Shown one piece after another: positions 1 through 64,000 of a DNA stretch of 64,000 nucleotides. The notes beneath the pieces were generated by a model. It searched no databases, was not told the DNA's origin, and was given only the letters and a program-made list of their open reading frames with translations. This DNA comes from Mumia xiangluensis. GTDB lineage: Bacteria; Actinomycetota; Actinomycetes; Propionibacteriales; Nocardioidaceae. The position numbers were made by a program, and so were the translations under genes. Numbering within the stretch: the first letter of the stretch is position 1; each line of letters opens with the position of its first letter. The stretch covers positions 744,001 through 808,000 of the forward strand of contig NZ_WJYO01000001.1 of the NCBI RefSeq assembly GCF_010994095.1, given 5' to 3'.

Positions 1-2
1 CG

Positions 3-395
3 TCGTCGGCGCTCCTGGTCGCGGCAACCGTCGTGCTCGCGCTCGTCGGCGGGGCAACCGCTCGCGCGCGCGATCTCGCCGTCGTACGGGCCCTCGGCCT
101 GCCCTCGCGTCTCGCCCGCCGGCTTCCGGTCTGGGAGGTCGCCCTCCTCGTCGTCACCGCTGGGGTGCTCGGTGCCGTCGTGGGTCTGGTGCTCCCGTAC
201 GCGGTCTTCGATGCCGTCGACCTCACCCCGTTCACCGGCGGGGAAGAGCAGCCGGCGACGGTGCTCCCGCTCGGATGGACGCTCGCGGTCGCGGCGGGTG
301 TCGCGGTCGTCTCGATCGTCGGGGCGCTGCTCGCGGCCGGCGGAGCGGCTCGACGTGACCTCACGACAGTGCTCAGGATGATGGAGAGTGAGTGA
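3..395 (+). CDS. FtsX-type ABC transporter permease, C-terminal fragment
   Basis: Partial gene: the frame is open from the left edge of the window, so only the last 130 residues are visible. They show two hydrophobic segments separated by a polar stretch with the ARDLAVVRALG motif, followed by a third helix and a short basic tail, the usual end of MacB/FtsX (FtsX C-terminal domain) permeases. The stop codon overlaps the GTG start of the next gene, an ATPase, by 8 bp, and a second ATPase follows, so this is the membrane part of a lipid, peptide or drug exporter of the LolCDE/MacB class. Substrate unknown. Confidence 0.75.
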   Translation, partial: SSALLVAATVVLALVGGATARARDLAVVRALGLPSRLARRLPVWEVALLVVTAGVLGAVVGLVLPYAVFDAVDLTPFTGGEEQPATVLPLGWTLAVAAGVAVVSIVGALLAAGGAARRDLTTVLRMMESE

Positions 396-1302
396 CGTGA
401 ACGAACCCGATCCCGACGGTGCGATCGTCTGCTCCGACCTCGTGCGCGTGTTCAGCACCCGTGGCATCGAGGTCCAGGCGCTCCAGGGGCTGAGCCTCCG
501 GGTCGACTCGGGCTCGGTGGTCGCGCTCGTCGGTGCCTCCGGATCTGGCAAGTCGACTCTTCTGGGCATCCTGTCGGGCCTCGACGTCCCCACCGCCGGT
601 CGTGCAGTCGTCGCGGGTCACGACCTGCTGGCGATGGGCCGGCGCGAGCGTGTCGAGTTCCGCCGGCACAGTGTCGGGTTCATCTGGCAGCAGACCGCCC
701 GAAACCTCTTGCCCTACCTCACCGCGGGCGAGAACGTCGCGATGATCGCCGGGGTCGGGCACCAGCGCGGCCGGCGACGTACGGCGGTCGTCGATGAGCT
801 GCTCGAGCTTCTCGATGTGGGTGACTGCCGTGACCGGCGACCGCGTGAGCTCTCCGGCGGTCAGCAGCAACGGGTGGCGATCGCTGTCGCGATGGCGAAC
901 TCCCCGCGGGTCCTGCTCGCCGACGAGCCCACGGGCGAGCTCGACGAGGCGGCGAGCGCCGAGGTGCTCGCCGCGATGAACCACGTCAACCGCGAACGCG
1001 CGACCACTGTGCTGGTCGTCACCCACGACGCGACGGTCAGCGACCACGTCAGCCGTACGGTCCAGATCCGTGACGGCCGTACGTCGACCGAGGTGCTGCG
1101 CCGCGCAGCGGTCGACGAGCACGGCGCCGACACCGTGGTCGCCGAGGAGTACGCCGTGCTCGACCGCGTCGGCCGCCTCCAGCTCCCCGACGAGTTCACG
1201 CGGGCGCTCGACCTGCGCGACCGCGTACGCCTGGCCCTGGAGAGCGACCACGTCGGGGTGTGGCCCGGCCATCGTGAGCACGACGACGGGGAGGTGCGAT
1301 GA
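388..1302 (+). CDS. ABC transporter ATP-binding protein (MacB/LolD type), first of a pair
   Basis: 304 residues, GTG start overlapping the permease stop. Walker A GASGSGKST is at about residues 49-57, the signature is LSGGQQQRVAIA, Walker B is VLLADEPTGELDE, and the H-loop is VVTHD. The QQQ in the signature and the LADEPTGELD Walker B are typical of FtsE/LolD/MacB ATPases. About 60 residues beyond the usual domain end form a charged C-terminal extension. It overlaps the following ATPase by an ATGA. Two ATPases with one permease suggest a heterodimeric nucleotide-binding pair. Function as the energising subunit is secure; the transported molecule is not known. Confidence 0.85.
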   Translation: MSDVNEPDPDGAIVCSDLVRVFSTRGIEVQALQGLSLRVDSGSVVALVGASGSGKSTLLGILSGLDVPTAGRAVVAGHDLLAMGRRERVEFRRHSVGFIWQQTARNLLPYLTAGENVAMIAGVGHQRGRRRTAVVDELLELLDVGDCRDRRPRELSGGQQQRVAIAVAMANSPRVLLADEPTGELDEAASAEVLAAMNHVNRERATTVLVVTHDATVSDHVSRTVQIRDGRTSTEVLRRAAVDEHGADTVVAEEYAVLDRVGRLQLPDEFTRALDLRDRVRLALESDHVGVWPGHREHDDGEVR

Positions 1303-2003
1303 GCGGCGCGGGAGCGGCGGTCGAGTCGTACGCGGCTGGCAGGGTGTTCCGTACGCCGGCGGGCGACGTCCGTGGCTGTCACGACGTGACGCTCCAGGCG
1401 CACCCCGGCGAGCTGGTGGTCGTCCGCGGCCCGTCAGGATCGGGCAAGACGACGCTGCTCAACCTGCTCGGCGGCCTCGATCGGCCGTCGTCGGGGCGGG
1501 TCCTGCTCGCCGGTGTCGACACCAGCGAGGCCTCGGAGGCAGAGCTGCTCGCGCTGCGCCGCGAGACGGTCGGCTTCGTGTTCCAGTCGTTCGGTCTGCT
1601 GCCGGTGCTGACGGCGGCGGAGAACGTCGAGGTCCCGCTGAGGATCCGCCGGACGCCGGCCGACGAGCGGGTCCGTCGGGTGGCGGACGCGTTGTCGGCC
1701 GTCGGGCTGGCCGACCACCGCGACCAGCGCCCGGACGAGCTGTCCGGCGGCCAGCAGCAGCGGGTGGCGATCGCCCGCGCCCTGGTCGCTGAGCCCTCCC
1801 TGCTCGTCGCGGACGAGCCGACCGGCCAGCTGGACAGCCGTACGGCCGCGTCCGTGATGGATCTCGTCGTCGACATCGTCCACCGCCAGGGCATCGCAGC
1901 CGTCGTCGCGACGCACGACCCGCTGCTCGTCGAGCGGGCCGACCGGGTGCTCACGCTGCACGACGGCGTCGTGCTCGACGACCCCGCCGCTGTCGGGGGC
2001 TGA
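1299..2003 (+). CDS. ABC transporter ATP-binding protein (MacB/LolD type), second of a pair
   Basis: 234 residues, the standard length for this family. Walker A is GPSGSGKTT, signature LSGGQQQRVAIARAL, Walker B LLVADEPTGQLD, H-loop VATHD. The ATG overlaps the preceding stop in ATGA, showing translational coupling with the first ATPase, and a strong hairpin terminator lies 15 bp after the stop. It is closer to canonical LolD/MacB ATPases than its partner because it lacks the long C-terminal tail. Probably works with the first ATPase and the upstream FtsX-type permease. Confidence 0.86.
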   Translation: MSGAGAAVESYAAGRVFRTPAGDVRGCHDVTLQAHPGELVVVRGPSGSGKTTLLNLLGGLDRPSSGRVLLAGVDTSEASEAELLALRRETVGFVFQSFGLLPVLTAAENVEVPLRIRRTPADERVRRVADALSAVGLADHRDQRPDELSGGQQQRVAIARALVAEPSLLVADEPTGQLDSRTAASVMDLVVDIVHRQGIAAVVATHDPLLVERADRVLTLHDGVVLDDPAAVGG

Positions 2004-2017
2004 CCCGGGAGAACGAC

Positions 2018-2050
2018 GAAGCCGCGACCGGGCGGACCGGTCGCGGCTTC
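2018..2050. terminator. Strong bidirectional hairpin between the ABC operon and tRNA-Ser
   Basis: A perfect 14-bp inverted repeat (GAAGCCGCGACCGG / CCGGTCGCGGCTTC) with a 5-base loop. It follows the ABC operon on the plus strand and the 3' end of the convergent tRNA-Ser on the minus strand, so it can end transcription from both sides. There is no clear U-tract, as is common in high-GC actinobacteria. Confidence 0.8.
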
Positions 2051-2053
2051 GGG

Positions 2054-2143
2054 TGGCGGAGGTGGCGGGATTTGAACCCGCGAGAGGTTTCAACCTCAAC
2101 CCGCTTAGCAGGCGGGCGCACTAGGCCACTATGCGACACCTCC
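2054..2143 (-). tRNA. tRNA-Ser (anticodon GCT), CCA encoded
   Basis: Read on the minus strand it begins GGAGGTG and its 3' acceptor arm is CACCTCC, a perfect 7-bp acceptor stem, followed by discriminator G and an encoded CCA (2056-2054). The anticodon stem CCCGC/GCGGG encloses a loop with GCT, which reads AGC/AGU serine codons. The T arm has GGTTCAAATCC and there is a long variable arm (class II), as expected for serine. A second serine tRNA lies 0.7 kb away and seryl-tRNA synthetase is 8 kb away. Confidence 0.95.
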
Positions 2144-2168
2144 AGGCGTGCCGCTCAAGGCTACAAGG

Positions 2169-2197
2169 TGGCCCCGTCCCGGAGCGAACCGGGGCCA
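2169..2197 (-). terminator. Hairpin downstream of the PH-like membrane protein gene
   Basis: Inverted repeat TGGCCCCG / CGGGGCCA with a 13-base loop. It lies about 160 bp after the stop of the minus-strand gene at 2355-2834 and just before the 5' end of tRNA-Ser(GCT). It most likely ends the upstream gene's transcript. Confidence 0.55.
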
Positions 2198-2354
2198 TGA
2201 TCCCGCCTCCGTCGGTCGGCCGCAGACTGCCGCGGCTTCGACGGTCGACGGGGCGCCACTTTGGAGGAGCGAGCGACGGGTGCATGGATCGCTCGGTGCT
2301 CGGATCCTGCGCTCGGTAGCGTGTCGCGCCGCCGGCGCCGTGCGCGGGCCGGCG

Positions 2355-2834
2355 TCAGGTCTGTGGCGGGAGCTCGCGATACCCGTGGGCCGCGTCGAGC
2401 CGTCCGCGGATCTCCCGCTGCAGGTTGAGCCCATCCGGGCCGAACAGGCCCAGCGGCAGCTCGGTCGTACGCCCCTGGTGGAGGCCGATGACCAGGATCG
2501 GGCTGCCGTCGGCCGCAGGCTTGTCGTCGACGCGCTCGACCTGCGACCACATCGCGTGCCGCACACCGGTGCCGCGGACGCGGTGGACCTGGTAGCCGGT
2601 CGTCGTCAGCGAGAGCAGCCGCGGGGGCCAGCGGAGCGCGATCAGCGACGCGAGCACCAGCAGCGCGACGAGCACGGCGACGCCGACACCCCAACCCGAG
2701 GCGTCACCGCCGATCGAGATCAGCACTGCGGCAAGCACAGCGCCGAAGGCGGCCACCATCATGCGGACGCCGAAGAGCCTCAGCGCCAGGATCAGCGTGA
2801 GGCGGTACGTGGTGGGTCTCATCGTGTCAGTCAT
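2355..2834 (-). CDS. Small membrane protein with C-terminal PH-like region
   Basis: 159 residues. The frame stays open upstream but that part is the translated tRNA-Ser; the first sensible ATG is at 2834 (MTDTMRPTTYRL), only 5 nt past the tRNA end. Two hydrophobic segments lie around residues 15-55, followed by a soluble half with alternating beta-type strands (TTTGYQVHRVRG, ILVIGLHQGRTTELPLG) resembling bacterial PH-like domains found after two transmembrane helices. Family assignment is by pattern only. Its transcript must start in or before the tRNA gene, so expression is probably linked to tRNA-Ser(TGA). Confidence 0.65.
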   Translation of the reverse strand: MTDTMRPTTYRLTLILALRLFGVRMMVAAFGAVLAAVLISIGGDASGWGVGVAVLVALLVLASLIALRWPPRLLSLTTTGYQVHRVRGTGVRHAMWSQVERVDDKPAADGSPILVIGLHQGRTTELPLGLFGPDGLNLQREIRGRLDAAHGYRELPPQT

Positions 2835-2838
2835 GGAG

Positions 2839-2927
2839 CAGAGGGGGCGGGATTCGAACCCGCGGCTGACACTTCTGCCAGCGACCGCTTTCAAGGCGGT
2901 TCCGATCGGCCACTCCGGCACCCCTCC
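2839..2927 (-). tRNA. tRNA-Ser (anticodon TGA)
   Basis: Minus strand: 5' GGAGGGG, D-arm GCCGGAGTGGCCGATCGGA, anticodon stem ACCGC/GCGGT with TGA in the loop, long variable arm, T-arm GCGGGTTCGAATCCCGC, acceptor 3' CCCCTCT and discriminator G at 2839. The first acceptor pair is G-U. Unlike the other tRNA-Ser here, the next bases are CTC, so CCA must be added enzymatically. It reads UCA/UCG-type serine codons. A protein gene starts 5 nt downstream. Confidence 0.93.
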
Positions 2928-3026
2928 TGGAGCCGTGCGGACACGGCGCCGAGTCCGATTGTCGCACCCACGCCGTACGGCTCTCCCGCGCGGTGGGCGT
3001 GGGCGCGGCCGAGGCCGACCCGACGG

Positions 3027-4097
3027 CTACTTGAGGGCGGCGAAGCGCGGCGGCTCGGGACGGACGTACGTGTCCCCGTCGCGCCGCGCTGCTCGTCGCC
3101 CGGAGCGTGACGTCGAGCCCGGGTCCAGTGCACGCACCACGAGTCCGAGCCCGAGCCCGAGGATCGCGGAGTAGAGCGTCGACAGTGCGACGTACAGGGT
3201 GTCGGCGTTCGGAGAGCCCAGCGCGGACGCCATCACCGCGGTGCCGACGACGCCGAAGGCGCACATCCACCAGCCCTGGCGACGGTTCGAGCGCGTGCTG
3301 ATGCCCCACACGAGGGCGGGGAACCCGATCAGGACCTCGGTCGGTCGCGGCACGCCGCCGATCGTGTCGCGCAGCCAGACGACCGCTTCGTCGATCGCGT
3401 CGACGACCCCCGCCGACCCGTACGACCGCACGATGGTGCCGTAGACGAGAAGCACGACCACGACGAGCGCGCCGCCGATGATCAGGCCAACGCCGCGCCG
3501 CCCGAGTCCGTGCAGGCCGGCGCCGAGGCTCCAGACGATGCCGAAGGCCGTCACGAGGGCTGCGCCCAGGACGATCAGGTAGAAGCGCTGGTAGACGAGC
3601 GGGGCGTTCCAGGCAGCCACGCCGACGGCCGCGCTGGTGGCGACGACGAGCGCGATCACGTACTCGCGGATCACGCCCGAGACCTTCTCCGACGGCCTCG
3701 TCAGCAGCACCGCGAGCACAGCACCGAACGTCGCGGTGATGACCGAGGCTCCCGCCATCGCCCACGCTCGGTCGGTGAGCAGCGCGATCGCCGCAAGGAT
3801 GGCGACCAGGGTGGCCCACAGCGTGCTGCGTCCGCCGCTGCGCCGTGCGACGCCCGCGGTGAACACCACGGCAAGCACCGCGGCGCCGTAGCGCGCGTAC
3901 ACGTCCGGGAACCCGACCGCGACCACCGACGTGAGTGCGACCGCGAACCCGCCGAGCCACGCGAGGAACAGTCCGCTGACGCCGGCCGCCCGGAGTGCCT
4001 TCATGCTGAAGCGCGGCTCGCGCACGGGCGGGATGTAGCTCACGGTGTCGTTGGCCCGACGACGGGGCGCGGCGCGACGGCCTCCGCCGGTGCTCAC
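3027..4097 (-). CDS. Polytopic membrane protein of unknown function
   Basis: 356 residues with roughly ten hydrophobic helices and a basic C-terminal tail ending near PPRFAALK. The start chosen is the GTG at 4097 (VSTGGGRRAAPRRR), which overlaps the stop of the upstream carbon-nitrogen hydrolase gene in GTGA; the longer frame upstream is low-complexity arginine-rich sequence from the hydrolase gene in another frame. No transport or enzymatic motif could be recognised. Coupling to the hydrolase suggests they are made together. An uncharacterised actinobacterial membrane protein is the safest description. Confidence 0.7.
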   Translation of the reverse strand: MSTGGGRRAAPRRRANDTVSYIPPVREPRFSMKALRAAGVSGLFLAWLGGFAVALTSVVAVGFPDVYARYGAAVLAVVFTAGVARRSGGRSTLWATLVAILAAIALLTDRAWAMAGASVITATFGAVLAVLLTRPSEKVSGVIREYVIALVVATSAAVGVAAWNAPLVYQRFYLIVLGAALVTAFGIVWSLGAGLHGLGRRGVGLIIGGALVVVVLLVYGTIVRSYGSAGVVDAIDEAVVWLRDTIGGVPRPTEVLIGFPALVWGISTRSNRRQGWWMCAFGVVGTAVMASALGSPNADTLYVALSTLYSAILGLGLGLVVRALDPGSTSRSGRRAARRDGDTYVRPEPPRFAALK

Positions 4098-4921
4098 GAG
4101 TCGGCTCCCTCGGTCGGGTCGGCGCCGGGGACGCCGATGCGGCGGTTCGCCAGGGACGGGTTGGTCGATCGGGCGCGAGCGAGTCGCTCGGCGGACAGCG
4201 TCGCACGGACGACCGCAGGCTCCTCGCCCGCGGCCGCGACCACGACACCGAGCGGGTCGATCGCCATGCTGTGACCGACGTACGGGCTGCCCTGCCCGGC
4301 GGCGACGACGTGGACGGTGTTCTCGATGGCGCGCGCACGCAGCAGCGTCGTCCAGTGGTCCTCCTTGAGAGGCCCGCGCATCCACGCCGCAGGGACGCAG
4401 AGGACGTCGGCTCCGGCGTCGACGAGCATGCGCGCCAGCTCGGGGAACCGCAGGTCGTAGCAGGTCATCAGACCGACACGCCGTCCTGCGACGTCGATCA
4501 CGACGGGGGCGATGTCACCGGCGGCCAGCCGCTCGGACTCGGCGTAGCCGAACGAGTCGTACAGGTGGATCTTGCGGTACGTCGCGGTCAGCGTGCCGTC
4601 CGGCGCGAACGCGAGCAGCACGTTGTACGGGAGGCCGGGCTCGCCCGCAGCGTCGGCGCCGGGCTCGAACGCGCCGGCGACCACGTGCGCGCCGAGGCGC
4701 TCGGCGTGGCTCGCGATCAGCGTCGCGAACGGTCCGTCGAGCGGCTCCGCGGCGTCGCGCAGGTCGTCCGTGGGGTCGCCGAACCCGTGCATCGTCGCCT
4801 CCGGGAGCACGACGAGGTCGAGTCCGTCGTGCGGACCGAGTGTGCTGAGGACGTCGTCGACCAACGTGCGGTTCGTGGCGGCGTCGGTCGTCGCGCTCAG
4901 CTGGACGAGGGCGACCTGCAT
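4094..4921 (-). CDS. Carbon-nitrogen hydrolase (nitrilase superfamily)
   Basis: 275 residues, the usual size for Nit2/omega-amidase-like branches. The catalytic triad is visible: Glu41 in VVLPEAT, Lys117 in YRKIHLYD, Cys154 in MTCYDLRFPEL. Such enzymes hydrolyse small amides such as alpha-ketoglutaramate or deaminated glutathione; the exact substrate cannot be read here. The start at 4921 has a purine-rich GGAGGA almost touching the ATG, an unusually short spacing, so a leaderless mRNA or a slightly different start is possible. Divergent from the MobA-like gene with a 46-bp shared upstream region. Confidence 0.88.
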   Translation of the reverse strand: MQVALVQLSATTDAATNRTLVDDVLSTLGPHDGLDLVVLPEATMHGFGDPTDDLRDAAEPLDGPFATLIASHAERLGAHVVAGAFEPGADAAGEPGLPYNVLLAFAPDGTLTATYRKIHLYDSFGYAESERLAAGDIAPVVIDVAGRRVGLMTCYDLRFPELARMLVDAGADVLCVPAAWMRGPLKEDHWTTLLRARAIENTVHVVAAGQGSPYVGHSMAIDPLGVVVAAAGEEPAVVRATLSAERLARARSTNPSLANRRIGVPGADPTEGADS

Positions 4922-4967
4922 TCCTCCATCTTTGCAGTCGTCCCCCAGACTCCGGCAGGGTGAGGTC

Positions 4968-5564
4968 GTGAATGATGTCTCCGCCCCGCCCGAGTCGCGA
5001 CCCGGGCCACCGCCGTACGACGCGGTGGTGCTGGCCGGTGGAGCCGCTCGGCGCTTCGGCGCGGACAAGCTCGCGACGCTCGTCGACGGGGTCCCGATGC
5101 TCGACCGGGTCCTCGCGTCGGTCGCTGGTGCGCAGCGGCGTGTCGTCGTCGGGCCGGAGCGTGAGACCGCCGCCGAGGTCGTCTGGACGCGTGAGGACCC
5201 GCCTGGCTCCGGGCCCGCCAACGCGGTCGTCGCCGGACTGCGCGCCTGCGCGGCGCCGTACGCCGTGCTGCTCGCCGGTGACCTCCCGTACGTCGACGCG
5301 GCGACCGTCGCCCGCCTGCTCGAGGCGCTCGTGGCAGATCCGACGGCCGACGGCGTGATGCTCGTGGACGACGACGGGCGCGACCAGCACCTGTGCAGCG
5401 CGTGGCGCCGGGCCGCCCTCGAGCGCGCCGTGGCGGCCCGCCCCGACTGGGGCGGCGCGGCCGTACGGCGCCTCATCGCGCCGCTGTCCACCACGACGCT
5501 GGCCGCGCAGGGGCGCGAGGCACGCGACATCGACCGCCCCGAGGATCTAACGTCGTCTTCATGA
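4968..5564 (+). CDS. mobA: MobA-like molybdenum cofactor guanylyltransferase
   Basis: 198 residues from a GTG start. The N-terminus carries the nucleotidyltransferase loop LAGGAARRFGADKL (family pattern LAGGxSxRMGxDK), and AGDLPYVD is the acidic metal-binding motif expected in MobA. MobA adds GMP to molybdopterin to make the bis-MGD cofactor. The stop overlaps the next gene (ATGA), which encodes a DUF6457 protein often fused to or next to such transferases. No molybdoenzyme is present in the window. Confidence 0.82.
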   Translation: MNDVSAPPESRPGPPPYDAVVLAGGAARRFGADKLATLVDGVPMLDRVLASVAGAQRRVVVGPERETAAEVVWTREDPPGSGPANAVVAGLRACAAPYAVLLAGDLPYVDAATVARLLEALVADPTADGVMLVDDDGRDQHLCSAWRRAALERAVAARPDWGGAAVRRLIAPLSTTTLAAQGREARDIDRPEDLTSSS

Positions 5565-5797
5565 GTCTTCAGGACTGGAGCGACACGGTCTGCTCCGAGC
5601 TCGGCATCGAGCCCGACTACGACCTCGACGCGATCCTCGAGACGGCTCGCGACGTGGCCCACGGCGTGCAGCGGCCGGCGGCGCCGCTGACTGCGTTCCT
5701 GGTCGGCTACGCGGCTGCGATGGCCGGCGGCAGTGCCGCCGACGTCGACCAGGCGCTGGACCAGGTCACCGCGCTCGCGGCGCGCTGGGAGGAGTGA
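5561..5797 (+). CDS. DUF6457 family small protein
   Basis: 78 residues, all helical in appearance, beginning MSLQDWSDTVCSELG with the characteristic ARDVAHGVQRPAAPLTAFL stretch. That pattern matches the small DUF6457 domain that accompanies molybdopterin-guanine dinucleotide biosynthesis proteins in actinobacteria. Coupled to the MobA-like gene by an ATGA overlap. Its biochemical role is not known; a helper of MobA is the contextual guess. Confidence 0.8.
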   Translation: MSLQDWSDTVCSELGIEPDYDLDAILETARDVAHGVQRPAAPLTAFLVGYAAAMAGGSAADVDQALDQVTALAARWEE

Positions 5798-5851
5798 GCA
5801 AGCGCCGTCGCCGGTCACCCGGGAGGGAAGGACCGCCGGTACGGTGACCTC

Positions 5852-6829
5852 ATGCGTGCCGTGGTCGTGACGGAGCCCGGAGGGCCCGAGGGTTTGGACG
5901 TGGTCGATCTCGAGGACCCGGTCGCGGGCCCCGGCGAGGTCGTCGTCGACGTGGTCGCGGCCGGGGTCAACCGTGCCGACGTCCTGCAGCGTCAGGGCAG
6001 CTATCCGCCTCCCCGTGGGGCGAGCGACGTGCTCGGCCTGGAGTGCTCGGGCATCATCGCGTCCGTCGGCGACGGCGTCACCCGCTGGAAGGTCGGCGAC
6101 CCGGTCGTGGCGCTGCTGTCCGGCGGCGGCTACGCCGAGAAGGTCCTGGTGCCGGCCGAGCAGATCGCGCCGCTGCCGGAGGGCCTCGACCCGGTGCTCG
6201 CGGGCGGCATCATGGAGGTCGCGGCGACCGTGTGGTCCAACGTCTTCATGACCGCCTCGCTGCAGCCCGGGGAGCGACTGCTGGTCCACGGCGGTGCCTC
6301 CGGCATCGGGACGATGGCGATCCAGCTCGCGAAGGCGAACGGCGCCTGGGTCGCCGTGACCGCGGGGTCCGACGACAAGATGCACGCCTGCCGCGAGCTC
6401 GGTGCCGACCTGGCGATCAACTACCGCGAGGCCGACTTCGTCGAGGTGCTGCGCGCTGCGACCGAGGGTGAGGGCGTCGACGTGATCCTCGACAACATGG
6501 GCGCCGCCTACCTGCCGCGCAATGTCGCCGCTCTCGCGTACGACGGTCGCCTCGTCGTCATCGGCATGCAGGGTGGCGTCAAGGGCGAGCTCAACCTCGG
6601 CGCCCTGCTCGCGAAACGCGGCAGCATCGGCGCGTACGGTCTCCGTGGCCGCCCGGTCGCTCAGAAGGGCGAGATCGTGGCCAGCCTCGTCGACAACGTG
6701 TGGCCGCTGTTCGCGGACGAGACCGTGCGGCCGGTGATCCACAAGGTCCTGCCGCTGGCCGACGTCCGCGACGCCCACCGGATCCTCGACGAGTCGAGCA
6801 ACGTCGGCAAGGTCGTGCTCACCCCGTGA
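5852..6829 (+). CDS. NAD(P)H-quinone oxidoreductase, zinc-independent MDR family (PIG3-like)
   Basis: 325 residues. The N-terminal GroES-like half contains NRADVLQRQGSYPPP, the hallmark of the PIG3/quinone oxidoreductase branch, and no zinc-binding cysteines. The Rossmann half has HGGASGIGTMAIQLAK for NADPH binding. Such enzymes reduce quinones with NADPH. The stop overlaps the GTG start of an aldose epimerase gene, so the two are co-translated. Confidence 0.9.
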   Translation: MRAVVVTEPGGPEGLDVVDLEDPVAGPGEVVVDVVAAGVNRADVLQRQGSYPPPRGASDVLGLECSGIIASVGDGVTRWKVGDPVVALLSGGGYAEKVLVPAEQIAPLPEGLDPVLAGGIMEVAATVWSNVFMTASLQPGERLLVHGGASGIGTMAIQLAKANGAWVAVTAGSDDKMHACRELGADLAINYREADFVEVLRAATEGEGVDVILDNMGAAYLPRNVAALAYDGRLVVIGMQGGVKGELNLGALLAKRGSIGAYGLRGRPVAQKGEIVASLVDNVWPLFADETVRPVIHKVLPLADVRDAHRILDESSNVGKVVLTP

Positions 6830-7692
6830 TCTCGCTCGCCAGCGGGTCGTGGACGGCCACGATCGACCCGTACGGCGCCGGTCTCGCGTCGCTGCGCCGC
6901 GACGGGCGCGACGTGGTGGTGCCGCGCGTCGCGGGTGACGGAGGATTCCCCTTCTACCGGGGGGCCGTGCTCGCGCCCTGGCCGAACCGGCTCGAGGACG
7001 GCGCGTACGACTTCGGCGGGCGCTCCCACCAGGTGCCGGTGAACGAGCCGGAGGGTGGCACGGCGCTGCACGGCCTCGTCGTCGAGCGCGCCTGGACGGT
7101 GGTTGACCAGCGCGGCGACGCCGTACGCCTGACGGTCGACGTGCCGCGGTCCGACGGGTACCCGTACGCCGTGCGGCTCGACCTCGCGTACCAGCTCGGC
7201 CCCGACGGCCTCGCTTCAGAGCTCGTCGCCACGAACGACGGCGCCGAGCCTGCGCCGTACGGGTGCGGCGTCCACCCCTATCTCGTCCTGGACGAGGGGG
7301 AGGCGACCGAGGTCGAGCTCGGGGCGGGCCGCTACCTGGAGTCCAGCCCCGACCGGAAGCTCCCGGTGGGCCTGCACGACGTCGACGGGTCGGCGTACGA
7401 CTTCCGCGTGCCCCGCCCGCTCGACGGGGCCGAGCTCGACACCCCGTACACGGACCTCGTCCGGAGCGACGACGGCGTCGTCACCGTACGCGTCGGGCGC
7501 ACCGTGCTGCGCGGCACTGAGGGCGTGCGGTGGATCCAGGTGTACACGCCGGTCGGGCGCGGATCCCTCGCGGTCGAGCCGTGCTCCAGCCCGGCGAACG
7601 CCTTCCGCACGGGCCAGGACCTCGTCGTCCTCGCGCCCGGCGAGCAGCACACGCTGGCGTGGACGCTCTCGCGACCCCCGCTGGTCGCGTAG
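6826..7692 (+). CDS. Aldose 1-epimerase family protein
   Basis: 288 residues from the GTG that overlaps the preceding stop (GTGA). Conserved histidines are in GGTALHGLV and GCGVHPYLVL, and the catalytic base glutamate is likely in SLAVEPCSSPANAF, as in GalM/YihR mutarotases, which interconvert alpha and beta anomers of hexoses. The last residues (RPPLVA-stop) are encoded by the first unit of a dispersed repeat array, so the natural C-terminus has been replaced or extended by repeat sequence. Confidence 0.87.
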   Translation: MISLASGSWTATIDPYGAGLASLRRDGRDVVVPRVAGDGGFPFYRGAVLAPWPNRLEDGAYDFGGRSHQVPVNEPEGGTALHGLVVERAWTVVDQRGDAVRLTVDVPRSDGYPYAVRLDLAYQLGPDGLASELVATNDGAEPAPYGCGVHPYLVLDEGEATEVELGAGRYLESSPDRKLPVGLHDVDGSAYDFRVPRPLDGAELDTPYTDLVRSDDGVVTVRVGRTVLRGTEGVRWIQVYTPVGRGSLAVEPCSSPANAFRTGQDLVVLAPGEQHTLAWTLSRPPLVA

Positions 7693-7849
7693 CGGCCCTC
7701 GCTGGTCGCGTATCCCCCCCTCGCTGGTCGCGTATCCCTCCTCGCTGGTCGAGTATCCCCTCCTCGCTGGTCGAGTAGCGGCGAGGAACGAGCCGCGTAT
7801 CCCCTCGCTGGTCGAGTAGCGGCGAGGAACGAGCCGCGTATCGAGACCT
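7676..7849 (+). repeat. Tandem copies of the dispersed GCTGGTCGAG...TCGAGACC repeat
   Basis: Six units start with CGCTGGTCG (near 7678, 7700, 7721, 7743, 7765 and 7806). The first four are short 20-22 bp versions ending GCGTAT or GAGTATCCC; the last two are full units of the form GGTCGAGTAGCGGCGAGGAACGAGCCGCGTAT, the last ending TCGAGACC. The array begins inside the aldose epimerase gene, whose stop it supplies, and ends 17 bp before the bpa start. Confidence 0.85.
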
Positions 7850-7865
7850 GACTACAGTGGGCCGC

Positions 7866-8423
7866 ATGTCTGCAGAGTCGTTCGATCCCGCCTCGTCCGA
7901 TCAGCACGTCGTCGTCGGACCCGACGGCCAGCCCGTGGCCGCGCAGGAGCCGGAGGCCGACGAGGAGGAGCGCTCGCTCACCGAGCTCGTCGAGCAGCCC
8001 GCGAAGGTGATGCGGATCGGCAGCATGATCCGCCAGCTGCTCGAAGAGGTGAAGTCCGCACCGCTCGACGAGGCGAGCCGGGCCCGCCTGCGCGACATCC
8101 ACCAGACCTCCATCAAGGAGCTCGAGGACGGTCTCGCGCCTGAGCTGGTCGAGGAGCTCGAACGCCTCAGCCTGCCGTTCAACGACGCGACGCCGTCGGA
8201 CGACGAGCTCCGCATCGCCCAGGCTCAGCTGGTCGGCTGGCTCGAGGGCCTGTTCCACGGCATCCAGACCGCGATCTACGCCCAGCAGATGGCCGCGCAG
8301 AGCCAGCTCCAGCAGATGCGCCGCGCGCTGCCCGGCGCTCCGGCGGCTGGCATGCACCCGGGTGTCCCGGGCCAGCAGCCGACCGAGGACACGCCGCCGC
8401 ACGGGCCTGGCATGTATCTCTGA
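7866..8423 (+). CDS. bpa: Bacterial proteasome activator Bpa (PafE)
   Basis: 185 residues. The core from LVEQPAKVMRIGSMIRQLLEEV through the helix with LERLSLPFNDA and GWLEGLFHGIQTAIYAQQMAAQ matches the four-helix actinobacterial proteasome activator (mycobacterial Rv3780). The C-terminus is GMYL, close to the GQYL tail that docks into the 20S proteasome to open its gate without ATP. ATG at 7866 is preferred over the GTG at 7857. A tandem repeat array sits directly upstream, so promoter elements must be within or before it. Not linked here to proteasome genes. Confidence 0.88.
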   Translation: MSAESFDPASSDQHVVVGPDGQPVAAQEPEADEEERSLTELVEQPAKVMRIGSMIRQLLEEVKSAPLDEASRARLRDIHQTSIKELEDGLAPELVEELERLSLPFNDATPSDDELRIAQAQLVGWLEGLFHGIQTAIYAQQMAAQSQLQQMRRALPGAPAAGMHPGVPGQQPTEDTPPHGPGMYL

Positions 8424-8430
8424 CCAGCCC

Positions 8431-8476
8431 GTTCGGCATCCGCCGAACAGCGTGTCGGGGGCGTGACCCCCGACAC
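8431..8476 (+). terminator. Double hairpin after bpa
   Basis: Two adjacent inverted repeats follow the bpa stop: GTTCGGC/GCCGAAC (8431-8437, 8442-8448) and GTGTCGGGGG/CCCCCGACAC (8452-8461, 8467-8476). The second is a strong GC stem with a 5-base loop, typical of actinobacterial terminators. Confidence 0.7.
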
Positions 8477-8584
8477 AGGTACTTTGAGTCGTGCGCGCCG
8501 GATACTCGCCCGGCGCTGAGTAGCCGTTTCTGCGGTGATTGAGTATCTGCACGGTGATACCCGTGTACCCCTGACTGTTTGACT

Positions 8585-8618
8585 TCCTGCATCTCGTAGC
8601 ACAAGAGGAGATGCAGGA
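8585..8618 (+). promoter_or_regulatory. 11-bp inverted repeat enclosing the ribosome binding site of the WhiB-HTH gene
   Basis: Perfect arms TCCTGCATCTC (8585-8595) and GAGATGCAGGA (8608-8618) with a 12-base loop. The Shine-Dalgarno-like GAGGAG (8605-8610) falls at the loop/stem junction, 10 nt before the ATG at 8621, so in RNA the stem would hide it; in DNA the same palindrome could be an operator for the regulator itself. A TTTGAC box lies at 8578-8583. Confidence 0.65.
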
Positions 8619-8620
8619 TC

Positions 8621-9229
8621 ATGCGAACGCTCTCGGATCGACCCTTTCCCGACCGGCACCCTGTCGGCGCTCCGCTCGACGTCGTGCCGCCGTGCGCCTC
8701 GATGGCAGACGTGTACGACACGCTTGCGGAGCCGCTCGAAGACATCTCGCGTTCCAGTGACTCGTGGGATGCGTGGCAGGCGGCGCACGACCGGGCCGTC
8801 GAGGCGTGTGCCGGCTGTCCTCTCCTCGTCCAGTGCCTCTACCGGGCTGTCGTCGACGACGACGTGGCCGGATATGCGGCGTGCACGTCGCCGCAGGACC
8901 GAGCCGAGATCCGCACCCGTCTCGGTGTGACGGTCACCGCTCCCGACATCGACCGCATCGCCGGGGTCCGCTCGTCCGGGTCCCCGATCGACCACGAGGC
9001 GATCCTCGCGACGCGCCGGGCGTACCCGAACGACACGTTCGCCCAGCTCGCCGAGCGCCTCGGCTGCTCGCTCTCGACGATCAAGCGTCACCTCCGCGAG
9101 GCGTCGACCCGCCCGCGGCCGGCGACGAAGCCGCGAGCCTCCCGCACCACCCGCCCCAGCGTCGACGAGGTTCTCGACGTGTTCGACGAGGTCGTCGGCA
9201 ACGCGCCGATCTGTGCGCTGACGGCCTGA
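8621..9229 (+). CDS. WhiB-like Fe-S domain protein with C-terminal helix-turn-helix
   Basis: 202 residues. Four cysteines (25, 63, 66, 72) have the WhiB spacing C-x37-C-x2-C-x5-C, with ACAGCPLLVQC as the core, expected to hold a 4Fe-4S cluster. The usual GVWGG turn after the cluster is missing; DDDVAGYAACTSP stands in its place. Residues about 125-165 (THDFAQLAERLG-like region, SLSTIKRHLREA) look like a helix-turn-helix, so the protein may bind DNA itself instead of only through a sigma factor. Single gene with a striking hairpin over its ribosome binding site. Confidence 0.72.
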   Translation: MRTLSDRPFPDRHPVGAPLDVVPPCASMADVYDTLAEPLEDISRSSDSWDAWQAAHDRAVEACAGCPLLVQCLYRAVVDDDVAGYAACTSPQDRAEIRTRLGVTVTAPDIDRIAGVRSSGSPIDHEAILATRRAYPNDTFAQLAERLGCSLSTIKRHLREASTRPRPATKPRASRTTRPSVDEVLDVFDEVVGNAPICALTA

Positions 9230-9236
9230 TCCGACA

Positions 9237-9264
9237 GGCCGGCCGCGCACGGGGGCGGCCGGCC
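9237..9264. terminator. Bidirectional terminator between convergent genes
   Basis: Perfect 10-bp stem GGCCGGCCGC / GCGGCCGGCC with an 8-base loop, located between the stop of the WhiB-HTH gene and the stop of the minus-strand HAD gene. Confidence 0.8.
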
Positions 9265-9276
9265 CGGAGGGTCAGC

Positions 9277-10095
9277 TCAGAGGTACTTCTCGATCTCGCG
9301 GACGACGCCGTCGTTCTCGACGGTCTCGGTGACGTCGTCGGCGACGGCCTGGACGTGCAGCGGTGCGTGCCCCATCGCGACGCCGCGTCCGGCCCACTCG
9401 AGCATCTCGACGTCGTTGGAGCCGTCGCCGATCGCGAGCACGTCGGCGCGGTCGACGCCGAGCTCCGCGCAGACGTGCTCCAGCCCGGCGGCCTTGGACA
9501 CGCCCTCCGGGGCGAGGTCGAGCCACGCCGTGTAGCCCACGTAGTAGTTGGTGCCCTCCAGACCGAGACCGTGCGCGAGCTCGGCGAACTCCTCTGCGGA
9601 CGAGTCGGGGCTGCGGACGATCACGCGGCTGACCGGCTCGGCGATAAGCTCCTCGATCGACGCGTGCGCCATGTCGCCGCTGAGCTCGCCGTCGGGGAAC
9701 GGCTTGTTCATGCGGTAGCCGACGCCGAGGTTCTCGACGGCGACGGCAGCGTCGGGCACGGCCTCGAGCAGCGCGCGTACGGCAGGGGCGGCGTCGAAGG
9801 TCACCGAGTGCAGGATCTCGATCGGGTCGTACGAGAAGACGACCGAGCCGTTGCTCGCGACCGCGAGGCCCTTCGTGAAACCGAGCTTCTCGACCGCGTC
9901 CATCACGCCCGGCACGGCACGCCCGGTCGAGATCACGCAGTGGATCCCGGAGTCGGCGGCAGCGCGGACGATGTCGCGTACGGCGTCGGTCATCGTGTTG
10001 TCGTAGTCGACGATGGTGCCGTCGACGTCCAGCGCGATCATGCGAGGCCGCCAGGTCGTGGGGGCGTCGCCGGTGGTCTGTGAGGTCAACGTCAA
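9277..10095 (-). CDS. HAD-superfamily phosphatase, Cof/IIB type
   Basis: 272 residues. Motif I is [13 protein letters not shown], motif II ISTGR, motif III lysine in [11 protein letters not shown], motif [14 protein letters not shown], and the cap lies between motifs II and III as in Cof-type HAD enzymes that dephosphorylate sugar phosphates and cofactors. The start chosen is a TTG whose second and third bases overlap the serS stop (TTGA); the alternative is the ATG at the MIALDVDG segment, which would remove about 18 residues. Co-transcribed with serS. Confidence 0.82.
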
Positions 10096-11366
10096 GACAG
10101 CGGCTCCAAGATCTCTCGCCCACCGAGGTAGGGCTGCAGCGCCTTCGGGACCCGGACCGAGCCGTCGGCCTGCTGGTGGTTCTCGAGGAGGGCGATGATC
10201 GTCCGGGTCGACGCCATCAGCGTGCCGTTGAGCGTGGCGAGCGGCGTCACCTGCTCGCCGTCACGCATGCGGATGCTCAGCCGGCGCGCCTGGAACTGGG
10301 TGCAGTTCGAGGTCGACGTCAGCTCGCGGTACTTGCCCTGGGTCGGGATCCACGCCTCGCAGTCGAACTTGCGGATCGCCGACAGCCCGAGGTCGCCGGC
10401 GGCGACGTCGATGACGCGGTACGGGAGCTCCAGCGCGTTGAGCCAGTCCTGCTCGTGCGCCAGCAGCTCCTCGTGGACCGCGTACGAGTCCTCGGGCGTC
10501 GCGTAGACGAACATCTCCACCTTGTCGAACCAGTGAACCCGGAAGATCCCCCGGGTGTCCTTCCCGTACGAGCCTGCCTCGCGGCGGTAGCACGGGCTGA
10601 ACCCGGCGTAACGGCGCGGCAAAGTGTCGGCGTCGAGGATCTCGTCGGAGTGGTACGCGGCGAGCGGCACCTCCGACGTGCCGACGAGGAAGAGGTCGTC
10701 CTTCGGGAGGTGGTAGACGTCGTCGGCGGCCTGGCCCAGGAAGCCGGTGCCCTCCATCGCGGACGGCTTCACCAGTGCCGGAGGGATCATCGGCGTGAAG
10801 CCCCAGGCCGCGGCGCGCTCCATCGCCATCGACACGAGCGCCAGCTCGAGCTGCGCGCCGATGCCGGTGAGGAAGTAGAAGCGCGCGCCGCTGACCTTCG
10901 CGCCGCGCTCGATGTCGAACGCGCCGAGACGCTTGCCGAGCTCGAGGTGGTCGAGCGGCTCGAAGCCCTCGGCGGCGAAGTCACGGGGCTCGCCGACGAT
11001 CTCGCGGACCACGAAGTCCTCCTCGCCGCCCTCGGGTGCCTCGGGTGCAGCCAGGTTGGGGAGCCCCGCGAAGAGGGCGTCGAAGGCCTTGGCGGCCTCG
11101 GCGGACGCGGCGTCGGCGGCCTTGACCTCGCCTGCCAGCTCCTTGGTGCGGGCGAGCAGGTCGGCCTTCTCGTCGCCGGAGGCCTGGGCGACCTTCTTGC
11201 CGAGCTGCTTCTGCTCGGCACGCAACGCCTCGTACCGTCCGATCGACGAGCGGCGTGCCTCGTCGGCGGAGATCAGCTCGTCGACGATCGCCTCGGACTC
11301 ACCGCGGCGGCGCTGGGCGGCGCGGATCTCGTCGGGGTTGTCTCGGAGCGTGCGAACGTCGATCAT
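10092..11366 (-). CDS. serS: Seryl-tRNA synthetase
   Basis: 424 residues, the normal length. An N-terminal two-helix coiled coil (about residues 25-105) precedes the class II catalytic core; motif 2 region [19 protein letters not shown] and motif 3 [19 protein letters not shown] are clear. It charges the serine tRNAs, two of which lie within 8 kb. The downstream HAD phosphatase overlaps its stop. Confidence 0.96.
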
Positions 11367-11409
11367 TCCCCCAGCCTATCTGCGGGGGCGACACCATTAC
11401 CCTGAGCAG

Positions 11410-13011
11410 GTGCCGATCGACGTCCGCCGCGCCCGCCCCGCGCGCACCGCCTTCCTGCCGACGATGGTCGGATCCCTCTTCGGGGTTTACCTCGTGCTGG
11501 CTGCGATGGTGTGGTGGGAGTGGCCGCCGCTGATGGACCTCGACCACACGGTCGCCGTCTGGGCGCACGACGTGATCGTCGGCAAGGACGGCTGGATCGA
11601 CCTGTTCGACTGGATCGCCGAGTGGCTCGGCCCCATGGTGCTGCGCCTCGTGATGGCCGTGACGGTGCTGTGGCTCGTGCTGCGCCGCGCCTACCGGGTC
11701 GCGGTCTGGATCGCCGTGTCGATCCCGCTGCAGTTCCTGGCGGTCTACGGGTTCAAGCGGCTGTTCGAGCGCCCGCGGCCGACCTTCGCCGACCCCGTGC
11801 ACGTGACGGACGGCTTCTCCTTCCCCAGCGGCCATGCGACCGCAGCGGCGACGTTCGCGACCGTCATGGTGGTCGTCACTCTCCTCGTGCTGCGCCGGGG
11901 CCTGCTGCGCCAGCTGGTCATCGCCGTGTGGGTGGTGATGGCGCTGATCATCGGGGCGGACCGGATCTTCCTCGGCGTCCACTACGTCTCCGACGTCGTC
12001 GCGGGCTTCGCGCTCGGCACCGCGATCCCGCTCGCGCTGTGGTGGCTGCTCACGCTCCGGGTCTTCGCCGAGCAGGAGGCCCCGCACCCCGCGGTCGCCG
12101 GGACGGGTCGCCGCCAGGTCGCCGTCGTGCTCAACCCGGTGAAGGTCGGCGACGTCGACGTCTTCCGCGCGAAGGTCACGGAGGCGGCCGTACGCCACGA
12201 CTGGGCCGAGCCGAAGTTCTTCGAGACGACGATCGAGGACCCGGGCGGCGGCCAGGCCATCGCTGCGCTGGAGGGCGAGGCCGACCTGGTGATCGTGGCG
12301 GGCGGCGACGGCACGGTCCGCGAGGCGTGCGGGATGCTCGCGCGTACGGGCATCGGCGTCGGCATCGTCCCGCTGGGCACCGGCAACCTTCTCGCCCGCA
12401 ACCTCTCCATCCCGCTGCACATGGTGGACGCGATCGACAACGCGTTCACCGGTCAGGACCGCGCGGTCGACCTCGTCCGTCTGCAGATCGACGGCTCGGA
12501 GGAGGCGACGACGTTCCTCGTGATGGCGGGCCTCGGCTTCGACGCCGCGATCATGACCGGCACCAACGAGGACCTCAAGAAGAAGGTCGGCTGGCTCGCG
12601 TACGTCGTCTCCGGCGTCAAGCAGCTGTTCCGGTTCCCCAACGCGCGGGTGCAGATCTCTGTCGACGACGGCGAGTTCGTACGCCACCGCGCGTTGACGG
12701 TGGTCGTCGGCAACGTGGGCTTCCTGCAGGGTGGGCTGCCGCTGCTCCCCGACGCGGAGATCGACGACGGCCAGATCGACGTGGTCGTGATCGCACCCCC
12801 GCACAAGTTCGCGTTCCTGCGCGTGGGGCTGCGGCTGATCGCCCGGCGCAAGCGCACCGATGAGCGGCTCGACCGGATGACGGGCCGGACCGTGACGATC
12901 CGCGCCGACAAGCCGACACCGATGCAGCTCGACGGCGACCCCATCGGCGAGCACTCAGAGCTGCGCGCGACCGTCGAGCCGGGCGTGCTCCTGGTCCGCG
13001 TCGCGCGATGA
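11410..13011 (+). CDS. Fusion of PAP2 phosphatase and diacylglycerol/sphingosine kinase domains
   Basis: 533 residues from a GTG start; the longer frame upstream is antisense to serS. Residues about 20-235 are a membrane-bound PAP2 phosphatase: KRLFERPRP, PSGHATAA and GVHYVSDVVAG are its three catalytic motifs. Residues about 245-533 are a diacylglycerol-kinase catalytic domain with GGDGTVREACG and PLGTGNLLARNL. One half removes and the other adds phosphate on lipid substrates, so the protein may convert or recycle phospholipid headgroups. Hydrophobic helices are confined to the first half. Confidence 0.87.
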   Translation: MPIDVRRARPARTAFLPTMVGSLFGVYLVLAAMVWWEWPPLMDLDHTVAVWAHDVIVGKDGWIDLFDWIAEWLGPMVLRLVMAVTVLWLVLRRAYRVAVWIAVSIPLQFLAVYGFKRLFERPRPTFADPVHVTDGFSFPSGHATAAATFATVMVVVTLLVLRRGLLRQLVIAVWVVMALIIGADRIFLGVHYVSDVVAGFALGTAIPLALWWLLTLRVFAEQEAPHPAVAGTGRRQVAVVLNPVKVGDVDVFRAKVTEAAVRHDWAEPKFFETTIEDPGGGQAIAALEGEADLVIVAGGDGTVREACGMLARTGIGVGIVPLGTGNLLARNLSIPLHMVDAIDNAFTGQDRAVDLVRLQIDGSEEATTFLVMAGLGFDAAIMTGTNEDLKKKVGWLAYVVSGVKQLFRFPNARVQISVDDGEFVRHRALTVVVGNVGFLQGGLPLLPDAEIDDGQIDVVVIAPPHKFAFLRVGLRLIARRKRTDERLDRMTGRTVTIRADKPTPMQLDGDPIGEHSELRATVEPGVLLVRVAR

Positions 13012-13134
13012 TTGCGCGGTAAATGTCACGATCAGGTAACGGAAGTCACCCCCGTATTCCCTTGTGCGTAACTCGCTGTTGAACTCTCTTTCGCATGTGG
13101 TGCAGATCGCACCAATCCTCGGAGGGAGATCACC

Positions 13135-14091
13135 ATGCCTCAGGCGAAGCCTGCCCTGAAGTCGAGGCGTACGCGCCTCGCAGCCGCCTCGACGAGCGCG
13201 GCGCTGGTTGCCGGAGTTGGCGGCCTCGTGCTCGCCGGCGCACCGGCGGCGAACGCGACCAACGTCACCAAGACCTTCAGCTACACCTGCACCACGACGG
13301 CCAACGGGCTTCCGCTTCCGACGTCGACGGTTCCGGTGAAGGCGTCGGTCGACCTGCCGACGCGTGTGGCGCCGGGCCAGACGCTGTCGAGCCGGAGCAC
13401 CGCGATCACGCTCACCATCCCCGAGACGCTCCGCAAGCCGACGTACGAGCTGTTGAGTGCTCGCAAGGTGAGCGGCTACTCCCGCGATGCGTCGGTGGCG
13501 ATCGCCGCTCCCGGTGCGGCCACGCAGACGCTGACGATCCTCAACCTCGGCACAGCACCCGTTCCGGTCCCGGCGACGCCGGGCACGCCCTGGAACATCC
13601 CCACGCGCGGCACCGTGCCCGCCGTCAAGATCTCCACCGCCGCCAAGTCGGTCGGAACCGTCTCGATGCCGGTCAAGTTCACGGTCCGGGCAACGCTGTA
13701 CAACGAGGCCGGCGCGAAGATCGGTAGCACCGACGGCGTCATCATGAACTGCTCGACCACGGGCGACCGGACCCTCGCCAAGATCGCCATCGGCAAGGCG
13801 ACGGCCAAGATCGCCTCGGCGAAGGCCAGCCCGAAGAAGATCAAGGCCAAGAAGACCAAGGCCAAGGTCGCCGTCCGGCTCTCCACCGCCGCCGGTGTGC
13901 CGCTGACCGGCAAGGTCACCGCCAAGGTCGGCAAGAAGACCGTCGGCAAGGGCACCGTCCGTGGCGGCAAGGCCACGCTCAAGCTGAAGGCGTTCAAGAA
14001 GAAGGGCACCTACAAGGTCAAGCTGACCTACAGCGGCTCGGCATCCACGACGGGCGCGACCAAGACGATCAAGATCAAGGTCAAGAAGTAG
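13135..14091 (+). CDS. Secreted Ig-like repeat protein (smaller of two relatives)
   Basis: 318 residues with a signal peptide (basic start, hydrophobic AALVAGVGGLVLAG, cleavage near ANA). Residues about 40-205 form a beta-rich domain containing a FSYTCTTTANG start and a later NCSTTGDR, so two cysteines may pair; the same domain occurs twice in the protein at 18095. The pattern resembles DUF6801-like actinobacterial secreted domains. Residues about 220-318 are a lysine-rich Ig-like domain (Big_3 type) ending TIKIKVKK. RBS GGAGGG lies 8 nt before ATG. Probably cell-wall associated; role unknown. Confidence 0.75.
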   Translation: MPQAKPALKSRRTRLAAASTSAALVAGVGGLVLAGAPAANATNVTKTFSYTCTTTANGLPLPTSTVPVKASVDLPTRVAPGQTLSSRSTAITLTIPETLRKPTYELLSARKVSGYSRDASVAIAAPGAATQTLTILNLGTAPVPVPATPGTPWNIPTRGTVPAVKISTAAKSVGTVSMPVKFTVRATLYNEAGAKIGSTDGVIMNCSTTGDRTLAKIAIGKATAKIASAKASPKKIKAKKTKAKVAVRLSTAAGVPLTGKVTAKVGKKTVGKGTVRGGKATLKLKAFKKKGTYKVKLTYSGSASTTGATKTIKIKVKK

Positions 14092-14155
14092 GCAACACCC
14101 ACCACGTCTCGGGATTCGGCACGGCGGCGACGCCGTACGGACCCTCCGAGGGGAC

Positions 14156-14192
14156 GACTGCCCTGGACCCAAAGCGGGGGCCCAGGGCAGTC
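14156..14192 (+). terminator. Hairpin after the small secreted protein gene
   Basis: Arms GACTGCCCTGG (14156-14166) and CCAGGGCAGTC (14182-14192) with further pairing GGGACGA/TCGTCCC around them after a small bulge. Follows the gene stop by about 65 bp. Confidence 0.7.
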
Positions 14193-14222
14193 GCTCGTCC
14201 CGGGCCACTCGCGCCGCGCCCC

Positions 14223-14316
14223 TCCCGTTTGCCACGCTCCCACCGCAAACGCCTGCCGTGCACCGCATATATACGGTGCGCGGGGCGTACTTGCGGTGGG
14301 AGCGTGGCAAACGGGA
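14223..14316. repeat. Composite palindromic element, copy 1
   Basis: A perfect 26-bp inverted repeat (14223-14248 against 14291-14316; core TTTGCCACGCTCCCACCGCAA) surrounds a 42-bp centre holding a second small hairpin GCACCG-catatata-CGGTGC (14260-14279). The whole could fold into a long cruciform or RNA stem. Related modules recur at 14460-14543. Intergenic; no coding sense. Confidence 0.8.
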
Positions 14317-14459
14317 CTGCGGGCAGTCGCTCGTGGTATGAACCGTTCGTGTCTCCGACATCGCGCGACGAGCGCCGGCAGACCGAGCAGCGCTGCCAGC
14401 GCCGCGGGCACGCCAGGCCGGCACGCAGTGGGAGCTCTTTCGCCACGCACCAGCGGCAT

Positions 14460-14543
14460 TTGCAGTGGGAGCACCGCAAGTGCCGCCAGTGCACCGCGAA
14501 TTTGCGGTGCAGCGCGGGTGTTTGCGGTGGGAGCACCGCAAAC
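14460..14543. repeat. Composite palindromic element, copy 2 (diverged)
   Basis: Shares modules with copy 1: TTGCAGTGGGAGCACCGCAA (14461-14480), a central hairpin GCACCGC-gaattt-GCGGTGC (14492-14511) and TTTGCGGTGGGAGCACCGC then AAA (14522-14543), the last being itself an 8-bp stem TTTGCGGT/ACCGCAAA. Here the outer modules are direct, not inverted, repeats. It ends 4 bp before the 3' end of the GH65 gene, where it may also act as that gene's terminator. Confidence 0.65.
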
Positions 14544-14546
14544 GCC

Positions 14547-17042
14547 CTACGGGTGGGGAACGGTGGCGGTGATGATGGAGCCGTCGGCTCGGCGTACGCC
14601 GTCGAGCGGACCCGGGCCGGGCGTGGGGCCGAGCGCGGGACCCTGACCGTCGAGGGGTACGACGACCGGCTCCTTGGCGGTGACATGCACGATCTTGCCC
14701 CGTACGGAGAGCTTGGCGCCCGCGCCCTGCTCGACGCTGAGCTCGATCGACTCGGCGCTCACGCGGACGCGCAGCCGTGATCCGCGGAGCATCACGCGGT
14801 AGGTGAGGCTGTCCCACCCGGCGGGCAGCCGCGGGTCGATCGAGAACTCGCCGTTGTAGTCGCGGAACCCGCCGAACCCGCTGACCAGAGCACTCCACAC
14901 ACCGCCGGTCGAGGCGACGTGGACGCCGTCGGAGGCGTTGCCGTGGAGGTCGGCCAGGTCGACGTACAGCGCCTCGGTGAAGTAGCGCACCGCGAGGTCG
15001 GAGTAGCCGACCTCGGCAGCGATCAGCGACTGCACGACGGCCGACAGCGTCGAGTCGCCGGTGGTGATCGGGTCGTAGTACTCGAAGTCGTTGCGCTTCT
15101 GCTCCACCGTGAACTGGTCGCCCTGCAGGTACAGCGCCAGTACGACGTCGGCCTGCTTGAGCACCTGGAACCGGTAGATCACGAGCGGGTGGTAGTGCAG
15201 CAGCAGGGGCCGCTGCTCCGCCGGCGTGTGCGCGAGGTCCCACACCTCCCGCTCCAGGAAGTGCGAGTCCTGCGGGTGGATGCCGAGGTGCTCGTCGTAC
15301 GGGATCGCCATCGCCTCGGCGGCGCGCTCCCACTCGTCGATCTCGTCCGGGTCGAGGTCGAGGCGTGCCATCATCCGGGCGTACGCCTGGGGCCACGCCG
15401 ACTCGAGCTCGCGGACCGCGCGTGCTGCGCGTCGCAGGTTGAACCGCGCCATGACGTTCGTGAACAGGTTGTCGTTGACGACCGTCGTGTACTCGTCCGG
15501 ACCGGTGACGCCGTGGATGTGGAACGACCCCGCGCCTTCATTGCGCCAGAACCCGAGGTCGGCCCACATGCGGGCGGTCTCGACCAGGATGTCGACGGCC
15601 TCCCGCATGAGGAAGTCCGTGTCGCCGGTCGCGTCGACATAACGGCTCAGGGCGTACGAGATGTCCGCGTCGATGTGGTACTGCGCGGTGCCTGCGGCGT
15701 AGTACGCAGACGCCTCCTCGCCGTTGATCGTGCGCCACGGGAACAGCGCCCCGCGTTGCGAGAGGTCGCGCGCGCGGCGCCGAGCGGCGGGCAGCATGTT
15801 GTACCGGAAGCGCAGCGCCGCCCGCGCGAGCTGCGGATAGACGTAGGTCAGGAACGGCAGGACGTAGATCTCGGTGTCCCAGAAGTAGTGGCCGCCGTAG
15901 CCGGACCCTGTCACGCCCTTCGCCGGGATGCCGGCACCCTCGGCGCGCGCGGAGGCCTGTGCCACCTGGAAGAGGTTCCACCGCATCGCCTGCTGGAGGG
16001 AGTCTTGACCGCCGATCTCGACGTCGGCACGGGCCCAGAAGGAGTCCAGCCACGCCTTCTGGTCGCTGAACTGGCGTCCGATGCCCTCACCGTCGACACG
16101 GTCGAGCGTGCGGCGGCAGCGGTCGAGGAGCTCGCGGGCCGGCACGCCGCGTGACGTGTGGTAGGCGGCGACCTTCGTGAGCCGGATCGTGTGGCCCGGT
16201 TGCGCGTCGACCTGGTAGACGACCTTGGCCATGTCCTCCTCGACGTACATGCGCCGCTGGACCGGGTCGGGAGTCTCGATCGTGTGGTCGGCGCCGACGC
16301 CCAGGGTCATCCCCGACTCGGCGGCGCGGTAGCCGAGCAGGACCCGCGCGCAGCTCTCGTCGACGTCTTGGAGCTGGGGCTCGAGCACCCGTCGCCCGAA
16401 GCGCTCGGCCTTGCGGGGGTCGGCGCCCTCGCCCATCGCGGCGGCCCGCACGTGGTACTCGTCCTCGCCGTCCTGCCGGTTGAGCAGCTGGCACGACAGT
16501 GTGATCGGGGCTGCAGCGTCGAGGACAGTCACCTCGAAGGTCATCACGGCGAGGTGGCGCTGGGTGAACGAGACCATCCGCTCCGAGCGGATCCGGACCC
16601 GCTTGCCGGCCGGCGTGCGCCACACGATCTCGCGGGTGAGCACACCGGTCCGGAAGTCGAGAGAGCGCTCGTAGTCGATGAGGTCGGCGACGGGGAGCAG
16701 CAGCGGCTCGTCGTCGACGTACAGGCGGATCACCTTCGCGTCGGGCGCGTTGACGATCGTCTGCCCGACGCGGGCGAACCCGAACGCCTCCTCGGCGTGG
16801 TTGATCTTCCAGGTCTCGTGGAAGCCGTTGACGAAGGTGCCGTGCGCGTACGACTCGCGGCCCTCCTCGACGTTGCCGCGCAGGCCGAGGTAGCCGTTGC
16901 CGAGGGCGAACAGCGTCTCCGTACGACCGAGGTCGTCGGCGCTGTAGAAGCGCTCGACGAGGCGCCAGCGGTCGACCGGCCAGCGGTGCCGGTCGAGGTA
17001 GTCGGAGACGTGGCGCGGGCTGTCGCGCGGGACCGGGGTCAC
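14547..17042 (-). CDS. Glycoside hydrolase family 65 disaccharide phosphorylase (trehalose/maltose/kojibiose type)
   Basis: 831 residues, usual for GH65. The N-terminal domain has NGYLGLRGNVEEGRE; the catalytic (alpha/alpha)6 barrel has GVTGPDEYTTVVNDN with the general-acid glutamate, and WDTEIYVLPFLTY. Phosphorolysis of an alpha-glucosyl disaccharide gives beta-glucose 1-phosphate and glucose. The GTG start overlaps the stop of the beta-phosphoglucomutase gene (GTGA), which would convert that product to glucose 6-phosphate; the pair forms a complete route. Which disaccharide is used cannot be decided from the sequence. Confidence 0.88.
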   Translation of the reverse strand: MTPVPRDSPRHVSDYLDRHRWPVDRWRLVERFYSADDLGRTETLFALGNGYLGLRGNVEEGRESYAHGTFVNGFHETWKINHAEEAFGFARVGQTIVNAPDAKVIRLYVDDEPLLLPVADLIDYERSLDFRTGVLTREIVWRTPAGKRVRIRSERMVSFTQRHLAVMTFEVTVLDAAAPITLSCQLLNRQDGEDEYHVRAAAMGEGADPRKAERFGRRVLEPQLQDVDESCARVLLGYRAAESGMTLGVGADHTIETPDPVQRRMYVEEDMAKVVYQVDAQPGHTIRLTKVAAYHTSRGVPARELLDRCRRTLDRVDGEGIGRQFSDQKAWLDSFWARADVEIGGQDSLQQAMRWNLFQVAQASARAEGAGIPAKGVTGSGYGGHYFWDTEIYVLPFLTYVYPQLARAALRFRYNMLPAARRRARDLSQRGALFPWRTINGEEASAYYAAGTAQYHIDADISYALSRYVDATGDTDFLMREAVDILVETARMWADLGFWRNEGAGSFHIHGVTGPDEYTTVVNDNLFTNVMARFNLRRAARAVRELESAWPQAYARMMARLDLDPDEIDEWERAAEAMAIPYDEHLGIHPQDSHFLEREVWDLAHTPAEQRPLLLHYHPLVIYRFQVLKQADVVLALYLQGDQFTVEQKRNDFEYYDPITTGDSTLSAVVQSLIAAEVGYSDLAVRYFTEALYVDLADLHGNASDGVHVASTGGVWSALVSGFGGFRDYNGEFSIDPRLPAGWDSLTYRVMLRGSRLRVRVSAESIELSVEQGAGAKLSVRGKIVHVTAKEPVVVPLDGQGPALGPTPGPGPLDGVRRADGSIITATVPHP

Positions 17043-17830
17043 GCCGCACCCCCGGCCAGCGGATCGCCTTCGCTGGTTGAGCGAGCCTGCGAGTCGAAAC
17101 CACCCACGAGCTCGCCGAGGTCGTCCACCACGACGTCCGCGCCATGGTCGGTCAGCACCTGGTGGCCGGCGCCCCGGTTCACGCCGATGACCAGCCCGAA
17201 GTCGCCGGCCGCTCCGGCCTCGACCCCGGACACGGCGTCCTCGACCACGATCGCGCGCTTGTCGTCCGCACCGAGGGAGTGGGCGGCGTACGCGAAGGTG
17301 TCCGGCGCGGGCTTGCCGGGGAGTCCCTGGGCTCGCGCGACGCTCCCGTCGACGACGACCGGGAAGCGGTCGGCGATGCCGGCCGCGGCGAGGACGTCGG
17401 GTGCGTTGGCCGAGCTGGAGACGACGGCGAGGCCGATCGGCAGCGTGGCGAGGTGGTCGAGGAGGGCGACCGACCCGGGGTACGCGGTGACGCCGTGCAG
17501 GGACAGCTCGCGCTCGAACTCGGCGTTCTTGCGGTTGCCGAGACCGCACACCGTCTCGGCGGTCGGCGGGTCGGCGGGATCGCCCTCGGGCAGGACTATG
17601 CCGCGCGCGGCCAGCAGGGAGCGTACGCCGTCGTAGCGGGGCTTGCCGTCGACGTAGGCGTAGTAGTCGGCGGAGGTGTACGCGGGGGCGATGTCGTGCT
17701 CGGCGAAGTACGCGTCGAACAGGGCCGCCCAGGCGCGCATGTGCACCTCGGCGGTCGGGGTCAGAACCCCGTCGAGATCGAACAGGACAGCGTCGTAGTC
17801 GGCCCAACGGACCAGCGGCGAGTCGGTCAC
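17039..17830 (-). CDS. pgmB: Beta-phosphoglucomutase (HAD superfamily)
   Basis: 263 residues from a GTG start. Motif I FDLDGVLTPT with the nucleophile and acid/base aspartates, cap motif EVHMRAW, motif II SSSAN, GKPAPDTF lysine motif and motif IV VVEDAVSGVEAG identify the beta-PGM branch, which turns beta-glucose 1-phosphate into glucose 6-phosphate. Upstream partner of the GH65 phosphorylase. The C-terminal residues FDSQARSTSEGDP are encoded by a copy of the dispersed repeat (17071-17101), so the last 20 or so residues are not part of the enzyme fold. Confidence 0.87.
   Translation of the reverse strand: MTDSPLVRWADYDAVLFDLDGVLTPTAEVHMRAWAALFDAYFAEHDIAPAYTSADYYAYVDGKPRYDGVRSLLAARGIVLPEGDPADPPTAETVCGLGNRKNAEFERELSLHGVTAYPGSVALLDHLATLPIGLAVVSSSANAPDVLAAAGIADRFPVVVDGSVARAQGLPGKPAPDTFAYAAHSLGADDKRAIVVEDAVSGVEAGAAGDFGLVIGVNRGAGHQVLTDHGADVVVDDLGELVGGFDSQARSTSEGDPLAGGAA
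17071..17101 (+). repeat. Dispersed repeat (GGTTGAGCGAG...TCGAAACC type) inside pgmB
   Basis: CGCTGGTTGAGCGAGCCTGCGAGTCGAAACC. It lies within the final codons of the minus-strand beta-phosphoglucomutase gene and is read in frame as part of its C-terminus. Confidence 0.85.
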
Positions 17831-18094
17831 CCTTCGAGGGTATGGCGTCGAGGTTGCGCGCGCGTCACGTGTGGACGTTTTGCGGCTGCGAGTCCGAGGT
17901 GACCCCGGTGCACAGCACCGAACGGCCGGTTGATTCAATCAACCAGAAGCGCGTGACACGCGTCACGTCTCATGGAGCACGCCGGATCTTTCCGCGATCT
18001 CGCCTAAAAGCCTCACGCGATGTAGTTCCGAGTGTAAACTCAAGTTAATTCTGTACATTGTGAATTTGTGCAGTGATTCTCTGGAGGGAGAACG
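17831..18094. other. Intergenic region upstream of the large secreted protein
   Basis: No gene seen. The stretch 18015-18070 is conspicuously AT-rich for this genome (TGTAAACTCAAGTTAATTC, TACATTGTGAATTTG) and probably holds the promoter of the gene at 18095; GGAGGG at 18083-18088 is its ribosome binding site. Confidence 0.5.
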
Positions 18095-20629
18095 ATGAAC
18101 CAGCCCACACGGCTGCCCGGTGCGGTGACGACACGTCGCCTCGCCGGGTCGGTCACCGCCGGTGCAGTGATGGCCGGCATGCTCACCGCGGTCGGCGTCG
18201 CAGCCGCGGGACCGGCTTCGGCAGCGGTCCAGCTCGAGAACAACTTCAACTACAAGTGCGACGTCAACGCCGCCGGCATGGGCCTCGGCGTGAAGAACGT
18301 CGGCATCCACGCCGCCGTCAGCGTGCCGCGCTCCGTCGAGCCGGGTCAGACCCTGCCGGCCCGCAAGACCCAGATCACGCTGACGATGCCCGAGGACCTG
18401 CGCGCCGCGACGCTCGGCCTGCTCGGCGCGAAGACCGCCGGCGGCAAGTCCTCCGACGCGGCGATCACGATCACCGCTCCTGGGGTCGCCGACGGCATCG
18501 TGGTGCCGATCGGCAACCTCTCGGCGCCGCAGACCGCCATCCCCACGGGCGCGGACGCGACGTGGAAGATCCCGACCGAGGGCGACATCCCGGACATCAC
18601 CGTGCCGGAGTCGGCGACCGACGTCGCCACCCTGCGCATGCCGGCCAAGTTCACCGTGGACGCGACGCTGGTCAAGCCTGACGGCAGCACGATCGGCCCC
18701 GAGGGCGCGGTCAAGATGAAGTGCGACCTCGACGCCGACGGCCCGAACGGCGATGGCGTTTTCGGCGAGATCCCGATCGTCCCCGCAGGCACCCCGCTGA
18801 CGGCGCTCGACGTCACCTGGACGAAGCCCGTCTACACCGAGGACCCGCTGAACTTCTCGGGCATCCGCATCCCTCTGCGCTCGAAGGGCGGCACCGGCGA
18901 CGACGTGACGTACGAGCTCGTCACGATGCCGACCGGCAACAACGGGACGAAGATCGTCGGTGACGCGGCCGAGGTCGTGATCAGGGGCAACACCCCGTTC
19001 GGCAACTACTCGTTCACCTACCGCGCCAAGGGCGAGAACGGGCAGGTCAGCGCGCCGGCCACGGTCACGTACGAGCTCAAGAACGCTCTCCCCGTCACGG
19101 GCGACCGCACGTTCAAGACGACCAAGAACAAGCCTCTCGACGTGTGGCCGTACGCCCGCGACCGCGAGTCCGGCGGGCCGTTCCCGTGGACGCTGGGCGG
19201 CAAGGTCACCTACACCCAGCCGTCGCACGGGAGCGTCGAGGCGTTCTTCGACGCCGACCGTCCCGCGGACGAGGACTTCCTGGCGACGCAGCACAAGGCG
19301 ACGTACGTCCCCGAGCCAGGCTTCGTCGGCAAGGACTCCTTCACCTTCACGCTGACCGACGAGCACGGCGGCACGAGCACCGGCACGATCAACGTCGACG
19401 TGGTCGAGCCGGCGCAGGCCGTGTACGGCGAGCTCAAGGACGTGCGCTACCGCTGCGCGTTCGACATCAAGGCCCACCCCGGGACGTTCCAGCCGGACCC
19501 CACCGGTGTGCACGACGAGACCCTGACCGACATCATCGGCGGGATCTTCGGTGGTGACGTGACGTTCCGCGTCGACGTCAAGGCCCACATGCCGAAGACG
19601 GTCGCGCCGGGCGCCAAGATCACGGTGCCCGACACCGACATCTCCCTCAAGATGGCGCAGCCGATGGTCGAGCTCCTCGCGGGCACCGACATCCTCACCG
19701 GGCCCGCGATGGACCTCGCCGGGTTCGGCGTGACCACGGTCTCCGGCGTCGCACGCTCGGACGCCGTCTTCACCGAGACCGCCACGGGCAAGACCTACAG
19801 CGTCCCGATGACCGGCCTGAAGTCCGCCGAGGTGCCGATCTCGCTGCCGGTCCCGGCCGCTGGCGTCTCGATCCCGGTCAAGGGCGGCCTGCCTGCCATC
19901 ACGGCACCGGCATCGGGCGCGCTGAAGGTCTCGATGCCCAAGACGTTCGAGATCGACTCGTTCCTCAAGCCGAACGTCATGGGCTTCATCCCCTACGTCG
20001 GCCTCGCCTGCACGGCGATGGAGGGCGAGGACCTCACGATCGCGACCACTCCGGTGGTCGCCCCGTCGAAGGTCACGGCGTCGGCTCCGACGGTGCGGTA
20101 CGGCGCGACGGCCCCGAAGGTGAACGTGTCGGTGGCGCCTTCCGCCGCGACGGGCACGGTGGAGGTCCGCAAGGGCTCGACCGTCCTGGGGCGCGCGAAG
20201 GTCTCCGGCGGCAAGGCCTCGGTCACGCTCCCCCGTACGGCGCTGAAGCCGGGGGCGCACGCGCTCTCGGTGCGCTACCTCGGTGACGCGAAGACCACGG
20301 CGTCCGCGTCGACGGTGCGACTGACGGTCGCCAAGGCGAAGGCGTCGGTCGCCGCGAAGGTCACGACGAAGAAGGTCGTGGTCAAGAAGACGCGGGCCAA
20401 GGTGCGCGTCACGGTCAAGGCCACCGGCGTCACGCCGACCGGGAAGGTCGCGGTCTACTACCGCGGCAAGAAGGTCGGCACGGCGACGCTGCGCTCGAAC
20501 GGCACCGCAGTCGTCACCCTCAAGAAGCTGCCGAAGGCGGGCAAGGCCAGCCTGTCGATCCGCTACCTCGGCAGCACGACCACCGGTGCGGCGACCAAGA
20601 CCGTCAAGGTCACGGTCAAGCGCCGGTAG
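18095..20629 (+). CDS. Large secreted multi-domain Ig-like protein
   Basis: 844 residues. A signal peptide (MAGMLTAVGVAAAG, cleavage near ASA) is followed by: a beta-rich domain, about 45-215, like that of the 318-residue protein (both start FxYxC); a cadherin/Big_9-like domain, about 330-445, with YVPEPGFVGKDSFTFTLTD; a second copy of the first domain, about 450-650; and two Ig-like Big_3_5-type repeats, about 655-750 and 755-844, lysine-rich and ending KVTVKRR. No sortase motif. Likely a cell-surface or matrix protein; the basic tail could bind the wall. Confidence 0.78.
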   Translation: MNQPTRLPGAVTTRRLAGSVTAGAVMAGMLTAVGVAAAGPASAAVQLENNFNYKCDVNAAGMGLGVKNVGIHAAVSVPRSVEPGQTLPARKTQITLTMPEDLRAATLGLLGAKTAGGKSSDAAITITAPGVADGIVVPIGNLSAPQTAIPTGADATWKIPTEGDIPDITVPESATDVATLRMPAKFTVDATLVKPDGSTIGPEGAVKMKCDLDADGPNGDGVFGEIPIVPAGTPLTALDVTWTKPVYTEDPLNFSGIRIPLRSKGGTGDDVTYELVTMPTGNNGTKIVGDAAEVVIRGNTPFGNYSFTYRAKGENGQVSAPATVTYELKNALPVTGDRTFKTTKNKPLDVWPYARDRESGGPFPWTLGGKVTYTQPSHGSVEAFFDADRPADEDFLATQHKATYVPEPGFVGKDSFTFTLTDEHGGTSTGTINVDVVEPAQAVYGELKDVRYRCAFDIKAHPGTFQPDPTGVHDETLTDIIGGIFGGDVTFRVDVKAHMPKTVAPGAKITVPDTDISLKMAQPMVELLAGTDILTGPAMDLAGFGVTTVSGVARSDAVFTETATGKTYSVPMTGLKSAEVPISLPVPAAGVSIPVKGGLPAITAPASGALKVSMPKTFEIDSFLKPNVMGFIPYVGLACTAMEGEDLTIATTPVVAPSKVTASAPTVRYGATAPKVNVSVAPSAATGTVEVRKGSTVLGRAKVSGGKASVTLPRTALKPGAHALSVRYLGDAKTTASASTVRLTVAKAKASVAAKVTTKKVVVKKTRAKVRVTVKATGVTPTGKVAVYYRGKKVGTATLRSNGTAVVTLKKLPKAGKASLSIRYLGSTTTGAATKTVKVTVKRR

Positions 20630-20632
20630 GGC

Positions 20633-20689
20633 GGTTCCGTCTCGCTCTTCTCCTTCCTCGCCGCTGCGCGAGTAGAGCGAGACGAAACC
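20633..20689. repeat. Inverted repeat related to the dispersed repeat
   Basis: Arms GGTTCCGTCTCGCTC and GAGCGAGACGAAACC pair with one mismatch. The right arm ends in CGAAACC, like the dispersed repeat family, but the left side is inverted rather than GCTGGTTGAG. Confidence 0.55.
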
Positions 20690-20695
20690 CCCGCT

Positions 20696-20733
20696 GTGGC
20701 CCCTGGTTCCGCCCTCCCGGAGCCAGGGGCCAC
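20696..20733 (+). terminator. Terminator after the large secreted protein gene
   Basis: Perfect 11-bp stem GTGGCCCCTGG / CCAGGGGCCAC with a 16-base loop, 67 bp after the stop. Confidence 0.75.
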
Positions 20734-20770
20734 GCCCGTTTCCGTCCCGTCCCCGACCCCCGCCGCCGCC

Positions 20771-20845
20771 CCGTCCGCGATTCGGGCAGTTCGGGTACGA
20801 ATCAGGGTGCGGACTCGTACCCGAACTGCCCGGATCGGGGACGGG
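20771..20845. repeat. Palindromic element A (conserved outer, variable inner stem)
   Basis: Perfect 18-bp inner arms CGGGCAGTTCGGGTACGA (20783-20800) and TCGTACCCGAACTGCCCG (20815-20832) are flanked by CCGTCCGCGATT on the left and GGATCGGGGACGGG on the right. Two more elements with the same outer sequence occur at 21830 and 25864. It overlaps the last 15 codons of the minus-strand DUF559 gene. Confidence 0.8.
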
Positions 20846-21770
20846 AGGGGTGGGACGCGAACCAGCGAGTCCACATCGCGTTGAAGTGCGGGCGCGGGCC
20901 GTCGTACCCGTTGTCGCGCAGTGCCCCGTAGACCCGCCAGACGATCGCCTTCTTGTTCGCGAGGTCGTCCTCGAGGACCACGATCACCGTCCAGCCGAGC
21001 CTCTCCAGTGCTTCACGGCGCGTACGATCACGCGCCCGCTGCTTCTTGGAGCGCTCGTGCCAGGCGCCGTCGTACTCGACGATCACGCGGTACTTCCAGT
21101 AGACGAGGTCGCAGCGCGCCACGAACCGGCCGGCGGCGTCGAGGACGTCCGGATTCGGGTCGGGCTCCGGCAGGCGCGCGAACACCAGCGCAAGGCGTAC
21201 GAGGGTCTCCATCGGCGACTCGACCCGCTCGCGGACGTACGCGAACGCGCGCCGAGCCCGTACGACGCCGTCGATGTGGCACTGGTCGAGGTACGCCCGC
21301 AGGTCGGCCAGCGCGGTGTGGGACTGGTGGATGAGGTGCTCGGCCGTCATCACGAACTCGACCAGGTTCAGGATCGTCCCGCAATCGACGTAGGTCCGAT
21401 CTGGTCCGGTGCACGCGATGCGGTGCCGTACGTACGCCCGCAGCCGGCCGCGGCGCCGGTGGAGCCGGAGGTCGGAGCGCTCGCAGACACGGGTGGTGTT
21501 GGTGGAGAAGTGCAGCGGGAAGAGGGCTCTGAGTTCGAGTCCCCAGAGGCGCAAGGCGGTGAGGTGGCTGGCGACGGCGTCGTCCGGCAGCAGCAGGATC
21601 GCAGCGCGCAGCGTGAGGACGAGCGTGTCGGCGAGCGAGGCGACGGCGTAGACACCTCGCAGCACGCGTCGGAAGCGCGTGCCACTCAGGTCCTGGCGCG
21701 CAAAGCCGTGCCGGCGCGCGGTGTCGAGGGTGAAGGGGCGAGAGGCGAGGGCGTCGGGGATCGGTTTCAC
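20802..21770 (-). CDS. AbiEi-like N-terminus plus DUF559 (Vsr-like endonuclease fold) protein
   Basis: 322 residues. The N-terminal part (RPFTLDTARRHGF, FRRVLRGVYAV) resembles the winged-helix of AbiEi-type antitoxins; the C-terminal part has CDLVYWKYRVIVEYDGAWH and RREALERLGWTVIVV, the DUF559/Vsr-like core with the acidic D-x(n)-E-x-D pattern. Such single genes are common in actinobacteria and their role is unproven. The frame stays open to 21890 but that part is palindromic element B, so GTG 21770 is preferred; the last 10-15 residues are read from element A. The gene is thus framed by two related palindromes. Confidence 0.7.
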   Translation of the reverse strand: MKPIPDALASRPFTLDTARRHGFARQDLSGTRFRRVLRGVYAVASLADTLVLTLRAAILLLPDDAVASHLTALRLWGLELRALFPLHFSTNTTRVCERSDLRLHRRRGRLRAYVRHRIACTGPDRTYVDCGTILNLVEFVMTAEHLIHQSHTALADLRAYLDQCHIDGVVRARRAFAYVRERVESPMETLVRLALVFARLPEPDPNPDVLDAAGRFVARCDLVYWKYRVIVEYDGAWHERSKKQRARDRTRREALERLGWTVIVVLEDDLANKKAIVWRVYGALRDNGYDGPRPHFNAMWTRWFASHPSRPRSGQFGYESAP

Positions 21771-21829
21771 GCCAACCAAGGTGTGGCCTGCGACGAGATT
21801 CCCGCTCCCGTCGTCCACAGGCTGCCCGT

Positions 21830-21909
21830 CCGTCCCCGATTTGTGGGAAAGCGCAAGGAATTCGGGCCAGGAAACCTTGCTGAATCCCACAAATCGGGGG
21901 CGGGACGGG
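21830..21909. repeat. Palindromic element B
   Basis: Arms CCCCGATTTGTGGGA (21834-21848) and TCCCACAAATCGGGG (21885-21899) pair perfectly; a smaller inner stem GCAAGG/CCTTGC lies between, and outer CCGTCC / GGGACGGG extend it. The outer CCGTCCCCGATT / AATCGGGG part matches elements A and C while the inner stem is different. Confidence 0.8.
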
Positions 21910-21920
21910 ACGGGGGGCCC

Positions 21921-23123
21921 TCAGCGGAAGGCGGGCTGGCCGGTCAGGGCCTGGCCGAGCACCAGGGTGTGCATCTCCGTCGTGCCCTCGTATGTCAGCA
22001 CGGACTCGAGGTTGTTCATGTGCCGGATGACCGGGTACTCGAGCGAGATGCCGTTGGCGCCGAGGATCGTGCGTGCCGTGCGGCAGATCTCCAGCGCCTC
22101 GCGCACGTTGTTGAGCTTGCCGATGCTGACCTGCTCGGGACGCAGCCGGCCCGCGTCCTTGCGGCGGCCGAGGTGCAGCGCGAGCATGACGCCCTTCGCG
22201 TACTCGACGGCCATGTTGGCGAGCTTCTCCTGCGTCAGCTGGAAGCCGCTGATCGGTCGCCCGAACTGCTCGCGCTCCCCGGCGTACGACAGCGCGGACG
22301 CGAACGCTGACCGTGCCGCTCCCATCGCGCCCCAGACGATGCCGTACCGCGCCTCGTTGAGGCACGACAGCGGCCCCTTGAGCCCGGTCACCTCGGGCAG
22401 CACGGCGTCGGCCGGCAGGCGTACGCCGTCGAGCACGATCTCGCCGGTGACCGAGGCCCGCAGCGACAGCTTGTGCTTGATCTCCGGCGCCGAGAAGCCG
22501 GACGTGCTGGTGGGGACGACGAAGCCGCGGATGTCCGCAGGGTTGTCGGAGGTCTGCGCCCAGACGACGGCGACGTCGGCGACGGGTGCGTTCGTGATCC
22601 ACATCTTGCGGCCGTCCAGGATCCAGTCGCCGCCGGCGTCCTGCCGTGCGCGTGTCCGCATCCCGCCGGGGTCGGAGCCCTGGTCCGGCTCGGTGAGCCC
22701 GAAGCAGCCGATCGCGTCGCCCGCTGCCATCCGCGGCAGCCAGGTCTGCTTCTGGTCCTCGCTCCCCCAGCGCCAGATCGCGAACATCGCGAGTGACCCC
22801 TGCACGGACACGAGCGACCGCAGCCCGGAGTCGGTCGCCTCGAGCTCGAGGCACGCCAGGCCGTACTCCGTCGCGCTCATCCCCGCGCAGCCGTAGCCCT
22901 CGAGGTGCATCCCGAGGACGCCGAGCGCGCCGAGCTCCTTGGTCAGCCCGCGGATGTCCGGGATCTCGCCACGCTCGAACCAGTCGGCGACGTACGGGTC
23001 GACGCGCTCCGCGCAGAGGTGCCGTACGGAGTCGCGGACCGCGAGCTCGTCGGCGCTGAGGAGGTCGTCGATGCCGGCCGGGTCCATCGGGTCGAACGCC
23101 GGGAGGCGCGAAGGTGTGCTCAT
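21921..23123 (-). CDS. gcdH: Acyl-CoA dehydrogenase, glutaryl-CoA dehydrogenase-like
   Basis: 400 residues. The segments FERGEIPDIRGLTKELG, GMHLEGYGCAG, SVQGSLAMFAIWRWGSE and CFGLTEPDQGSDPGGM follow the glutaryl-CoA dehydrogenase pattern, and the catalytic glutamate is in LTYEGTTEMH. GCDH oxidises and decarboxylates glutaryl-CoA to crotonyl-CoA with FAD. ATG overlaps the stop of the CoA-transferase gene (ATGA). Last gene of the catabolic cluster. A related acyl-CoA dehydrogenase with another substrate remains possible. Confidence 0.82.
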   Translation of the reverse strand: MSTPSRLPAFDPMDPAGIDDLLSADELAVRDSVRHLCAERVDPYVADWFERGEIPDIRGLTKELGALGVLGMHLEGYGCAGMSATEYGLACLELEATDSGLRSLVSVQGSLAMFAIWRWGSEDQKQTWLPRMAAGDAIGCFGLTEPDQGSDPGGMRTRARQDAGGDWILDGRKMWITNAPVADVAVVWAQTSDNPADIRGFVVPTSTSGFSAPEIKHKLSLRASVTGEIVLDGVRLPADAVLPEVTGLKGPLSCLNEARYGIVWGAMGAARSAFASALSYAGEREQFGRPISGFQLTQEKLANMAVEYAKGVMLALHLGRRKDAGRLRPEQVSIGKLNNVREALEICRTARTILGANGISLEYPVIRHMNNLESVLTYEGTTEMHTLVLGQALTGQPAFR

Positions 23124-24352
23124 GGGTTCTCCGTCCCGTCCGCCAACCAGCGGCGGACTTCGTCGTCGTGCTGTCCGAGAAGCGGGGGCGCGGTCGGCGC
23201 CACGGGGGTGCTGCGTGAGTACGTGATGGGGTGGCGCACCTGCGCCGGGTGGCCGTCGCCGACCTCGACGGTCGGGTCCAGGCCGAGCTCACGGGCACGC
23301 GCGATCGCGGTGCCGATGTCACCGACCTCGCCCACCGGGACGTCCGCGGCCGACAGGCGCCGCTGCCACGCGGCAGCGGTGTCCGCGGCGAGGGCGTCCT
23401 CGAGTGCGACGACCAGCGCCGTGCGGTGGGCGACCCGGTCGCCGTTGGTGGCGAAACGAGGGTCGTCGGCGAGCTCGGGGTGTCCGATGCCTTTGCAGAG
23501 CCGGGCGAACTGGCCGTCGTTCCCGCAGGCGACTGCGATCGTCCCGTCGGCGCAGCGGAGCGTCTCGTACGGCGCGATCGACGGGTGCTGGTTGCCCATC
23601 CGGCCGGGTGCCGTGCCGGTGGTGAGATAGCTCGACGCCTGGTTGACGAGCGACCCGAGGAGACTCGAGAGCAGGTTCACCTCGACGTGCTGGCCGAGGC
23701 CGCTGCGCTCACGCTCGGCGAGGGCGGCGAGGATCCCGATCACGGCGTCCTTGCCGGTGAGCACGTCGACCAGCGCGACCCCGGCCTTGGTCGGCTCGCC
23801 GTCCGGGTCGCCGGTGATGCTCATGAGACCGCCGACCGCCTGGACGACGAAGTCGTACCCGGGGAGGTCGGCACCGGCGCCGCTGCCGTAGCCGGTGATC
23901 GAGCAGTAGACGAGGCCGGGATTGTCCGCGGACGCCGCGTCGTACCCGAGTCCGAGGCGGTCGAGCGCGCCGGTGCGGAAGTTCTCGACGAGCACGTCTG
24001 CCCGGCGTACGAGGGTGCGGGCGAGCGCGAGGTCGGCGTCGTCGCGCAGGTCGAGGGTGATGCTGCGCTTGGTGCGGTTGGCGCTCTCGAAGTACGAGGC
24101 GGTGCCGCTCGCGGTCCACGGCGGACCCCACTGGCGGGTGTCGTCGCCGGAGCCCGGGCGCTCGACCTTGATGACGGTCGCGCCGAGGTCCGCGAGCATC
24201 GACGTCGCCATCGGGCCCGCGAGGACGCGGCTGAGATCGGCGACGACGATCCCCTCCAGCGGCGCGCTTGCAGTTCCCCCTCGCTGGTTGAGCGAGCGGA
24301 GCGAGCGCCGTCCTGAGCGAGCGAAGCGAGTCGAAGGGTCGAAACCGCTCAC
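23120..24352 (-). CDS. CaiB/BaiF family CoA-transferase, probable glutarate CoA-transferase
   Basis: 410 residues from the GTG that overlaps the stop of the aldehyde dehydrogenase gene (GTGA). Family III motifs: VADLSRVLAGP, LADLGATVIKVERPGSGDDTR with the expected catalytic aspartate downstream in KAGVALVDVLTGKDAV, and GLGQHVEVNLL. Next to a GCDH-like enzyme it probably moves CoA from succinyl-CoA to glutarate. The first ~25 residues (GFDPSTRFARSG, RSLRSLNQRGG) are encoded by a dispersed repeat copy; the enzyme proper begins at about APLEGIVVADL. Confidence 0.83.
   Translation of the reverse strand: MSGFDPSTRFARSGRRSLRSLNQRGGTASAPLEGIVVADLSRVLAGPMATSMLADLGATVIKVERPGSGDDTRQWGPPWTASGTASYFESANRTKRSITLDLRDDADLALARTLVRRADVLVENFRTGALDRLGLGYDAASADNPGLVYCSITGYGSGAGADLPGYDFVVQAVGGLMSITGDPDGEPTKAGVALVDVLTGKDAVIGILAALAERERSGLGQHVEVNLLSSLLGSLVNQASSYLTTGTAPGRMGNQHPSIAPYETLRCADGTIAVACGNDGQFARLCKGIGHPELADDPRFATNGDRVAHRTALVVALEDALAADTAAAWQRRLSAADVPVGEVGDIGTAIARARELGLDPTVEVGDGHPAQVRHPITYSRSTPVAPTAPPLLGQHDDEVRRWLADGTENP
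24279..24347 (+). repeat. Dispersed repeat, expanded copy, forming the N-terminus of the CoA-transferase
   Basis: Begins CGCTGGTTGAGCGAGCGGAG and ends GCGAAGCGAGTCGAAGGGTCGAAACC, with an internal GAGCGAG duplication and a CCTGAGCGAGC segment. It occupies codons 4-26 or so of the minus-strand gene. Confidence 0.8.
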
Positions 24353-25845
24353 GGCAGCACCAGCCGACCGTCGACGCGGCGCGGGATGTCCCACGGGTTG
24401 CCCTCCCGCACCGGTGCGGGGAGCGCGGCGTCGGGGACGGACTGGTACGTCACGGGGCGGGTGAAGCGGGCCAGTGCGGCTGCACCCACCGAGGTCGCGG
24501 TCGGGTCGGACGTCGCGGGCCACGGACCGCCGTGGTGCTGGGCCCACGTGAACGCGACGCCGGTCGGGTAGTCGCCGACCGTGACGCGGCCCGCCTTCGC
24601 GCTGAGCTCGGCGAGCACGCCGGGAAGGTCCGGGTCGGAGTCGCCCTGGGCCATGATCGCCGCGGCGAGGGTGCCCTGGAGGGCGTCGACCGTACGCGTC
24701 AGCGCGTCCGCGTCCTCGTACTCAGCGACGAGTGCCACGGGTCCGAAGCACTCCTCCAGCAGCCGGCTCCCGGGCTCGAGCGCGTCGATCGGGACGGAGA
24801 GGACGGTGGACGCGACCGACCAGCCGGCATCCGGGCCGTCGACCTGCGCGACGACCTCCGCGCCGGCGTCGACCAGCTCGCCGACGCCCGTACGCGCTGC
24901 GTCCGCGATGCCCTGCGTGAGCGACCAGCCCCGGGGTGCCGCGTCGCGGAGCGCGGCGGCGACCGCGTCGGCGGCACCCGATCCGCGCGGAGCGAGCAGG
25001 AGGCCCGGCTTCGTGCAGAACTGCCCGGTGCCGAGCGTGAACGACCCCACGAAGCCGGAGGCGATCTCGTCGAGCCGCGCCTCCGCCGCAGCGGCGGTCA
25101 CGACGACGGGGTTCACGGTGCCCATCTCGGCGAACACCGGGATCGGAACCGTACGGCGCTCCGCCGCGTCGCGCAGCGCCATCCCCGCGCGCTGGGACCC
25201 GGTGAACGCGACGGCGGTGATCTGAGGCGACTCCACGAGGCGGACGCCGGCGTCGAACCCGTGCACGATTCCGAACGCGCCCTCCGGCGCGCCGGCGTCG
25301 GCCAGCGCCTCCTTCGCGAGGGCGCCGAGCCGCTGGCTCAGGAGCGGGTGCGCCGGGTGGCCCTTGACGACGACCGGACAGCCCGCCGCGACGGCGGACG
25401 CCGTGTCGTTGCCGAGGACGCTGAACGCGAACGGGAAGTTGCTCGCGCCGAAGACCGCGACCGCGCCGCGCGGCACGTTGACGCGCGCGAGTGCGGGGTT
25501 GGCTCCGGCGGCGTGGTCGATCGTCGCGCCGAGGAAGGAACCCTCGACGGCCACCTCGGCGTAGAAGCGCAGCTGCCCCGCGGTGCGGGCGACCTCGCCC
25601 TCCAGTCGAGGCCGCCCGAGCGCGGTCTCGGAGTCCGCGAGGTCCACGAGCTCGTCGCGCGCGGCCTCGAGAGCGTCGGCGATCGCCCCGGACCAGCGGG
25701 CCCGCTCCGACGGCGGCGTGGCGGCGACCTCCGCCGCGCACGCCGCCGCAGCAGCGACGATCGCGTCCACCTCGGCGTCAGACGTGGCGGCAACCTCGCC
25801 GTTCACGCCGCCGGTACGCGGGTCGTACGAGATGTCAGCGCTCAT
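24349..25845 (-). CDS. Aldehyde dehydrogenase, 2-oxoglutarate-semialdehyde dehydrogenase-like
   Basis: 498 residues. VFGASNFPFAFSVLGNDTASA, CPVVVKGHPAHP, FTGSQRAG, EMGTVNP and GTGQFCTKPG (catalytic cysteine) fit the branch known for alpha-ketoglutaric (2,5-dioxopentanoate) semialdehyde dehydrogenase. In this operon, ahead of a CoA-transferase and a GCDH-like enzyme, oxidation of glutarate semialdehyde to glutarate is a reasonable alternative role. Separated from the aminotransferase gene by 147 bp containing palindrome C and a G-rich run, so it may have its own promoter. Confidence 0.82.
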   Translation of the reverse strand: MSADISYDPRTGGVNGEVAATSDAEVDAIVAAAAACAAEVAATPPSERARWSGAIADALEAARDELVDLADSETALGRPRLEGEVARTAGQLRFYAEVAVEGSFLGATIDHAAGANPALARVNVPRGAVAVFGASNFPFAFSVLGNDTASAVAAGCPVVVKGHPAHPLLSQRLGALAKEALADAGAPEGAFGIVHGFDAGVRLVESPQITAVAFTGSQRAGMALRDAAERRTVPIPVFAEMGTVNPVVVTAAAAEARLDEIASGFVGSFTLGTGQFCTKPGLLLAPRGSGAADAVAAALRDAAPRGWSLTQGIADAARTGVGELVDAGAEVVAQVDGPDAGWSVASTVLSVPIDALEPGSRLLEECFGPVALVAEYEDADALTRTVDALQGTLAAAIMAQGDSDPDLPGVLAELSAKAGRVTVGDYPTGVAFTWAQHHGGPWPATSDPTATSVGAAALARFTRPVTYQSVPDAALPAPVREGNPWDIPRRVDGRLVLP

Positions 25846-25863
25846 CGGGCACCTCCTTCAGGT

Positions 25864-25939
25864 CCCGTCCCCGATTCGGGCAGTTTGGTGAGGATTTCCG
25901 GGTCGGATTCCGCACCGAAGTGCCCAAATCGGGGACGGG
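25864..25939. repeat. Palindromic element C
   Basis: Outer arms CCCGTCCCCGATT (25864-25876) and AATCGGGGACGGG (25927-25939) are perfect; inner arms GGGCAGTTTGGTG and CACCGAAGTGCCC pair with two mismatches. The left side shares GATTCGGGCAGTT with element A. Intergenic. Confidence 0.8.
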
Positions 25940-25992
25940 GCGGGCGGGGCGGCCGGGGCGGACGGGGCGGACGGGGCGGGCGGGGCGGCCGG
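25935..25992 (+). repeat. G-rich short tandem run
   Basis: About seven units of a 9-10 bp CGG(A/C/G)CGGGG motif directly upstream, in minus-strand terms downstream, of the aminotransferase stop. Multiple GGGG tracts on the plus strand could form G-quadruplexes; the minus-strand transcript would be C-rich. Confidence 0.7.
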
Positions 25993-27333
25993 TCACGACA
26001 GCCCCCGCACTCCCGCCTCGAGGACCCCGAGCGCGTCGTCGAGGAGGTCGTCGCTGATCACGAGGGGCGGGAGCAGCCGGATCACGTTGCCGTACGTCCC
26101 GCACACCAGGATCAGCACGCCCTCGCTGTGGCAGTGCTTCGCGAGCGCCTGCGCGAACCGCGGCGCCGGATCCTTCGTCCCCGGCTCCACGAGCTCGATC
26201 GCCAGCATCGCCCCGCGCCCGCGGACGTCACCGATCACGCCGCCGGTGTCTGCACGCAGAGCCTCGAGTCGCGGCTTCACGCGCTGCTCGATCTCCGCCG
26301 CCCTCGCGACCAGGCCCTCGCTCTCGATCGTCTCGATCGCGCCGAGCGCCGCCGCGCAGGCGACCGGGTTGCCGGCGTACGTGCCGCCGATCCCGCCCGG
26401 TGCGACGGCGTCCATGATCTCGGTGCGGCCCGTGACCGCGGACAACGGCATGCCGCCCGCGAGCGCCTTCGCCGTCGTCACGATGTCGGGGACGATGCCC
26501 TCGTGCTCGCTCGCGAACATGCGGCCCGTCCGCGCGAACCCGGTCTGGACCTCGTCGGCGACGAACAGGATCCCGTGCTCGCGCGCGAACTCGACCACCG
26601 CAGGCAGGAACCCCTCGGCCGGCACGATGAACCCGCCCTCGCCCTGGATCGGCTCCGCCACGATCGCCGCCACGTTGTGCGCGCCGATCTGCGTCAGGAC
26701 GATGTCCTTGAGCTTCGCCAGCGCGTCGGCCGCGCAGGCCTTCTCGTCGCCGTCGTACCTGTACGGGTACGCCATCGGCGCGCGGTAGACCTCCGGAGCG
26801 TACGGCCCGAAGCCCTCCTTGTACGGCACGTTCTTCGCCGTCATCGTCATCGTCATCAAGGTGCGCCCGTGGTACGCGTGGTCGAGCACCACGATCGCCG
26901 GCCGCCCGGTGGCCGCGCGCGCGATCTTGACCGCGTTCTCCACCGCCTCCGCGCCCGTCGAGAAGAGCGCGGTGCGCTTGTCGTGGTCGCCGGGCGTCAG
27001 TCGGTTGAGCGCCTCGGCGACCTCGGTGAACCCCTCGTACTCGGTCACCATGAAGCAGGTGTGCGTGAACTTCGCCGCCTGCTCGGCCACCCGCGAGACG
27101 ACGCGCGGCGCCGCGGCACCCACGCTCGTGACGGCGATGCCGGAGCCCAGGTCGATGATCTGGTTGCCATCGACGTCGACCAGCAGCGCGCCGTCGGCGT
27201 GGTCGACGAACACGGGCAGCGTGATGCCGAACCCTCGAGGCACGTGCTTCGAGCGCGCCTCGTGCAGCTCCACCGAGCGCGGGCCCGGGATCGCGGTCTT
27301 GAGGAGTCGCTTCTGCTCGGTCATCGTCATCAT
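25993..27333 (-). CDS. gabT: 4-aminobutyrate / 5-aminovalerate aminotransferase, class III
   Basis: 446 residues. GAEAVENAVKIARAATGRP, LDHAYHGRTLMTM, AEPIQGEGGFIVPA, DEVQTGFARTGRMFA and TTAKALAGGMPLSAV (PLP lysine) are the signature of GabT. It transfers the terminal amino group of GABA or 5-aminovalerate to 2-oxoglutarate. The first ATG of three (27333) overlaps the stop of the dehydrogenase gene (ATGA). Middle gene of the cluster. Confidence 0.9.
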   Translation of the reverse strand: MMTMTEQKRLLKTAIPGPRSVELHEARSKHVPRGFGITLPVFVDHADGALLVDVDGNQIIDLGSGIAVTSVGAAAPRVVSRVAEQAAKFTHTCFMVTEYEGFTEVAEALNRLTPGDHDKRTALFSTGAEAVENAVKIARAATGRPAIVVLDHAYHGRTLMTMTMTAKNVPYKEGFGPYAPEVYRAPMAYPYRYDGDEKACAADALAKLKDIVLTQIGAHNVAAIVAEPIQGEGGFIVPAEGFLPAVVEFAREHGILFVADEVQTGFARTGRMFASEHEGIVPDIVTTAKALAGGMPLSAVTGRTEIMDAVAPGGIGGTYAGNPVACAAALGAIETIESEGLVARAAEIEQRVKPRLEALRADTGGVIGDVRGRGAMLAIELVEPGTKDPAPRFAQALAKHCHSEGVLILVCGTYGNVIRLLPPLVISDDLLDDALGVLEAGVRGLS

Positions 27334-28775
27334 CCTTCGAGGTTGGCCATCACGTGCTTGATCCGCGTGTAGTCCTCCAGGCCGTACATCGACAGGTCCT
27401 TCCCGTACCCGGAGTGCTTGAATCCACCATGCGGCATCTCCGCGACGAGCGGGATGTGGGTGTTGATCCAGACGCAGCCGAAGTCGAGCGCGTTGGACAT
27501 GCGCAGCCCGCGACCGAGGTCCTTGGTCCACACCGACGACGCGAGGGCGTACGGCACGCCGTTGGCCTTCGCGATGGCCTCGTCCTCGTGCTCGAAGGTC
27601 TGGACGGTGATGACGGGGCCGAAGATCTCGCTCTGGATCAGCTCGTCCTCCTGCTGCAGCCCGTCGATGACCGTGGGCTCGACGAAGAAGCCGCGGTCGC
27701 CCTGCCGCTGGCCGCCGGTGGTGACGGTCGCGTGGTCGGGCACCCGCGAGAGGAAGCCGAGGACGCGCTCGAGCTGGTTCGCGTTGTTGACCGGCGGGAC
27801 CCAGACGTCCTCGTCGTGACGACCCTTCTCGTACGACGTCGCGGCGGCCTTCGCCTGCTCGGTGAGGGCCGCGACGAAGTCGTCGTGGACGCGCGGGTGG
27901 ACCAGGACGCGCGTCGCCGCGGTGCAGTCCTGGCCGGCGTTGAAGTAGCCCGCCATCGCGATGCCCTCGGCCGCAGCGGCGATGTCGGCGTCGTCGAACA
28001 CCACGACCGGTGCCTTGCCGCCGAGCTCGAGGTGGACGCGCTTGAGGTCGGTCGACGCAGCCGCAGCCACCTGCCGTCCCGCACCCACCGAGCCGGTGAT
28101 CGACACCATCGCCGGCGTCGGGTGCGAGACGACGGCAGCCCCCGTCGTACGGTCGCCGCAGACCACGTTGAGCACGCCCGCGGGGAGGAACTCGGACGCG
28201 ATCTCGGCCATCTTCACCGTCGACACCGGCGTGGTGTCGCTCGGCTTGAGGACGACCGTGTTGCCCGCGGCGAGCGCCGGCGCGAACTTCCAGACGGCCA
28301 TCATCATCGGGTAGTTCCACGGCGCGACCTGCCCGACGACGCCGACCGGCTCGCGACGGATCCACGAGGTGTGGCCCGCCATGTACTCGCCGGACGACCG
28401 TCCCTCGAGGACGCGGGCCGCACCGGCGAAGAACCGGATCTGGTCGACCATCGGCGGGATCTCCTCCGCCATGGTCACCGGGACGACCTTGCCGGTGTTG
28501 CGGCTCTCGGCCTCGACGAGCTCCTCCGCACGCGCCTCGATCGCGTCGGCGATCTTGAGGAGAGCGTGCTGGCGCTCCGACGGCGTGGTGCGCCGCCAGG
28601 TGTCGAAGGCCTTGGCCGCCGACTCGTACGCGAGGTCGACGTCGGCCTCGCCGGACAGCGGCGCGTCGCCGTACTTCTCTCCGGTGGTCGGGTCGACGAG
28701 GTCGGTACGGCGTCCGTCGCGGGTGTCGACGAGCGCGCCGTCGACGAAGTTCTGGACGTGGACGGTGTCGGTCAT
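27330..28775 (-). CDS. Aminoaldehyde dehydrogenase (gamma-aminobutyraldehyde / 5-aminopentanal type)
   Basis: 481 residues. WNYPMMMAVWKFAPALAAGNTVVLKPS, ITGSVGAG, HLELGGKAP and GYFNAGQDCTAATR (catalytic cysteine) match PatD/PuuC-like gamma-aminobutyraldehyde dehydrogenases, which make GABA or, with a five-carbon substrate, 5-aminovalerate. The frame is open far upstream but the real ATG at 28775 overlaps the permease stop (ATGA). Confidence 0.88.
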   Translation of the reverse strand: MTDTVHVQNFVDGALVDTRDGRRTDLVDPTTGEKYGDAPLSGEADVDLAYESAAKAFDTWRRTTPSERQHALLKIADAIEARAEELVEAESRNTGKVVPVTMAEEIPPMVDQIRFFAGAARVLEGRSSGEYMAGHTSWIRREPVGVVGQVAPWNYPMMMAVWKFAPALAAGNTVVLKPSDTTPVSTVKMAEIASEFLPAGVLNVVCGDRTTGAAVVSHPTPAMVSITGSVGAGRQVAAAASTDLKRVHLELGGKAPVVVFDDADIAAAAEGIAMAGYFNAGQDCTAATRVLVHPRVHDDFVAALTEQAKAAATSYEKGRHDEDVWVPPVNNANQLERVLGFLSRVPDHATVTTGGQRQGDRGFFVEPTVIDGLQQEDELIQSEIFGPVITVQTFEHEDEAIAKANGVPYALASSVWTKDLGRGLRMSNALDFGCVWINTHIPLVAEMPHGGFKHSGYGKDLSMYGLEDYTRIKHVMANLEG

Positions 28776-30289
28776 GCGGACTCTCCTGGGTAGCGGGTGG
28801 CGGTGTTGACGGCGTCCCCGTGGGCGGCGTCGGAGTGGCGGTACGGCTTGGCGATGAGCATGTAGACGAGGCCGACGCCGACGACGATCGCGGCGCCGAG
28901 GGCGACGATCCAGTTGTCGTACCAGGGCACGTCGGGGGTGCGCGGCCAGATCATGTTGAGCGAGGCGAGCACCTGGTAGATCAGGGCTGCGGCGGTGACG
29001 AGCATCCCCCAGCCGCGGAGCGTGAACTTGCCGGACGGCTTCCAGCCCTTGAGGCGGGCGCGGAGGGCGGCGGCGACGACCATCATGAACGCCAGGTAGA
29101 TGCCGAAGGCCGCGAACGAAATGATCCGTACGAGCGCGTCGTCGGAGACCTGCGAGCCCACGATGACCACGATCGGGATGAGCGCGGCGAGTGCGAGCGC
29201 GTACGGCGGGACGTGCCGCGCCTGCGAGAACGTCTTGAGGAGACGGCTGCCCGGCATCATGTCGTCGCGGGCGTACGCGTAGATCATCCGGCTCGCGGCT
29301 GCCTGCAGGCTGAGCACGCACGACAGGAACGAGATCAGCACGATCACCAGCACGATGCGGAAGCCCACCGATCCGAACGCATTCTCGAGGACCGTCGAGA
29401 CCGGGTCGGGATCCTCACCGGCGAAGACCGCGGCGAAGCTGGGGACGCCGAGGATGAGCGCGAACGTGATGAAGAACGCCGCGGCGCCGCCGACGTAGAT
29501 GGTCATCCGCATCGCCTTCGGGATCTGGCGTCCCGGGTCCTTGACCTCCTCGGCGACGTCGCCGCAGGCCTCGAACCCGTAGAACAGATAGAGGCCGAGC
29601 AGCGCTGCTGCAGCGAACGCGGGGAAGTACGAGCCGCTGCCTTGCACGTCGTAGGTGTCGAACAGCGCGCCGATGCTGTGGTGGCGCTCGGTCAGCAGCA
29701 CCCAGACGCCGACGACGATCGCGCCCACGAGCTCCGCGGCGAAGCCGAAGAACGCGATCTTGGCGAGGAGCTTGGTCCCGCCGAGGTTGAGCAGCGTGGT
29801 GACGAGAATCAGACCGATCGCGCACCAGATCGTCACTGCGGTCGTGGGGTCGATGCCGATCACGATCGCGACGAACGGACCCGCTCCGTACGACACCGAC
29901 GCGATCGTGACGGTCAGCGCGATCATGTAGACCCAGCCGGTCATCCAAGCCCAGCGACGGCCCCACAGGCGGCGCGCCCACGGATAAACGCCGCCGGCGA
30001 CGGGGTACTGCGCGACAACCTCGCCGAACACCAGCGCGACGAGGAGCTGGCCGAGGGCGGCGAGGACGATCGCCCAGATCATCGGCGGACCGCCCTGCGC
30101 AAGCGAGCTGGCGAAGAGTGAGTACACGCCGACGACCGGCGAGAGATAGGTGAACCCGAGGGCGAAGTTGCCCCACAGGTTCATGTCGCGCTTGAACTCG
30201 GACCGGTAGCCGAGCGACGCCAGGTGCGCGTCGTCAGCGTCATGGGTGGAACCTCGGGGGTCGGTGGGGTCGAGATGCGATGCCGTCAC
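28772..30289 (-). CDS. APC-superfamily amino acid/polyamine permease
   Basis: 505 residues with about 12 hydrophobic helices. LGYRSEFKRDMNLWGNFALGFTYLSP at the N-terminus and YPVAGGVYPWARRLWG are typical of the GABA/choline-type branch of APC permeases. First gene of the catabolic cluster, so it likely imports the amine, GABA or 5-aminovalerate that the downstream enzymes degrade. Divergent from a PucR regulator gene, from which it is separated by 130 bp. Confidence 0.87.
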   Translation of the reverse strand: MTASHLDPTDPRGSTHDADDAHLASLGYRSEFKRDMNLWGNFALGFTYLSPVVGVYSLFASSLAQGGPPMIWAIVLAALGQLLVALVFGEVVAQYPVAGGVYPWARRLWGRRWAWMTGWVYMIALTVTIASVSYGAGPFVAIVIGIDPTTAVTIWCAIGLILVTTLLNLGGTKLLAKIAFFGFAAELVGAIVVGVWVLLTERHHSIGALFDTYDVQGSGSYFPAFAAAALLGLYLFYGFEACGDVAEEVKDPGRQIPKAMRMTIYVGGAAAFFITFALILGVPSFAAVFAGEDPDPVSTVLENAFGSVGFRIVLVIVLISFLSCVLSLQAAASRMIYAYARDDMMPGSRLLKTFSQARHVPPYALALAALIPIVVIVGSQVSDDALVRIISFAAFGIYLAFMMVVAAALRARLKGWKPSGKFTLRGWGMLVTAAALIYQVLASLNMIWPRTPDVPWYDNWIVALGAAIVVGVGLVYMLIAKPYRHSDAAHGDAVNTATRYPGESA

Positions 30290-30344
30290 GGGAGTCTCCC
30301 TGGAAACGAACTAGGTGCGCAGCGCCGTCGCCGCGCACGGATGA

Positions 30345-30356
30345 CTAGCACGCTAG
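30345..30356. promoter_or_regulatory. Small palindrome in the divergent permease/pucR promoter region
   Basis: CTAGC-AC-GCTAG in the 130-bp gap between the permease and the PucR gene, with a half-site CCTAGC repeated near 30404. A candidate PucR operator; short, so it may be chance. Confidence 0.35.
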
Positions 30357-30419
30357 GAGGGCGGCGACGGGTGGCGACCCTGACAAAAGGGAGTGCCAGA
30401 TGCGCCTAGCATGGACACT

Positions 30420-32144
30420 ATGTCTATGTCGCCCACGCCGCCCTGGGACGCGTACGACGTCCCGCTGGCGTGGTTGCTCGACCAGGAGGAGCTCGCGCTA
30501 CGGCTCGTCGAGCCGGCCCTCCCTCCGCTGGTCGAGGCGCCCCTTCCTCCGCTGGTCGAGGCGCCCCTCCCTCCGCTGGCCGAGCCGGCCCTCCCTCCGC
30601 TGGTTGAGCGAGCGCAGCGAGTCGAAACCCCCTCCCCGCCGCTTCCTCCGCTGGTTGAGCGAGCGCAGCGAGTCGAAACCCCCTCCCCGCCCCACCCCAC
30701 CTCCGTCGCCATCCGCTGGGCCCACTCGATCGAGATCCTCGACCCGACGCCCTTCCTGCGCGGCGGCGAGCTGGTCCTCACCACCGGCCTGCGGATGCCG
30801 CGGGCACGCGCCGAGCAGGCGGCGTACGTCGACCGGCTCGCCGCGGCAGGTGTGGTGGGGCTCGCCTTCGGCGTCGGGGTCCGGTTCGAGACGATCCCGG
30901 TCGGCCTGCGCCAGGCGTGCCGTCGTGTCGGGATGCCGCTGGTGGAGGTGCCGCTGCCGACGCCATTCGTGGCGATCACGCAGGCCGTCGCCGCGCGGCA
31001 GGCAGAGCTGCAGAACGCGGTGACCCGGCGCGCGTTCGCGTTCCAGCAGCAGATGACGCGGGCTGCGCTGGAGGGCGGTACGGCGGGGCTGACCGCGGCG
31101 CTCGCGCGTGAGCTCGGCGCCGGTGTCGTGGTGCTCGACGAGTTCGAGACCACGGTCGCCGTCGCGGGCGCGGATGACGTCCTCATGGGGCGGGTCGCCA
31201 TCGAGGTAGAGAGCCTCGCGGCGCGACCGGGCCCCGCGAGTGCCACGGTCGTCTCCGGGGAGAGCACCCTGGCGGTGCAGCGGCTCGGTGGTCTCGAGCG
31301 GGCGAGCGGGTGGCTGGCGGTCGAGGTCCCGGGGGCGATCTCGGTGGGCGACCGCCTGCTGCTGAACCAGGCGGCGTCGCTGCTCACCCTCCAGCGGGAG
31401 CGGCCGCGCGAGCTGGTCGACGCGCGGCACCGGCTGGGCGCGACGGTCCTGGAGCTGCTCCTCGACACCGACGTCGTCGCACCTGCGGTCGTGCGGCACC
31501 TGGGTCACTTCGGGTTCGAGCCCGCCGACCGGGTGCGGATGGTGCTCGCAGCACCCGGCCACGGTCGTACGGCGCCGCTCGACGTCGTCGCGCACGCGCT
31601 GGACGCGGAGTCGGTCGCGCACGTCGAGGCCCGCTCCGGCGACGACGTCCTCGTGCTCGTCCGTGATCAGGACGCGCACGCGAGCGTCGAAGCAGTGGTG
31701 GACGCCCTCGCCCGGGCGAGCAGGCACGACGTCGTCGTCGGAGTCAGTGGCGCACTGCCGACGGCGAGGGCTGCGGCGGGCCGGTCGGGCGCGACGCACG
31801 CGGCGGCGTCGGCGCGGGCGTCGCACGAGCGGGTCGGCTGGTACGGGACCTTGACGCTGGAGGCGATCCTCGCCGACGACGCCGTACGCGCGCGGGTTGC
31901 CGCGCTGGCCGAGTCGCCGTTGGCGCCCCTGCTCGAGGGCAGCACGGAGCGCGATCGTGTGCTGGTGGAGTCGCTTGAGGTGTTCCTGCGACACAACGGC
32001 TCGTGGGAGACGGCGTCGCGCGCGCTCGGTGTCCACCGGCACACGCTGCGCAACCGGATGGCGCGGGTCGAGGAGCTGACCGGGGCGCGGCTCGACGTCG
32101 CCGAGGATCGGGTGGCGCTGCTCCTCGGCCTCCTCGCGCGATAG
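30420..32144 (+). CDS. PucR-family transcriptional regulator with a repeat-derived insertion
   Basis: 574 residues from the ATG at 30420. The N-terminal PucR sensory domain starts VPLAWLLDQEELALRLVEP and resumes at VAIRWAHSIEILDPTPFLRGGELVLTTGLRMP; between them, about residues 30-90, is a proline-rich insert PALPPLVEAPLPPLVE... with two ERAQRVETP blocks, read in frame from dispersed repeats. The centre is a GGDEF-like/CdaR region, and the C-terminus is the PucR helix-turn-helix (NGSWETASRALGVHRHTLRNRMARVEELTG). Likely regulates the divergent amine-catabolism cluster. The insert probably forms a disordered loop. Confidence 0.85.
   Translation: MSMSPTPPWDAYDVPLAWLLDQEELALRLVEPALPPLVEAPLPPLVEAPLPPLAEPALPPLVERAQRVETPSPPLPPLVERAQRVETPSPPHPTSVAIRWAHSIEILDPTPFLRGGELVLTTGLRMPRARAEQAAYVDRLAAAGVVGLAFGVGVRFETIPVGLRQACRRVGMPLVEVPLPTPFVAITQAVAARQAELQNAVTRRAFAFQQQMTRAALEGGTAGLTAALARELGAGVVVLDEFETTVAVAGADDVLMGRVAIEVESLAARPGPASATVVSGESTLAVQRLGGLERASGWLAVEVPGAISVGDRLLLNQAASLLTLQRERPRELVDARHRLGATVLELLLDTDVVAPAVVRHLGHFGFEPADRVRMVLAAPGHGRTAPLDVVAHALDAESVAHVEARSGDDVLVLVRDQDAHASVEAVVDALARASRHDVVVGVSGALPTARAAAGRSGATHAAASARASHERVGWYGTLTLEAILADDAVRARVAALAESPLAPLLEGSTERDRVLVESLEVFLRHNGSWETASRALGVHRHTLRNRMARVEELTGARLDVAEDRVALLLGLLAR
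30510..30697 (+). repeat. Array of dispersed repeats inside the pucR-family gene
   Basis: Five units beginning CCGCTGG(T/C)(C/T)GAG near 30525, 30549, 30573, 30597 and 30648. Three are short 24-bp versions ending GGCGCCCC or CCGGCC; two are full TGGTTGAGCGAGCGCAGCG...TCGAAACCCC units. Total length is a multiple of three, so the reading frame survives. Confidence 0.85.
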
Positions 32145-32156
32145 CCGCCGCCCCCG

Positions 32157-32403
32157 CCCCGCTGGTCGAGTAGCCCGAGCCGCACCCCGCCCCAGCTGGT
32201 CGAGTAGTCCGAGCCGCACCCCGCCCCCGCTGGGCCGCACCCCGCCCCGCTGGTCGAGTAGTCCGAGCCCCTAGGCGAGGACGTATCGAGACCGGTGAAC
32301 GGATCTCGATACGCGCTCCGCCAGGGCTCCGCGCTACTCGATCGGCGGGGTGGTGGGCTGCGCGCTGCTCGATCGGCGGGGTGGTGGGCTCCGCGCTATT
32401 CGA
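32157..32403. repeat. Intergenic cluster of dispersed repeats in both orientations
   Basis: The 320 bp between the PucR gene and the next gene hold about four plus-oriented units (GCTGGTCGAGTAG(C/T)CCGAGCCGC, one with CCTAGGCGAGGACGTATCGAGACC) followed by inverted units (GATCTCGATACGCGCTCC..., three ending TACTCGATC, TGCTCGATC, TATTCGATC with GGCGGGGTGGTGGGCT spacers). No gene is present. Confidence 0.8.
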
Positions 32404-32465
32404 TCGACGAATGCATCTCACGCAAACGCCTCACGACGGCGCCGCCTGCGTCACACATTGTGGAG

Positions 32466-33185
32466 ATGGTGCACGGGCACGATGGTCTCGGGGGCGGTCG
32501 GTTGATCGCTGCGCTCGCGAGAGTGCCCCAGGTCGCGACCGCTGATCTCAGCCGCTACTGGCATACCGCGGAGGCTGAGTCGGAGCCGTTCATCGAGCTC
32601 GACGGTCACCGCTTCCGGCGTACGGAGTCGATGGTCGAGGTCGAGGCGACGTCAGACGTGGGCGGCTGGGTCCGCTGGTGGATCGACCCGAACCCGCAGC
32701 TCCCGCACGTCATGCTCTCGATCACCGACGACATGAGCCTCGCCCTCACTCTCGGCCGCTCGGCGCCAGGAAGCGCCGGCGCGATGCTGCTCGAGCAGAA
32801 CGCGGCAGAGGCCGTCGCGCTCGCCCGCTACGGAGCCGGGTTGATCAACGGCGTGCAGGTCGTCGCCGTGCACTTCCCGGTGCCCGGCGACACCGTCACT
32901 GTTCTTCTGGTGCCGCTGCCCGAACCGCCACCGGGGCCGGTCGGGGGGCAGTGGGTGGAGGCCACGTTGCCCGCGGTCGAGGCGTGCAACCGCGTCGTCC
33001 AGGCCTGCGGCGACCTCGGGGTTGTGGCGTCGCAGGTCACCTCGGCCGAGGCAGCGCGGATCGATCGTGCCCCGGCGTTCGACTGGCGCGCCCAGCTGAG
33101 CGAGATGGCCGCGGTCTCGAAGGACGCGAAGGCGATCCTGAGCCTCGTGAAGGCAGTCGCCGACCTGTTCCCCACCGATGGGTAG
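32466..33185 (+). CDS. Protein of unknown function
   Basis: 239 residues from the ATG at 32466; the frame upstream is repeat sequence. The protein looks soluble, alpha/beta, with an HRFRRTESMVEVEATSDVGGWVRWWIDP segment and a C-terminal helix ending AKAILSLVKAVADLF. No catalytic or binding motif recognised. Gene of its own between repeats and a convergent AHSA1-type gene. Confidence 0.6.
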   Translation: MVHGHDGLGGGRLIAALARVPQVATADLSRYWHTAEAESEPFIELDGHRFRRTESMVEVEATSDVGGWVRWWIDPNPQLPHVMLSITDDMSLALTLGRSAPGSAGAMLLEQNAAEAVALARYGAGLINGVQVVAVHFPVPGDTVTVLLVPLPEPPPGPVGGQWVEATLPAVEACNRVVQACGDLGVVASQVTSAEAARIDRAPAFDWRAQLSEMAAVSKDAKAILSLVKAVADLFPTDG

Positions 33186-33189
33186 GACG

Positions 33190-33675
33190 TCAGCCCTCCA
33201 GCGCCGCCGCTAGTCCGTTGAGCTGGAGCCTGATCCCGCCGCGCACGTGCGGCAGGTCGTGCGCGCCGTCGCCGGTGGGTGTCACGAACGCGACCTGCTC
33301 GGTCCACCGAAGCTGTGTGCCGCTCTCGGTCGCGTCGAGCGCGACGGTGACCAGCGAGGTCCAGCGCAGCACGTCGTCGACGTGCGTCTCGTAGGTCAGC
33401 ACGATCCGCCGCGCCGGAGCGAGGTCCACGAAGCGGGAGTCGTACGCGACCCCTTCCGCGGTCCCGTCGAGCGTCCGGAACGTGCTGCGTGCCGACTCGC
33501 CGCCGCCGACGCGGAAGTCATGCTTGTACGTCGCGTCCCGACCGGGAAGCCGGAACCAGCGGCGGCGTACGGCCGGGTCCGCGAACGCCTCCCACACGCG
33601 CGACGGCGGTGCGGGCACGTCGATCGTCACCGTGAACGTGTCATGCCGTACTGCGGTGGGCGCGCTCGTCGTCAT
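33190..33675 (-). CDS. SRPBCC / AHSA1-type protein
   Basis: 161 residues from ATG 33675. The start TFTVTIDVPAPPSRVWEAFADPAVRRRWF and the later YETHVDDVLRWTSLVTVALDATESGTQLRWTEQ are characteristic of activator-of-Hsp90-ATPase-like (AHSA1/SRPBCC) lipid-binding folds. Commonly found with VOC and TfoX-type neighbours, as here. Ligand unknown. Confidence 0.82.
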   Translation of the reverse strand: MTTSAPTAVRHDTFTVTIDVPAPPSRVWEAFADPAVRRRWFRLPGRDATYKHDFRVGGGESARSTFRTLDGTAEGVAYDSRFVDLAPARRIVLTYETHVDDVLRWTSLVTVALDATESGTQLRWTEQVAFVTPTGDGAHDLPHVRGGIRLQLNGLAAALEG

Positions 33676-33713
33676 GGTGAGGTGCAACCGCGGCCTCGTG
33701 CGGGATAGTCCCG

Positions 33714-34079
33714 CTACGGCGTGCCGTCGGGGTCCTCCGTCGGCCCGCCGCCGAACCCGATCTCGTTGCCGTCCGGGTCACGGTAGGTCCACTTGCGGAC
33801 GCCGTTCTCGTACGTCTCCCGCTGGGCCGGCTCGATGCCGCGGGCGCTGATCGCGTCGACGGCGGGCTCGAAGTCCTCGAGAAAGACGGTCACATGAGAG
33901 TGGCCGGCGTGCTCCGGCTTGAGCTCGACGTAGAGGAAGCGGTGCTCGGCGAGCTCCCACACCGCCTCCACGTCGTTGGGCCTGAACGCCTCGTCGCTGC
34001 CGAGGAGGCGGGCGTACCAGGTGGTCGCCGCGTCGAGGTCGCTCACATAGATCCCGGCGAAGAGGTCGAGTTTGCTCAT
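33714..34079 (-). CDS. VOC-family (glyoxalase-like) protein
   Basis: 121 residues: one pair of beta-alpha-beta units, with FAGIYVSDLDAATTWYARLLG at the start and YRDPDGNEIGFGGG at the end, matching single-domain glyoxalase/bleomycin-resistance/dioxygenase proteins that dimerise to form a metal site. Lies 6 bp downstream of the TfoX-type gene and in an apparent operon with the AHSA1 gene. Confidence 0.84.
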   Translation of the reverse strand: MSKLDLFAGIYVSDLDAATTWYARLLGSDEAFRPNDVEAVWELAEHRFLYVELKPEHAGHSHVTVFLEDFEPAVDAISARGIEPAQRETYENGVRKWTYRDPDGNEIGFGGGPTEDPDGTP

Positions 34080-34085
34080 GCTCGC

Positions 34086-34418
34086 CTACTTCGCGGGGAG
34101 CGACCGGGTGTACGCAATGCCGCGGCCGACCCATTCGGTGAGAGCGGCGTCGTCGCGTACGGCGTCGTCCGAGACGCGCAGCCAGCCGCGCATCTCGCGC
34201 CCGCGCATCTCCATCGGCTCGACGCCGAGCCCGTCGACGAGCGCCTCGGTCTCGTCCGGATCGACGCGCACCATCAGACCGCCCTGCCCGCTCGCAGCGA
34301 CTGCCATGTGGCCCGCGATCAGGAACGCGAGCCCTCCGAACATGCGCCGCTCGGCCAGCGCCGCCTCGCCGGCGACCACCGCGCGGATCCGCTCCGCCAG
34401 CTCTTCGTCGTACGCCAT
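34086..34418 (-). CDS. TfoX N-terminal domain protein
   Basis: 110 residues: ERRMFGGLAFLIAGHMAVAAS with the conserved MFGG turn, then GLMVRVDPD and a C-terminal helix WVGRGIAY, as in stand-alone TfoX-N proteins. Full-length TfoX controls competence in other phyla, but the isolated domain in actinobacteria has no proven role. Confidence 0.85.
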   Translation of the reverse strand: MAYDEELAERIRAVVAGEAALAERRMFGGLAFLIAGHMAVAASGQGGLMVRVDPDETEALVDGLGVEPMEMRGREMRGWLRVSDDAVRDDAALTEWVGRGIAYTRSLPAK

Positions 34419-34431
34419 GAGGCTCAGTCTC

Positions 34432-34550
34432 CCGCTCGTCGAGGCGCGAAGCGATCGAGACGGGGTCTCGATACGTCCTCCGCTGGCGCTCCGAACTACT
34501 CGACCAGCGGAGGGGGCTGGCGCTCCGGACTACTCGACCGGCGGAGGGGG
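34432..34550. repeat. Dispersed repeat cluster, opposing orientations
   Basis: Contains CTCGTCGAGGCGCGAAGCGATCGAGAC followed by inverted units GGTCTCGATACGTCCTCCGCTGGCGCTCCGAACTACTCGACCAGCGG and GGCGCTCCGGACTACTCGACCGGCGG. Fills the gap between the TfoX-type and the reductase genes. Confidence 0.8.
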
Positions 34551-34563
34551 CAGCGACCCCGCC

Positions 34564-35127
34564 CTACTTCACGACGTCGAAGACCTGCTTCTGGATGCCG
34601 TTGCCGTACGCCTCGTGCTCCACGAGCTGCAGCTTCGTCGTGTCCTTGTCGGCGTCGCTCCACAGGCGCTTGCCCGCGCCGAGCAGCAGCGGGAACACCA
34701 GCAGGTGGTAGCGGTCGACGAGTCCGGCGTCGGCCAGCGAGCGCCCGAGCGTCGCACTGCCGTGCACGGCGATCGGACCGCCCTCGGTCTCCTTCAGCGC
34801 GGCGACGTCGTCGAGCGAGCGCAGGATCGTCGCGGGCCAGCGGTCGTCATCACCCTCGAGCTTGGTCGAGACGACGTAGCGAGGCATCGCGTTGTACTCC
34901 GCGAACTCCTCCATCGTCGGCCACACCGGCGCGAAGGCCTCGTACGACTTGCGGCCGAGCAGCAGCGCCGTCGTCTCCTCCTGCTCGCGGCCCTTGATCT
35001 CGTACGCGGCCTCGTCGAACTCGACGTCCTTGAACGTCCATCCGGAGTTGCGGTAGCCGGGCTCGCCGCCGGGTCCTTCCATGACGCCGTCGAGCGAGAC
35101 GAATGCGGTGACGATGAGTGTGCGCAT
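34564..35127 (-). CDS. Dihydrofolate reductase/RibD C-terminal domain family protein
   Basis: 187 residues from ATG 35127 with a good GGAGG ribosome binding site 5 nt upstream. FVSLDGVMEGPGG at the N-terminus, ALLLGRKSYEAFAPVWP in the middle and HGSATLGRSLADAGLVDRYHLLVFPLLLGAGKRLW near the end are the hallmark of the YwjB/RibD-C stand-alone reductase family. NADPH-binding is expected; substrate unknown. Confidence 0.86.
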   Translation of the reverse strand: MRTLIVTAFVSLDGVMEGPGGEPGYRNSGWTFKDVEFDEAAYEIKGREQEETTALLLGRKSYEAFAPVWPTMEEFAEYNAMPRYVVSTKLEGDDDRWPATILRSLDDVAALKETEGGPIAVHGSATLGRSLADAGLVDRYHLLVFPLLLGAGKRLWSDADKDTTKLQLVEHEAYGNGIQKQVFDVVK

Positions 35128-35259
35128 GGTGTCCTCCAAGTAGTCGATCGGGCCGGTTCGACCCTAGTGCCGAACGGCCTCTCACCCGTACGCCGAACGG
35201 GGCCGACGGATTTCGACATCTGCTTGCTCGCGACCTTCGCGCAGGCGCATCCTCGAGGG

Positions 35260-35736
35260 GTGACGTCCATCGAGCTCGTCATCGAGCGCACGATCGCGGC
35301 GCCGATCGACCGGGTGTTCGCGCGGTTGGTCGACATCGATCGCTATGGCGAGTGGATGCCGGCGAAGGGCAGCATCCTGAGAGGGACGCGCCAGACGTCG
35401 CCGGGCGCGGTCGGGCTGGGGACGACGTTCGTCGACCAGACGAGGCTCGGCGAGACGCCGGGCGATGTCGTCGAGTTCGAAGCGCCGACGACGGTGGTGT
35501 TCCACTGGTGGGAGAAGTCGAAGAAGGGCACGCTCAAGGCCGAGGGCTGGCCCGGCTACCAGCTGTCGGCGACAGGCGATGACAGAACGCTCGTCCGCCA
35601 CCGTGCGCAACTGAACCTGTACGGCGCCTACCGGATGGCGGCGCCGATCTTCCGGCGGTTCGCGCTTCGAGAACGTACGACGGTGATGGACGCGCTCAAG
35701 GCGTCGTTCGAGACCGACCCGTTGCGGCGTACGTGA
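35260..35736 (+). CDS. SRPBCC-family (polyketide cyclase/START-like) protein
   Basis: 158 residues from the GTG at 35260. IELVIERTIAAPIDRVFARLVDIDRYGEWMP is the usual N-terminal strand-helix of these ligand-binding folds; WWEKSKKGTLKAEGW and a C-terminal helix complete it. Upstream sequence in the same frame is antisense to the reductase gene. The ribosome binding site is weak (GAGGGG immediately upstream). Confidence 0.72.
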   Translation: MTSIELVIERTIAAPIDRVFARLVDIDRYGEWMPAKGSILRGTRQTSPGAVGLGTTFVDQTRLGETPGDVVEFEAPTTVVFHWWEKSKKGTLKAEGWPGYQLSATGDDRTLVRHRAQLNLYGAYRMAAPIFRRFALRERTTVMDALKASFETDPLRRT

Positions 35737-35740
35737 CGCC

Positions 35741-36307
35741 TCAGGTGGGGTGTGCTGGCAGCCAGGCGAGAGCCCGCGCCGCCGCCGCCGAGTACCGCTC
35801 CGGGACTGTGGACAACCGTTCGGCGATCACCTCTCGATCGACAAGATTGACCTGGATCAATGCGCCGACGAACTCGCGATCCTTGTCGCGGAAAGCGCAG
35901 AGCTTCGCGACGCAGAGATCCTCCTTGTCGAGACACCATCCGATGAACACCGGCTCGCCACCAGGGGCGGCAGTGTTGGGGTTCTGCACCCTGACGAGTC
36001 GATCTCTCCAGCCTTCGGAGAGGGCGGACGTCTCCAGGTCGACCCCGTCGATGCTGAAGCCGTGGGCTTCTTCGTACGGAGAGAACTCCCCCGCCACCCC
36101 TTCGATCTCATCGGCCAGTCGAGCAGTCTCTTCGTTGGTTTCGGCGATCGGCAGGATGTCCACCTCCCTCGAGGCTGTGGCTGCATCCGGCAGCTGGTCT
36201 TCGTCGTACGTTCCGAGAATCGACTGTGATCCCACGACGATGACCTCGGGTCGGCCGATGATCTGGCACGCGGTCCGGATGGCGTGCTCGAGCTGATCGC
36301 GTCGCAT
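35741..36307 (-). CDS. Nucleotidyltransferase-like (DUF6036-type) protein, probable toxin partner
   Basis: 188 residues. IVVGSQSILGTYDEDQLP followed by SREVDILPI has the G-S...D-x-D layout of minimal nucleotidyltransferases, as in DUF6036/AbiEii-like proteins. The ATG shares one base with the stop of the helix-turn-helix gene upstream (TGATG). The pair looks like a toxin-antitoxin or defence module in which the nucleotidyltransferase modifies a target; activity is inferred from family only. Confidence 0.68.
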   Translation of the reverse strand: MRRDQLEHAIRTACQIIGRPEVIVVGSQSILGTYDEDQLPDAATASREVDILPIAETNEETARLADEIEGVAGEFSPYEEAHGFSIDGVDLETSALSEGWRDRLVRVQNPNTAAPGGEPVFIGWCLDKEDLCVAKLCAFRDKDREFVGALIQVNLVDREVIAERLSTVPERYSAAAARALAWLPAHPT

Positions 36308-36834
36308 CAGCTTGCCCGCCGCAGGTCCCTGAGAACGTCCAGTCGCTCGGATTCCGGCAGCAGACCGCCCATGGGCGAGACCTCACGCATCTCGATCGAG
36401 TCACGATCAAGACCTGTCATGACGCGGTGGAGACCGAGCACGTCGCGGTTCGCGATGAGCGACTCCCACCGGTCGACGTTTCTGAGATGTCGTTCGCCTC
36501 GGACCGACGTTCGTTCCCGATCGAGATTGCGTTCGAGTCGCGGAATCCATTCCTCCAGCGTGTCGGGCGTGAGGTGGCACGACAGCTGGCGGTGCAGCCG
36601 CCACGATCGTCGTTCGGATCGGGTCAGCTCGGGTACGACCGGGCGTCGGACGACCTCCAGCCGGTAGCCCATGCATGAGAGGAGCCGATCGAGCTGGCCG
36701 TCGCTCAGATCGACCCTCCCGGAGAGGAATTGGCTGATGCTTGGCTGGTGCACTCCGCTCAGCCGGGACAGCATCGATTGCGTGGTGCCCGTCTCGGTCA
36801 TCACGTGGCGGAGGAGGCTTCCGCGCGTCGTCAC
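36307..36834 (-). CDS. XRE-type helix-turn-helix protein, probable antitoxin/autorepressor
   Basis: 175 residues if started at the GTG 36834. LLRHVMTETGTTQSMLSRLSGVHQPSISQFLSGRVDLSDGQLDRLLSCMGY is a clear XRE HTH (about residues 7-57), followed by a 115-residue helical region that may contact the partner. A TATAGT box ends 7 nt upstream of this GTG, which suggests a leaderless mRNA; an alternative start is the ATG at 36855. The palindrome at 36844-36860 overlaps that box and is the likely operator. Confidence 0.75.
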   Translation of the reverse strand: MTTRGSLLRHVMTETGTTQSMLSRLSGVHQPSISQFLSGRVDLSDGQLDRLLSCMGYRLEVVRRPVVPELTRSERRSWRLHRQLSCHLTPDTLEEWIPRLERNLDRERTSVRGERHLRNVDRWESLIANRDVLGLHRVMTGLDRDSIEMREVSPMGGLLPESERLDVLRDLRRAS

Positions 36835-36843
36835 ACAGGAACT

Positions 36844-36860
36844 ATAGCAATTCATGCTAT
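36844..36860. promoter_or_regulatory. Putative operator of the antitoxin gene
   Basis: ATAGCA-ATTCA-TGCTAT, a 17-bp palindrome that overlaps the minus-strand -10-like TATAGT (36846-36841). AT-rich in an otherwise GC-rich region. Binding by the XRE protein would block its own transcription. Confidence 0.55.
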
Positions 36861-36902
36861 GGCGACGCTCCACATCACACTGCCCCACCATTTCGCGCAC
36901 GG

Positions 36903-36921
36903 CAAGGTATGCCTTACCTTG
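36903..36921 (+). promoter_or_regulatory. IdeR/DtxR-type iron box
   Basis: 19-bp dyad CAAGGTA-TGCCT-TACCTTG, ending 5 bp before the GTG of the siderophore-type ATPase gene. It shares the AGGT...ACCT half-sites and spacing of the DtxR/IdeR consensus. Expected to repress the fec-like operon when iron is sufficient. Confidence 0.72.
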
Positions 36922-36926
36922 GTCGG

Positions 36927-37769
36927 GTGACCAGCAACCATCGCGCACCTGAGCTGACCGCCGAGGGCGTGCGCGCGTCGTACGGCTCGACGGTCGTCGT
37001 CGACGACGTCAGCGTCGCGCTCGTGCCCGGTCGCGTCACCGCACTCATCGGTCCGAACGGCAGTGGCAAGTCGACGCTGCTGCGTACGCTCGCGCACCTG
37101 CACACCGCCGCGGACGGCACGATCCGGCTCGGCGACGGTCGGTCCGTCGACGATCTCAAGGCCAAGGAGCTCGCCACCCGGCTCACGCTGCTGTCCCAGG
37201 GACGGTCGGCGCCGGGCGGCGTGACGGTGCGGGAGGTCGTCGCGTACGGCCGCCACCCGCACCGCTCGCGGTGGGGCAGCGGCGACCCCGACGGGCCCGC
37301 GATCGTCGACCGCGCGATGGCGATGACCGGTGTCACCGACCTCGCGCACCGTGGCGTCGACACCCTCTCGGGCGGCCAGGCGCAGCGCGTCTGGCTGGCG
37401 AGCTGCCTCGCGCAGAACACGCCGGTGCTCCTGCTAGACGAGCCCACCACGTACCTCGACCTGCGCTACCAGGTCGAGCTTCTCGACATCGTCCGCGACC
37501 TCGCCGACGACCACGGCATCGCGGTCGGGATCGTCCTGCACGACCTCGACCAGGCGGCGGCCGTCGCCGACGAGGTCGTCCTGCTCGTCGAGGGCCGCGT
37601 CACCGCGGTCGGCGCCCCGCACGAGGTGCTGACGACCGAGTTGCTCAGCCCGGCGTACGGGGTCACGGTCGACGTCCACGTCGACCCCCTCGACGGCCAC
37701 CTCCGTACGCGCGCCCGTGCGCGTCACCACCGGCGCGCCGGCGCCACCCCTCAGCCCACCTCTGCATAA
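36927..37769 (+). CDS. Iron-siderophore ABC transporter ATPase (FecE/FhuC type)
   Basis: 280 residues from the GTG directly behind the iron box. Walker A GPNGSGKST at about 42-50, Q-loop LSQGRSAPGGVTVREVVAYGRHPH, signature LSGGQAQRVWLA, Walker B VLLLDEPTTYLD, typical of FecCD-energising ATPases. YGRHPHRSRWG is characteristic of the iron-chelate branch. First gene of a three-gene operon: ATPase, lipoprotein, fused permease. Confidence 0.9.
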   Translation: MTSNHRAPELTAEGVRASYGSTVVVDDVSVALVPGRVTALIGPNGSGKSTLLRTLAHLHTAADGTIRLGDGRSVDDLKAKELATRLTLLSQGRSAPGGVTVREVVAYGRHPHRSRWGSGDPDGPAIVDRAMAMTGVTDLAHRGVDTLSGGQAQRVWLASCLAQNTPVLLLDEPTTYLDLRYQVELLDIVRDLADDHGIAVGIVLHDLDQAAAVADEVVLLVEGRVTAVGAPHEVLTTELLSPAYGVTVDVHVDPLDGHLRTRARARHHRRAGATPQPTSA

Positions 37770-37792
37770 CCCCATCGAAGGAGAAACCGGAC

Positions 37793-38785
37793 GTGAAGCG
37801 TTCCCGCTCACTGCTCGTTGCCGCCACGGCGACGCTCGCCCTGTCGCTCGCCGCCTGCGGCACGACCGAGGACAGCGACGGCGACGATTCGTCGACCGAC
37901 ACCTCGGCCGGCCCGGTCACGGTCACCGACGCCCGCGGTGAGGAAGTCACCCTCGACGCTCCCGCCAAGCGGATTGCGACGACGGAGTGGAACACCACCG
38001 AGTACCTGATCTCCCTCGGCGTCCAGCCGGTCGGCGTGTCCGACGTCAAGGGCTTCGAGACGTGGGACCAGTCGGTCGAGCTCGACAGCGACGCCACCGA
38101 CATCGGCACCCGCGGCGAGCCCAGCATCGACACGCTCGCCTCGCTCGACCTCGACGTGGTGCTCGTGACCGACCAGCTCGTCGGTGACGCGATCGCGCAG
38201 ATCGAGAAGACCACGCCGGTCATCGTCGTCCCCGGCGGCGACGCCAAGGACCCGATCGGTCAGATGTGGAAGAACGTCGACCTCGTCGCGCAGGTCACCG
38301 GTACCGAGGACGAGGCCGCGGAGCTCAAGACCGACTTCGACGAGGCGCTCGCCGAGACCAAGAAGGCCGTCGAGGCATCGGATGCCGCTGGCAAGCCGGT
38401 CGCGTTCAACGACGCGTACGACGCCGGCGGCTCGGTCTCGGTCCGCCCGTACCTCGAGGGATCGCAGATCGGCGGCATTCTCAAGGAGCTCGGCTTCGCG
38501 AACCCGTGGAGCGCGATCGGCATCGAGGGCGACCCGGCGTACGGGCTCGGCCAGACCGACGTCGAGGGTCTGACGAAGCTCCCGGACGACACGCTCTACT
38601 GGTACATCGGCAACGACGCCGAGGCCGACCCGTACACCGATGCGCTCAAGGACAACAAGGTCTGGACGTCGCTCCCGTTCGTGGAGGCCGGCAACGTGAC
38701 GCGTCTGCCCGACAGCATCTGGATGTTCGGTGGCCCGGCGTCCATGGAGGCCTTCCTCGACGCCGTCGAGGACACGGTCGCCTGA
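37793..38785 (+). CDS. Iron-siderophore substrate-binding lipoprotein
   Basis: 330 residues from the GTG at 37793, with GAAGGAG as ribosome binding site. The signal sequence ends in the lipobox LSLAACG, so the protein is lipid-anchored outside the membrane. Region PAKRIATTEWNTTEYLISLGVQPVGV and the two-lobe periplasmic-binding-protein type III fold with a long connecting helix fit FecB/FhuD-like binding proteins. Delivers a ferric siderophore to the fused permease. Confidence 0.9.
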   Translation: MKRSRSLLVAATATLALSLAACGTTEDSDGDDSSTDTSAGPVTVTDARGEEVTLDAPAKRIATTEWNTTEYLISLGVQPVGVSDVKGFETWDQSVELDSDATDIGTRGEPSIDTLASLDLDVVLVTDQLVGDAIAQIEKTTPVIVVPGGDAKDPIGQMWKNVDLVAQVTGTEDEAAELKTDFDEALAETKKAVEASDAAGKPVAFNDAYDAGGSVSVRPYLEGSQIGGILKELGFANPWSAIGIEGDPAYGLGQTDVEGLTKLPDDTLYWYIGNDAEADPYTDALKDNKVWTSLPFVEAGNVTRLPDSIWMFGGPASMEAFLDAVEDTVA

Positions 38786-38826
38786 TCTGACCTGACCTGA
38801 GCTGACCCACCCGAAGCGATCTCGAG

Positions 38827-40929
38827 ATGACCCTCACCGCCGAACCCGCCGTCACGGGTTCCGAACCACCCCAGCTCGACGAGCCGCGGAAGTCTCCGTG
38901 GACGCTCGCGCTCACGGTGGTGCTCCTGCTCGGCCTCGTCGTGGTGCTCGCCGCGATCGACGTCGTGCAGGGTACGGCGGCGGTGGGGGTCAGCGATCTC
39001 TGGCGGTGGGTCACCGGCTCGGCCGACGCGCAGGCGTCCGCGGTGATCGTCGACTCGCGGCTCCCGCGGGTCGCGGCGGCGGTCGTCGTCGGTATGGCGC
39101 TCGGCGCGGCCGGCTGCGTGCTGCAGTCGATCTCGCGCAACATGCTGGCCTCGCCGGACACGCTGGCCGTCAACGCAGGTGCGTATCTCGCGCTGACGGT
39201 CGGCGCGACGGTGGGACTGCCGGGGCTGATCCTCGGTGACCTCGTGCTGGCGTTCGTCGGCGGTCTCGCCGCGGCGGCGCTGGTGTTCGTGCTGGCGGGG
39301 ACGGAGTACGGCACCGTACGCCTCGTCCTCGCCGGCACCGTCGTCGCGATGGTGCTCATGTCGATCGCGACGACGCTGATCATCCTCAACCCGATGGAGT
39401 CGCGCGGCATCCAGGCGTGGGAGTCGGGGGTGCTGAGCCAGAACGCGTTCGACTCGGTCCGCCTGATGACGCCGGTCGTCGTGGCGTGCCTGGCGGTGCT
39501 CGTCGTGTACGCGCACCGGCTCGACGTGCTCGTCCTCGGCGACGACGCGGCCCGTTCACTCGGCATCCCGGTGCGGCAGACGCAGCTCGTCGTGCTGGTG
39601 GTGGCGATCGCACTGTCCGCGGCGGCGGTGACGCTGACCGGGCCGATCGGGTTCGTCGGTCTCGCGGCGCCGGCGCTCGTGCGGCTGGCCGCGCCGGTCG
39701 TTCCGGGTCTGCACCGGCACCGTGCGTTGATCTTCGTGGCGGGTCTCGCCGGCATCGCGATCATCCTCGGCGCGGACGTGCTGATTCGGGCGGTGCTCGG
39801 GTCGCAGTCGGCGGTCGAGGTGCCGACGGGTGTCGTGACGTCGCTGCTCGGTGCGCTCGTGCTGGTGTGGTTCGCGTACCGGCTTCGCGCGTCGCGCCTC
39901 GACGACGCGTCGAACGCGCTGGACGTGCGCGGGGTTGGCTCGAAGCACCCGTGGCTGATCGTGACGGTGCTGGCGGTCCTGCTGTTCGTGCTGTGCGTCG
40001 TCGCGGTGCTGGTCGGCGACCGCATGTTCCTGCTCGGCGACCTCATCAACTGGGCGACGGGCAACTCCGGGCCGATCGTCACGAACGTGATGGGCGCTCG
40101 CGTGCCGCGTGTCGTGGCGGCGCTGCTGGCTGGTGTCGCGCTGGCGGTGGCGGGTACGGCGATCCAGGCCGTGACGCGCAATCCCCTGGCAGACCCGACG
40201 ATCATCGGCGTCGCCGGTGGCGCGTCGGTGGGTGCGGTCATCGTCGTGACGCTGGTGCCGCTCGCGTCGTTCTGGGCGCTGGCCGGGGCGTCGGGCATCG
40301 GTGCGCTCGTGGCGGCGGCGATCGTGTTCGGGTTGGCGGCGCGTGGTGGGTTCGCGACTGACCGTCTGGTGCTGATCGGTGTCGGCGTGTCGTTCGCGGC
40401 GAAGGCGATCGTGTCGTTGCTGATCGTGACGACGGACCCGTGGAACGCGTCGAAGGCGCTGACCTGGCTCGGTGGGTCGACGTACGGGCGGTCGTACGAG
40501 CACCTGGTGCCGATGATGCTCGCGATCGTGGTGCTCGTGCCGGCGGTGGTGATCGGGTATCGCTACCTCGATCTGTTGTCGATCGACGAGGACACGCCTC
40601 GTGTCTTGGGCGTACGGCCGGGGCGGGCGCGGTTCGTCCTGCTGACGTGCGCGGTTCTGCTGACGGCGACGGCGGTCGCGGCGATCGGGCTGGTGGCGTT
40701 CGTGGGTCTGGTGGCTCCGCACGCGGCGCGGTCGCTGGTCGGGCGGCGGCACCTGCGGGTGATCCCGGTGGCAGCGCTGCTGGGCGCGATCCTGCTGGTG
40801 CTGGCGGACATGCTCGGGCGGACCGTGGCTGCGCCGACGCAGCTGCCGGCCGGCCTGCTCGCCGCGCTGGTGGGCGCGCCCTACTTCTTCTATCTCCTCC
40901 ACCGCTCCCGCCGCACCACCGTCGGTTGA
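38827..40929 (+). CDS. Fused FecCD-type iron-siderophore permease (two permease domains)
   Basis: 700 residues, twice the normal length, with about 18-20 helices. Each half has the FecCD pattern: first half RLPRVAAAVVVGMALGAAGCVLQ and TGPIGFVGLAAPALVR; second half RVPRVVAALLAGVALAVAGTAIQAVTRNPLADP and IGLVAFVGLVAPHAAR. This FhuB-like fusion replaces the usual FecC plus FecD pair. A dispersed repeat array follows the stop immediately. Confidence 0.92.
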   Translation: MTLTAEPAVTGSEPPQLDEPRKSPWTLALTVVLLLGLVVVLAAIDVVQGTAAVGVSDLWRWVTGSADAQASAVIVDSRLPRVAAAVVVGMALGAAGCVLQSISRNMLASPDTLAVNAGAYLALTVGATVGLPGLILGDLVLAFVGGLAAAALVFVLAGTEYGTVRLVLAGTVVAMVLMSIATTLIILNPMESRGIQAWESGVLSQNAFDSVRLMTPVVVACLAVLVVYAHRLDVLVLGDDAARSLGIPVRQTQLVVLVVAIALSAAAVTLTGPIGFVGLAAPALVRLAAPVVPGLHRHRALIFVAGLAGIAIILGADVLIRAVLGSQSAVEVPTGVVTSLLGALVLVWFAYRLRASRLDDASNALDVRGVGSKHPWLIVTVLAVLLFVLCVVAVLVGDRMFLLGDLINWATGNSGPIVTNVMGARVPRVVAALLAGVALAVAGTAIQAVTRNPLADPTIIGVAGGASVGAVIVVTLVPLASFWALAGASGIGALVAAAIVFGLAARGGFATDRLVLIGVGVSFAAKAIVSLLIVTTDPWNASKALTWLGGSTYGRSYEHLVPMMLAIVVLVPAVVIGYRYLDLLSIDEDTPRVLGVRPGRARFVLLTCAVLLTATAVAAIGLVAFVGLVAPHAARSLVGRRHLRVIPVAALLGAILLVLADMLGRTVAAPTQLPAGLLAALVGAPYFFYLLHRSRRTTVG

Positions 40930-40939
40930 GCACCCCCCG

Positions 40940-41064
40940 CTCGCTGGTTGAGCGAGCGCCCTCCCGCCCGCTGGTTGAGCGAGCGCAGCGAGTCGAAACC
41001 CCCGGCTCGCTGGTTGAGTGGCGCGCTCCCCTCGCTGGTTGAGCGAGCGCAGCGAGTCGAAACC
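40940..41064 (+). repeat. Array of dispersed GGTTGAGCGAG...TCGAAACC repeats
   Basis: Four units begin CGCTGGTTGAG (near 40941, 40969, 41007, 41033); two are full with GCGCAGCGAGTCGAAACCCC, two are shortened. Lies between the convergent stops of the permease and the SDR. Confidence 0.85.
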
Positions 41065-41069
41065 CCCCC

Positions 41070-41900
41070 TCACCCTCCAACCCCCTGCCGCCACACCGCG
41101 TCGAGGCCGCGGGTCGGCAGCAGCGCCTTCATCGCGAGGATCATCCGGGCGTCCCCGCCGACGACAGTGCGCGGCCGCATCCGTCGCCGGGTGAGCTGGC
41201 GCTCGACGGCGGCGGCGACGCGCTCGGGCGGTTTGGCGTTCTTCCGGATCTTCCCCACCAGCACCCGCTCACCGGCGAACTGCGCCGCATAGAGCGCGCG
41301 CTGCTCGGCGTCGAGGCCAGCCTCGAGCTGGTCGATGACCTGGTCCATCTCGTGCCAGGGGTCGGTGTCGATGACGCCCGGCTCGACGAGTCCGACCTGC
41401 ACGCCGAAGGGGTGCAGCTCGACCCGCAGGCAGTCGGCCACCGCCTCCGTCGCGTACTTCGAGGCGTTGTAGATCCCGGTGAACGGGAACGACACCCGGC
41501 CGTTGATCGAGGAGATGAACACGACCCGGCCCCGGGTACGGCGCAGCCGCGGCAGCATCGACTGGGTCAGCGCGAGCGGCCCGATGAGGTTCACGTCGAA
41601 CTGGTGGTGCATCGCGTCCCGGGACAGCGTCTCGACCGGGCCGGCGACCGCGATGCCGGCATTGTTGACGAGCGCGTCGAGTCGCTCGGGAAGGTCGCGG
41701 TCGAGCGCGGCCACGTGCTCGGGCACGGTGACGTCGAGCTCGACCGGCGTGATCCGGTCGGACTCCGCGGCCAGCTCCTTGCCCGCGATGTCGGTGCGGA
41801 CCCCGCCGTACACGTTCCAACCCGAGCGGGCCAGACGTACGGCGATGGCGCGGCCGATGCCGCGGCCGGCGCCGGTGACGAGGACGGTACGAGTGCTCAT
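41070..41900 (-). CDS. Short-chain dehydrogenase/reductase
   Basis: 276 residues. NAD(P) motif TGAGRGIGRA, NNAGIAVAGP, catalytic Ser in FISSINGRVSF and YNASK for the Tyr/Lys pair. The C-terminal extension after 240 (RRMRPRTVVGGDARMILAMKALLP) is typical of classical SDRs related to retinol/17-beta-hydroxysteroid type enzymes. Divergent from the LuxR regulator gene with a 78-bp gap, so the regulator may control it. Confidence 0.88.
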   Translation of the reverse strand: MSTRTVLVTGAGRGIGRAIAVRLARSGWNVYGGVRTDIAGKELAAESDRITPVELDVTVPEHVAALDRDLPERLDALVNNAGIAVAGPVETLSRDAMHHQFDVNLIGPLALTQSMLPRLRRTRGRVVFISSINGRVSFPFTGIYNASKYATEAVADCLRVELHPFGVQVGLVEPGVIDTDPWHEMDQVIDQLEAGLDAEQRALYAAQFAGERVLVGKIRKNAKPPERVAAAVERQLTRRRMRPRTVVGGDARMILAMKALLPTRGLDAVWRQGVGG

Positions 41901-41978
41901 CCACCGACCTTCGCGCGGACCGCGACAGGTGGTGCAAGTAGAGCGGTACTCGAATCCCGTCCGCACTAGCCTGACGCC

Positions 41979-44528
41979 ATGGAGCGGCCGTGGCCGCTCA
42001 CCGGCCGGGACGAGGAGCTGCGCAGGGTCGCGGCGGCGATCCGGCCCGGTGCGGCGGGGATCGTGGTGGCGGGTCCGGCGGGGCTCGGCAAGACTCGGCT
42101 CGCCCGCGAGGCGGTGGCGGCCGCCCAAGGTCGCGGCACGACCGTCCTGTGGGCCCACGGCAGCGCGGCCGCCCGTCCGTTCCCGCTGGGTGCATTCGCG
42201 GGGCTCCTCGACGTCCCGACCGGCGACGCCGCCGAAGCGATCGGCCGCGCGCTGGACCAGCTCGCGCGACAGCAGCCGCTGGTGCTGGCCGTCGACGACG
42301 CGCACCTGCTCGACGAGCACTCCGCGATCGTGTTGCACCGCCTGGTCGTACGACGGCTGGCCCCGGTCGTGGTCACCCTCCGTACCGGGGAGTCCGCTCC
42401 CGACACCGTGACCTCCCTGTGGAAGGACGACCACCTCCCGCGCCTGGACCTGAAGCCGCTCGACGTCACGGAGACCACCGGCCTGGTCGCTCGGGTGCTC
42501 GGCGGTCCGGTCGACTCGGCGTCCGCGCAGCGGTTGTGGACGTTGACCGAGGGGAGCCCGCTCTTCCTGCGGCACCTGCTGGCCGGGGAGGTGGCGGCGG
42601 GCCGGTTCGCGCCGACGTCCGGCATCTGGCGGTGGACGAGCGAGCTCGCGATCTCCCCGGAGCTGACCGACCTGCTGGAGCGCGAGATCGGCGCCCTCGC
42701 TGCGGGCGTACAGGAGGTCGTCGACGTGGTCGCGCTCGCCGAGCCGGTGGCGGTCCCGACGCTGTCCGCGCTCACCTCGCCTGCCGACCTCGAGCAGGCC
42801 GAGGGCCGCGGCCTGGTGCGTACCGACGGCGTGGTCGCCCGGCTGGCGCACCCCCTGTACGGCGAGGTCCGCCGCGCCACGATGGGTACGCTGCGCGCGC
42901 GCCGGCTTCGCGGCCGGGTCGCGCAGACCCTCGACGCGGAGCCGGACCCGATCCCGAGGGCCGTGCTCACCCTCGACTCCGACCTACCTCCGGATCCGGC
43001 GCTGTTCCTGAGGGCCGCCGAGGCGGCGACGCACCTGTACGACCTGCCGCTGGCCGAGCGGTTGGCCCGCGCGGCCGCCGCCACCGGCGACCCGCTCGCC
43101 CGACTCGTGCACGCAGGAGCGCTGTCCTGGCTCAGCTGCGGCGACGAGGCCGAAGCGATCCTCACCGACCTCGCGGCGAGTGCACCGGACGCGGGGACGC
43201 GAGCGATGGCGCACCTCCACCGCACCGGCAATCTCCTCTGGACGATGGCGCGTGCCGACGACGCGCACGAGGCGCTGGCCGCGGCCGAGGTGACCGGGGC
43301 GGCGCCGCTGTACGTCGCAGCGATGTCGCTGGCGTGGTCCGCCGCTGTCGGGGACCTGGCGCCCGTTCTCGACCGGGGTCCGGCGCTGCTGCGCGAGGAG
43401 CTGCCCGACGACCTGGCCCGCATCCTGGTCGCGTCCGCCGTGTCCGCAGCGGCCGCCGTTACCGGCGAACGTGCGCTGCTCGACGAGGCTGCGGTCGTGG
43501 GCGGGCTCACCGCCGACCGCGTACCCACCGGCATCCCCGGCTTCGGGCTCGCGGACCTGCAGGTGCTCGGCCACCGCCTCGCGGGTACGCCCGACGTGGC
43601 CGAGGCGCAGGCGCGGAGGATGCAGGCGGCGTCGGCCGACCTTCCAGGTCCGGCTCGGCTGATGGGCCTGGTCGTCGCCGGGCATGCCGCCCTCGCCGCA
43701 GGCCGCGTCACCGACGCGCTGCTCGCGCTGCGCGAGGCGTGGGCCGGGCTGGCGGACTCGGGGCACGAGTTCCGGTTCCGCTGCCGTACGTTGCTGGCGA
43801 CGGCGCTCGGACAGGCTGGCGAGGCGGAGCAGGCCGCCCCTCTGCTGGCCGGTATCGCCGCCGAGCAGCACCCGGCGTACCGGCTCTTCCTTCCCGACGA
43901 CCTCCTCGCACGGGCATGGGTGGCGGCGGCCGATGGATCCACGACCGAGGCAGTCGGGCACGCCGTCGCCGCCGCTGACCTCGCACGCCGGATGGGCACC
44001 CCCGCGTACGAGGTGCTCGCCTGGCAGACCGCGGTCCAGCTCGGCGACGCATCTGCCGCGGTGGCTGCCCTCGCGGAACTCACCGACCTTGGGCCCCGCG
44101 CCGCGGTGGCCCGCGACCATGCCCGAGCCTGGGCGGATGGAGACGGCGACGCGCTCCTCGAGGTTGCCGACGCATGGTTCCGACTTGGCGACCTCGTCGC
44201 CGCCGGCGATGCGGCGGCTCAGGCGGCCGACCAGCACCGCCGGCACGGACGGCAGGGTTCCGCGCTCTCTGCCGCGGCCCTCGCGGAGAAGCTCTCCGGA
44301 AGGTCCGGTGCTCGTACGCCGGCGCTGGCGGTCGCGGCACGGCCTCTCCCGTTGACCGCCCGTGAGCGGGAGATCGCCGAGCTGGCTGCTCGCGGGTTGT
44401 CGAACAAGGAGATCGCCGAGCGGCTCACGGTGTCGGTGCGGACTGTCGAGGGCCACCTCTACCGCGCCGGCCACAAGCTCGGCGTCTCCGAGCGCGCCGC
44501 GATGGCGGACATCCTCGGAGTCGAGTAG
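41979..44528 (+). CDS. Large LuxR-family ATP-binding transcriptional regulator (LAL/MalT-like)
   Basis: 849 residues. An AAA-like domain carries Walker A AGPAGLGKT at about 31-39 and Walker B LVLAVDDAHLL near residue 95-105; a long helical TPR-like middle follows; the C-terminal ~60 residues are a LuxR helix-turn-helix (LTAREREIAELAARGLSNKEIAERLTVSVRTVEGHL). Such large ATP-dependent LuxR proteins bind an effector in the repeat region. Possible targets are the divergent SDR and the downstream cupin gene. Confidence 0.9.
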   Translation: MERPWPLTGRDEELRRVAAAIRPGAAGIVVAGPAGLGKTRLAREAVAAAQGRGTTVLWAHGSAAARPFPLGAFAGLLDVPTGDAAEAIGRALDQLARQQPLVLAVDDAHLLDEHSAIVLHRLVVRRLAPVVVTLRTGESAPDTVTSLWKDDHLPRLDLKPLDVTETTGLVARVLGGPVDSASAQRLWTLTEGSPLFLRHLLAGEVAAGRFAPTSGIWRWTSELAISPELTDLLEREIGALAAGVQEVVDVVALAEPVAVPTLSALTSPADLEQAEGRGLVRTDGVVARLAHPLYGEVRRATMGTLRARRLRGRVAQTLDAEPDPIPRAVLTLDSDLPPDPALFLRAAEAATHLYDLPLAERLARAAAATGDPLARLVHAGALSWLSCGDEAEAILTDLAASAPDAGTRAMAHLHRTGNLLWTMARADDAHEALAAAEVTGAAPLYVAAMSLAWSAAVGDLAPVLDRGPALLREELPDDLARILVASAVSAAAAVTGERALLDEAAVVGGLTADRVPTGIPGFGLADLQVLGHRLAGTPDVAEAQARRMQAASADLPGPARLMGLVVAGHAALAAGRVTDALLALREAWAGLADSGHEFRFRCRTLLATALGQAGEAEQAAPLLAGIAAEQHPAYRLFLPDDLLARAWVAAADGSTTEAVGHAVAAADLARRMGTPAYEVLAWQTAVQLGDASAAVAALAELTDLGPRAAVARDHARAWADGDGDALLEVADAWFRLGDLVAAGDAAAQAADQHRRHGRQGSALSAAALAEKLSGRSGARTPALAVAARPLPLTAREREIAELAARGLSNKEIAERLTVSVRTVEGHLYRAGHKLGVSERAAMADILGVE

Positions 44529-44593
44529 GGCACTACTCGCATCCCCGCCGCTCCGTCGCTCGAGGCTGAACGTACGCAGCCCGAGGAGGAGCC

Positions 44594-45040
44594 ATGAACA
44601 CTGTCTACGTCCAGCCCGGAGAGGGTCAGCACTACCCGATGATCGACGGCGACCACGTCGCGAAAGTCGCCATCCACGACGACTGTGGGGCCTTCGAGGT
44701 CTTTGAGATGATCGCGCCTGCCGCGCCGATGGCGCCGCCGCACGTGTCGCCGTGGACCGGCGTGCTGTTCCTGATCGAGGGCAAGATCACCGCCGTCGTC
44801 GACGGCACGACGTACGAGGTAGAGCCCGGCGGAGTCGTTGTCTTCCCGGCCGGGACACCGAGTACGTTCGGCGTCGTCGGAGAGTCCGCGCGGTTCGTGG
44901 CGATCACCTCCGGCGACGGCGCGGGGCGATTCTTCGCGGACTTCGCCAGCTCGGTGCCGGCGGACCGGCCGGTCGAGGACTCGATGGCGGCGATCCTCTC
45001 CGTCACCCGCCGCCACGGAGTGGCCCTCGCGGCGAGCTGA
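44594..45040 (+). CDS. Cupin-domain protein
   Basis: 148 residues with a good ribosome binding site (GAGGAGGAG 3 nt before ATG). PPHVSPWTGVLFLIEGKITAVVDG and PGGVVVFPAGTPSTFGV are the two cupin motifs; only one histidine of the usual metal set is present in motif 1 and none in motif 2, so metal binding is doubtful. Follows the LuxR gene by 65 bp. Confidence 0.82.
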   Translation: MNTVYVQPGEGQHYPMIDGDHVAKVAIHDDCGAFEVFEMIAPAAPMAPPHVSPWTGVLFLIEGKITAVVDGTTYEVEPGGVVVFPAGTPSTFGVVGESARFVAITSGDGAGRFFADFASSVPADRPVEDSMAAILSVTRRHGVALAAS

Positions 45041-45053
45041 GCCGGTCGCCGGC

Positions 45054-45240
45054 CGCTGGTCGAGGCGCGAAGCGATCGAGACCCCCGCTGGTCGAGGCGC
45101 GAAGCGATCGAGACCACCCTCCGCTGGTCGAGTAGCCCGAGCCGCCGAGATCTCCGCTGGTCGAGTAGCCCGAGCCGCTAGGCGAGGGCGTATCGAGACC
45201 ACCTACCTCCGCTGGTCGAGGCGCGAAGCGATCGAGACCC
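45054..45240 (+). repeat. Five direct copies of the dispersed GCTGGTCGAG...TCGAGACC repeat
   Basis: Units begin CGCTGGTCGAG near 45054, 45087, 45122, 45156 and 45210. Three are GGCGCGAAGCGATCGAGACC types (about 30 bp); two are TAGCCCGAGCCGC types, one with CTAGGCGAGGGCGTATCGAGACC. All in the same orientation. Ends 33 bp before the antitoxin gene that opens the foreign-looking region. Confidence 0.88.
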
Positions 45241-45273
45241 AGCAGATGAATCCCACAGTGGTACCGTCCTGGT

Positions 45274-45510
45274 ATGACCACCCAGATCGCTGTGCGTTTG
45301 GACGATGAACTCGTCGGTTTTGTGGACGAACTCGTGCGACAGGGCGACGCACCGAGCCGTGCCGCAGTAGTCGCTCGGGCGCTCCAGCGTGAGCAGCGCC
45401 GCAAGGTCGCCGAACGCGACGCTGCGATCCTCGCTGCTTCACGGAGAGACAACGACATGGACGGACTCGCAGGGTTCGCGGCCGGCGTGTCGATGGACGA
45501 CCTCGACTGA
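45274..45510 (+). CDS. Ribbon-helix-helix antitoxin (MazE/CopG-like)
   Basis: 78 residues: TQIAVRLDDELVGFVDELVRQGDAPSRAAVVARALQREQRR is a ribbon-helix-helix DNA-binding fold; the acidic C-terminal tail (MDGLAGFAAGVSMDDLD) would wrap the toxin. The stop shares one base with the toxin ATG (TGATG). No Shine-Dalgarno is seen, so the mRNA may be leaderless. Confidence 0.85.
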   Translation: MTTQIAVRLDDELVGFVDELVRQGDAPSRAAVVARALQREQRRKVAERDAAILAASRRDNDMDGLAGFAAGVSMDDLD

Positions 45511-45812
45511 TGCGTCCGATCCACATGGCCCGTCTCGACAAGACGCGGCCAGTGCTGATCCTGACCCGTGAGGTCGTTCGTCCCCATCTCAGCCGAGTCA
45601 CCGTTGCTCCGATCACGAGCACGGTTCGCGGGCTGTCGACCGAGGTGCCTGTCGGCTCGATCAACGGACTCGACCACGACAGTGTCGTGAGCTGCGACAA
45701 CATCGTGACCGTGCCCGTGGAATCGGTCGGACGGCAGATCGGCTATCTGCTCGAATCCCAGGAAAGCGACCTGGCGCAGGCGATCCGAGCCGCGTTCGAC
45801 CTGGATCTTTGA
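45510..45812 (+). CDS. MazF/PemK-family endoribonuclease toxin
   Basis: 100 residues. The start HMARLDKTRPVLILTREVVRP, then VTVAPITSTVRGLSTEVPVG and SVVSCDNIVTVPVESVGRQIGYL match the MazF fold that cuts single-stranded RNA at short motifs. Coupled to the ribbon-helix-helix antitoxin gene. First pair of the defence-rich region. Confidence 0.9.
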   Translation: MRPIHMARLDKTRPVLILTREVVRPHLSRVTVAPITSTVRGLSTEVPVGSINGLDHDSVVSCDNIVTVPVESVGRQIGYLLESQESDLAQAIRAAFDLDL

Positions 45813-46118
45813 GACGGATTCTGCCGGCGCTGTGATGCCCGCTCTGCCTAGTGCGCCAGTGGTGTGACACGCCCGGGCGCCCAACCCGCTGCCATTGGCG
45901 CTGCTGAAGTAGCAGTCGGAACCCCTTCGCGACTCCCTCGACCGCCGGCGTCCTACAGTCCGCGTAGTCCCGAAGCAGCTACGGACGTTGGACGTGATCG
46001 CCAGAGTCATTCCGCCCAGAAGGACGCGCTCCGCTCCCCGGACGACGACAAGGCCATGTCGCTGACTCGACGCGACGTTTCCTCGTCCGCCCCGGCTGGC
46101 GACTTTGAGCATCCGACG
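45813..46118. other. Non-coding gap after the toxin gene
   Basis: 306 bp between the toxin stop and the 3' end of the RloC-like gene. Frames are open on both strands but show no protein-like composition; an acceptor for insertion or decayed sequence. No promoter or terminator hairpin stands out. Confidence 0.4.
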
Positions 46119-48702
46119 TCAGGCGGAGATGTAGGCCTTGCGGATATCCTGCGCAGCGGCCCAATCTCGCTCGAAGTCGGCAAGCGACGGCTTGATGTTG
46201 AGCTGTTCAACGGACTGGCTGTGTCCAGGCATAAATCGGGAGCACCGATCGAAGAGCGGCAGCAGAGCCGTCTTGGCGCCCTCGAACCGGTCAAGCTTGA
46301 TCTTGTCGAGCCCGCCAATCATCAGATTTGCGCGATGCCGCTGCGCCACGTTGGCTAGCAAGTCTTGCTCGATGAAGGCCTCGCACCATGTACGGAGAAC
46401 GCCATAGGCGCTTTCGACTAGTGCGTCTTGGAGCGATGGTTCGCTGGCCGCCTGCTTCGCGAGCTCGATGGCCTTGGTGATGCGCTTGCCGACCTGAGCT
46501 GGGGAATCCTTTCGAGGGCTTCCGCCGGCCTGAAGAAATCCCTTGCCTTCATCGTTGCCGCGCACTTCGTAGAACGTGTAGCCGAGCTTACGGTCATCCC
46601 GGAGCCCCAGGAGCGTTGATGCAAAGAAGATGTTGTGGGTGAACACAACCACCTGATGAGTGGCGGCCAATCGAGAGATCCGCTCGCAAACCTCACCCAT
46701 GCGGAGATAGTCGAGGCTTGTTACCGGGTCGTCGAAGATGATCGGCGCCTTCACCCCAGTCATCCGGCATTCGGCAAGGAAGTCCGCAATCGCGAGGACC
46801 TTCAACTCGCCCTCCGACAGGACTGCTGACGGACGGTACTGCGAAACCGACTTCTTACGCTCAGCCTGCCCTCGACGCCCCTGAAATTCGAGGCCCACGG
46901 TCGGCGCGCTCAAGGCGGCGCACTCCTGGGCAAACAGTCGTTCGAAGTTCCTGTTGACCAAGTCTTCGCTGGCCTGCTTGGACAGGTTGGTGAGCGAGCG
47001 CTGAATGCCGGCAGACATCGAGCGTGTGAGGGTGTCCATTCTGGCGGCCCGTTTGTGGGAGCCAACAGCCGTGCGAATCGTCGGCAGATGACGGGCGAGC
47101 GCCAGCCGGGCGACCAGTTCCGCCAATTCAGCTTCCTTGCGGGTAAGCGCTGCGACGCGGTCCTCTCGCTGACTGTTCAAGTCCGCGAGCGTCGTCGCGA
47201 GAGACGTCGCTGCCGCTGATAGCAACCTGTCGGTCGTCGATGCGGACTTCGCGAGCTCTACGCCGTCGGTGAGTGGACGCCCGGACCGTGTAGCTTCGAA
47301 CGCGGCTTCGAGGTCAGCAATCAGGGCCCCGACTACAGGTGCGTAGCTCGGCGCGGAGTTGGCTGAGGCGGTCTGTCGGGCGTGCTCCTTGAGGACCTCG
47401 ATGCTCAACGAACCGAGACGCAGTTGGGAGCTCATCAGCGCCTGCTTGGCTTCCTGGAGCTGCCGGGCCAGAGCGTCATCAAGGTACGTGCGGTACTTCT
47501 GGATGAGAATGACTGCCTGGGCCGACAGCCCCTGGCCGCAATAGACGCAGCTGTCTGATGTCGTTGGGTAGTCGTTGAGCTCGAGATGGCGCACGTAGCG
47601 GTCACCCTCCGTGACGAATGCGCTCCACTCGTCGTCGGGGGCGCCAAGCAGTTCCCCAGGCTCGAACAGCTCAGCACGGGCCCGCCGATGCTCGGCTTCA
47701 AGTCGTTCAACCGCTGCACGGCGCCTCGTACTGCTCGACGTTGAAGTCACGGAGAGTCTTTGCCGCCAGTGACAACGCCTCAATCCGCCCCAGCTCAGCC
47801 TCGACCGCTTGACAGCGCGCATCGAAGTTGCCGGCCCTCAGAGCTGCCACTTCGCCGGCGAGCTTCTCAGCCCGGGCCTCGCCATCAACAGTGTCGTCGG
47901 CGAGGCGCGCCAGCTCCAAGAGATCCGTAGTCGCTCCGACAGTTTCGATCTTCGGATAGATCGACGTGCCACGCTGGAAATGGATCAGGAACGGGTTGCC
48001 CGACGGTTGGATCGAACGGGCCTCTACCTCGACGGTCTCCTGAACGTGACGGAGCGCGCCCGAGACATAGGTGAAGAGCGCGATCTCGCGGGGCGTGAAC
48101 ACATAGTTCAGATCGCCGTCGACGTGGAGAGACACCGCGGGCGCATCGAACACGCTCATGCGTGTCAGCGGTGCAACACCCGCCTCGTTCTTCCAATCAA
48201 TGGTGCTCGCGGTTCCGTTGAGAGAGTAGGAGACGGAAGCGGTTGGAGGCGCGGACGTCCCATCTGCGTGCGCGTTCGGCAGAATGTCCTCGGCCGTACG
48301 AACCGCCGCTAGGCGCTTCAACACGCGCGAGTAACCAGGCTTGCCTGCCCCATTCTCTCCATATAGCACGGTGAGATTCGGGTGGAAGGCCAGTGACTGG
48401 CCCTGCGCCAGCGCGTTGACACCGGCAACCTTTGTGAGTTCGCCGAGCTCGAGCAGATCCTCGGCGGAGACTTCGTCGGCAGCGAGTTCAAGTTTGGGGA
48501 CAGCCGTGATGTAGTCCGCTGGCTTGCTGGCGAGGTCCTTCTCGATCAGGAAGCGTTCGACGAGTGCCGCCAACTGAGTCTCGGACAGCTCGCGGTTAGA
48601 CGACAACACTTGTGCGACCGCTTCGCGCACCCAGTCGTCGTGGCCGTTGGCCCACTCGATCAGCATGCGCTTAGGCGTTGATTCAGTCGGTTTGGCGGTC
48701 AT
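46119..48702 (-). pseudogene. RloC/AAA_13-like ATPase gene with frameshift and altered Walker A
   Basis: Two frames together cover about 860 residues. The N-terminal frame (48702-47707) has HPNLTVLYGENGAGKPGYSRVLKRL, a Walker A with Pro for the usual Ser. The second frame (from about 47720) has a coiled coil with a zinc-hook-like SCVYCGQGL, signature LSEGELKVLAIADFLAEC, Walker B IIFDDPVTSLD, and H-loop FTHN. A C-terminal R-x3-E (RTWCE) followed by His is compatible with the PrrC/RloC anticodon-nuclease type. The frames join by a 1-nt shift near 47720. Probably inactive, unless the shift is a sequencing error. Confidence 0.75.
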
Positions 48703-49282
48703 GGGCGGCGTCACGCTCTCTGCGCGGGGAAGGATGTTCTAATCGTCTTTGCCTGTGACAACGAGACACGACCGTACGACAGCCAAGGCGACTTGCGGTG
48801 TGGAATCGACAACGTCGGATGCGCGCCGTTTGTGACGGACGACGAACCCGCTCGAATCGAGTCGCGATCCCCTGGCAGACATGGGTCATTCCACTGCGTT
48901 CCGCGCGCTTGGCCACCACCTTCACGTGCCACCGTCAGGCCGCCCATCTCAGAAGCGCGGGACGCTCAGCAAGTTGTTCGTCCAGTTGCCGTCTGTATAT
49001 GTGCGCAGATAGGGCGGCGTCCCCTACACTACGCCCACCCGAGCGTCGGGGTTCCCGCTGACGAAGGCGGTGTTCCCCTTGTCGATGAAGTCGACCGTGA
49101 CGGCTCTCTACTGCAGTGTCCGGTCTGTCCGTTCTGCGACCACATCACATCCGTGACGGGTGATGTTGTTCGAACTCGGAGGGCTCAAACGAACGTGGGT
49201 GATGTACGCAGTCATCTGCTGCCTAGGACTGGGACTACTCCGACATCAGAGAAAGGCAAATACTGAAATCAATCTTGCCATT
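48703..49282. other. Gap between the RloC-like gene and the DUF3800 gene
   Basis: About 570 bp upstream of the RloC-like start. Short frames exist on both strands but none has protein-like composition. The segment 48715-48800 probably carries the promoter of the RloC-like gene. The remainder is lower in GC than the flanking core genome. Confidence 0.45.
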
Positions 49283-50446
49283 CTAGGACCCGAATCGCCT
49301 CCGAAGTTCGGCCCACCCCTGTGTCGCAAACGACTCCCACATTGCTTCGGGCATGTTTGCGTCCCAACAATAGTACTCAACGTGCACCATTGCAATGTCC
49401 GAGCAGATCGCCAATTCGTCGTCGTCCAACTCCTCACCGTTCTTAACCTTCGTGAAGACGGTTCGAACGAAGCCACACAGGAGGTCGGCGAGTTGCACGA
49501 GGGGCTCAGACTTCGAATCGACAAGATCGAATCCGGTGACGGTTGGCATAGAGAAGTAGAACGAGCCATTGCCGAGTTTCATGGAATCCATCGGCCCAGG
49601 CGGCCGGAGCAGCCGTTGCACGAATTCGATGAGGTCATCAAAGCGAGTCAGGTTGTCATGCAAGATTCTGAGCGCGATGGCGCGTGGCCTCATGAAGCCT
49701 TCTAGGAGTTGCATCAGTCCCGGCAGCGAGTGACCGGTCGTGCTTCTCATTGAGTTCGTTGCCCCGAACTCGCTCCTTAGATCGTCGAGTTCATGGTCTG
49801 AGTAGTCTCGCTGCGTCTCGGCGACCCACTGCGTGCCGCCCAACTCAAACCACTCCGCGATCATCTCAGCGAGTGCCCCGACGCGCTCACGAGGTGGCAC
49901 CACACCTTCACGGTGCATGGTTGCGAACTCAGCGAGGATTTCCTTGGCAGGCAGGAGCTCCTCAGCAAGTTGCTTCTTCTCCTCATAGGCTCCGGTAAAC
50001 CCAGGGTCGAGGTGGCGGTTATAGGCTGGATCAAAGAATGTCTCAACCGTCTTGGCGGCAAGGAGAAAGTCCTTGTCCATCACAAAGAAGAACGGGAGAG
50101 CGCCGTGTTTGAGCATCAGCTCGAAAAGGTTGCGATAGATGGCCGAGGAATTCCTGCGCCTTGCGACCTTCGCCCACTTTAGCTCCCCACCAATCAAGCC
50201 GAATCGCTCCCTTAGGGCCAACATTTCGTCAAGAATTCCGCCCCGAGCGCTATTCACGACCAACCAGCCACCGTGTACGAATACCGGCTGATCCGCATCT
50301 GCCCAGTTAGCGCCGGTGTAGCCACTCTCGTCACAGTAGAAGGTTGCCCTGATCAGGGAAGCCGCTTCCTTCGCCCTTGCGCGGGCTAGTGCGGCATCCT
50401 GAAGTGCGCGCTTCGCTGGATTCCCGGAACGCCCCATGATCGCCAT
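49283..50446 (-). CDS. DUF3800-domain protein (RNase H-like fold)
   Basis: 387 residues. An early FYCDESGYTG acidic motif, a central LKWAKVARR and a C-terminal SEPLVQLADLLCGFVRTVF follow the DUF3800 pattern, which has an RNase H-like fold and is frequent in defence islands. The N-terminus may begin at ATG 50446 or at ATG 50437. A stand-alone gene with no coupled partner. Enzymatic activity is not proven for this family. Confidence 0.8.
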   Translation of the reverse strand: MAIMGRSGNPAKRALQDAALARARAKEAASLIRATFYCDESGYTGANWADADQPVFVHGGWLVVNSARGGILDEMLALRERFGLIGGELKWAKVARRRNSSAIYRNLFELMLKHGALPFFFVMDKDFLLAAKTVETFFDPAYNRHLDPGFTGAYEEKKQLAEELLPAKEILAEFATMHREGVVPPRERVGALAEMIAEWFELGGTQWVAETQRDYSDHELDDLRSEFGATNSMRSTTGHSLPGLMQLLEGFMRPRAIALRILHDNLTRFDDLIEFVQRLLRPPGPMDSMKLGNGSFYFSMPTVTGFDLVDSKSEPLVQLADLLCGFVRTVFTKVKNGEELDDDELAICSDIAMVHVEYYCWDANMPEAMWESFATQGWAELRRRFGS

Positions 50447-50894
50447 TGTCCCGGATCATCACTCTGGAAGGTGGAGGACGGGGCAAACCCGTTTCGGCTA
50501 CGTCGCGAGGAGAGGGAATGTGGTACCGCGCGATAGTGGATGCCGCCCTCGGCAGACATCCAGAACGCCTTGATGGGCGGCAGACACGGCAACCTCCTCG
50601 GCGAGCGAGCGGCGACTTGTCTGAGTCCACGATCCTCGCTCGGGACCAACTCGCCGAGCCGAGATCGGACCCTACGCACGCTGGGGCGGCCCCTCCGCCA
50701 CCGTCAATCCGCCCGCTTGCCGTCCGCGTGCCGTCCGGTCGCGACACTGCGCCGCGTTCCTTCCGGCTCGTGTCCTGGCGTTGCAGTTCGACGGTTCAAG
50801 GTCGTACCCGGGCCGGTCCATCTCGCCGCCTCCACGTAGAAGGTGGTGCGATACACCGGCGACAGAAGGCCCCGCGATCGTTCAGGATGAGGAA
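50447..50894. other. Gap between divergent DUF3800 and helical protein genes
   Basis: 448 bp. Overlapping open frames on both strands are rich in Arg/Pro/Ser and show no recognisable domain, so they are not called. The two divergent promoters must lie here. Confidence 0.45.
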
Positions 50895-51602
50895 ATGGTG
50901 AACGCCCTGATAGGTCCCCGCGAGCCCAAGCCGGTGCGCGATGGGTCGTGCGCACAGGTCCACCCGGCGACGCTTCCTCGGAGAGAGCGCCTCGACGCGC
51001 TCCGTGTCCACACCATTGACCTCGCCACCCGTGTTCTTGAAGTGGACAACGGCAACCTCTACGCGACGGACTTCCTCGTCATCACGATGATCCAGCGCAC
51101 GTTCGGTGTGATTGACGCGCTCATAGATGCGGTCGATACCTTTAACCTGCATGCTGCCGCCCCCCTACTGCGCCTCCAGCTCGACACTCTCTTTCGTGCC
51201 CATTACCTCGCAACGTGTGGCGACTCTGACGAACTTTCAATGAAGGTCCTAGCTGGCACACAGTTCCGGCACATCAAGGACTCCGAAAACAAATCGTTGA
51301 CGGATGCTCGGCTCAAGGATCTCGCTGCAGCGACGCATCCGTGGGCAGGTACCGTCTACGACAAAACCTCTGGCTGGGTTCACCTCTCGGTCAATCACAT
51401 GATGACGACGATTCGAGCAGGAGAGGAGGGATCGGTCCATATCCGCGTTCCCCTACCCCGAGATCTCGTGCCCGAGAGGCTCTGGCTTGAGATCCTCGAG
51501 GCAGCGATTCAGGCAACCGAAGAGTTCTTCGCCTGGGTGGAGATATGGGAGGCGAACAAGGGCCTTCCGCCGGGCCAGGTACGCGATCTCACCGCTCGCT
51601 AG
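50895..51602 (+). CDS. Helical protein of unknown function (DUF5677-like?)
   Basis: 235 residues from the ATG at 50895, preceded by GAGG 3 nt upstream; GTG 50898 is an alternative. The protein is mostly helical, with RTFGVIDALIDAVDTFNLHAAAPLLRLQLDTLFRAHYLATCGD, and conserved-looking GWVHLSVNHM. The shape recalls DUF5677-type proteins often found in defence regions, but the assignment is tentative. Codon use is less GC-rich than the flanking genome. Confidence 0.6.
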   Translation: MVNALIGPREPKPVRDGSCAQVHPATLPRRERLDALRVHTIDLATRVLEVDNGNLYATDFLVITMIQRTFGVIDALIDAVDTFNLHAAAPLLRLQLDTLFRAHYLATCGDSDELSMKVLAGTQFRHIKDSENKSLTDARLKDLAAATHPWAGTVYDKTSGWVHLSVNHMMTTIRAGEEGSVHIRVPLPRDLVPERLWLEILEAAIQATEEFFAWVEIWEANKGLPPGQVRDLTAR

Positions 51603-52052
51603 TCGCAGGTTGGCCCATCCGCCCCGGCGGCACAATCGGGCGCCAAGGTCGATCGGGCCGGATCGCATGCGTTCAAGTCAAGTTTGAACATAAGCCCCTT
51701 CGGACGGGCGCGGTTCTCTAAGACTTCTAAAGTTGGTCCAGTACCTATGCCCCAAGCCAGGGCGAACCTCGTCTGTGTTCCTTTGCCGCGGCGAATGAGC
51801 CCCCTCAAGCCCGACGGGATTCCGGACGCCAACGATGATCGCGCCCGAAGAGCCGAGTGGCACCATGTACGGCATGACCAGGGACACGACTTCACCCAGC
51901 TTCCCGAGCAGGTGCTCCTCGACCGGGCGGTGATCAGCGCCGACGAGCGCCCCGTCTATGCCCCAGAGGGCGACCGCGTCCAGCCACTGTGGGCGGCGCT
52001 GGAAGCGGGAGGCTGAGCCCACGCGGGCCCCGCCGGATCGCAGCAGAAGGCC
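51603..52052. other. Gap, possibly decayed end of the TIR-like gene
   Basis: 450 bp with overlapping frames on both strands and no confident gene. On the minus strand a frame at about 51800-52020 reads RFQRRPQWLDAVALWGIDGALVGADHRPVEE, which might be the shifted continuation of the unusually short TIR-like protein at 52053-52418. This is a guess. Confidence 0.35.
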
Positions 52053-52418
52053 TTACACACCCGTAGTGAGGACGCGGTGCCGACCGTGCCATGAAGGCTG
52101 CGATGATTCGCCGCGACTCGGCGCTGCTCCGTCAGCCGCGAGGCTAATCGGCGTGATCTCAATCCCCAGTCGCTTGGCGAGTGTCAGTTCGCGCCGCACC
52201 CAGGGTGACGACGAGAACGCGGGTGTCTGCAGGGCGTAAAGCGTCGTCGAGTTGCGCAGTACGTGTTCCAGGTGTGCTTGGGGCAAAGGATCGTTGTTGT
52301 GGAGGATATCGACATAGACGAACTCGTGCGCTTTCCGAACCTGATCAGCGATCAACTCCAGGGCACCTGCGTGCACAGCGCCGTCTCGCATGGAATAACT
52401 GAGGAACGCGATGGTCAT
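52053..52418 (-). CDS. Short TIR-like domain protein
   Basis: 121 residues from the ATG that overlaps the membrane-protein stop (ATGA). MTIAFLSYSMRDGAVHAG corresponds to the first strand and loop of TIR domains, and SSPWVRRELTLAKRLGIEI to the S-x-W-x3-E helix whose glutamate is catalytic in NAD-cleaving TIRs. The tail after residue 90 (AADGAAPSRGESSQPSWHG) has no TIR resemblance, so the gene may be truncated or shifted. Likely sensor or signal-making partner of the coupled membrane protein. Confidence 0.65.
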   Translation of the reverse strand: MTIAFLSYSMRDGAVHAGALELIADQVRKAHEFVYVDILHNNDPLPQAHLEHVLRNSTTLYALQTPAFSSSPWVRRELTLAKRLGIEITPISLAADGAAPSRGESSQPSWHGRHRVLTTGV

Positions 52419-52957
52419 CGGATTAGGCCACGCCCGTAGGCAACCCATGCGCTCATCAGCACCCCAGCAACCAGGAAGTAGTACAGCATCGATGCGTTGA
52501 AGAACGCATGACGGATTCGACGCCAACGTGCTGGCGGAAGGTTGATCGGTATCCCGACACCGTCGGCAACATAGCCATGGAGATCGGCGATGCGACGGGC
52601 ACGTGTCTGCTGAAGCTCCTTCATCCTGCCTCGCAACTTTGCCTGGATGTAGTAACTCTGTGCGTCGGCAGTCCAGAACACGAGAACGACCACCAGCCCA
52701 CCGACGAATAGCGCTTGATCGAGTTCGCGATCGCTGAGAGTCGCGATTAGCGTTCCTGCGGCGACCAGGACAGTTGCGCAGAGCTTCTTCAACTCAAAGC
52801 AGTTGCCCGACACCTGCAGGGTGGCAGCATGCAACTGATCAATCTGCTCCTTGTCCAGCGCGTCGGCCGTGAGGCCAGTCAGGTCCTTCACGGACACGTC
52901 GTCTGTGTCGGTGGAACTATCAGAGGTCGTGATCCTTGGCCGACCTCGTCGTCTCAC
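52415..52957 (-). CDS. Three-helix membrane protein, possible pore-forming effector
   Basis: 180 residues from a GTG. A polar N-terminal 50 residues lead to two close hydrophobic helices (LCATVLVAAGTLIATL, ALFVGGLVVVLVFWTADAQ) followed by SYYIQAKLRGRMKEL and a third helix near the C-terminus (YYFLVAGVLMSAWVAYG). The FW..DA..YY....R layout resembles S-4TM/SLATT-like proteins, predicted cell-suicide effectors in nucleotide-signal immunity. ATGA coupling with the TIR-like gene supports a two-gene defence unit. No homologue was confirmed. Confidence 0.6.
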   Translation of the reverse strand: MRRRGRPRITTSDSSTDTDDVSVKDLTGLTADALDKEQIDQLHAATLQVSGNCFELKKLCATVLVAAGTLIATLSDRELDQALFVGGLVVVLVFWTADAQSYYIQAKLRGRMKELQQTRARRIADLHGYVADGVGIPINLPPARWRRIRHAFFNASMLYYFLVAGVLMSAWVAYGRGLIR

Positions 52958-53273
52958 GATCCAACCTTAGTCGCGCACCCCGCCCCTGTCGCAGCAATGA
53001 GCTCTACCGCAAGCTCTCGGTGAAAGCGGCTCTTCATATTCGACGTTGGTGGTTCGCCAGGCACGTTGGGACGACGTTGCGTCACTCCGCCGCGTTCGAC
53101 GTCCCTTTGAGGGCCGCTCGCTCCGAGGCGCGACGCTCCGAACCAGTTGAGTTCCTGATAGTGGTGTAGCGCGGTCGCTGAGTTCGTCACCGTGTCGGTG
53201 ATGGACGTAGACGCGGCCACCGCGTGATCCTTCGAGTGAACCTCTCACAGAACCCTCGAATGGAGTCATCACG
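52958..53273. other. Gap before the IS256-like remnant
   Basis: About 316 bp with no confident gene. The part near 53180-53270 (GTCACCGTGTCGGTGATGG, a 6-8 bp dyad) may include the left end of the insertion sequence; no clean terminal inverted repeat could be delimited by eye. Confidence 0.35.
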
Positions 53274-53301
53274 ATGGCCGCTCCCCACATTGTCGAACCT
53301 G

Positions 53302-54167
53302 CCCGGCCTGCTCGGCGAAGCCCTGTCCGAGGCCAGCCCGGATCTGATGCGCTCGTTGCTGCAGACGATCATCAACGCGTTGCTGTCGGCCGATGCCGAC
53401 GCGGTGGTTGGGGCCGCCCGTCGCCGGAGCGGATGGCGCAGCGAAATGGCTACCGCCGCCGCGACCTCGATAGCCGGGTCGGAACAATCGATATCGCGAT
53501 CGATCCACAAGCTCCGCAAGGGCGCCTACTTCGCCGAGTGGCTCTTCGAGCGCCGCAAGCGTGCCGAGACCGCGCTGATTGCCGTGGTCGCTGACTGCTA
53601 CCTCGTCGGCGTCAGCACCCGACGGATGGACAAGCTGGTCAAGACCCTGGGCATCGACTCGCTGTCGAAGTCCCAGGTCTCGCGGATGGCCGCCGACCTC
53701 GACTCGGTCGACGAGGACTTCCGTCACCGTCCGCTCGACGAGGCCGGACCGTTCACGTTCGTCACCGCCGACGCGCTCGATGAAGGTCCGCGAGGGCGGC
53801 CGGGTGATCAACGCCGTCGTGCTGCTCACTCCAGGTCAACAACGACGGCCACCGTGAGGTCCTCGGCATGCGTGTGGCGACCGCTGAGACCGGTGCGGCG
53901 CGGAACGAGATCTTCGCCGACCTCGTCGCCCGAGGCCTGTCCGGGATCCGGCTGGTCACCTCCGACGCCCACCGTGGCCTGGTCGAGGCGATCGCGGCGA
54001 ACCTTCCCGGCGCCAGCTGGCAGCGCTGCCTGCCGGTGGGTCGGCCGTGAGCACCACTACGCGTTCGCCACGCGGGATCCCGACACACGGCGATCGTGCA
54101 AGCAGCAGCATGGCGTCCCGTCGACGCGATGGCCGTCTTGCGCGGCTATCGGGTGACGGAGGAGTCG
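53302..54167 (+). pseudogene. IS256-family (mutator-type) transposase remnant
   Basis: Fragments in several frames. LLGEALSEASPDLMRSLLQTIINALLSADADAVVGA, then in another frame PSPERMAQRNGYRRRDLDSRVGTIDIAI, then GAYFAEWLFERRKRAETALIAVVADCYLVGVSTRRMDKLVKTLG in the first frame, and later LGMRVATAETGAARNEIFADLVARGLSGIRLVTSDAHRGLVEAIAANLPGA. The order matches an IS256-type transposase, but at least three frame changes and a missing C-terminus make it inactive. Marks past insertion in the island. Confidence 0.85.
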
Positions 54168-54263
54168 TCACCTAGGCCCCGGCCGATCACATAGTGGAAC
54201 GCGAAACCGCGGTTTGGTCCCGAAACGGCGGCGCCACGGGCAGGGATCCGATAACTTTCGGGG

Positions 54264-54815
54264 GTGACCTCGGGGGCGTTTGCAGCTGACTTGCCAGCCG
54301 CCGTGGTTGTCGACATGGACGGGACTTTGTGCGATGTGCGCGCAGTCAGCCACTTCGTGAAGAAGCCACCGAACGGTGGTTCGTTCCGTCGAGACTTCGC
54401 GGCATTTCATTCCGGATCGCTGGAGTGCCCACCGTTTCCGGAAGTAGTGCAGCTGCTTCAGAAGTTCCGCGACGACGGACACCTCGTTCTGGTCGTCTCC
54501 GCTCGCGAAGCACGTTGGGCGTTCCTGACCGCCCTGTGGCTGGATGAGCACGCCATCGCCTACGACGAGATGTTCCTGAGAGCAAACGGCGACTACCGTC
54601 CGGACGCGGTCATCAAACGGGAAATCGCCGAGCGGATCACTCGCCGCTTCCGGCCACGGTTAGCGATCGACGACCGCGACGAGATCATCCAAGTGTGGCG
54701 TTCCTGCAACATACCCACCGCGAAGGTTCTGGAGAACGGCGCGGTCATCGGACCTGGTGAGGATCAAGAAGTCTTGCTGCCTAACAAGCCGGGCGAAGGC
54801 CCAGGAGGCGTCTGA
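54264..54815 (+). CDS. HAD-superfamily protein of the polynucleotide kinase 3'-phosphatase type
   Basis: 183 residues from a GTG. HAD motif I AVVVDMDGTLCDVRAV, motif II VLVVSAREARW, the helix YDEMFLRANGDYRPDAVIKREI and motif IV RLAIDDRDEIIQVWRS match the phosphatase half of T4-type polynucleotide kinase, which removes 3'-phosphates (or 2',3'-cyclic phosphates) from nucleic-acid ends. No kinase domain. One base separates its stop from the next gene, so it is co-translated with the large ATPase. A plain nucleotide phosphatase is possible. Confidence 0.78.
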   Translation: MTSGAFAADLPAAVVVDMDGTLCDVRAVSHFVKKPPNGGSFRRDFAAFHSGSLECPPFPEVVQLLQKFRDDGHLVLVVSAREARWAFLTALWLDEHAIAYDEMFLRANGDYRPDAVIKREIAERITRRFRPRLAIDDRDEIIQVWRSCNIPTAKVLENGAVIGPGEDQEVLLPNKPGEGPGGV

Positions 54816-54816
54816 C

Positions 54817-57153
54817 ATGACTCAGGTAGATCTTCCCTCAACCTACGAGGCCATCTCCCGAATCGGTGAGGCTCTGCACCGCTCTCGCAATCCCCGATCT
54901 CTGGGGCCTCGGTTCGACCGCCTGACCGACGAGCAACTCGACAGCCGTCGTTTCGACTACATCAAGCATCAGAACTACGAACCAGCGGCGAAGGCCTCCC
55001 TGGAATTGCTGCGTCGTGCGATCCAGATTGCCTTGAAACAGTCGACGCCCAAGAACCACCAACGAGTCATCGTCGCACTGGCCTGGCTGATCAGGGGGGC
55101 TTCGGTACCGAAAAGGTCGGCCACCGGTCGACAGATGGTTCACGAGGTGAACGGCGGAGTCGAAGGATTCCCAAGGTCGCTGCGCCAGTGGGTAAGCAAT
55201 GGTGGGCACATCAACGCTCGTCACCTGACCGAGCTCACGGGATGTACGCCGCAGGAGTGGCGAACCTTCGTTGATCAAGTGACTGCCACAACGAAATTCG
55301 TTGTTGCGCCCGCGGCTGATCGCATACGGATCGAGGACCGTACGCCGCTGGACCTGGACGTGGCCACGCGGCTGGCCCGCATAGCGTCTTCGGCAACAAG
55401 CAGTGCGCCGGTCGATCGGTTGCCGGAGTACGACCGGTCCGATGCCAAGCTCCGGGTAACAGAGGTGTCCGTCGTCGGCTTCAGAGGATCGCCAGCGCGG
55501 GTGGCTTTGGACCTGACAAAGAACGGCAAGCCCGTCGACATCCTCCTTTGGGGAGATAACGGGGTCGGCAAGTCAACCCTTGTTGATGGCCTTGAGTTCG
55601 CCCTCCAGGGGCGTGTGGATCGGTCGTCAGACTTCACAAGTGGGTTGCGACCGAAAGTGCGCAATCTGTTGTCGCCAAAGGCGGCAGCCAATGTCACGCT
55701 GAGTGACGGCAGCCGAGTCGAGCGCTCACTCGTGACGAACGGCAACGGTCGAGACACCCCTTCACATCTTGATGTCCGAGCCGGCTTCAGAATCGCCCCC
55801 ATCGTGATCCGACGGGCCGACATCCTCCGCTTCCTTGATGCCGATGCTCTCTCTCGCGGCGCCGTCTTCTTTGACTACTTCCCAGAGGCGTCGGGCGCGC
55901 TCGGGGTCCGTCCGGACGAGGAATTGAAGCTCCTGGAGGAGGAACGTTCCTTGCTCCGAGTCGTGCGTGCGGACCTAGCCGAACAACTTCAGACGCTCTA
56001 TCCCGACCAGCGTAGGGACTTGGGCATTGCAACCGAGCTCGACGCGTTTGTGCACGATCTCCTCCTGGAGGTCAGTGACGCGCCCGGCGAGGCGGCCGTC
56101 GATGCCCTCCCGGAAACTGTCAGGGAACTCGTTCATGAACTGAGAGAGGCGCAGAACCGCTTGCGCTCCATCAAGAAGAGGCTCGAACGAGGCGTCGAGT
56201 TGCTCAATCCTCGTGCGTACAAATCTCAGTTCGACCGGGTGGTTCCCGCGTTGCAGTCGGTGGGCGGCGAGCTCACGGACAGCTTCATAACCATCACCCG
56301 GGCCAAGCACGTGGTTGCTTTGGACGTGCTGGTAGCCAAGTCCGGCCCAATGAGCCTTGACGTCGTCGTCCGGTTCGACAATGGCACCGCAGCCCTTCCC
56401 CAGCAGGCGTTCAGTGAGGGATACAAGGACTTGGTGGCACTGCTTTTCTTCCTTGCCGTAACCAAAAAGGCGGGAGATCTGGGGCAGGCGAAGGTACTCG
56501 TTCTGGACGACGCTCTGCAGAGCGTCGACGCGAGCGTGCGCGTGGGCGTCATGGACTACGTGCTGCAAAACTTCAAGGACTGGCAGCTCGTCATCACCGG
56601 TCATGACAGAGGATGGCTAGCTCAAGTCCGAGGGCTGTTCAGTCGACGAGGACGGTCCGTGGTGGAGCGCACAATCGCGCGTTGGACGTTCTCTGAAGGA
56701 ATCCATGTCACGGGTGCCACACGGCTACGCATAGAAACGCTGAGGGCGGGCCTAGAACAGCACGATGAACGCATGACATCGGCCGCAGTCGGCATCCTGC
56801 TAGAGGAGATCTGCCACGAGCTGAGCTGGCGCGTGGAAACAAGTGTTAAGCGGAGAGAAGGCGATCGCTACACGATTGGTGACATGTGGCCTGGACTGTG
56901 CAAATTGCTTCGGACTGTGGGCCTTGCCGAAACGGTGGACAGCGTAAACCAGCGTCTGGACCTCCGGAACCTGCTCGGCGGCCACTTCAATGACTTCGCG
57001 GAGAGCATCCCTTGGAGTGACGTCGAGGTGCTGGCGGAGGATGTGCTCCATCTCTATGAGGCGGTCCACTGCGACCAGTGTGGCGCGTGGATTCGGAAGG
57101 TCACTGACAAGACCTACTTGTGTACATGTGGCGCCCTCTCCCTGACGAAGTAG
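54817..57153 (+). CDS. SMC/RecF-like AAA ATPase with C-terminal zinc ribbon
   Basis: 778 residues from ATG 54817 with AGGAGG 8-9 nt upstream. A ~220-residue helical N-terminus precedes the ATPase head: VVGFRGSPARVALDL, Walker A GDNGVGKST at 246-254, a coiled-coil region, signature FSEGYKDLVALLFFLAV, Walker B KVLVLDDALQSVD and H-loop ITGHD. After another helical part the last 30 residues hold CDQCGAW (C752, C755) and CTCG (C769, C771), a zinc ribbon. Partner of the 3'-phosphatase-like protein; together they could sense or repair broken nucleic-acid ends. Confidence 0.8.
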   Translation: MTQVDLPSTYEAISRIGEALHRSRNPRSLGPRFDRLTDEQLDSRRFDYIKHQNYEPAAKASLELLRRAIQIALKQSTPKNHQRVIVALAWLIRGASVPKRSATGRQMVHEVNGGVEGFPRSLRQWVSNGGHINARHLTELTGCTPQEWRTFVDQVTATTKFVVAPAADRIRIEDRTPLDLDVATRLARIASSATSSAPVDRLPEYDRSDAKLRVTEVSVVGFRGSPARVALDLTKNGKPVDILLWGDNGVGKSTLVDGLEFALQGRVDRSSDFTSGLRPKVRNLLSPKAAANVTLSDGSRVERSLVTNGNGRDTPSHLDVRAGFRIAPIVIRRADILRFLDADALSRGAVFFDYFPEASGALGVRPDEELKLLEEERSLLRVVRADLAEQLQTLYPDQRRDLGIATELDAFVHDLLLEVSDAPGEAAVDALPETVRELVHELREAQNRLRSIKKRLERGVELLNPRAYKSQFDRVVPALQSVGGELTDSFITITRAKHVVALDVLVAKSGPMSLDVVVRFDNGTAALPQQAFSEGYKDLVALLFFLAVTKKAGDLGQAKVLVLDDALQSVDASVRVGVMDYVLQNFKDWQLVITGHDRGWLAQVRGLFSRRGRSVVERTIARWTFSEGIHVTGATRLRIETLRAGLEQHDERMTSAAVGILLEEICHELSWRVETSVKRREGDRYTIGDMWPGLCKLLRTVGLAETVDSVNQRLDLRNLLGGHFNDFAESIPWSDVEVLAEDVLHLYEAVHCDQCGAWIRKVTDKTYLCTCGALSLTK

Positions 57154-57267
57154 AGCAACATCGGACACTGACTTGCGCAGGTTGATGTCGCGCTTGGTGG
57201 TGTGTTTGTGCTGGTCAGCGGGGTGCGGGGCGGCGGAGTGGCACACTAAGGCGGCTAGGTTTCGGGC
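57154..57267. other. Gap after the ATPase gene
   Basis: No gene seen. TTGTGTACATGTGGCGCC belongs to the gene end; the following sequence contains GGTGGTGTGTTTGTGCTGG and no clear terminator hairpin. Confidence 0.3.
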
Positions 57268-57500
57268 GTGGTGTTCCTGCGGAAGGTCAAGACGGCCTCG
57301 GGTGCGATCGCTGTCCAGATCGCCCGCAAGGAACCGCCGTGTGGTCGTGATCGAGCATCTCGGCTCAGCCCACACCGAGGCCGAGTTGGCTACGCTCGTG
57401 CAGACGGGTCGCCGCAACATCGAGGAAGGGCAAGGGGTCCTCGACCTCGGCCTGGACGCCACGCGGGATCCCAACTCAGGCTCGAGGTCGAAGACGGTGG
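57268..57500 (+). pseudogene. IS1634/IS4-type transposase N-terminal remnant
   Basis: MVFLRKVKTASGAIAVQIARKE in one frame continues as RRVVVIEHLGSAHTEAELATLVQTGRRNIEEGQGVLDLGLD in another, the opening of IS1634-like transposases of actinobacteria. A frameshift after about 24 codons and loss of everything beyond ~75 residues show decay. It bounds the right side of the island together with the IS256 remnant on its left part. Confidence 0.75.
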
Positions 57501-57743
57501 ATCGATCCGCGAAACGGCCGCGTCGATCCGCCGCGAATGACTCGGCTGATGCATCGTCGAGGGCAACCGAGGCTGGTCTTGGCAGGCCGGTCCTCCCCCA
57601 CTGAATCGCGCCCCTCAACACTCGGGGTAACCCGGAGGCAACCTAGTCAGCGGCAACTGCATCGATGCCTTCCAGAACGGCACGGCCCGCGCGGGGACTC
57701 GTACGGAATCGTCATCGACAAGTCCCCGACAACGTCATCGGCA
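57501..57743. other. Non-coding gap right of the IS remnant
   Basis: About 240 bp with no recognisable gene, repeat or terminator. Confidence 0.35.
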
Positions 57744-58148
57744 CTAGGGAGCGATGATCCGACGACGCAGTTCGTTGTAGATGAAGGAGTGTTCAGGGAA
57801 GTCAGCGGGGCCACGCCACGGATACGGCCATTCGCCGCGCAACCACTTCAGCACCCCGGCAGGCTCGGGGTGGCAGCCCGTGACGTGCGCTGCATCGACG
57901 ACCTCGGAGATTTCCCTCTCGCCGAGTCGGCACCAACCGATGCTGTCCTGCCCAATTGCGTACAAGAGCCAGACTGGCGAATCGTCCAACGTTTCGCACG
58001 CGCACAACCAGATCGCGTATGTCGCAACCAGCCGCTCGTCTCGCAGCGCTTGCGCGCCAACTGATGGTGCGGCGGCCGCATCGAGGATCCGCTCGACGAG
58101 CGCGACGCTGGGGTCCTCAGGCTGTGGGCGATCCCGGCGGGAGAGCAT
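57744..58148 (-). CDS. Protein of unknown function
   Basis: 134 residues from ATG 58148. Segments AALRDERLVATYAIWLCACETLDDSPVWLLYAIGQDSIG and PEPAGVLKWLRGEWPYPWRGPADFPEHSFIYNELRRR look protein-like, with many tryptophans, but no domain was recognised. Divergent from recC with a 72-bp gap, and convergent with the IS remnant. Frame support is moderate: the composition differs from shadow frames, and the start has no clear ribosome binding site. Confidence 0.5.
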   Translation of the reverse strand: MLSRRDRPQPEDPSVALVERILDAAAAPSVGAQALRDERLVATYAIWLCACETLDDSPVWLLYAIGQDSIGWCRLGEREISEVVDAAHVTGCHPEPAGVLKWLRGEWPYPWRGPADFPEHSFIYNELRRRIIAP

Positions 58149-58220
58149 CGCGCCATGCTACGGCGACATTCCGTCGCCGAGTGGGGGTTGTTTGCGTTGC
58201 GGGTTGGTTAGGGTCACGGC

Positions 58221-61200
58221 GTGGGGATCAACGTGCACCGGGGCGATCGGCCGGAGGTGCTGGTGCGCGAGTTCGCCTCGATGCTGCGCGATGACCCCGC
58301 CGACGTCTTCACGCCCGAAGTAGTGGTCGTCCCGGCACGCGGCGTGGAGCGTTGGCTGGCGCAGCAGCTCTCCCACGCGCTCGGGACAACGGCAGGCGAT
58401 GACGGCGTCTGTGCGGGCCTGCAGATCATGGCTCCGCAGTCGCTCATCAGCATGCTGCTCGGCCGTGACCGCGATGACCCGTGGCAGGCTGACCGCCTGG
58501 TGTGGCCGACCCTCGAGGCAATCGACGAGCTCAGCGGCTCCCCTCGCTTCGACGCACTCACCCACCACCTCGGCGCGGGCCCAGAGATCGTCGGCAACCC
58601 GCGGGCCGAGTGGGAACGCAAGGCTCGTCAGTCGCGCCGGTACGCCGTGGCGCGAAGGATCGCCGGATTGTTCGCCTCGTACGCGCGAGAGCGCCCTCAC
58701 ATGCTCGACGACTGGGAGAACAACACACCCTCCGACGGCGTGGGCGGCGCGCTGCCCGACGACTTCCTCTGGCAGCCGATCCTGTGGCGGCGGACGGTCG
58801 AGCTCGTACGCGAACGACACGACCTGACCGAGTCCGTAACCGAACGTCACCGGCGCGTGGTCGACGAGCTGGCCTCCGGAACGAAAGCCCTCGACCTTCC
58901 GCAACGCCTGTCGTTCTTCGGCTACACCCGCCTCGCCGCCTCCGACCGCGAGCTGGTCGTGGCCCTGGGCAAGGGCCGCGAGCTCCACCTCTGGCTGCCC
59001 CACCCATCTCCGCAGCTGTGGTCCGACCTCGAGGACAACACCACCTCAGGCGCGCGCGTCGATGACCGTACGGCCCGCCACGCCAAGCACCCGCTGCTCG
59101 CCACGCTCGGTCGCGACGTCCGCGAGCTTCAGGCGGTGCTGAGCACCGACGGCGTCACCGTCCACGACCCGCTCGACTCCACGCCGACGAGCAGGACAGA
59201 TCGCCTCGCGCTTCTCCAGGCCGACATCCGCGCCAACCGCGCCCCCGACGAGACGCGGACCACCACGGCCGACGACTTCTCGATCCAGGTGCACGCCTGC
59301 CACGGCCCGGCCCGCCAGGTGGAGGTGCTCCGCGAAGTCCTGACCGCCCTCCTCGCCGAAGGCCAGGGCGCACTGCAGCCGCGGGACATCCTCGTGATGT
59401 GCCCGGACATCGAGACGTTCGCGCCGCTCATCCAGGCCACGTTCGGACTCAGCCTCGTCTCCGCGCCGGGAGCGACCCCCACCTCGTACCATCCCGGCCA
59501 ACAGCTCCGCGTGCAGCTCGCCGACCGCGCACTCGGCGCGACCAACCCGCTGATCGATCTGGCCCATCGCGTCGTCAGCATCGTCGCCGGGCGGATGACC
59601 GTCTCCGAGGTGCTCGACCTCGCGAGCCACGACGCCGTACGGGCGCGGTTCGGGTTCGACGAGGAGGACCTGGAACGGGTCAGCCGGTGGGTCACCGACG
59701 CGGGAGTGCGATGGGGGTACGACGCGGGTCACCGCGGCGAGTACCAGCTGGCCGGCCTCGACGCGAACACGTGGACGCGCGGCATGGACCGCATCTCCCT
59801 CGGAGTCGCGGTCGCCGCCGACACCGACGGTCCGTCAGCCGCGCGCGTACCCGTCGACGACATCGGCAGTCGCGACATCGAGGTCGTCGGCCGCTTCCTG
59901 GAGCTGATGGAGCGACTCAAGCGCGCCGCCGACGCCGTACGCGGCACCCTCTCGGCCGCTGCGTGGATGCGATGGCTGCGCGAAACCATCGAGGTCCTCG
60001 CCGACACTCCTCCCGACGAGCAGTGGCAGTTCGCCCAGCTCGCCCGCGACCTCGACGCGATCGGCGAGACGGCCGGCGACCATACGACCCTCCGTCTCAA
60101 CGACATCCGGGTGCTCCTCGACCAGCGGTGGGGCGCACGGCCCACCCGAGCCAACTTCCGCAGCGGTGCGGTCACGGTGTGCACGATGGTGCCGATGCGG
60201 TCGGTGCCGCACAAGGCCGTGGTGGTGCTCGGCGTCGATGACGGTGTCTATCCGCGCTCGCCGGTGGTCGACGGCGACGACGTCCTGGCCCGCCGTCCCC
60301 AGGTCGGCGAGCGCGACGCACGCAGCGAAGACCGTCAGCTTCTGCTCGACGCCGTGATGGCCGCCAGCGAGCACTTCGTGGCGATCTACTCCGGCTTCGA
60401 CGAGCACAATGGCACCCGCCGCCCACCGGCCGTACCGCTGCAAGAACTGATCGCAGCAGCAGCCCGCACGGCGACAGCGCCGGGAGACGACGGCGCCGCC
60501 GAGCCGAGCTTCGTACGGCACCACCCGCTGCAGGCGTTCGACGAGCGCAACTTCCGACCCGACGGCCCGGTGCCTGGGGGCACGTTCGACACCGCCGCCC
60601 TCGCGGGAGCCGAGGCGCTGCGTGCCTTCCGTGCGGACCCGCCTGCCAAGCAGGCATTCCTCGACAAGCCCCTGTCGCCGCAGCCCGCCTCCGATGTCAC
60701 GCTCGATGAGCTGGTGGCGTTCCTCCAGAATCCGGCGCGCGAGTTCCTGCGGAACCGCCTCGACGTGGTGGTGCCGCGGGATGCGGACGAGACGAACGAC
60801 TCATTGCCGATCGCCCTCGGCGGGCTGGAGCAGTGGGACATCGGCGAGCGGGTGTTGCGCGAGGTGCTCGACGGTACGGCGCTCGAGGACGCCCTCGACC
60901 GGGAAGTCGTACGCGGAAGCTTCCCGCCGGGCGCGCTGGGTCATTCCGTACGCGACGACATCGCGGCCAAGGTGACGGCGATCGCGGCCGACCGTGGCAC
61001 TGACCCGCCGCGGTCGGTGGACATCCGGCTCGACCTGCTGACTGCCGGGGGCGGCGACACCGTACGGCTGACCGGCGTGGTCAGCGCTATCCATGGCGAC
61101 ACGGTGTGGGTACGCACGTACTCCACCATCAGCGCGAAGCACATCGTGGCCGCGTGGGTACGCCTCCTGGCGCTCGCCGCGACCGAACCCGAGCGCGAGC

Positions 61201-61586
61201 ACACCGCCGAGCTGCTCGGCAAGAAGGGCGGCCTCCGACTCACCTCACCCGATCCGGCAGAGGCCGAGGTGCGGCTCGCCGACCTCGTACAGGCCCGGCA
61301 ATCCGGGATGCGATTCCCGATGGGCGTCGCCCCGAAGACCGCGAGCGCGTTCGCCCTCGCCTATCGCAGGACTCAGCCCGGCGACCCGTACGGAGTGGCG
61401 CTGTCGCTCGACCGCGCCCGTCAAGTCTGGGAAGGCGGCAGGTACTCGGGCGAGAACGACGACCCGTGGTGGCGATTCGTCCTCGGACCGCAGTCGCGAG
61501 TCGAGGACCTCAACCGTCTCCGCGGCCTCGAACACTTCGGGCCGCGCATCTGGAACCCGATCCACGAGCACGGGGGCGAGGCATGA
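58221..61586 (+). CDS. recC: RecBCD enzyme subunit RecC
   Basis: 1121 residues from a GTG, the size of RecC in actinobacteria and enterobacteria. The N-terminal INVHRGDRPEVLVREFASML, VVPARGVERWLAQQLSHALG, CAGLQIMAPQSL is the RecC start, and the protein continues with an inactivated helicase fold (LDLPQRLSFFGYTRLAASDRELVVALG) and AVVVLGVDDGVYPRSP, a RecC marker. RecC reads chi-like sites and holds RecB and RecD. It overlaps recB in ATGA. Confidence 0.92.
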   Translation: MGINVHRGDRPEVLVREFASMLRDDPADVFTPEVVVVPARGVERWLAQQLSHALGTTAGDDGVCAGLQIMAPQSLISMLLGRDRDDPWQADRLVWPTLEAIDELSGSPRFDALTHHLGAGPEIVGNPRAEWERKARQSRRYAVARRIAGLFASYARERPHMLDDWENNTPSDGVGGALPDDFLWQPILWRRTVELVRERHDLTESVTERHRRVVDELASGTKALDLPQRLSFFGYTRLAASDRELVVALGKGRELHLWLPHPSPQLWSDLEDNTTSGARVDDRTARHAKHPLLATLGRDVRELQAVLSTDGVTVHDPLDSTPTSRTDRLALLQADIRANRAPDETRTTTADDFSIQVHACHGPARQVEVLREVLTALLAEGQGALQPRDILVMCPDIETFAPLIQATFGLSLVSAPGATPTSYHPGQQLRVQLADRALGATNPLIDLAHRVVSIVAGRMTVSEVLDLASHDAVRARFGFDEEDLERVSRWVTDAGVRWGYDAGHRGEYQLAGLDANTWTRGMDRISLGVAVAADTDGPSAARVPVDDIGSRDIEVVGRFLELMERLKRAADAVRGTLSAAAWMRWLRETIEVLADTPPDEQWQFAQLARDLDAIGETAGDHTTLRLNDIRVLLDQRWGARPTRANFRSGAVTVCTMVPMRSVPHKAVVVLGVDDGVYPRSPVVDGDDVLARRPQVGERDARSEDRQLLLDAVMAASEHFVAIYSGFDEHNGTRRPPAVPLQELIAAAARTATAPGDDGAAEPSFVRHHPLQAFDERNFRPDGPVPGGTFDTAALAGAEALRAFRADPPAKQAFLDKPLSPQPASDVTLDELVAFLQNPAREFLRNRLDVVVPRDADETNDSLPIALGGLEQWDIGERVLREVLDGTALEDALDREVVRGSFPPGALGHSVRDDIAAKVTAIAADRGTDPPRSVDIRLDLLTAGGGDTVRLTGVVSAIHGDTVWVRTYSTISAKHIVAAWVRLLALAATEPEREHTAELLGKKGGLRLTSPDPAEAEVRLADLVQARQSGMRFPMGVAPKTASAFALAYRRTQPGDPYGVALSLDRARQVWEGGRYSGENDDPWWRFVLGPQSRVEDLNRLRGLEHFGPRIWNPIHEHGGEA

Positions 61587-64000
61587 CCGACGCGATGACC
61601 AGCTTCGACATCACCGCGCCACTCCCGTCGGGGACGACGCTCATCGAGGCGAGCGCGGGCACCGGCAAGACATGGACGCTGTCGGCGCTCGTCGTCCGGT
61701 ACGTCGCAGAGCAAGGCCGGTCGCTCGCCGAGCTGTTGATCGTCACCTTCAGCCGCGCGGCCAGCCAGGAGCTGCGCGAACGCGTCCGGGCTCGGATGGC
61801 GGAGTCGCTCGCCATCCTGCAACGGGGCGATGCCACGGACGACGTCCTGATCAACCACCTCCGCGACTGCACCGCCGACGAGCTCGCGGTGCGCATCGAT
61901 CGCCTCGCCACCGCCGTGGCCGACTTCGACACGGCGACCATCGCGACCATCCACCAGTTCTGTCACTACGTGCTGAAGGGCCTGGGCGTTGCCGGCGACT
62001 CCGACTCGTACGCGACGCTGGCGGAGGACCTGACCGAGCTGCAGGCGGACGTCGTCGACGACCTCTACCTCGCCGAGCACGCGACGGGCGCGACGCTCGA
62101 CTACAAGCAGGCCCAGACCGACGCGCAGATCGCACTCGACAACCCAGGCGCGGTGCTGTCGCCCGCCAACCCGACCGGGCCCATCGCGACACGGCTGGCC
62201 TTCGTCGAGAAGGTCCGCGCCGAGGTCACGCGGCGCAAGCGCAGGGCGGCGTTGCTCGGCTACGACGACCTCCTCAGCGAGCTCGCCGACGCGTTGGAGG
62301 CTGACGACAGCCCGGCACGGCGGCGGATGCGCGAACGCTGGTCGGTCGTACTGGTCGACGAGTTCCAGGACACCGATCCGGTGCAGTGGCAGGTGTTCTC
62401 CAGGGTGTTCGCGACCGACGATGAGGGGTTTCGACTCGCTTCGCTCGCTCAACCAACGGAGGCTTCGCTCGCTCAACCAGCGGGGGGTAAGACGCTCGTC
62501 CTGATCGGCGATCCGAAGCAGGCGATCTACGCGTTCCGCGGCGGCGACGTGGCCACGTACCTGCTCGCCGCCAAGACGGCGACGACGCGGACGTCGCTGC
62601 CGACGAACTACCGCAGCGATGCGCCGTTGGTCGACGCGCTGCAACGGCTGATGGCGAACGTCCAGCTCTCGCCTGGCATCGTCGCCCACCCGATCACCGC
62701 CCAGAGGACGGCGCACCGGCTGCAGGGAGCGCCGGACAACAGCCCTCTCCGGCTGCGGGCGATGCTGAGCAGCAAGAAGCTCGCGATCGGGACGGTACGA
62801 GAGAACGTCTGCGCCGACGCTGCCGCCGACATCGCGCGCCTGCTCACCTCCGGCGCCACGTTCGACGACTCTCCGGTACGACCCCAGCACATCGCGGTCC
62901 TGGCGCACACCAACCGCGACCTGCATCTTATGCGGACGGCGCTGCGTACGCGCGGGATCCCGTCCGTCCTGGTCTCCAGCGAGTCGGTCCTTCGTACGAT
63001 CGCCGCTGAATGGTGGCTTCACCTGATGATGGCGCTGGAGCAGCCGCACCGCCCCGAACGCCTTCGCCTGGCGGCGCTCACGCCGTTCCTCGGGTGGACG
63101 GTGGAGCAGCTGGATGCCGACGGGGACCAGGGGACGGAGGCGATCTCTGCACAGGTGCGCTCCCTGGTCGCGGCGTATCACCGCGGCGCCATCGCCGCCG
63201 TACTCGACGTTGCTCGCAGCCAGGGTCTCGACGCGCGCGTGTTGTCGCAGGTCGGAGGCGAGCGCGATCTGACCGACATCGAGCACTGCGCCCAGCTCCT
63301 GCAGGAGCACGTACTCGACGGGACACGTGCGCTTCCGAGCCTGGTCGCCTGGCTCAGGCAGCAGAGCGCGGACGACACGGCGACCACCGCGGCGTCGCGG
63401 ATCATGCGGCTCGACTCCGACGCCCTGGCCGTCACCTTGTCGACGATCCACGGCAGCAAGGGCCTGCAGTATCCGATCGTGTACGCGCCATTCCTGTTCG
63501 ACCACTGGATGCGGGACGACCCGACGCCCGCGATCATCCACCGCGACGGGCAACGGGTGCTCTCCTTCGATTCGACCGAGGTGAACAAGCCCGAGCACCG
63601 CTCCGAGGCGCTCGGCGAGAACATGCGCCTGGCGTACGTCGCGATGACGCGGGCCCAGTCGCAGGTCGTCGTCTGGTGGGCTCCCACGTGGAACACCGCC
63701 AACTCGGCCCTGCACAGGCTCCTGTTCGGACAGGCCGACTCTGCCGAGCAGCTCGAGTCGTTGCTTGCTGCTCGCGCACAGGGTGGCGATGGTGACGTGG
63801 TGGTTCCTGCTGAGCAGGTGCCGCTGAAGGACGGAGCGACCTCCGAGCACATCCTCCAGACCTGGGCGGCTCACGGCGCGTTCAGCCTCACCGAGGTCGA
63901 CGGCGATCGGCGCGCGCCGGAGGTCCCGGCCGAGCAGGCGACGACACCCCTGGCAGTGCGGGGTTTCGACCGCTCTTGGGTCGACCAGGTGTGGCGCCGA
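61583..64000 (+). CDS. recB: RecBCD enzyme subunit RecB, N-terminal part (runs off the window)
   Basis: Open for 806 codons to the window edge. Walker A EASAGTGKT at 22-30, motif Ia VTFSRAASQELRERV, TIHQFCHYVL, motif II VVLVDEFQDTDPVQW, motif III VLIGDPKQAIYAFRGGD, motif IV LPTNYRSD, motif V STIHGSKGLQYPIVY and motif VI RLAYVAMTRAQ are complete, so the helicase motor looks intact. Between motifs II and III a repeat-encoded peptide (FRLASLAQP, TEASLAQPAGG) is inserted in frame. The nuclease domain lies beyond the window, as presumably does recD. Confidence 0.93.
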   Translation, partial: MTDAMTSFDITAPLPSGTTLIEASAGTGKTWTLSALVVRYVAEQGRSLAELLIVTFSRAASQELRERVRARMAESLAILQRGDATDDVLINHLRDCTADELAVRIDRLATAVADFDTATIATIHQFCHYVLKGLGVAGDSDSYATLAEDLTELQADVVDDLYLAEHATGATLDYKQAQTDAQIALDNPGAVLSPANPTGPIATRLAFVEKVRAEVTRRKRRAALLGYDDLLSELADALEADDSPARRRMRERWSVVLVDEFQDTDPVQWQVFSRVFATDDEGFRLASLAQPTEASLAQPAGGKTLVLIGDPKQAIYAFRGGDVATYLLAAKTATTRTSLPTNYRSDAPLVDALQRLMANVQLSPGIVAHPITAQRTAHRLQGAPDNSPLRLRAMLSSKKLAIGTVRENVCADAAADIARLLTSGATFDDSPVRPQHIAVLAHTNRDLHLMRTALRTRGIPSVLVSSESVLRTIAAEWWLHLMMALEQPHRPERLRLAALTPFLGWTVEQLDADGDQGTEAISAQVRSLVAAYHRGAIAAVLDVARSQGLDARVLSQVGGERDLTDIEHCAQLLQEHVLDGTRALPSLVAWLRQQSADDTATTAASRIMRLDSDALAVTLSTIHGSKGLQYPIVYAPFLFDHWMRDDPTPAIIHRDGQRVLSFDSTEVNKPEHRSEALGENMRLAYVAMTRAQSQVVVWWAPTWNTANSALHRLLFGQADSAEQLESLLAARAQGGDGDVVVPAEQVPLKDGATSEHILQTWAAHGAFSLTEVDGDRRAPEVPAEQATTPLAVRGFDRSWVDQVWRR
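62425..62487 (-). repeat. Dispersed repeat (two units) inside recB
   Basis: On the minus strand: CCGCTGGTTGAGCGAGCGAAGC, then CTCCGTTGGTTGAGCGAGCGAAGCGAGTCGAAACCC. The 63 bp keep the recB frame and encode about 20 residues between helicase motifs II and III. Confidence 0.85.

Follow-up and report, generated by a model that had tools for sequence, protein, structure and literature searches.

A family of short imperfect hairpins is dispersed through the genome of Mumia xiangluensis and appears to have entered several genes in frame. On balance, these units seem to be a non-autonomous REP/REPIN-like element that acts as a single-stranded DNA hairpin. A fuller reading, which is held tentatively, describes them as a class of actinobacterial single-stranded DNA elements that move between orders and are read by a non-Y1 enzyme through a (CC)GCT tail and tandem G-A pairs of the sheared type, REPIN-like in some species and inserted repeatedly in frame into the same loops of RecB, PucR and CobN.

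Window clusters and architecture of the unit

The window is the whole stretch analysed, 64,000 nt of M. xiangluensis (NZ_WJYO01000001.1, 744,001-808,000). It contains 99 matches to GCTGGTYGAG (at most one mismatch) against 16.1 expected (largest shuffle 25), and 23 to TCGARACC against 8.0 expected (largest shuffle 17). The sequence-only reading had placed at least nine clusters between 7.7 and 62.4 kb, and all nine are present where it put them:

7678..7848, +: array that takes in the stop of the aldose 1-epimerase gene (gene end 7692); degenerate left halves at 7680, 7701, 7723, 7744 and 7766 precede a single full class-C-like unit (7807-7848)
17072..17101, +: class A unit that supplies the C-terminal residues GFDSQARSTS EGDPLAGGAA of a HAD-type pgmB-like gene (17039-17830, -)
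24283..24346, +: CoA-transferase family III gene (on -) with a class A unit at its N-terminus
24312..24337, +: nested second hairpin within the CoA-transferase unit, CCT/AGG stem, CCTGAGCGAGCGAAGCGAGTCGAAGG
30503..30680, +: pucR array encoding PLVEAPLP... and, twice, PLVERAQRVET; four left halves with a 24-bp period (30503, 30527, 30551, 30575), followed by full class A units at 30599-30629 and 30650-30680
32161..32293, +: class C cluster downstream of pucR; left halves at 32161 and 32195, full unit at 32249-32293
32302..32343, -: inverted unit with compensated outer stem GATC/GATC, forming an inverted pair with 32249-32293
34434..34542, both strands: mixed cluster of classes B and C; a degenerate B unit on + (34434-34462), and on - a full C unit (34464-34508) with a C half (34519-34542)
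40943..41064, +: after a FecCD gene, a half followed by a full class A unit, twice in succession; full units at 40970-41000 and 41034-41064
45055..45239, +: class B, B, C half, C full (45156-45200), B (45211-45239); partly common to congener G064
62423..62488, -: in-frame recB insert between helicase motifs II and III, encoding EGFRLASLAQPTEASLAQPAGG; full unit at 62427-62457, left half at 62462-62481

Pfam upholds the names aldose epimerase and PucR, and identifies the remaining hosts as a CoA-transferase of family III, a HAD hydrolase ("pgmB") and a UvrD-type helicase (RecB). The nested CCT/AGG hairpin sits directly before TCGAAACC of the CoA-transferase class A unit, and similar nesting occurs once in G049.

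The usual cluster order is a run of half-hairpins with the full unit at the end: of the 28 M. xiangluensis clusters that contain halves, 26 begin with one and a single cluster ends with one. Most clusters show a half-to-half step of 21-25 bp, which in pucR and recB is 24 bp, or 8 codons. Nearly all class A halves at the loci of this genome and its genus (32 of 33) stop at or before the loop end, and 10 of 47 in the named genomes extend beyond it. Inverted neighbours accompany 60 of 71 units in G019, where 26 of 28 + - neighbours are spaced 48 bp, and 13 of 13 in G123; the corresponding counts are 70 of 158 in the named genomes and 23 of 108 in M. xiangluensis, where 58 units have direct neighbours only and 27 are single.

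Each unit is an imperfect hairpin preceded by an unpaired 5' tail. Its base is the stem GGTY/RACC, topped by tandem G·A mismatches; a variable but self-complementary stem follows, in many units with a further tandem G-A, and a short loop closes the structure. The conserved tail is GCT generally and CCGCT in M. xiangluensis, where conservation reaches 1.15-1.77 bits at -5 to -1 but does not exceed 0.47 on the 3' side; in the named genomes it is strong for GCT only (1.15-1.89 bits at -3 to -1). Basal pairing covaries, with 64 C-G, 42 T-A and 4 other combinations among 110 M. xiangluensis units. When the stem is left unconstrained, the four basal pairs are complete in 146 of 171 A cores, against no more than 126 in shuffles, and in 92 of 109 C cores, against no more than 87, the count for A cores being favoured by the retrieval of named loci with the exact GGTT/AACC pattern; alternative basal stems are CGTT/AACG, GATT/AATC, GATC/GATC and CGTC/GACG. 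Within a hand-picked list of 98 units from which chance matches were removed, outer pairs number 219 against 11.5, and an inner tandem G-A with Watson-Crick neighbours occurs in 73 (shuffled mean 8.6, maximum 18), the motif as defined being absent from the other 25. In 96 of the 98, folding favours the unit strand over its complement, and the best DNA fold given by RNAfold often has TCGA/TCGA at the base instead. The claim that the unit has few stop codons depends on class: judged from one example each, class B is open in all six frames and class A and the short class in five, but class C in only three.

Copy number, placement and orientation

Genome-wide, the two-box pattern GCTGGTYGAG…TCGARACC gives 227 matches in M. 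xiangluensis, with overlapping matches each counted, and none for the reversed-pattern control; over 404 kb of this genome, 114 such matches reduce to 88 distinct right boxes. Distribution is patchy, since pattern counts range from 0 to 227 inside one genus, sister species G038 having no copies, and at least 40 copies occur in 18 of 149 family genomes, belonging to five genera. The exact class A 31-mer also occurs in Gordonia and Leucobacter, which are members of different orders. Viral contigs searched with a loose pattern have one match apiece among the matches listed, plasmids searched with one class A array have none, and at the gathering score no Rfam 15 family matches the units, two tRNAs being the sole entries in the window. 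Literature searches, whose scope took in few subscription journals, returned no relevant paper with the unit's sequence strings, and by topic either REP/MITE papers on other groups or nothing; failure to find the family in this way is not proof that it is unpublished.

Like REPs, these high-copy hairpins are mainly extragenic: 76 of 86 sampled M. xiangluensis units and 116 of 122 in the named genomes are intergenic, and a small syntenic sample from the genus has 6 of 16 inside genes. Besides coding DNA, units are depleted between divergent genes. Gaps of the co-directional, convergent and divergent type hold 43, 25 and 6 units in M. xiangluensis against 103, 32 and 64 among all gaps (p 3e-5, the copies of one cluster not being independent). 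Orientation along transcription in co-directional gaps is in excess, at 29:14 in this genome, 23:15 in the named genomes and 4:0 in the genus, with the same dependence among clustered copies.

Replication strand was examined in two complete genomes, with a dnaA-like motif close to base 1 serving as the origin and the terminus assumed opposite, GC skew giving no clear signal. Cluster counts of 14 of 35 and 36 of 77 show no bias. Copy counts favour one strand in G049 (17 of 50, p 0.03), a figure on which tandem arrays have much weight, and neither in G064 (41 of 91, p 0.4, class B-type pattern only). A class A strand switch near 740 kb, suggested among the matches listed for each strand, was rejected, the full lists of the two complete genomes showing no bias by cluster.

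In-frame segments and empty sites

The sequence-only reading described repeats that touch five genes without breaking them, and all five (aldose epimerase, pgmB, CoA-transferase, pucR and recB) are touched. Its peptides require correction: LVERAQRVET is indeed used in PucR, whereas GFDSLRSLNQR belongs to another frame of the same unit, RecB reading FRLASLAQP, and the frame actually used there gives EGFRLASLAQPTEASLAQPAGGK. Three further M. xiangluensis proteins, CobN, NarJ and a TPP enzyme, contain peptides near-identical to LVERAQRVET. Across classes, five reading frames are used, and coding insertions lie on both unit strands. The CoA-transferase insert keeps the frame and follows codon 2, counted from the likely start (MS-GFDPSTRFARSGRRSLRSLNQRGGTA-SAPLEG).

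Congeners supply empty sites for these genes. The aldose epimerase has no unit in the four compared (G064, G049, G021 and G038); the pgmB segment is absent from the same four, cleanly from G049, G021 and G038, with other sequence and no full unit at the site in G064. The CoA-transferase segment is absent from G064 and G038, with G049 and G021 outside the comparison, and the pucR segment from G049, G021 and G038, G064 having one class B unit at the site. The segments of recB and cobN are absent from two and one compared congeners, respectively. In other species, recB, pucR and cobN carry a different unit class at about the same codon. Comparison of orthologues thus supports regarding the segments in these six genes as probable insertions, and those in recB, pucR, CoA-transferase and cobN are in frame without counterpart in orthologues, in the manner of the RPEs of Rickettsia. 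The earlier view that the element spreads and inserts itself into genes in frame is supported by the sister species without the segment and the other classes at the same codons. The refuting pattern named by that reading, the same peptide in orthologues of distant relatives, did not occur among those examined.

Target duplications, which that reading had suggested defining, are not consistent at the junctions in recB, pucR, CoA-transferase, aldose epimerase and pgmB, although diverged relatives could hide short ones, and the recB insert of two species replaces a few codons. GACC and GCT repeats at two junctions may be due to chance. For the recD insertion of G049, the sequence GTCGAGACC, the 3' end of the unit, is already there at the empty site in G021 and in G057 but not in G064. 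The genus tree gave no resolved branching for the order of gain in recB. Same-site insertions in recB, pucR and cobN form a natural series (empty, short, long) on the tolerance of proteins for new segments, and allow one to ask whether insertions in recBCD alter repair.

Routes of spread and relation to known repeats

Under the element reading, a trans-acting enzyme that is not Y1 (RAYT)-like would recognise, on one strand, the tail together with the G-A pairs at the foot of the hairpin, and would copy either single units or inverted pairs of them elsewhere. Placed units would then gain tandem left-half copies on their 5' side, probably through polymerase slippage or repair at the hairpin, and clusters would consequently run half-half-full. 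The conserved tail, covariation, G-A pairs, one-strand folding, species bursts, cross-order 31-mer, empty sites, REPIN-like pairs and halves-first order argue for such an element. Against it stand the lack of a candidate enzyme, of replication-strand bias by cluster and of a consistent target duplication, the 25 of 98 units without the inner motif, the frequent TCGA/TCGA fold and the hand-picked sample. Reverse transcriptase PF00078 occurs in 24 of 149 genomes, comprising 3 of the 18 high-copy ones (G075, G089 and G136) and 21 of the other 131; no genome in the window's genus has it, and it was rejected as mobiliser. The Y2 transposase PF04986 matches nowhere, and because controls are likewise empty, that search carries no information. 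Among the 25 largest recurring clusters of neighbour genes, from this genome's own stretches and 78 named loci, no transposase-like gene was found; judged by eye, they appear to be ordinary families.

A serious rival, which we nevertheless regard as rather unlikely, dispenses with any dedicated enzyme: breaks or stalls at hairpins would allow microhomology template switching or end joining to copy units. It would account for the undetected mobiliser, the occupation of one site by different classes in recB, pucR and cobN, the CCT/AGG unit nested at a similar point in two species, the halves of this genome and its genus that end by the loop, the few codons replaced in recB and the recD sites that pre-carry GTCGAGACC. 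However, template switching alone should erase the mismatches, yet both tail and G-A mismatches are conserved; the species-specific bursts, the identical 31-mer in different orders and the halves of named genomes that pass the loop are also difficult for it, and an SbcD-type nuclease, which would suit the truncation point, has only below-cut-off matches, in 5 of 6 genomes of the genus.

Current models link REPs to RAYT transposases. It is improbable that the units are ordinary RAYT-mobilised REPs or REPINs with a transposase that PF01797 misses through divergence or that disappeared once they had spread. Tail and hairpin, inverted doublets and intergenic placement agree with REPs (PMC3116915, PMC3733652), but PF01797 (E 0.001), which detects 5 of 14 control genomes including E. 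coli, matches just 2 of 149 family genomes, neither of them among the 18 with high copy number, and nothing in M. xiangluensis, so that no cognate Y1 transposase was found for the units. Less probable still is retention for a role in RNA, in which transcribed hairpins end or stabilise messages, as proposed for REPs. Scarcity in divergent gaps and the orientation excess fit this role, both subject to the dependence of clustered copies, but both orientations are frequent, coding insertions occupy both strands, sister species G038 does without units and no Rfam family matches. That the common peptides are conserved protein segments with no insertion is a negligible prospect: PLVERAxRVET does occur in four unrelated proteins, but the segments are absent from orthologues, five frames are used and most units are intergenic.

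MITEs are non-autonomous dispersed elements with terminal inverted repeats and target site duplication. The units share their non-autonomy, dispersal and inverted symmetry but, unlike MITEs, have neither a consistent target duplication nor a cognate transposase found. The statement that coding use of such repeats is not described was too strong: Di Nocera et al. 2013 report in-frame REPs in many genes, Xanthomonas recB among them, as well as Rickettsia RPEs, palindromic repeats in frame within proteins, to which the units are likened by description and not by sequence (PMC3733652). According to the same paper, REPs of the GTAG and CGTC superfamilies are likewise short hairpins, one end of which bears a conserved unpaired tag; they lie mostly between genes, close to 3' gene ends, with some in-frame copies, recBCD included, and CGTC REPs also have no known transposase (PMC3733652). 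Unlike them, the present units have the 5' tag GCT or CCGCT, the stem GGTY/RACC and tandem G-A mismatches, GTAG occurring in class C only within the unit; the phyla listed in the Results of that paper omit Actinobacteria (PMC3733652). As portrayed by Bertels and Rainey 2011, REPINs with RAYT form fixed-spacing inverted doublets and tandem clusters, as in G019 and G123, unlike M. xiangluensis with its mostly single units and direct arrays and no RAYT found (PMC3116915). The family is thus abundant, REP-like and partly REPIN-like in genomes where RAYT was not found, and its covarying structure is precise enough for hunting the missing enzyme.

The hairpin unit and comparable known elements

The repeat is an imperfect hairpin, GCTGGTYGAG…TCGARACC, which occurs in the following classes; a left arm without its right arm is termed a half.

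Class A: GCTGGTTGAGCGAGC-GNA-GCGAGTCGAAACC
Class B: GCTGGTCGAGGCGC-GAA-GCGATCGAGACC
Class C: GCTGGTCGAGTAG...CGTATCGAGACC; stem longer and variable
Short class: the 22-base GCTGGTYGAGCCTGTCGARACC, predominant in the congener G049

In Mumia xiangluensis, the hairpin is preceded by a conserved stretch of five bases, CCGCT (1.15-1.77 bits); in the genomes of named species (Gordonia and others) conservation of this tail resides mainly in GCT, and the 3' side of the hairpin carries at most 0.47 bits. The basal pairs of the unit covary: M. xiangluensis units (n = 110) comprise 64 C-G, 42 T-A and 4 other combinations, units from named species (n = 166) 149 T-A, 9 C-G and 8 other, and units from congeners (n = 33) 23 C-G, 8 T-A and 2 other, while all 60 rows from G049, which overlap, are T-A or C-G under a pattern permitting mixtures. 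This Y-R covariation speaks for a GGTY/RACC basal stem, despite the predicted best fold (DNA parameters) often pairing TCGA with TCGA at the base.

When only the core is fixed and the four outer bases are left free, these bases pair in 146/171 class A cores (at most 126 in 500 shuffles), a pairing favoured by the fetching of named loci with the exact GGTT/AACC pattern, in 92/109 class C cores (shuffles at most 87) and, with chance matches included, in 23/44 short cores (shuffles up to 14); for class B, 34/35 are paired, but the test has no power, as shuffles reach 34. Compensated outer-stem alternatives are CGTT/AACG, GATT/AATC, GATC/GATC and CGTC/GACG. In DNA, both tandem G-A pairs and GNA loops confer unusual stability. 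Among 98 distinct units chosen by hand from the listings, with obvious chance matches dropped, 73 contain an inner tandem G-A with Watson-Crick flanks (shuffled mean 8.6, maximum 18 in 200 shuffles), 39 of these 73 having GNA loops; 25 fall outside this definition, including the short class and GGA/GGA-loop units. For 96 of the 98, the fold predicted for the unit strand has greater stability than that of the complement (mean -7.3 vs -5.7 kcal/mol, DNA parameters).

Elements of this REP-like kind are already known, since REPs and REPINs, in-gene and transposase-less ones included, have been published (PMC3733652, PMC3116915). REPINs, inverted REP doublets, were defined by Bertels and Rainey (2011), and Di Nocera et al. 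(2013) present REPs of two types, GTAG and CGTC, from eight phyla, the CGTC type lacking a known transposase; Actinobacteria are not among the phyla of that article's Results and the word itself is absent from its text. REPs lie within many genes there, including those for recBCD proteins, and occupy about the same site in recB of two Xanthomonas species (PMC3733652), so the view of the sequence-only reading that coding use is undescribed is too strong. The CCGCT/G-A family itself was not found in the literature searched.

Abundance and entry into genes

All nine clusters claimed for the window are present, and both boxes are over-represented (GCTGGTYGAG with at most one mismatch, 99 vs 16.1 expected; TCGARACC, 23 vs 8.0). 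The two-box pattern matches 227 times in the M. xiangluensis genome (4.62 Mb, 9 contigs, window at C1:744001-808000; none for the reversed-pattern control), although distinct units are fewer because matches sharing a right box are scored separately (114 matches reduce to 88 right boxes in 404 kb).

With genes called by a simple codon-usage caller, and with copies in a cluster not independent, 10/86 strict M. xiangluensis units lie inside 8 genes (404 kb, 87% coding), as do 2/122 units from named loci, where 4 more overlap a gene end, and 6/16 from syntenic congener stretches picked for recB. With the same dependence among clustered copies, co-directional, convergent and divergent gaps hold 43, 25 and 6 M. 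xiangluensis units, the totals of such gaps being 103, 32 and 64 (p 3e-5), and 38, 52 and 4 named units, against totals of 218, 60 and 78; the direction in which units point shows a weak bias with respect to transcription (own 29:14, named 23:15, genus 4:0).

Entry into genes in frame, proposed from the window, is supported by comparison with sister species that lack the unit in recB, pucR, cobN and other genes. The recB site reads RAFATEDKTLVLIGDPKQ in the congeners G038 and G021, and every insert there is in frame: GFRQAQPAG in G049, a short-class unit plus extra halves in G057, a single class A unit in G064, and the same with one half in M. xiangluensis. At least two separate placements are indicated, because the insert replaces ATE(D) in G049 and G057 whereas ATDD is retained in G064 and M. 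xiangluensis. No unit lies between recB motifs II and III in 21 further loci (L107-L127), nor at that place in two distant relatives (L129 and L130; L128, unreadable, excluded). In pucR, M. xiangluensis has two class A units preceded by class B-type halves and G064 a single class B unit; G049, G021 and G038 have none (G057 lies outside this comparison). The M. xiangluensis cobN carries a segment of about 65 residues that is missing from G064 and eight other genomes read, and G057 has a different segment at that position; the cobN search in the genus gave no match from three congeners. The aldose epimerase end is free of the unit in four congeners, the pgmB end cleanly so in three, and the CoA-transferase N-terminus in two. 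The likeness between peptides of unrelated proteins, noted in the sequence-only reading, is also seen, PLVERA(Q/R/K)RVET being read in PucR, CobN, NarJ and a TPP enzyme. Further in-frame copies, with orthologue comparison for recD alone, are as follows.

FhuF-type gene; NarJ (nitrate reductase delta subunit); transketolase N-half; TPP enzyme; FAD oxidoreductase
Mfd-type helicase of Leucobacter celer
DAHP synthase and a lyase, G049
L138:13804-13972, RecD-like helicase of G049, five short-class units in frame

At recD sites orthologous to the G049 inserts, GTCGAGACC, the unit's 3' end, is already present in G021 and G057, not in G064.

Cluster architecture, distribution and mode of spread

Left arms without a right arm account for 93/178 in M. 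xiangluensis loci. Clusters with halves usually start with one: 26 of 28 in M. xiangluensis (one ends with a half), 32 of 33 in named loci (6 end), 6 of 6 in the genus (2 end) and 2 of 2 in the family genomes G019, G061 and G123 (none ends). The step from half to next arm is 21-25 bp in 45/65 M. xiangluensis cases. Class A halves end at or before the loop end in 32/33 cases from M. xiangluensis and its genus, 14 of these before the apex, and extend beyond the loop in 10/47 from named loci. A founding full unit thus probably grows on its 5' side, whether through slippage at the hairpin or through repair there. Cleavage of hairpins on the 5' side of the loop is described for SbcCD, the Mre11-Rad50 of bacteria (PMC6265447); such cutting would fit the truncation point of halves, as a lead only, and the SbcD model yields sub-cut-off matches only, in 5/6 genomes of the genus.

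At least one match occurs in 124/149 family genomes, low counts being near chance level, and at least 40 in 18 (maximum 371); within the genus the counts are 227, 123, 110, 60, 55 and 0. In a search of named genomes that left out near kin of M. xiangluensis, the exact class A 31-mer occurs in at least 78 stretches from nine species (Gordonia, Leucobacter, Microbacterium, Metallococcus), Gordonia and Leucobacter belonging to different orders. Such patchy spread is not expected from plain vertical descent. By fifths from assumed origin to terminus, clusters number 39, 5, 15, 10 and 8 in G064 (class B-type pattern) and 13, 8, 4, 6 and 4 in G049, density being higher towards the assumed origin.

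A putative trans-acting enzyme is the first choice for moving the unit, which resembles the trans-mobilized REP/REPIN elements in its tail and hairpin, its doublets in some species and its sporadic bursts. The REPIN arrangement of inverted pairs is found in G019 and G123 (48 bp within a pair, 16 bp between pairs), and only 23/108 M. xiangluensis units have an inverted neighbour. The Y1 transposase known to move REPs (PF01797) was found in none of the 18 high-copy genomes among the 149 of the family, reverse transcriptases showed no association with high copy across the 149, and no recurring neighbour gene stood out in the 25 largest neighbour clusters. Template switching by host functions alone competes seriously with this view: the occurrence of differing unit classes at a single site, the nesting of units at a similar point in two species and the replacement of target codons by the insert all resemble copying errors between repeats. 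Insertion junctions compared with orthologues in relatives show no consistent target duplication, a feature that the sequence-only reading had raised, and clusters show no replication-strand bias in the complete genomes G049 and G064. In the G019 arrays (L148-L155, ~166 bp), the 48-bp spacer between inverted hairpins seems conserved by eye, and the stems vary widely with self-complementarity maintained.

Other features of the window

Three further features were observed.

45300-58200: G+C 0.57-0.66 vs ~0.71, no repeat cluster inside; AAA proteins, DUF3800 and a Mutator-type transposase fragment
14223-14316: long palindrome unrelated to the unit, 47-nt arms 83% complementary, spacer absent
20770-20857 and 25864-25951: second palindromic repeat, 88 bp, CCCGTCC...GGGACGGG, copies 74% alike

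The first looks like a recently acquired island, and the long palindrome overlaps a larger inverted repeat with 14472-14544.
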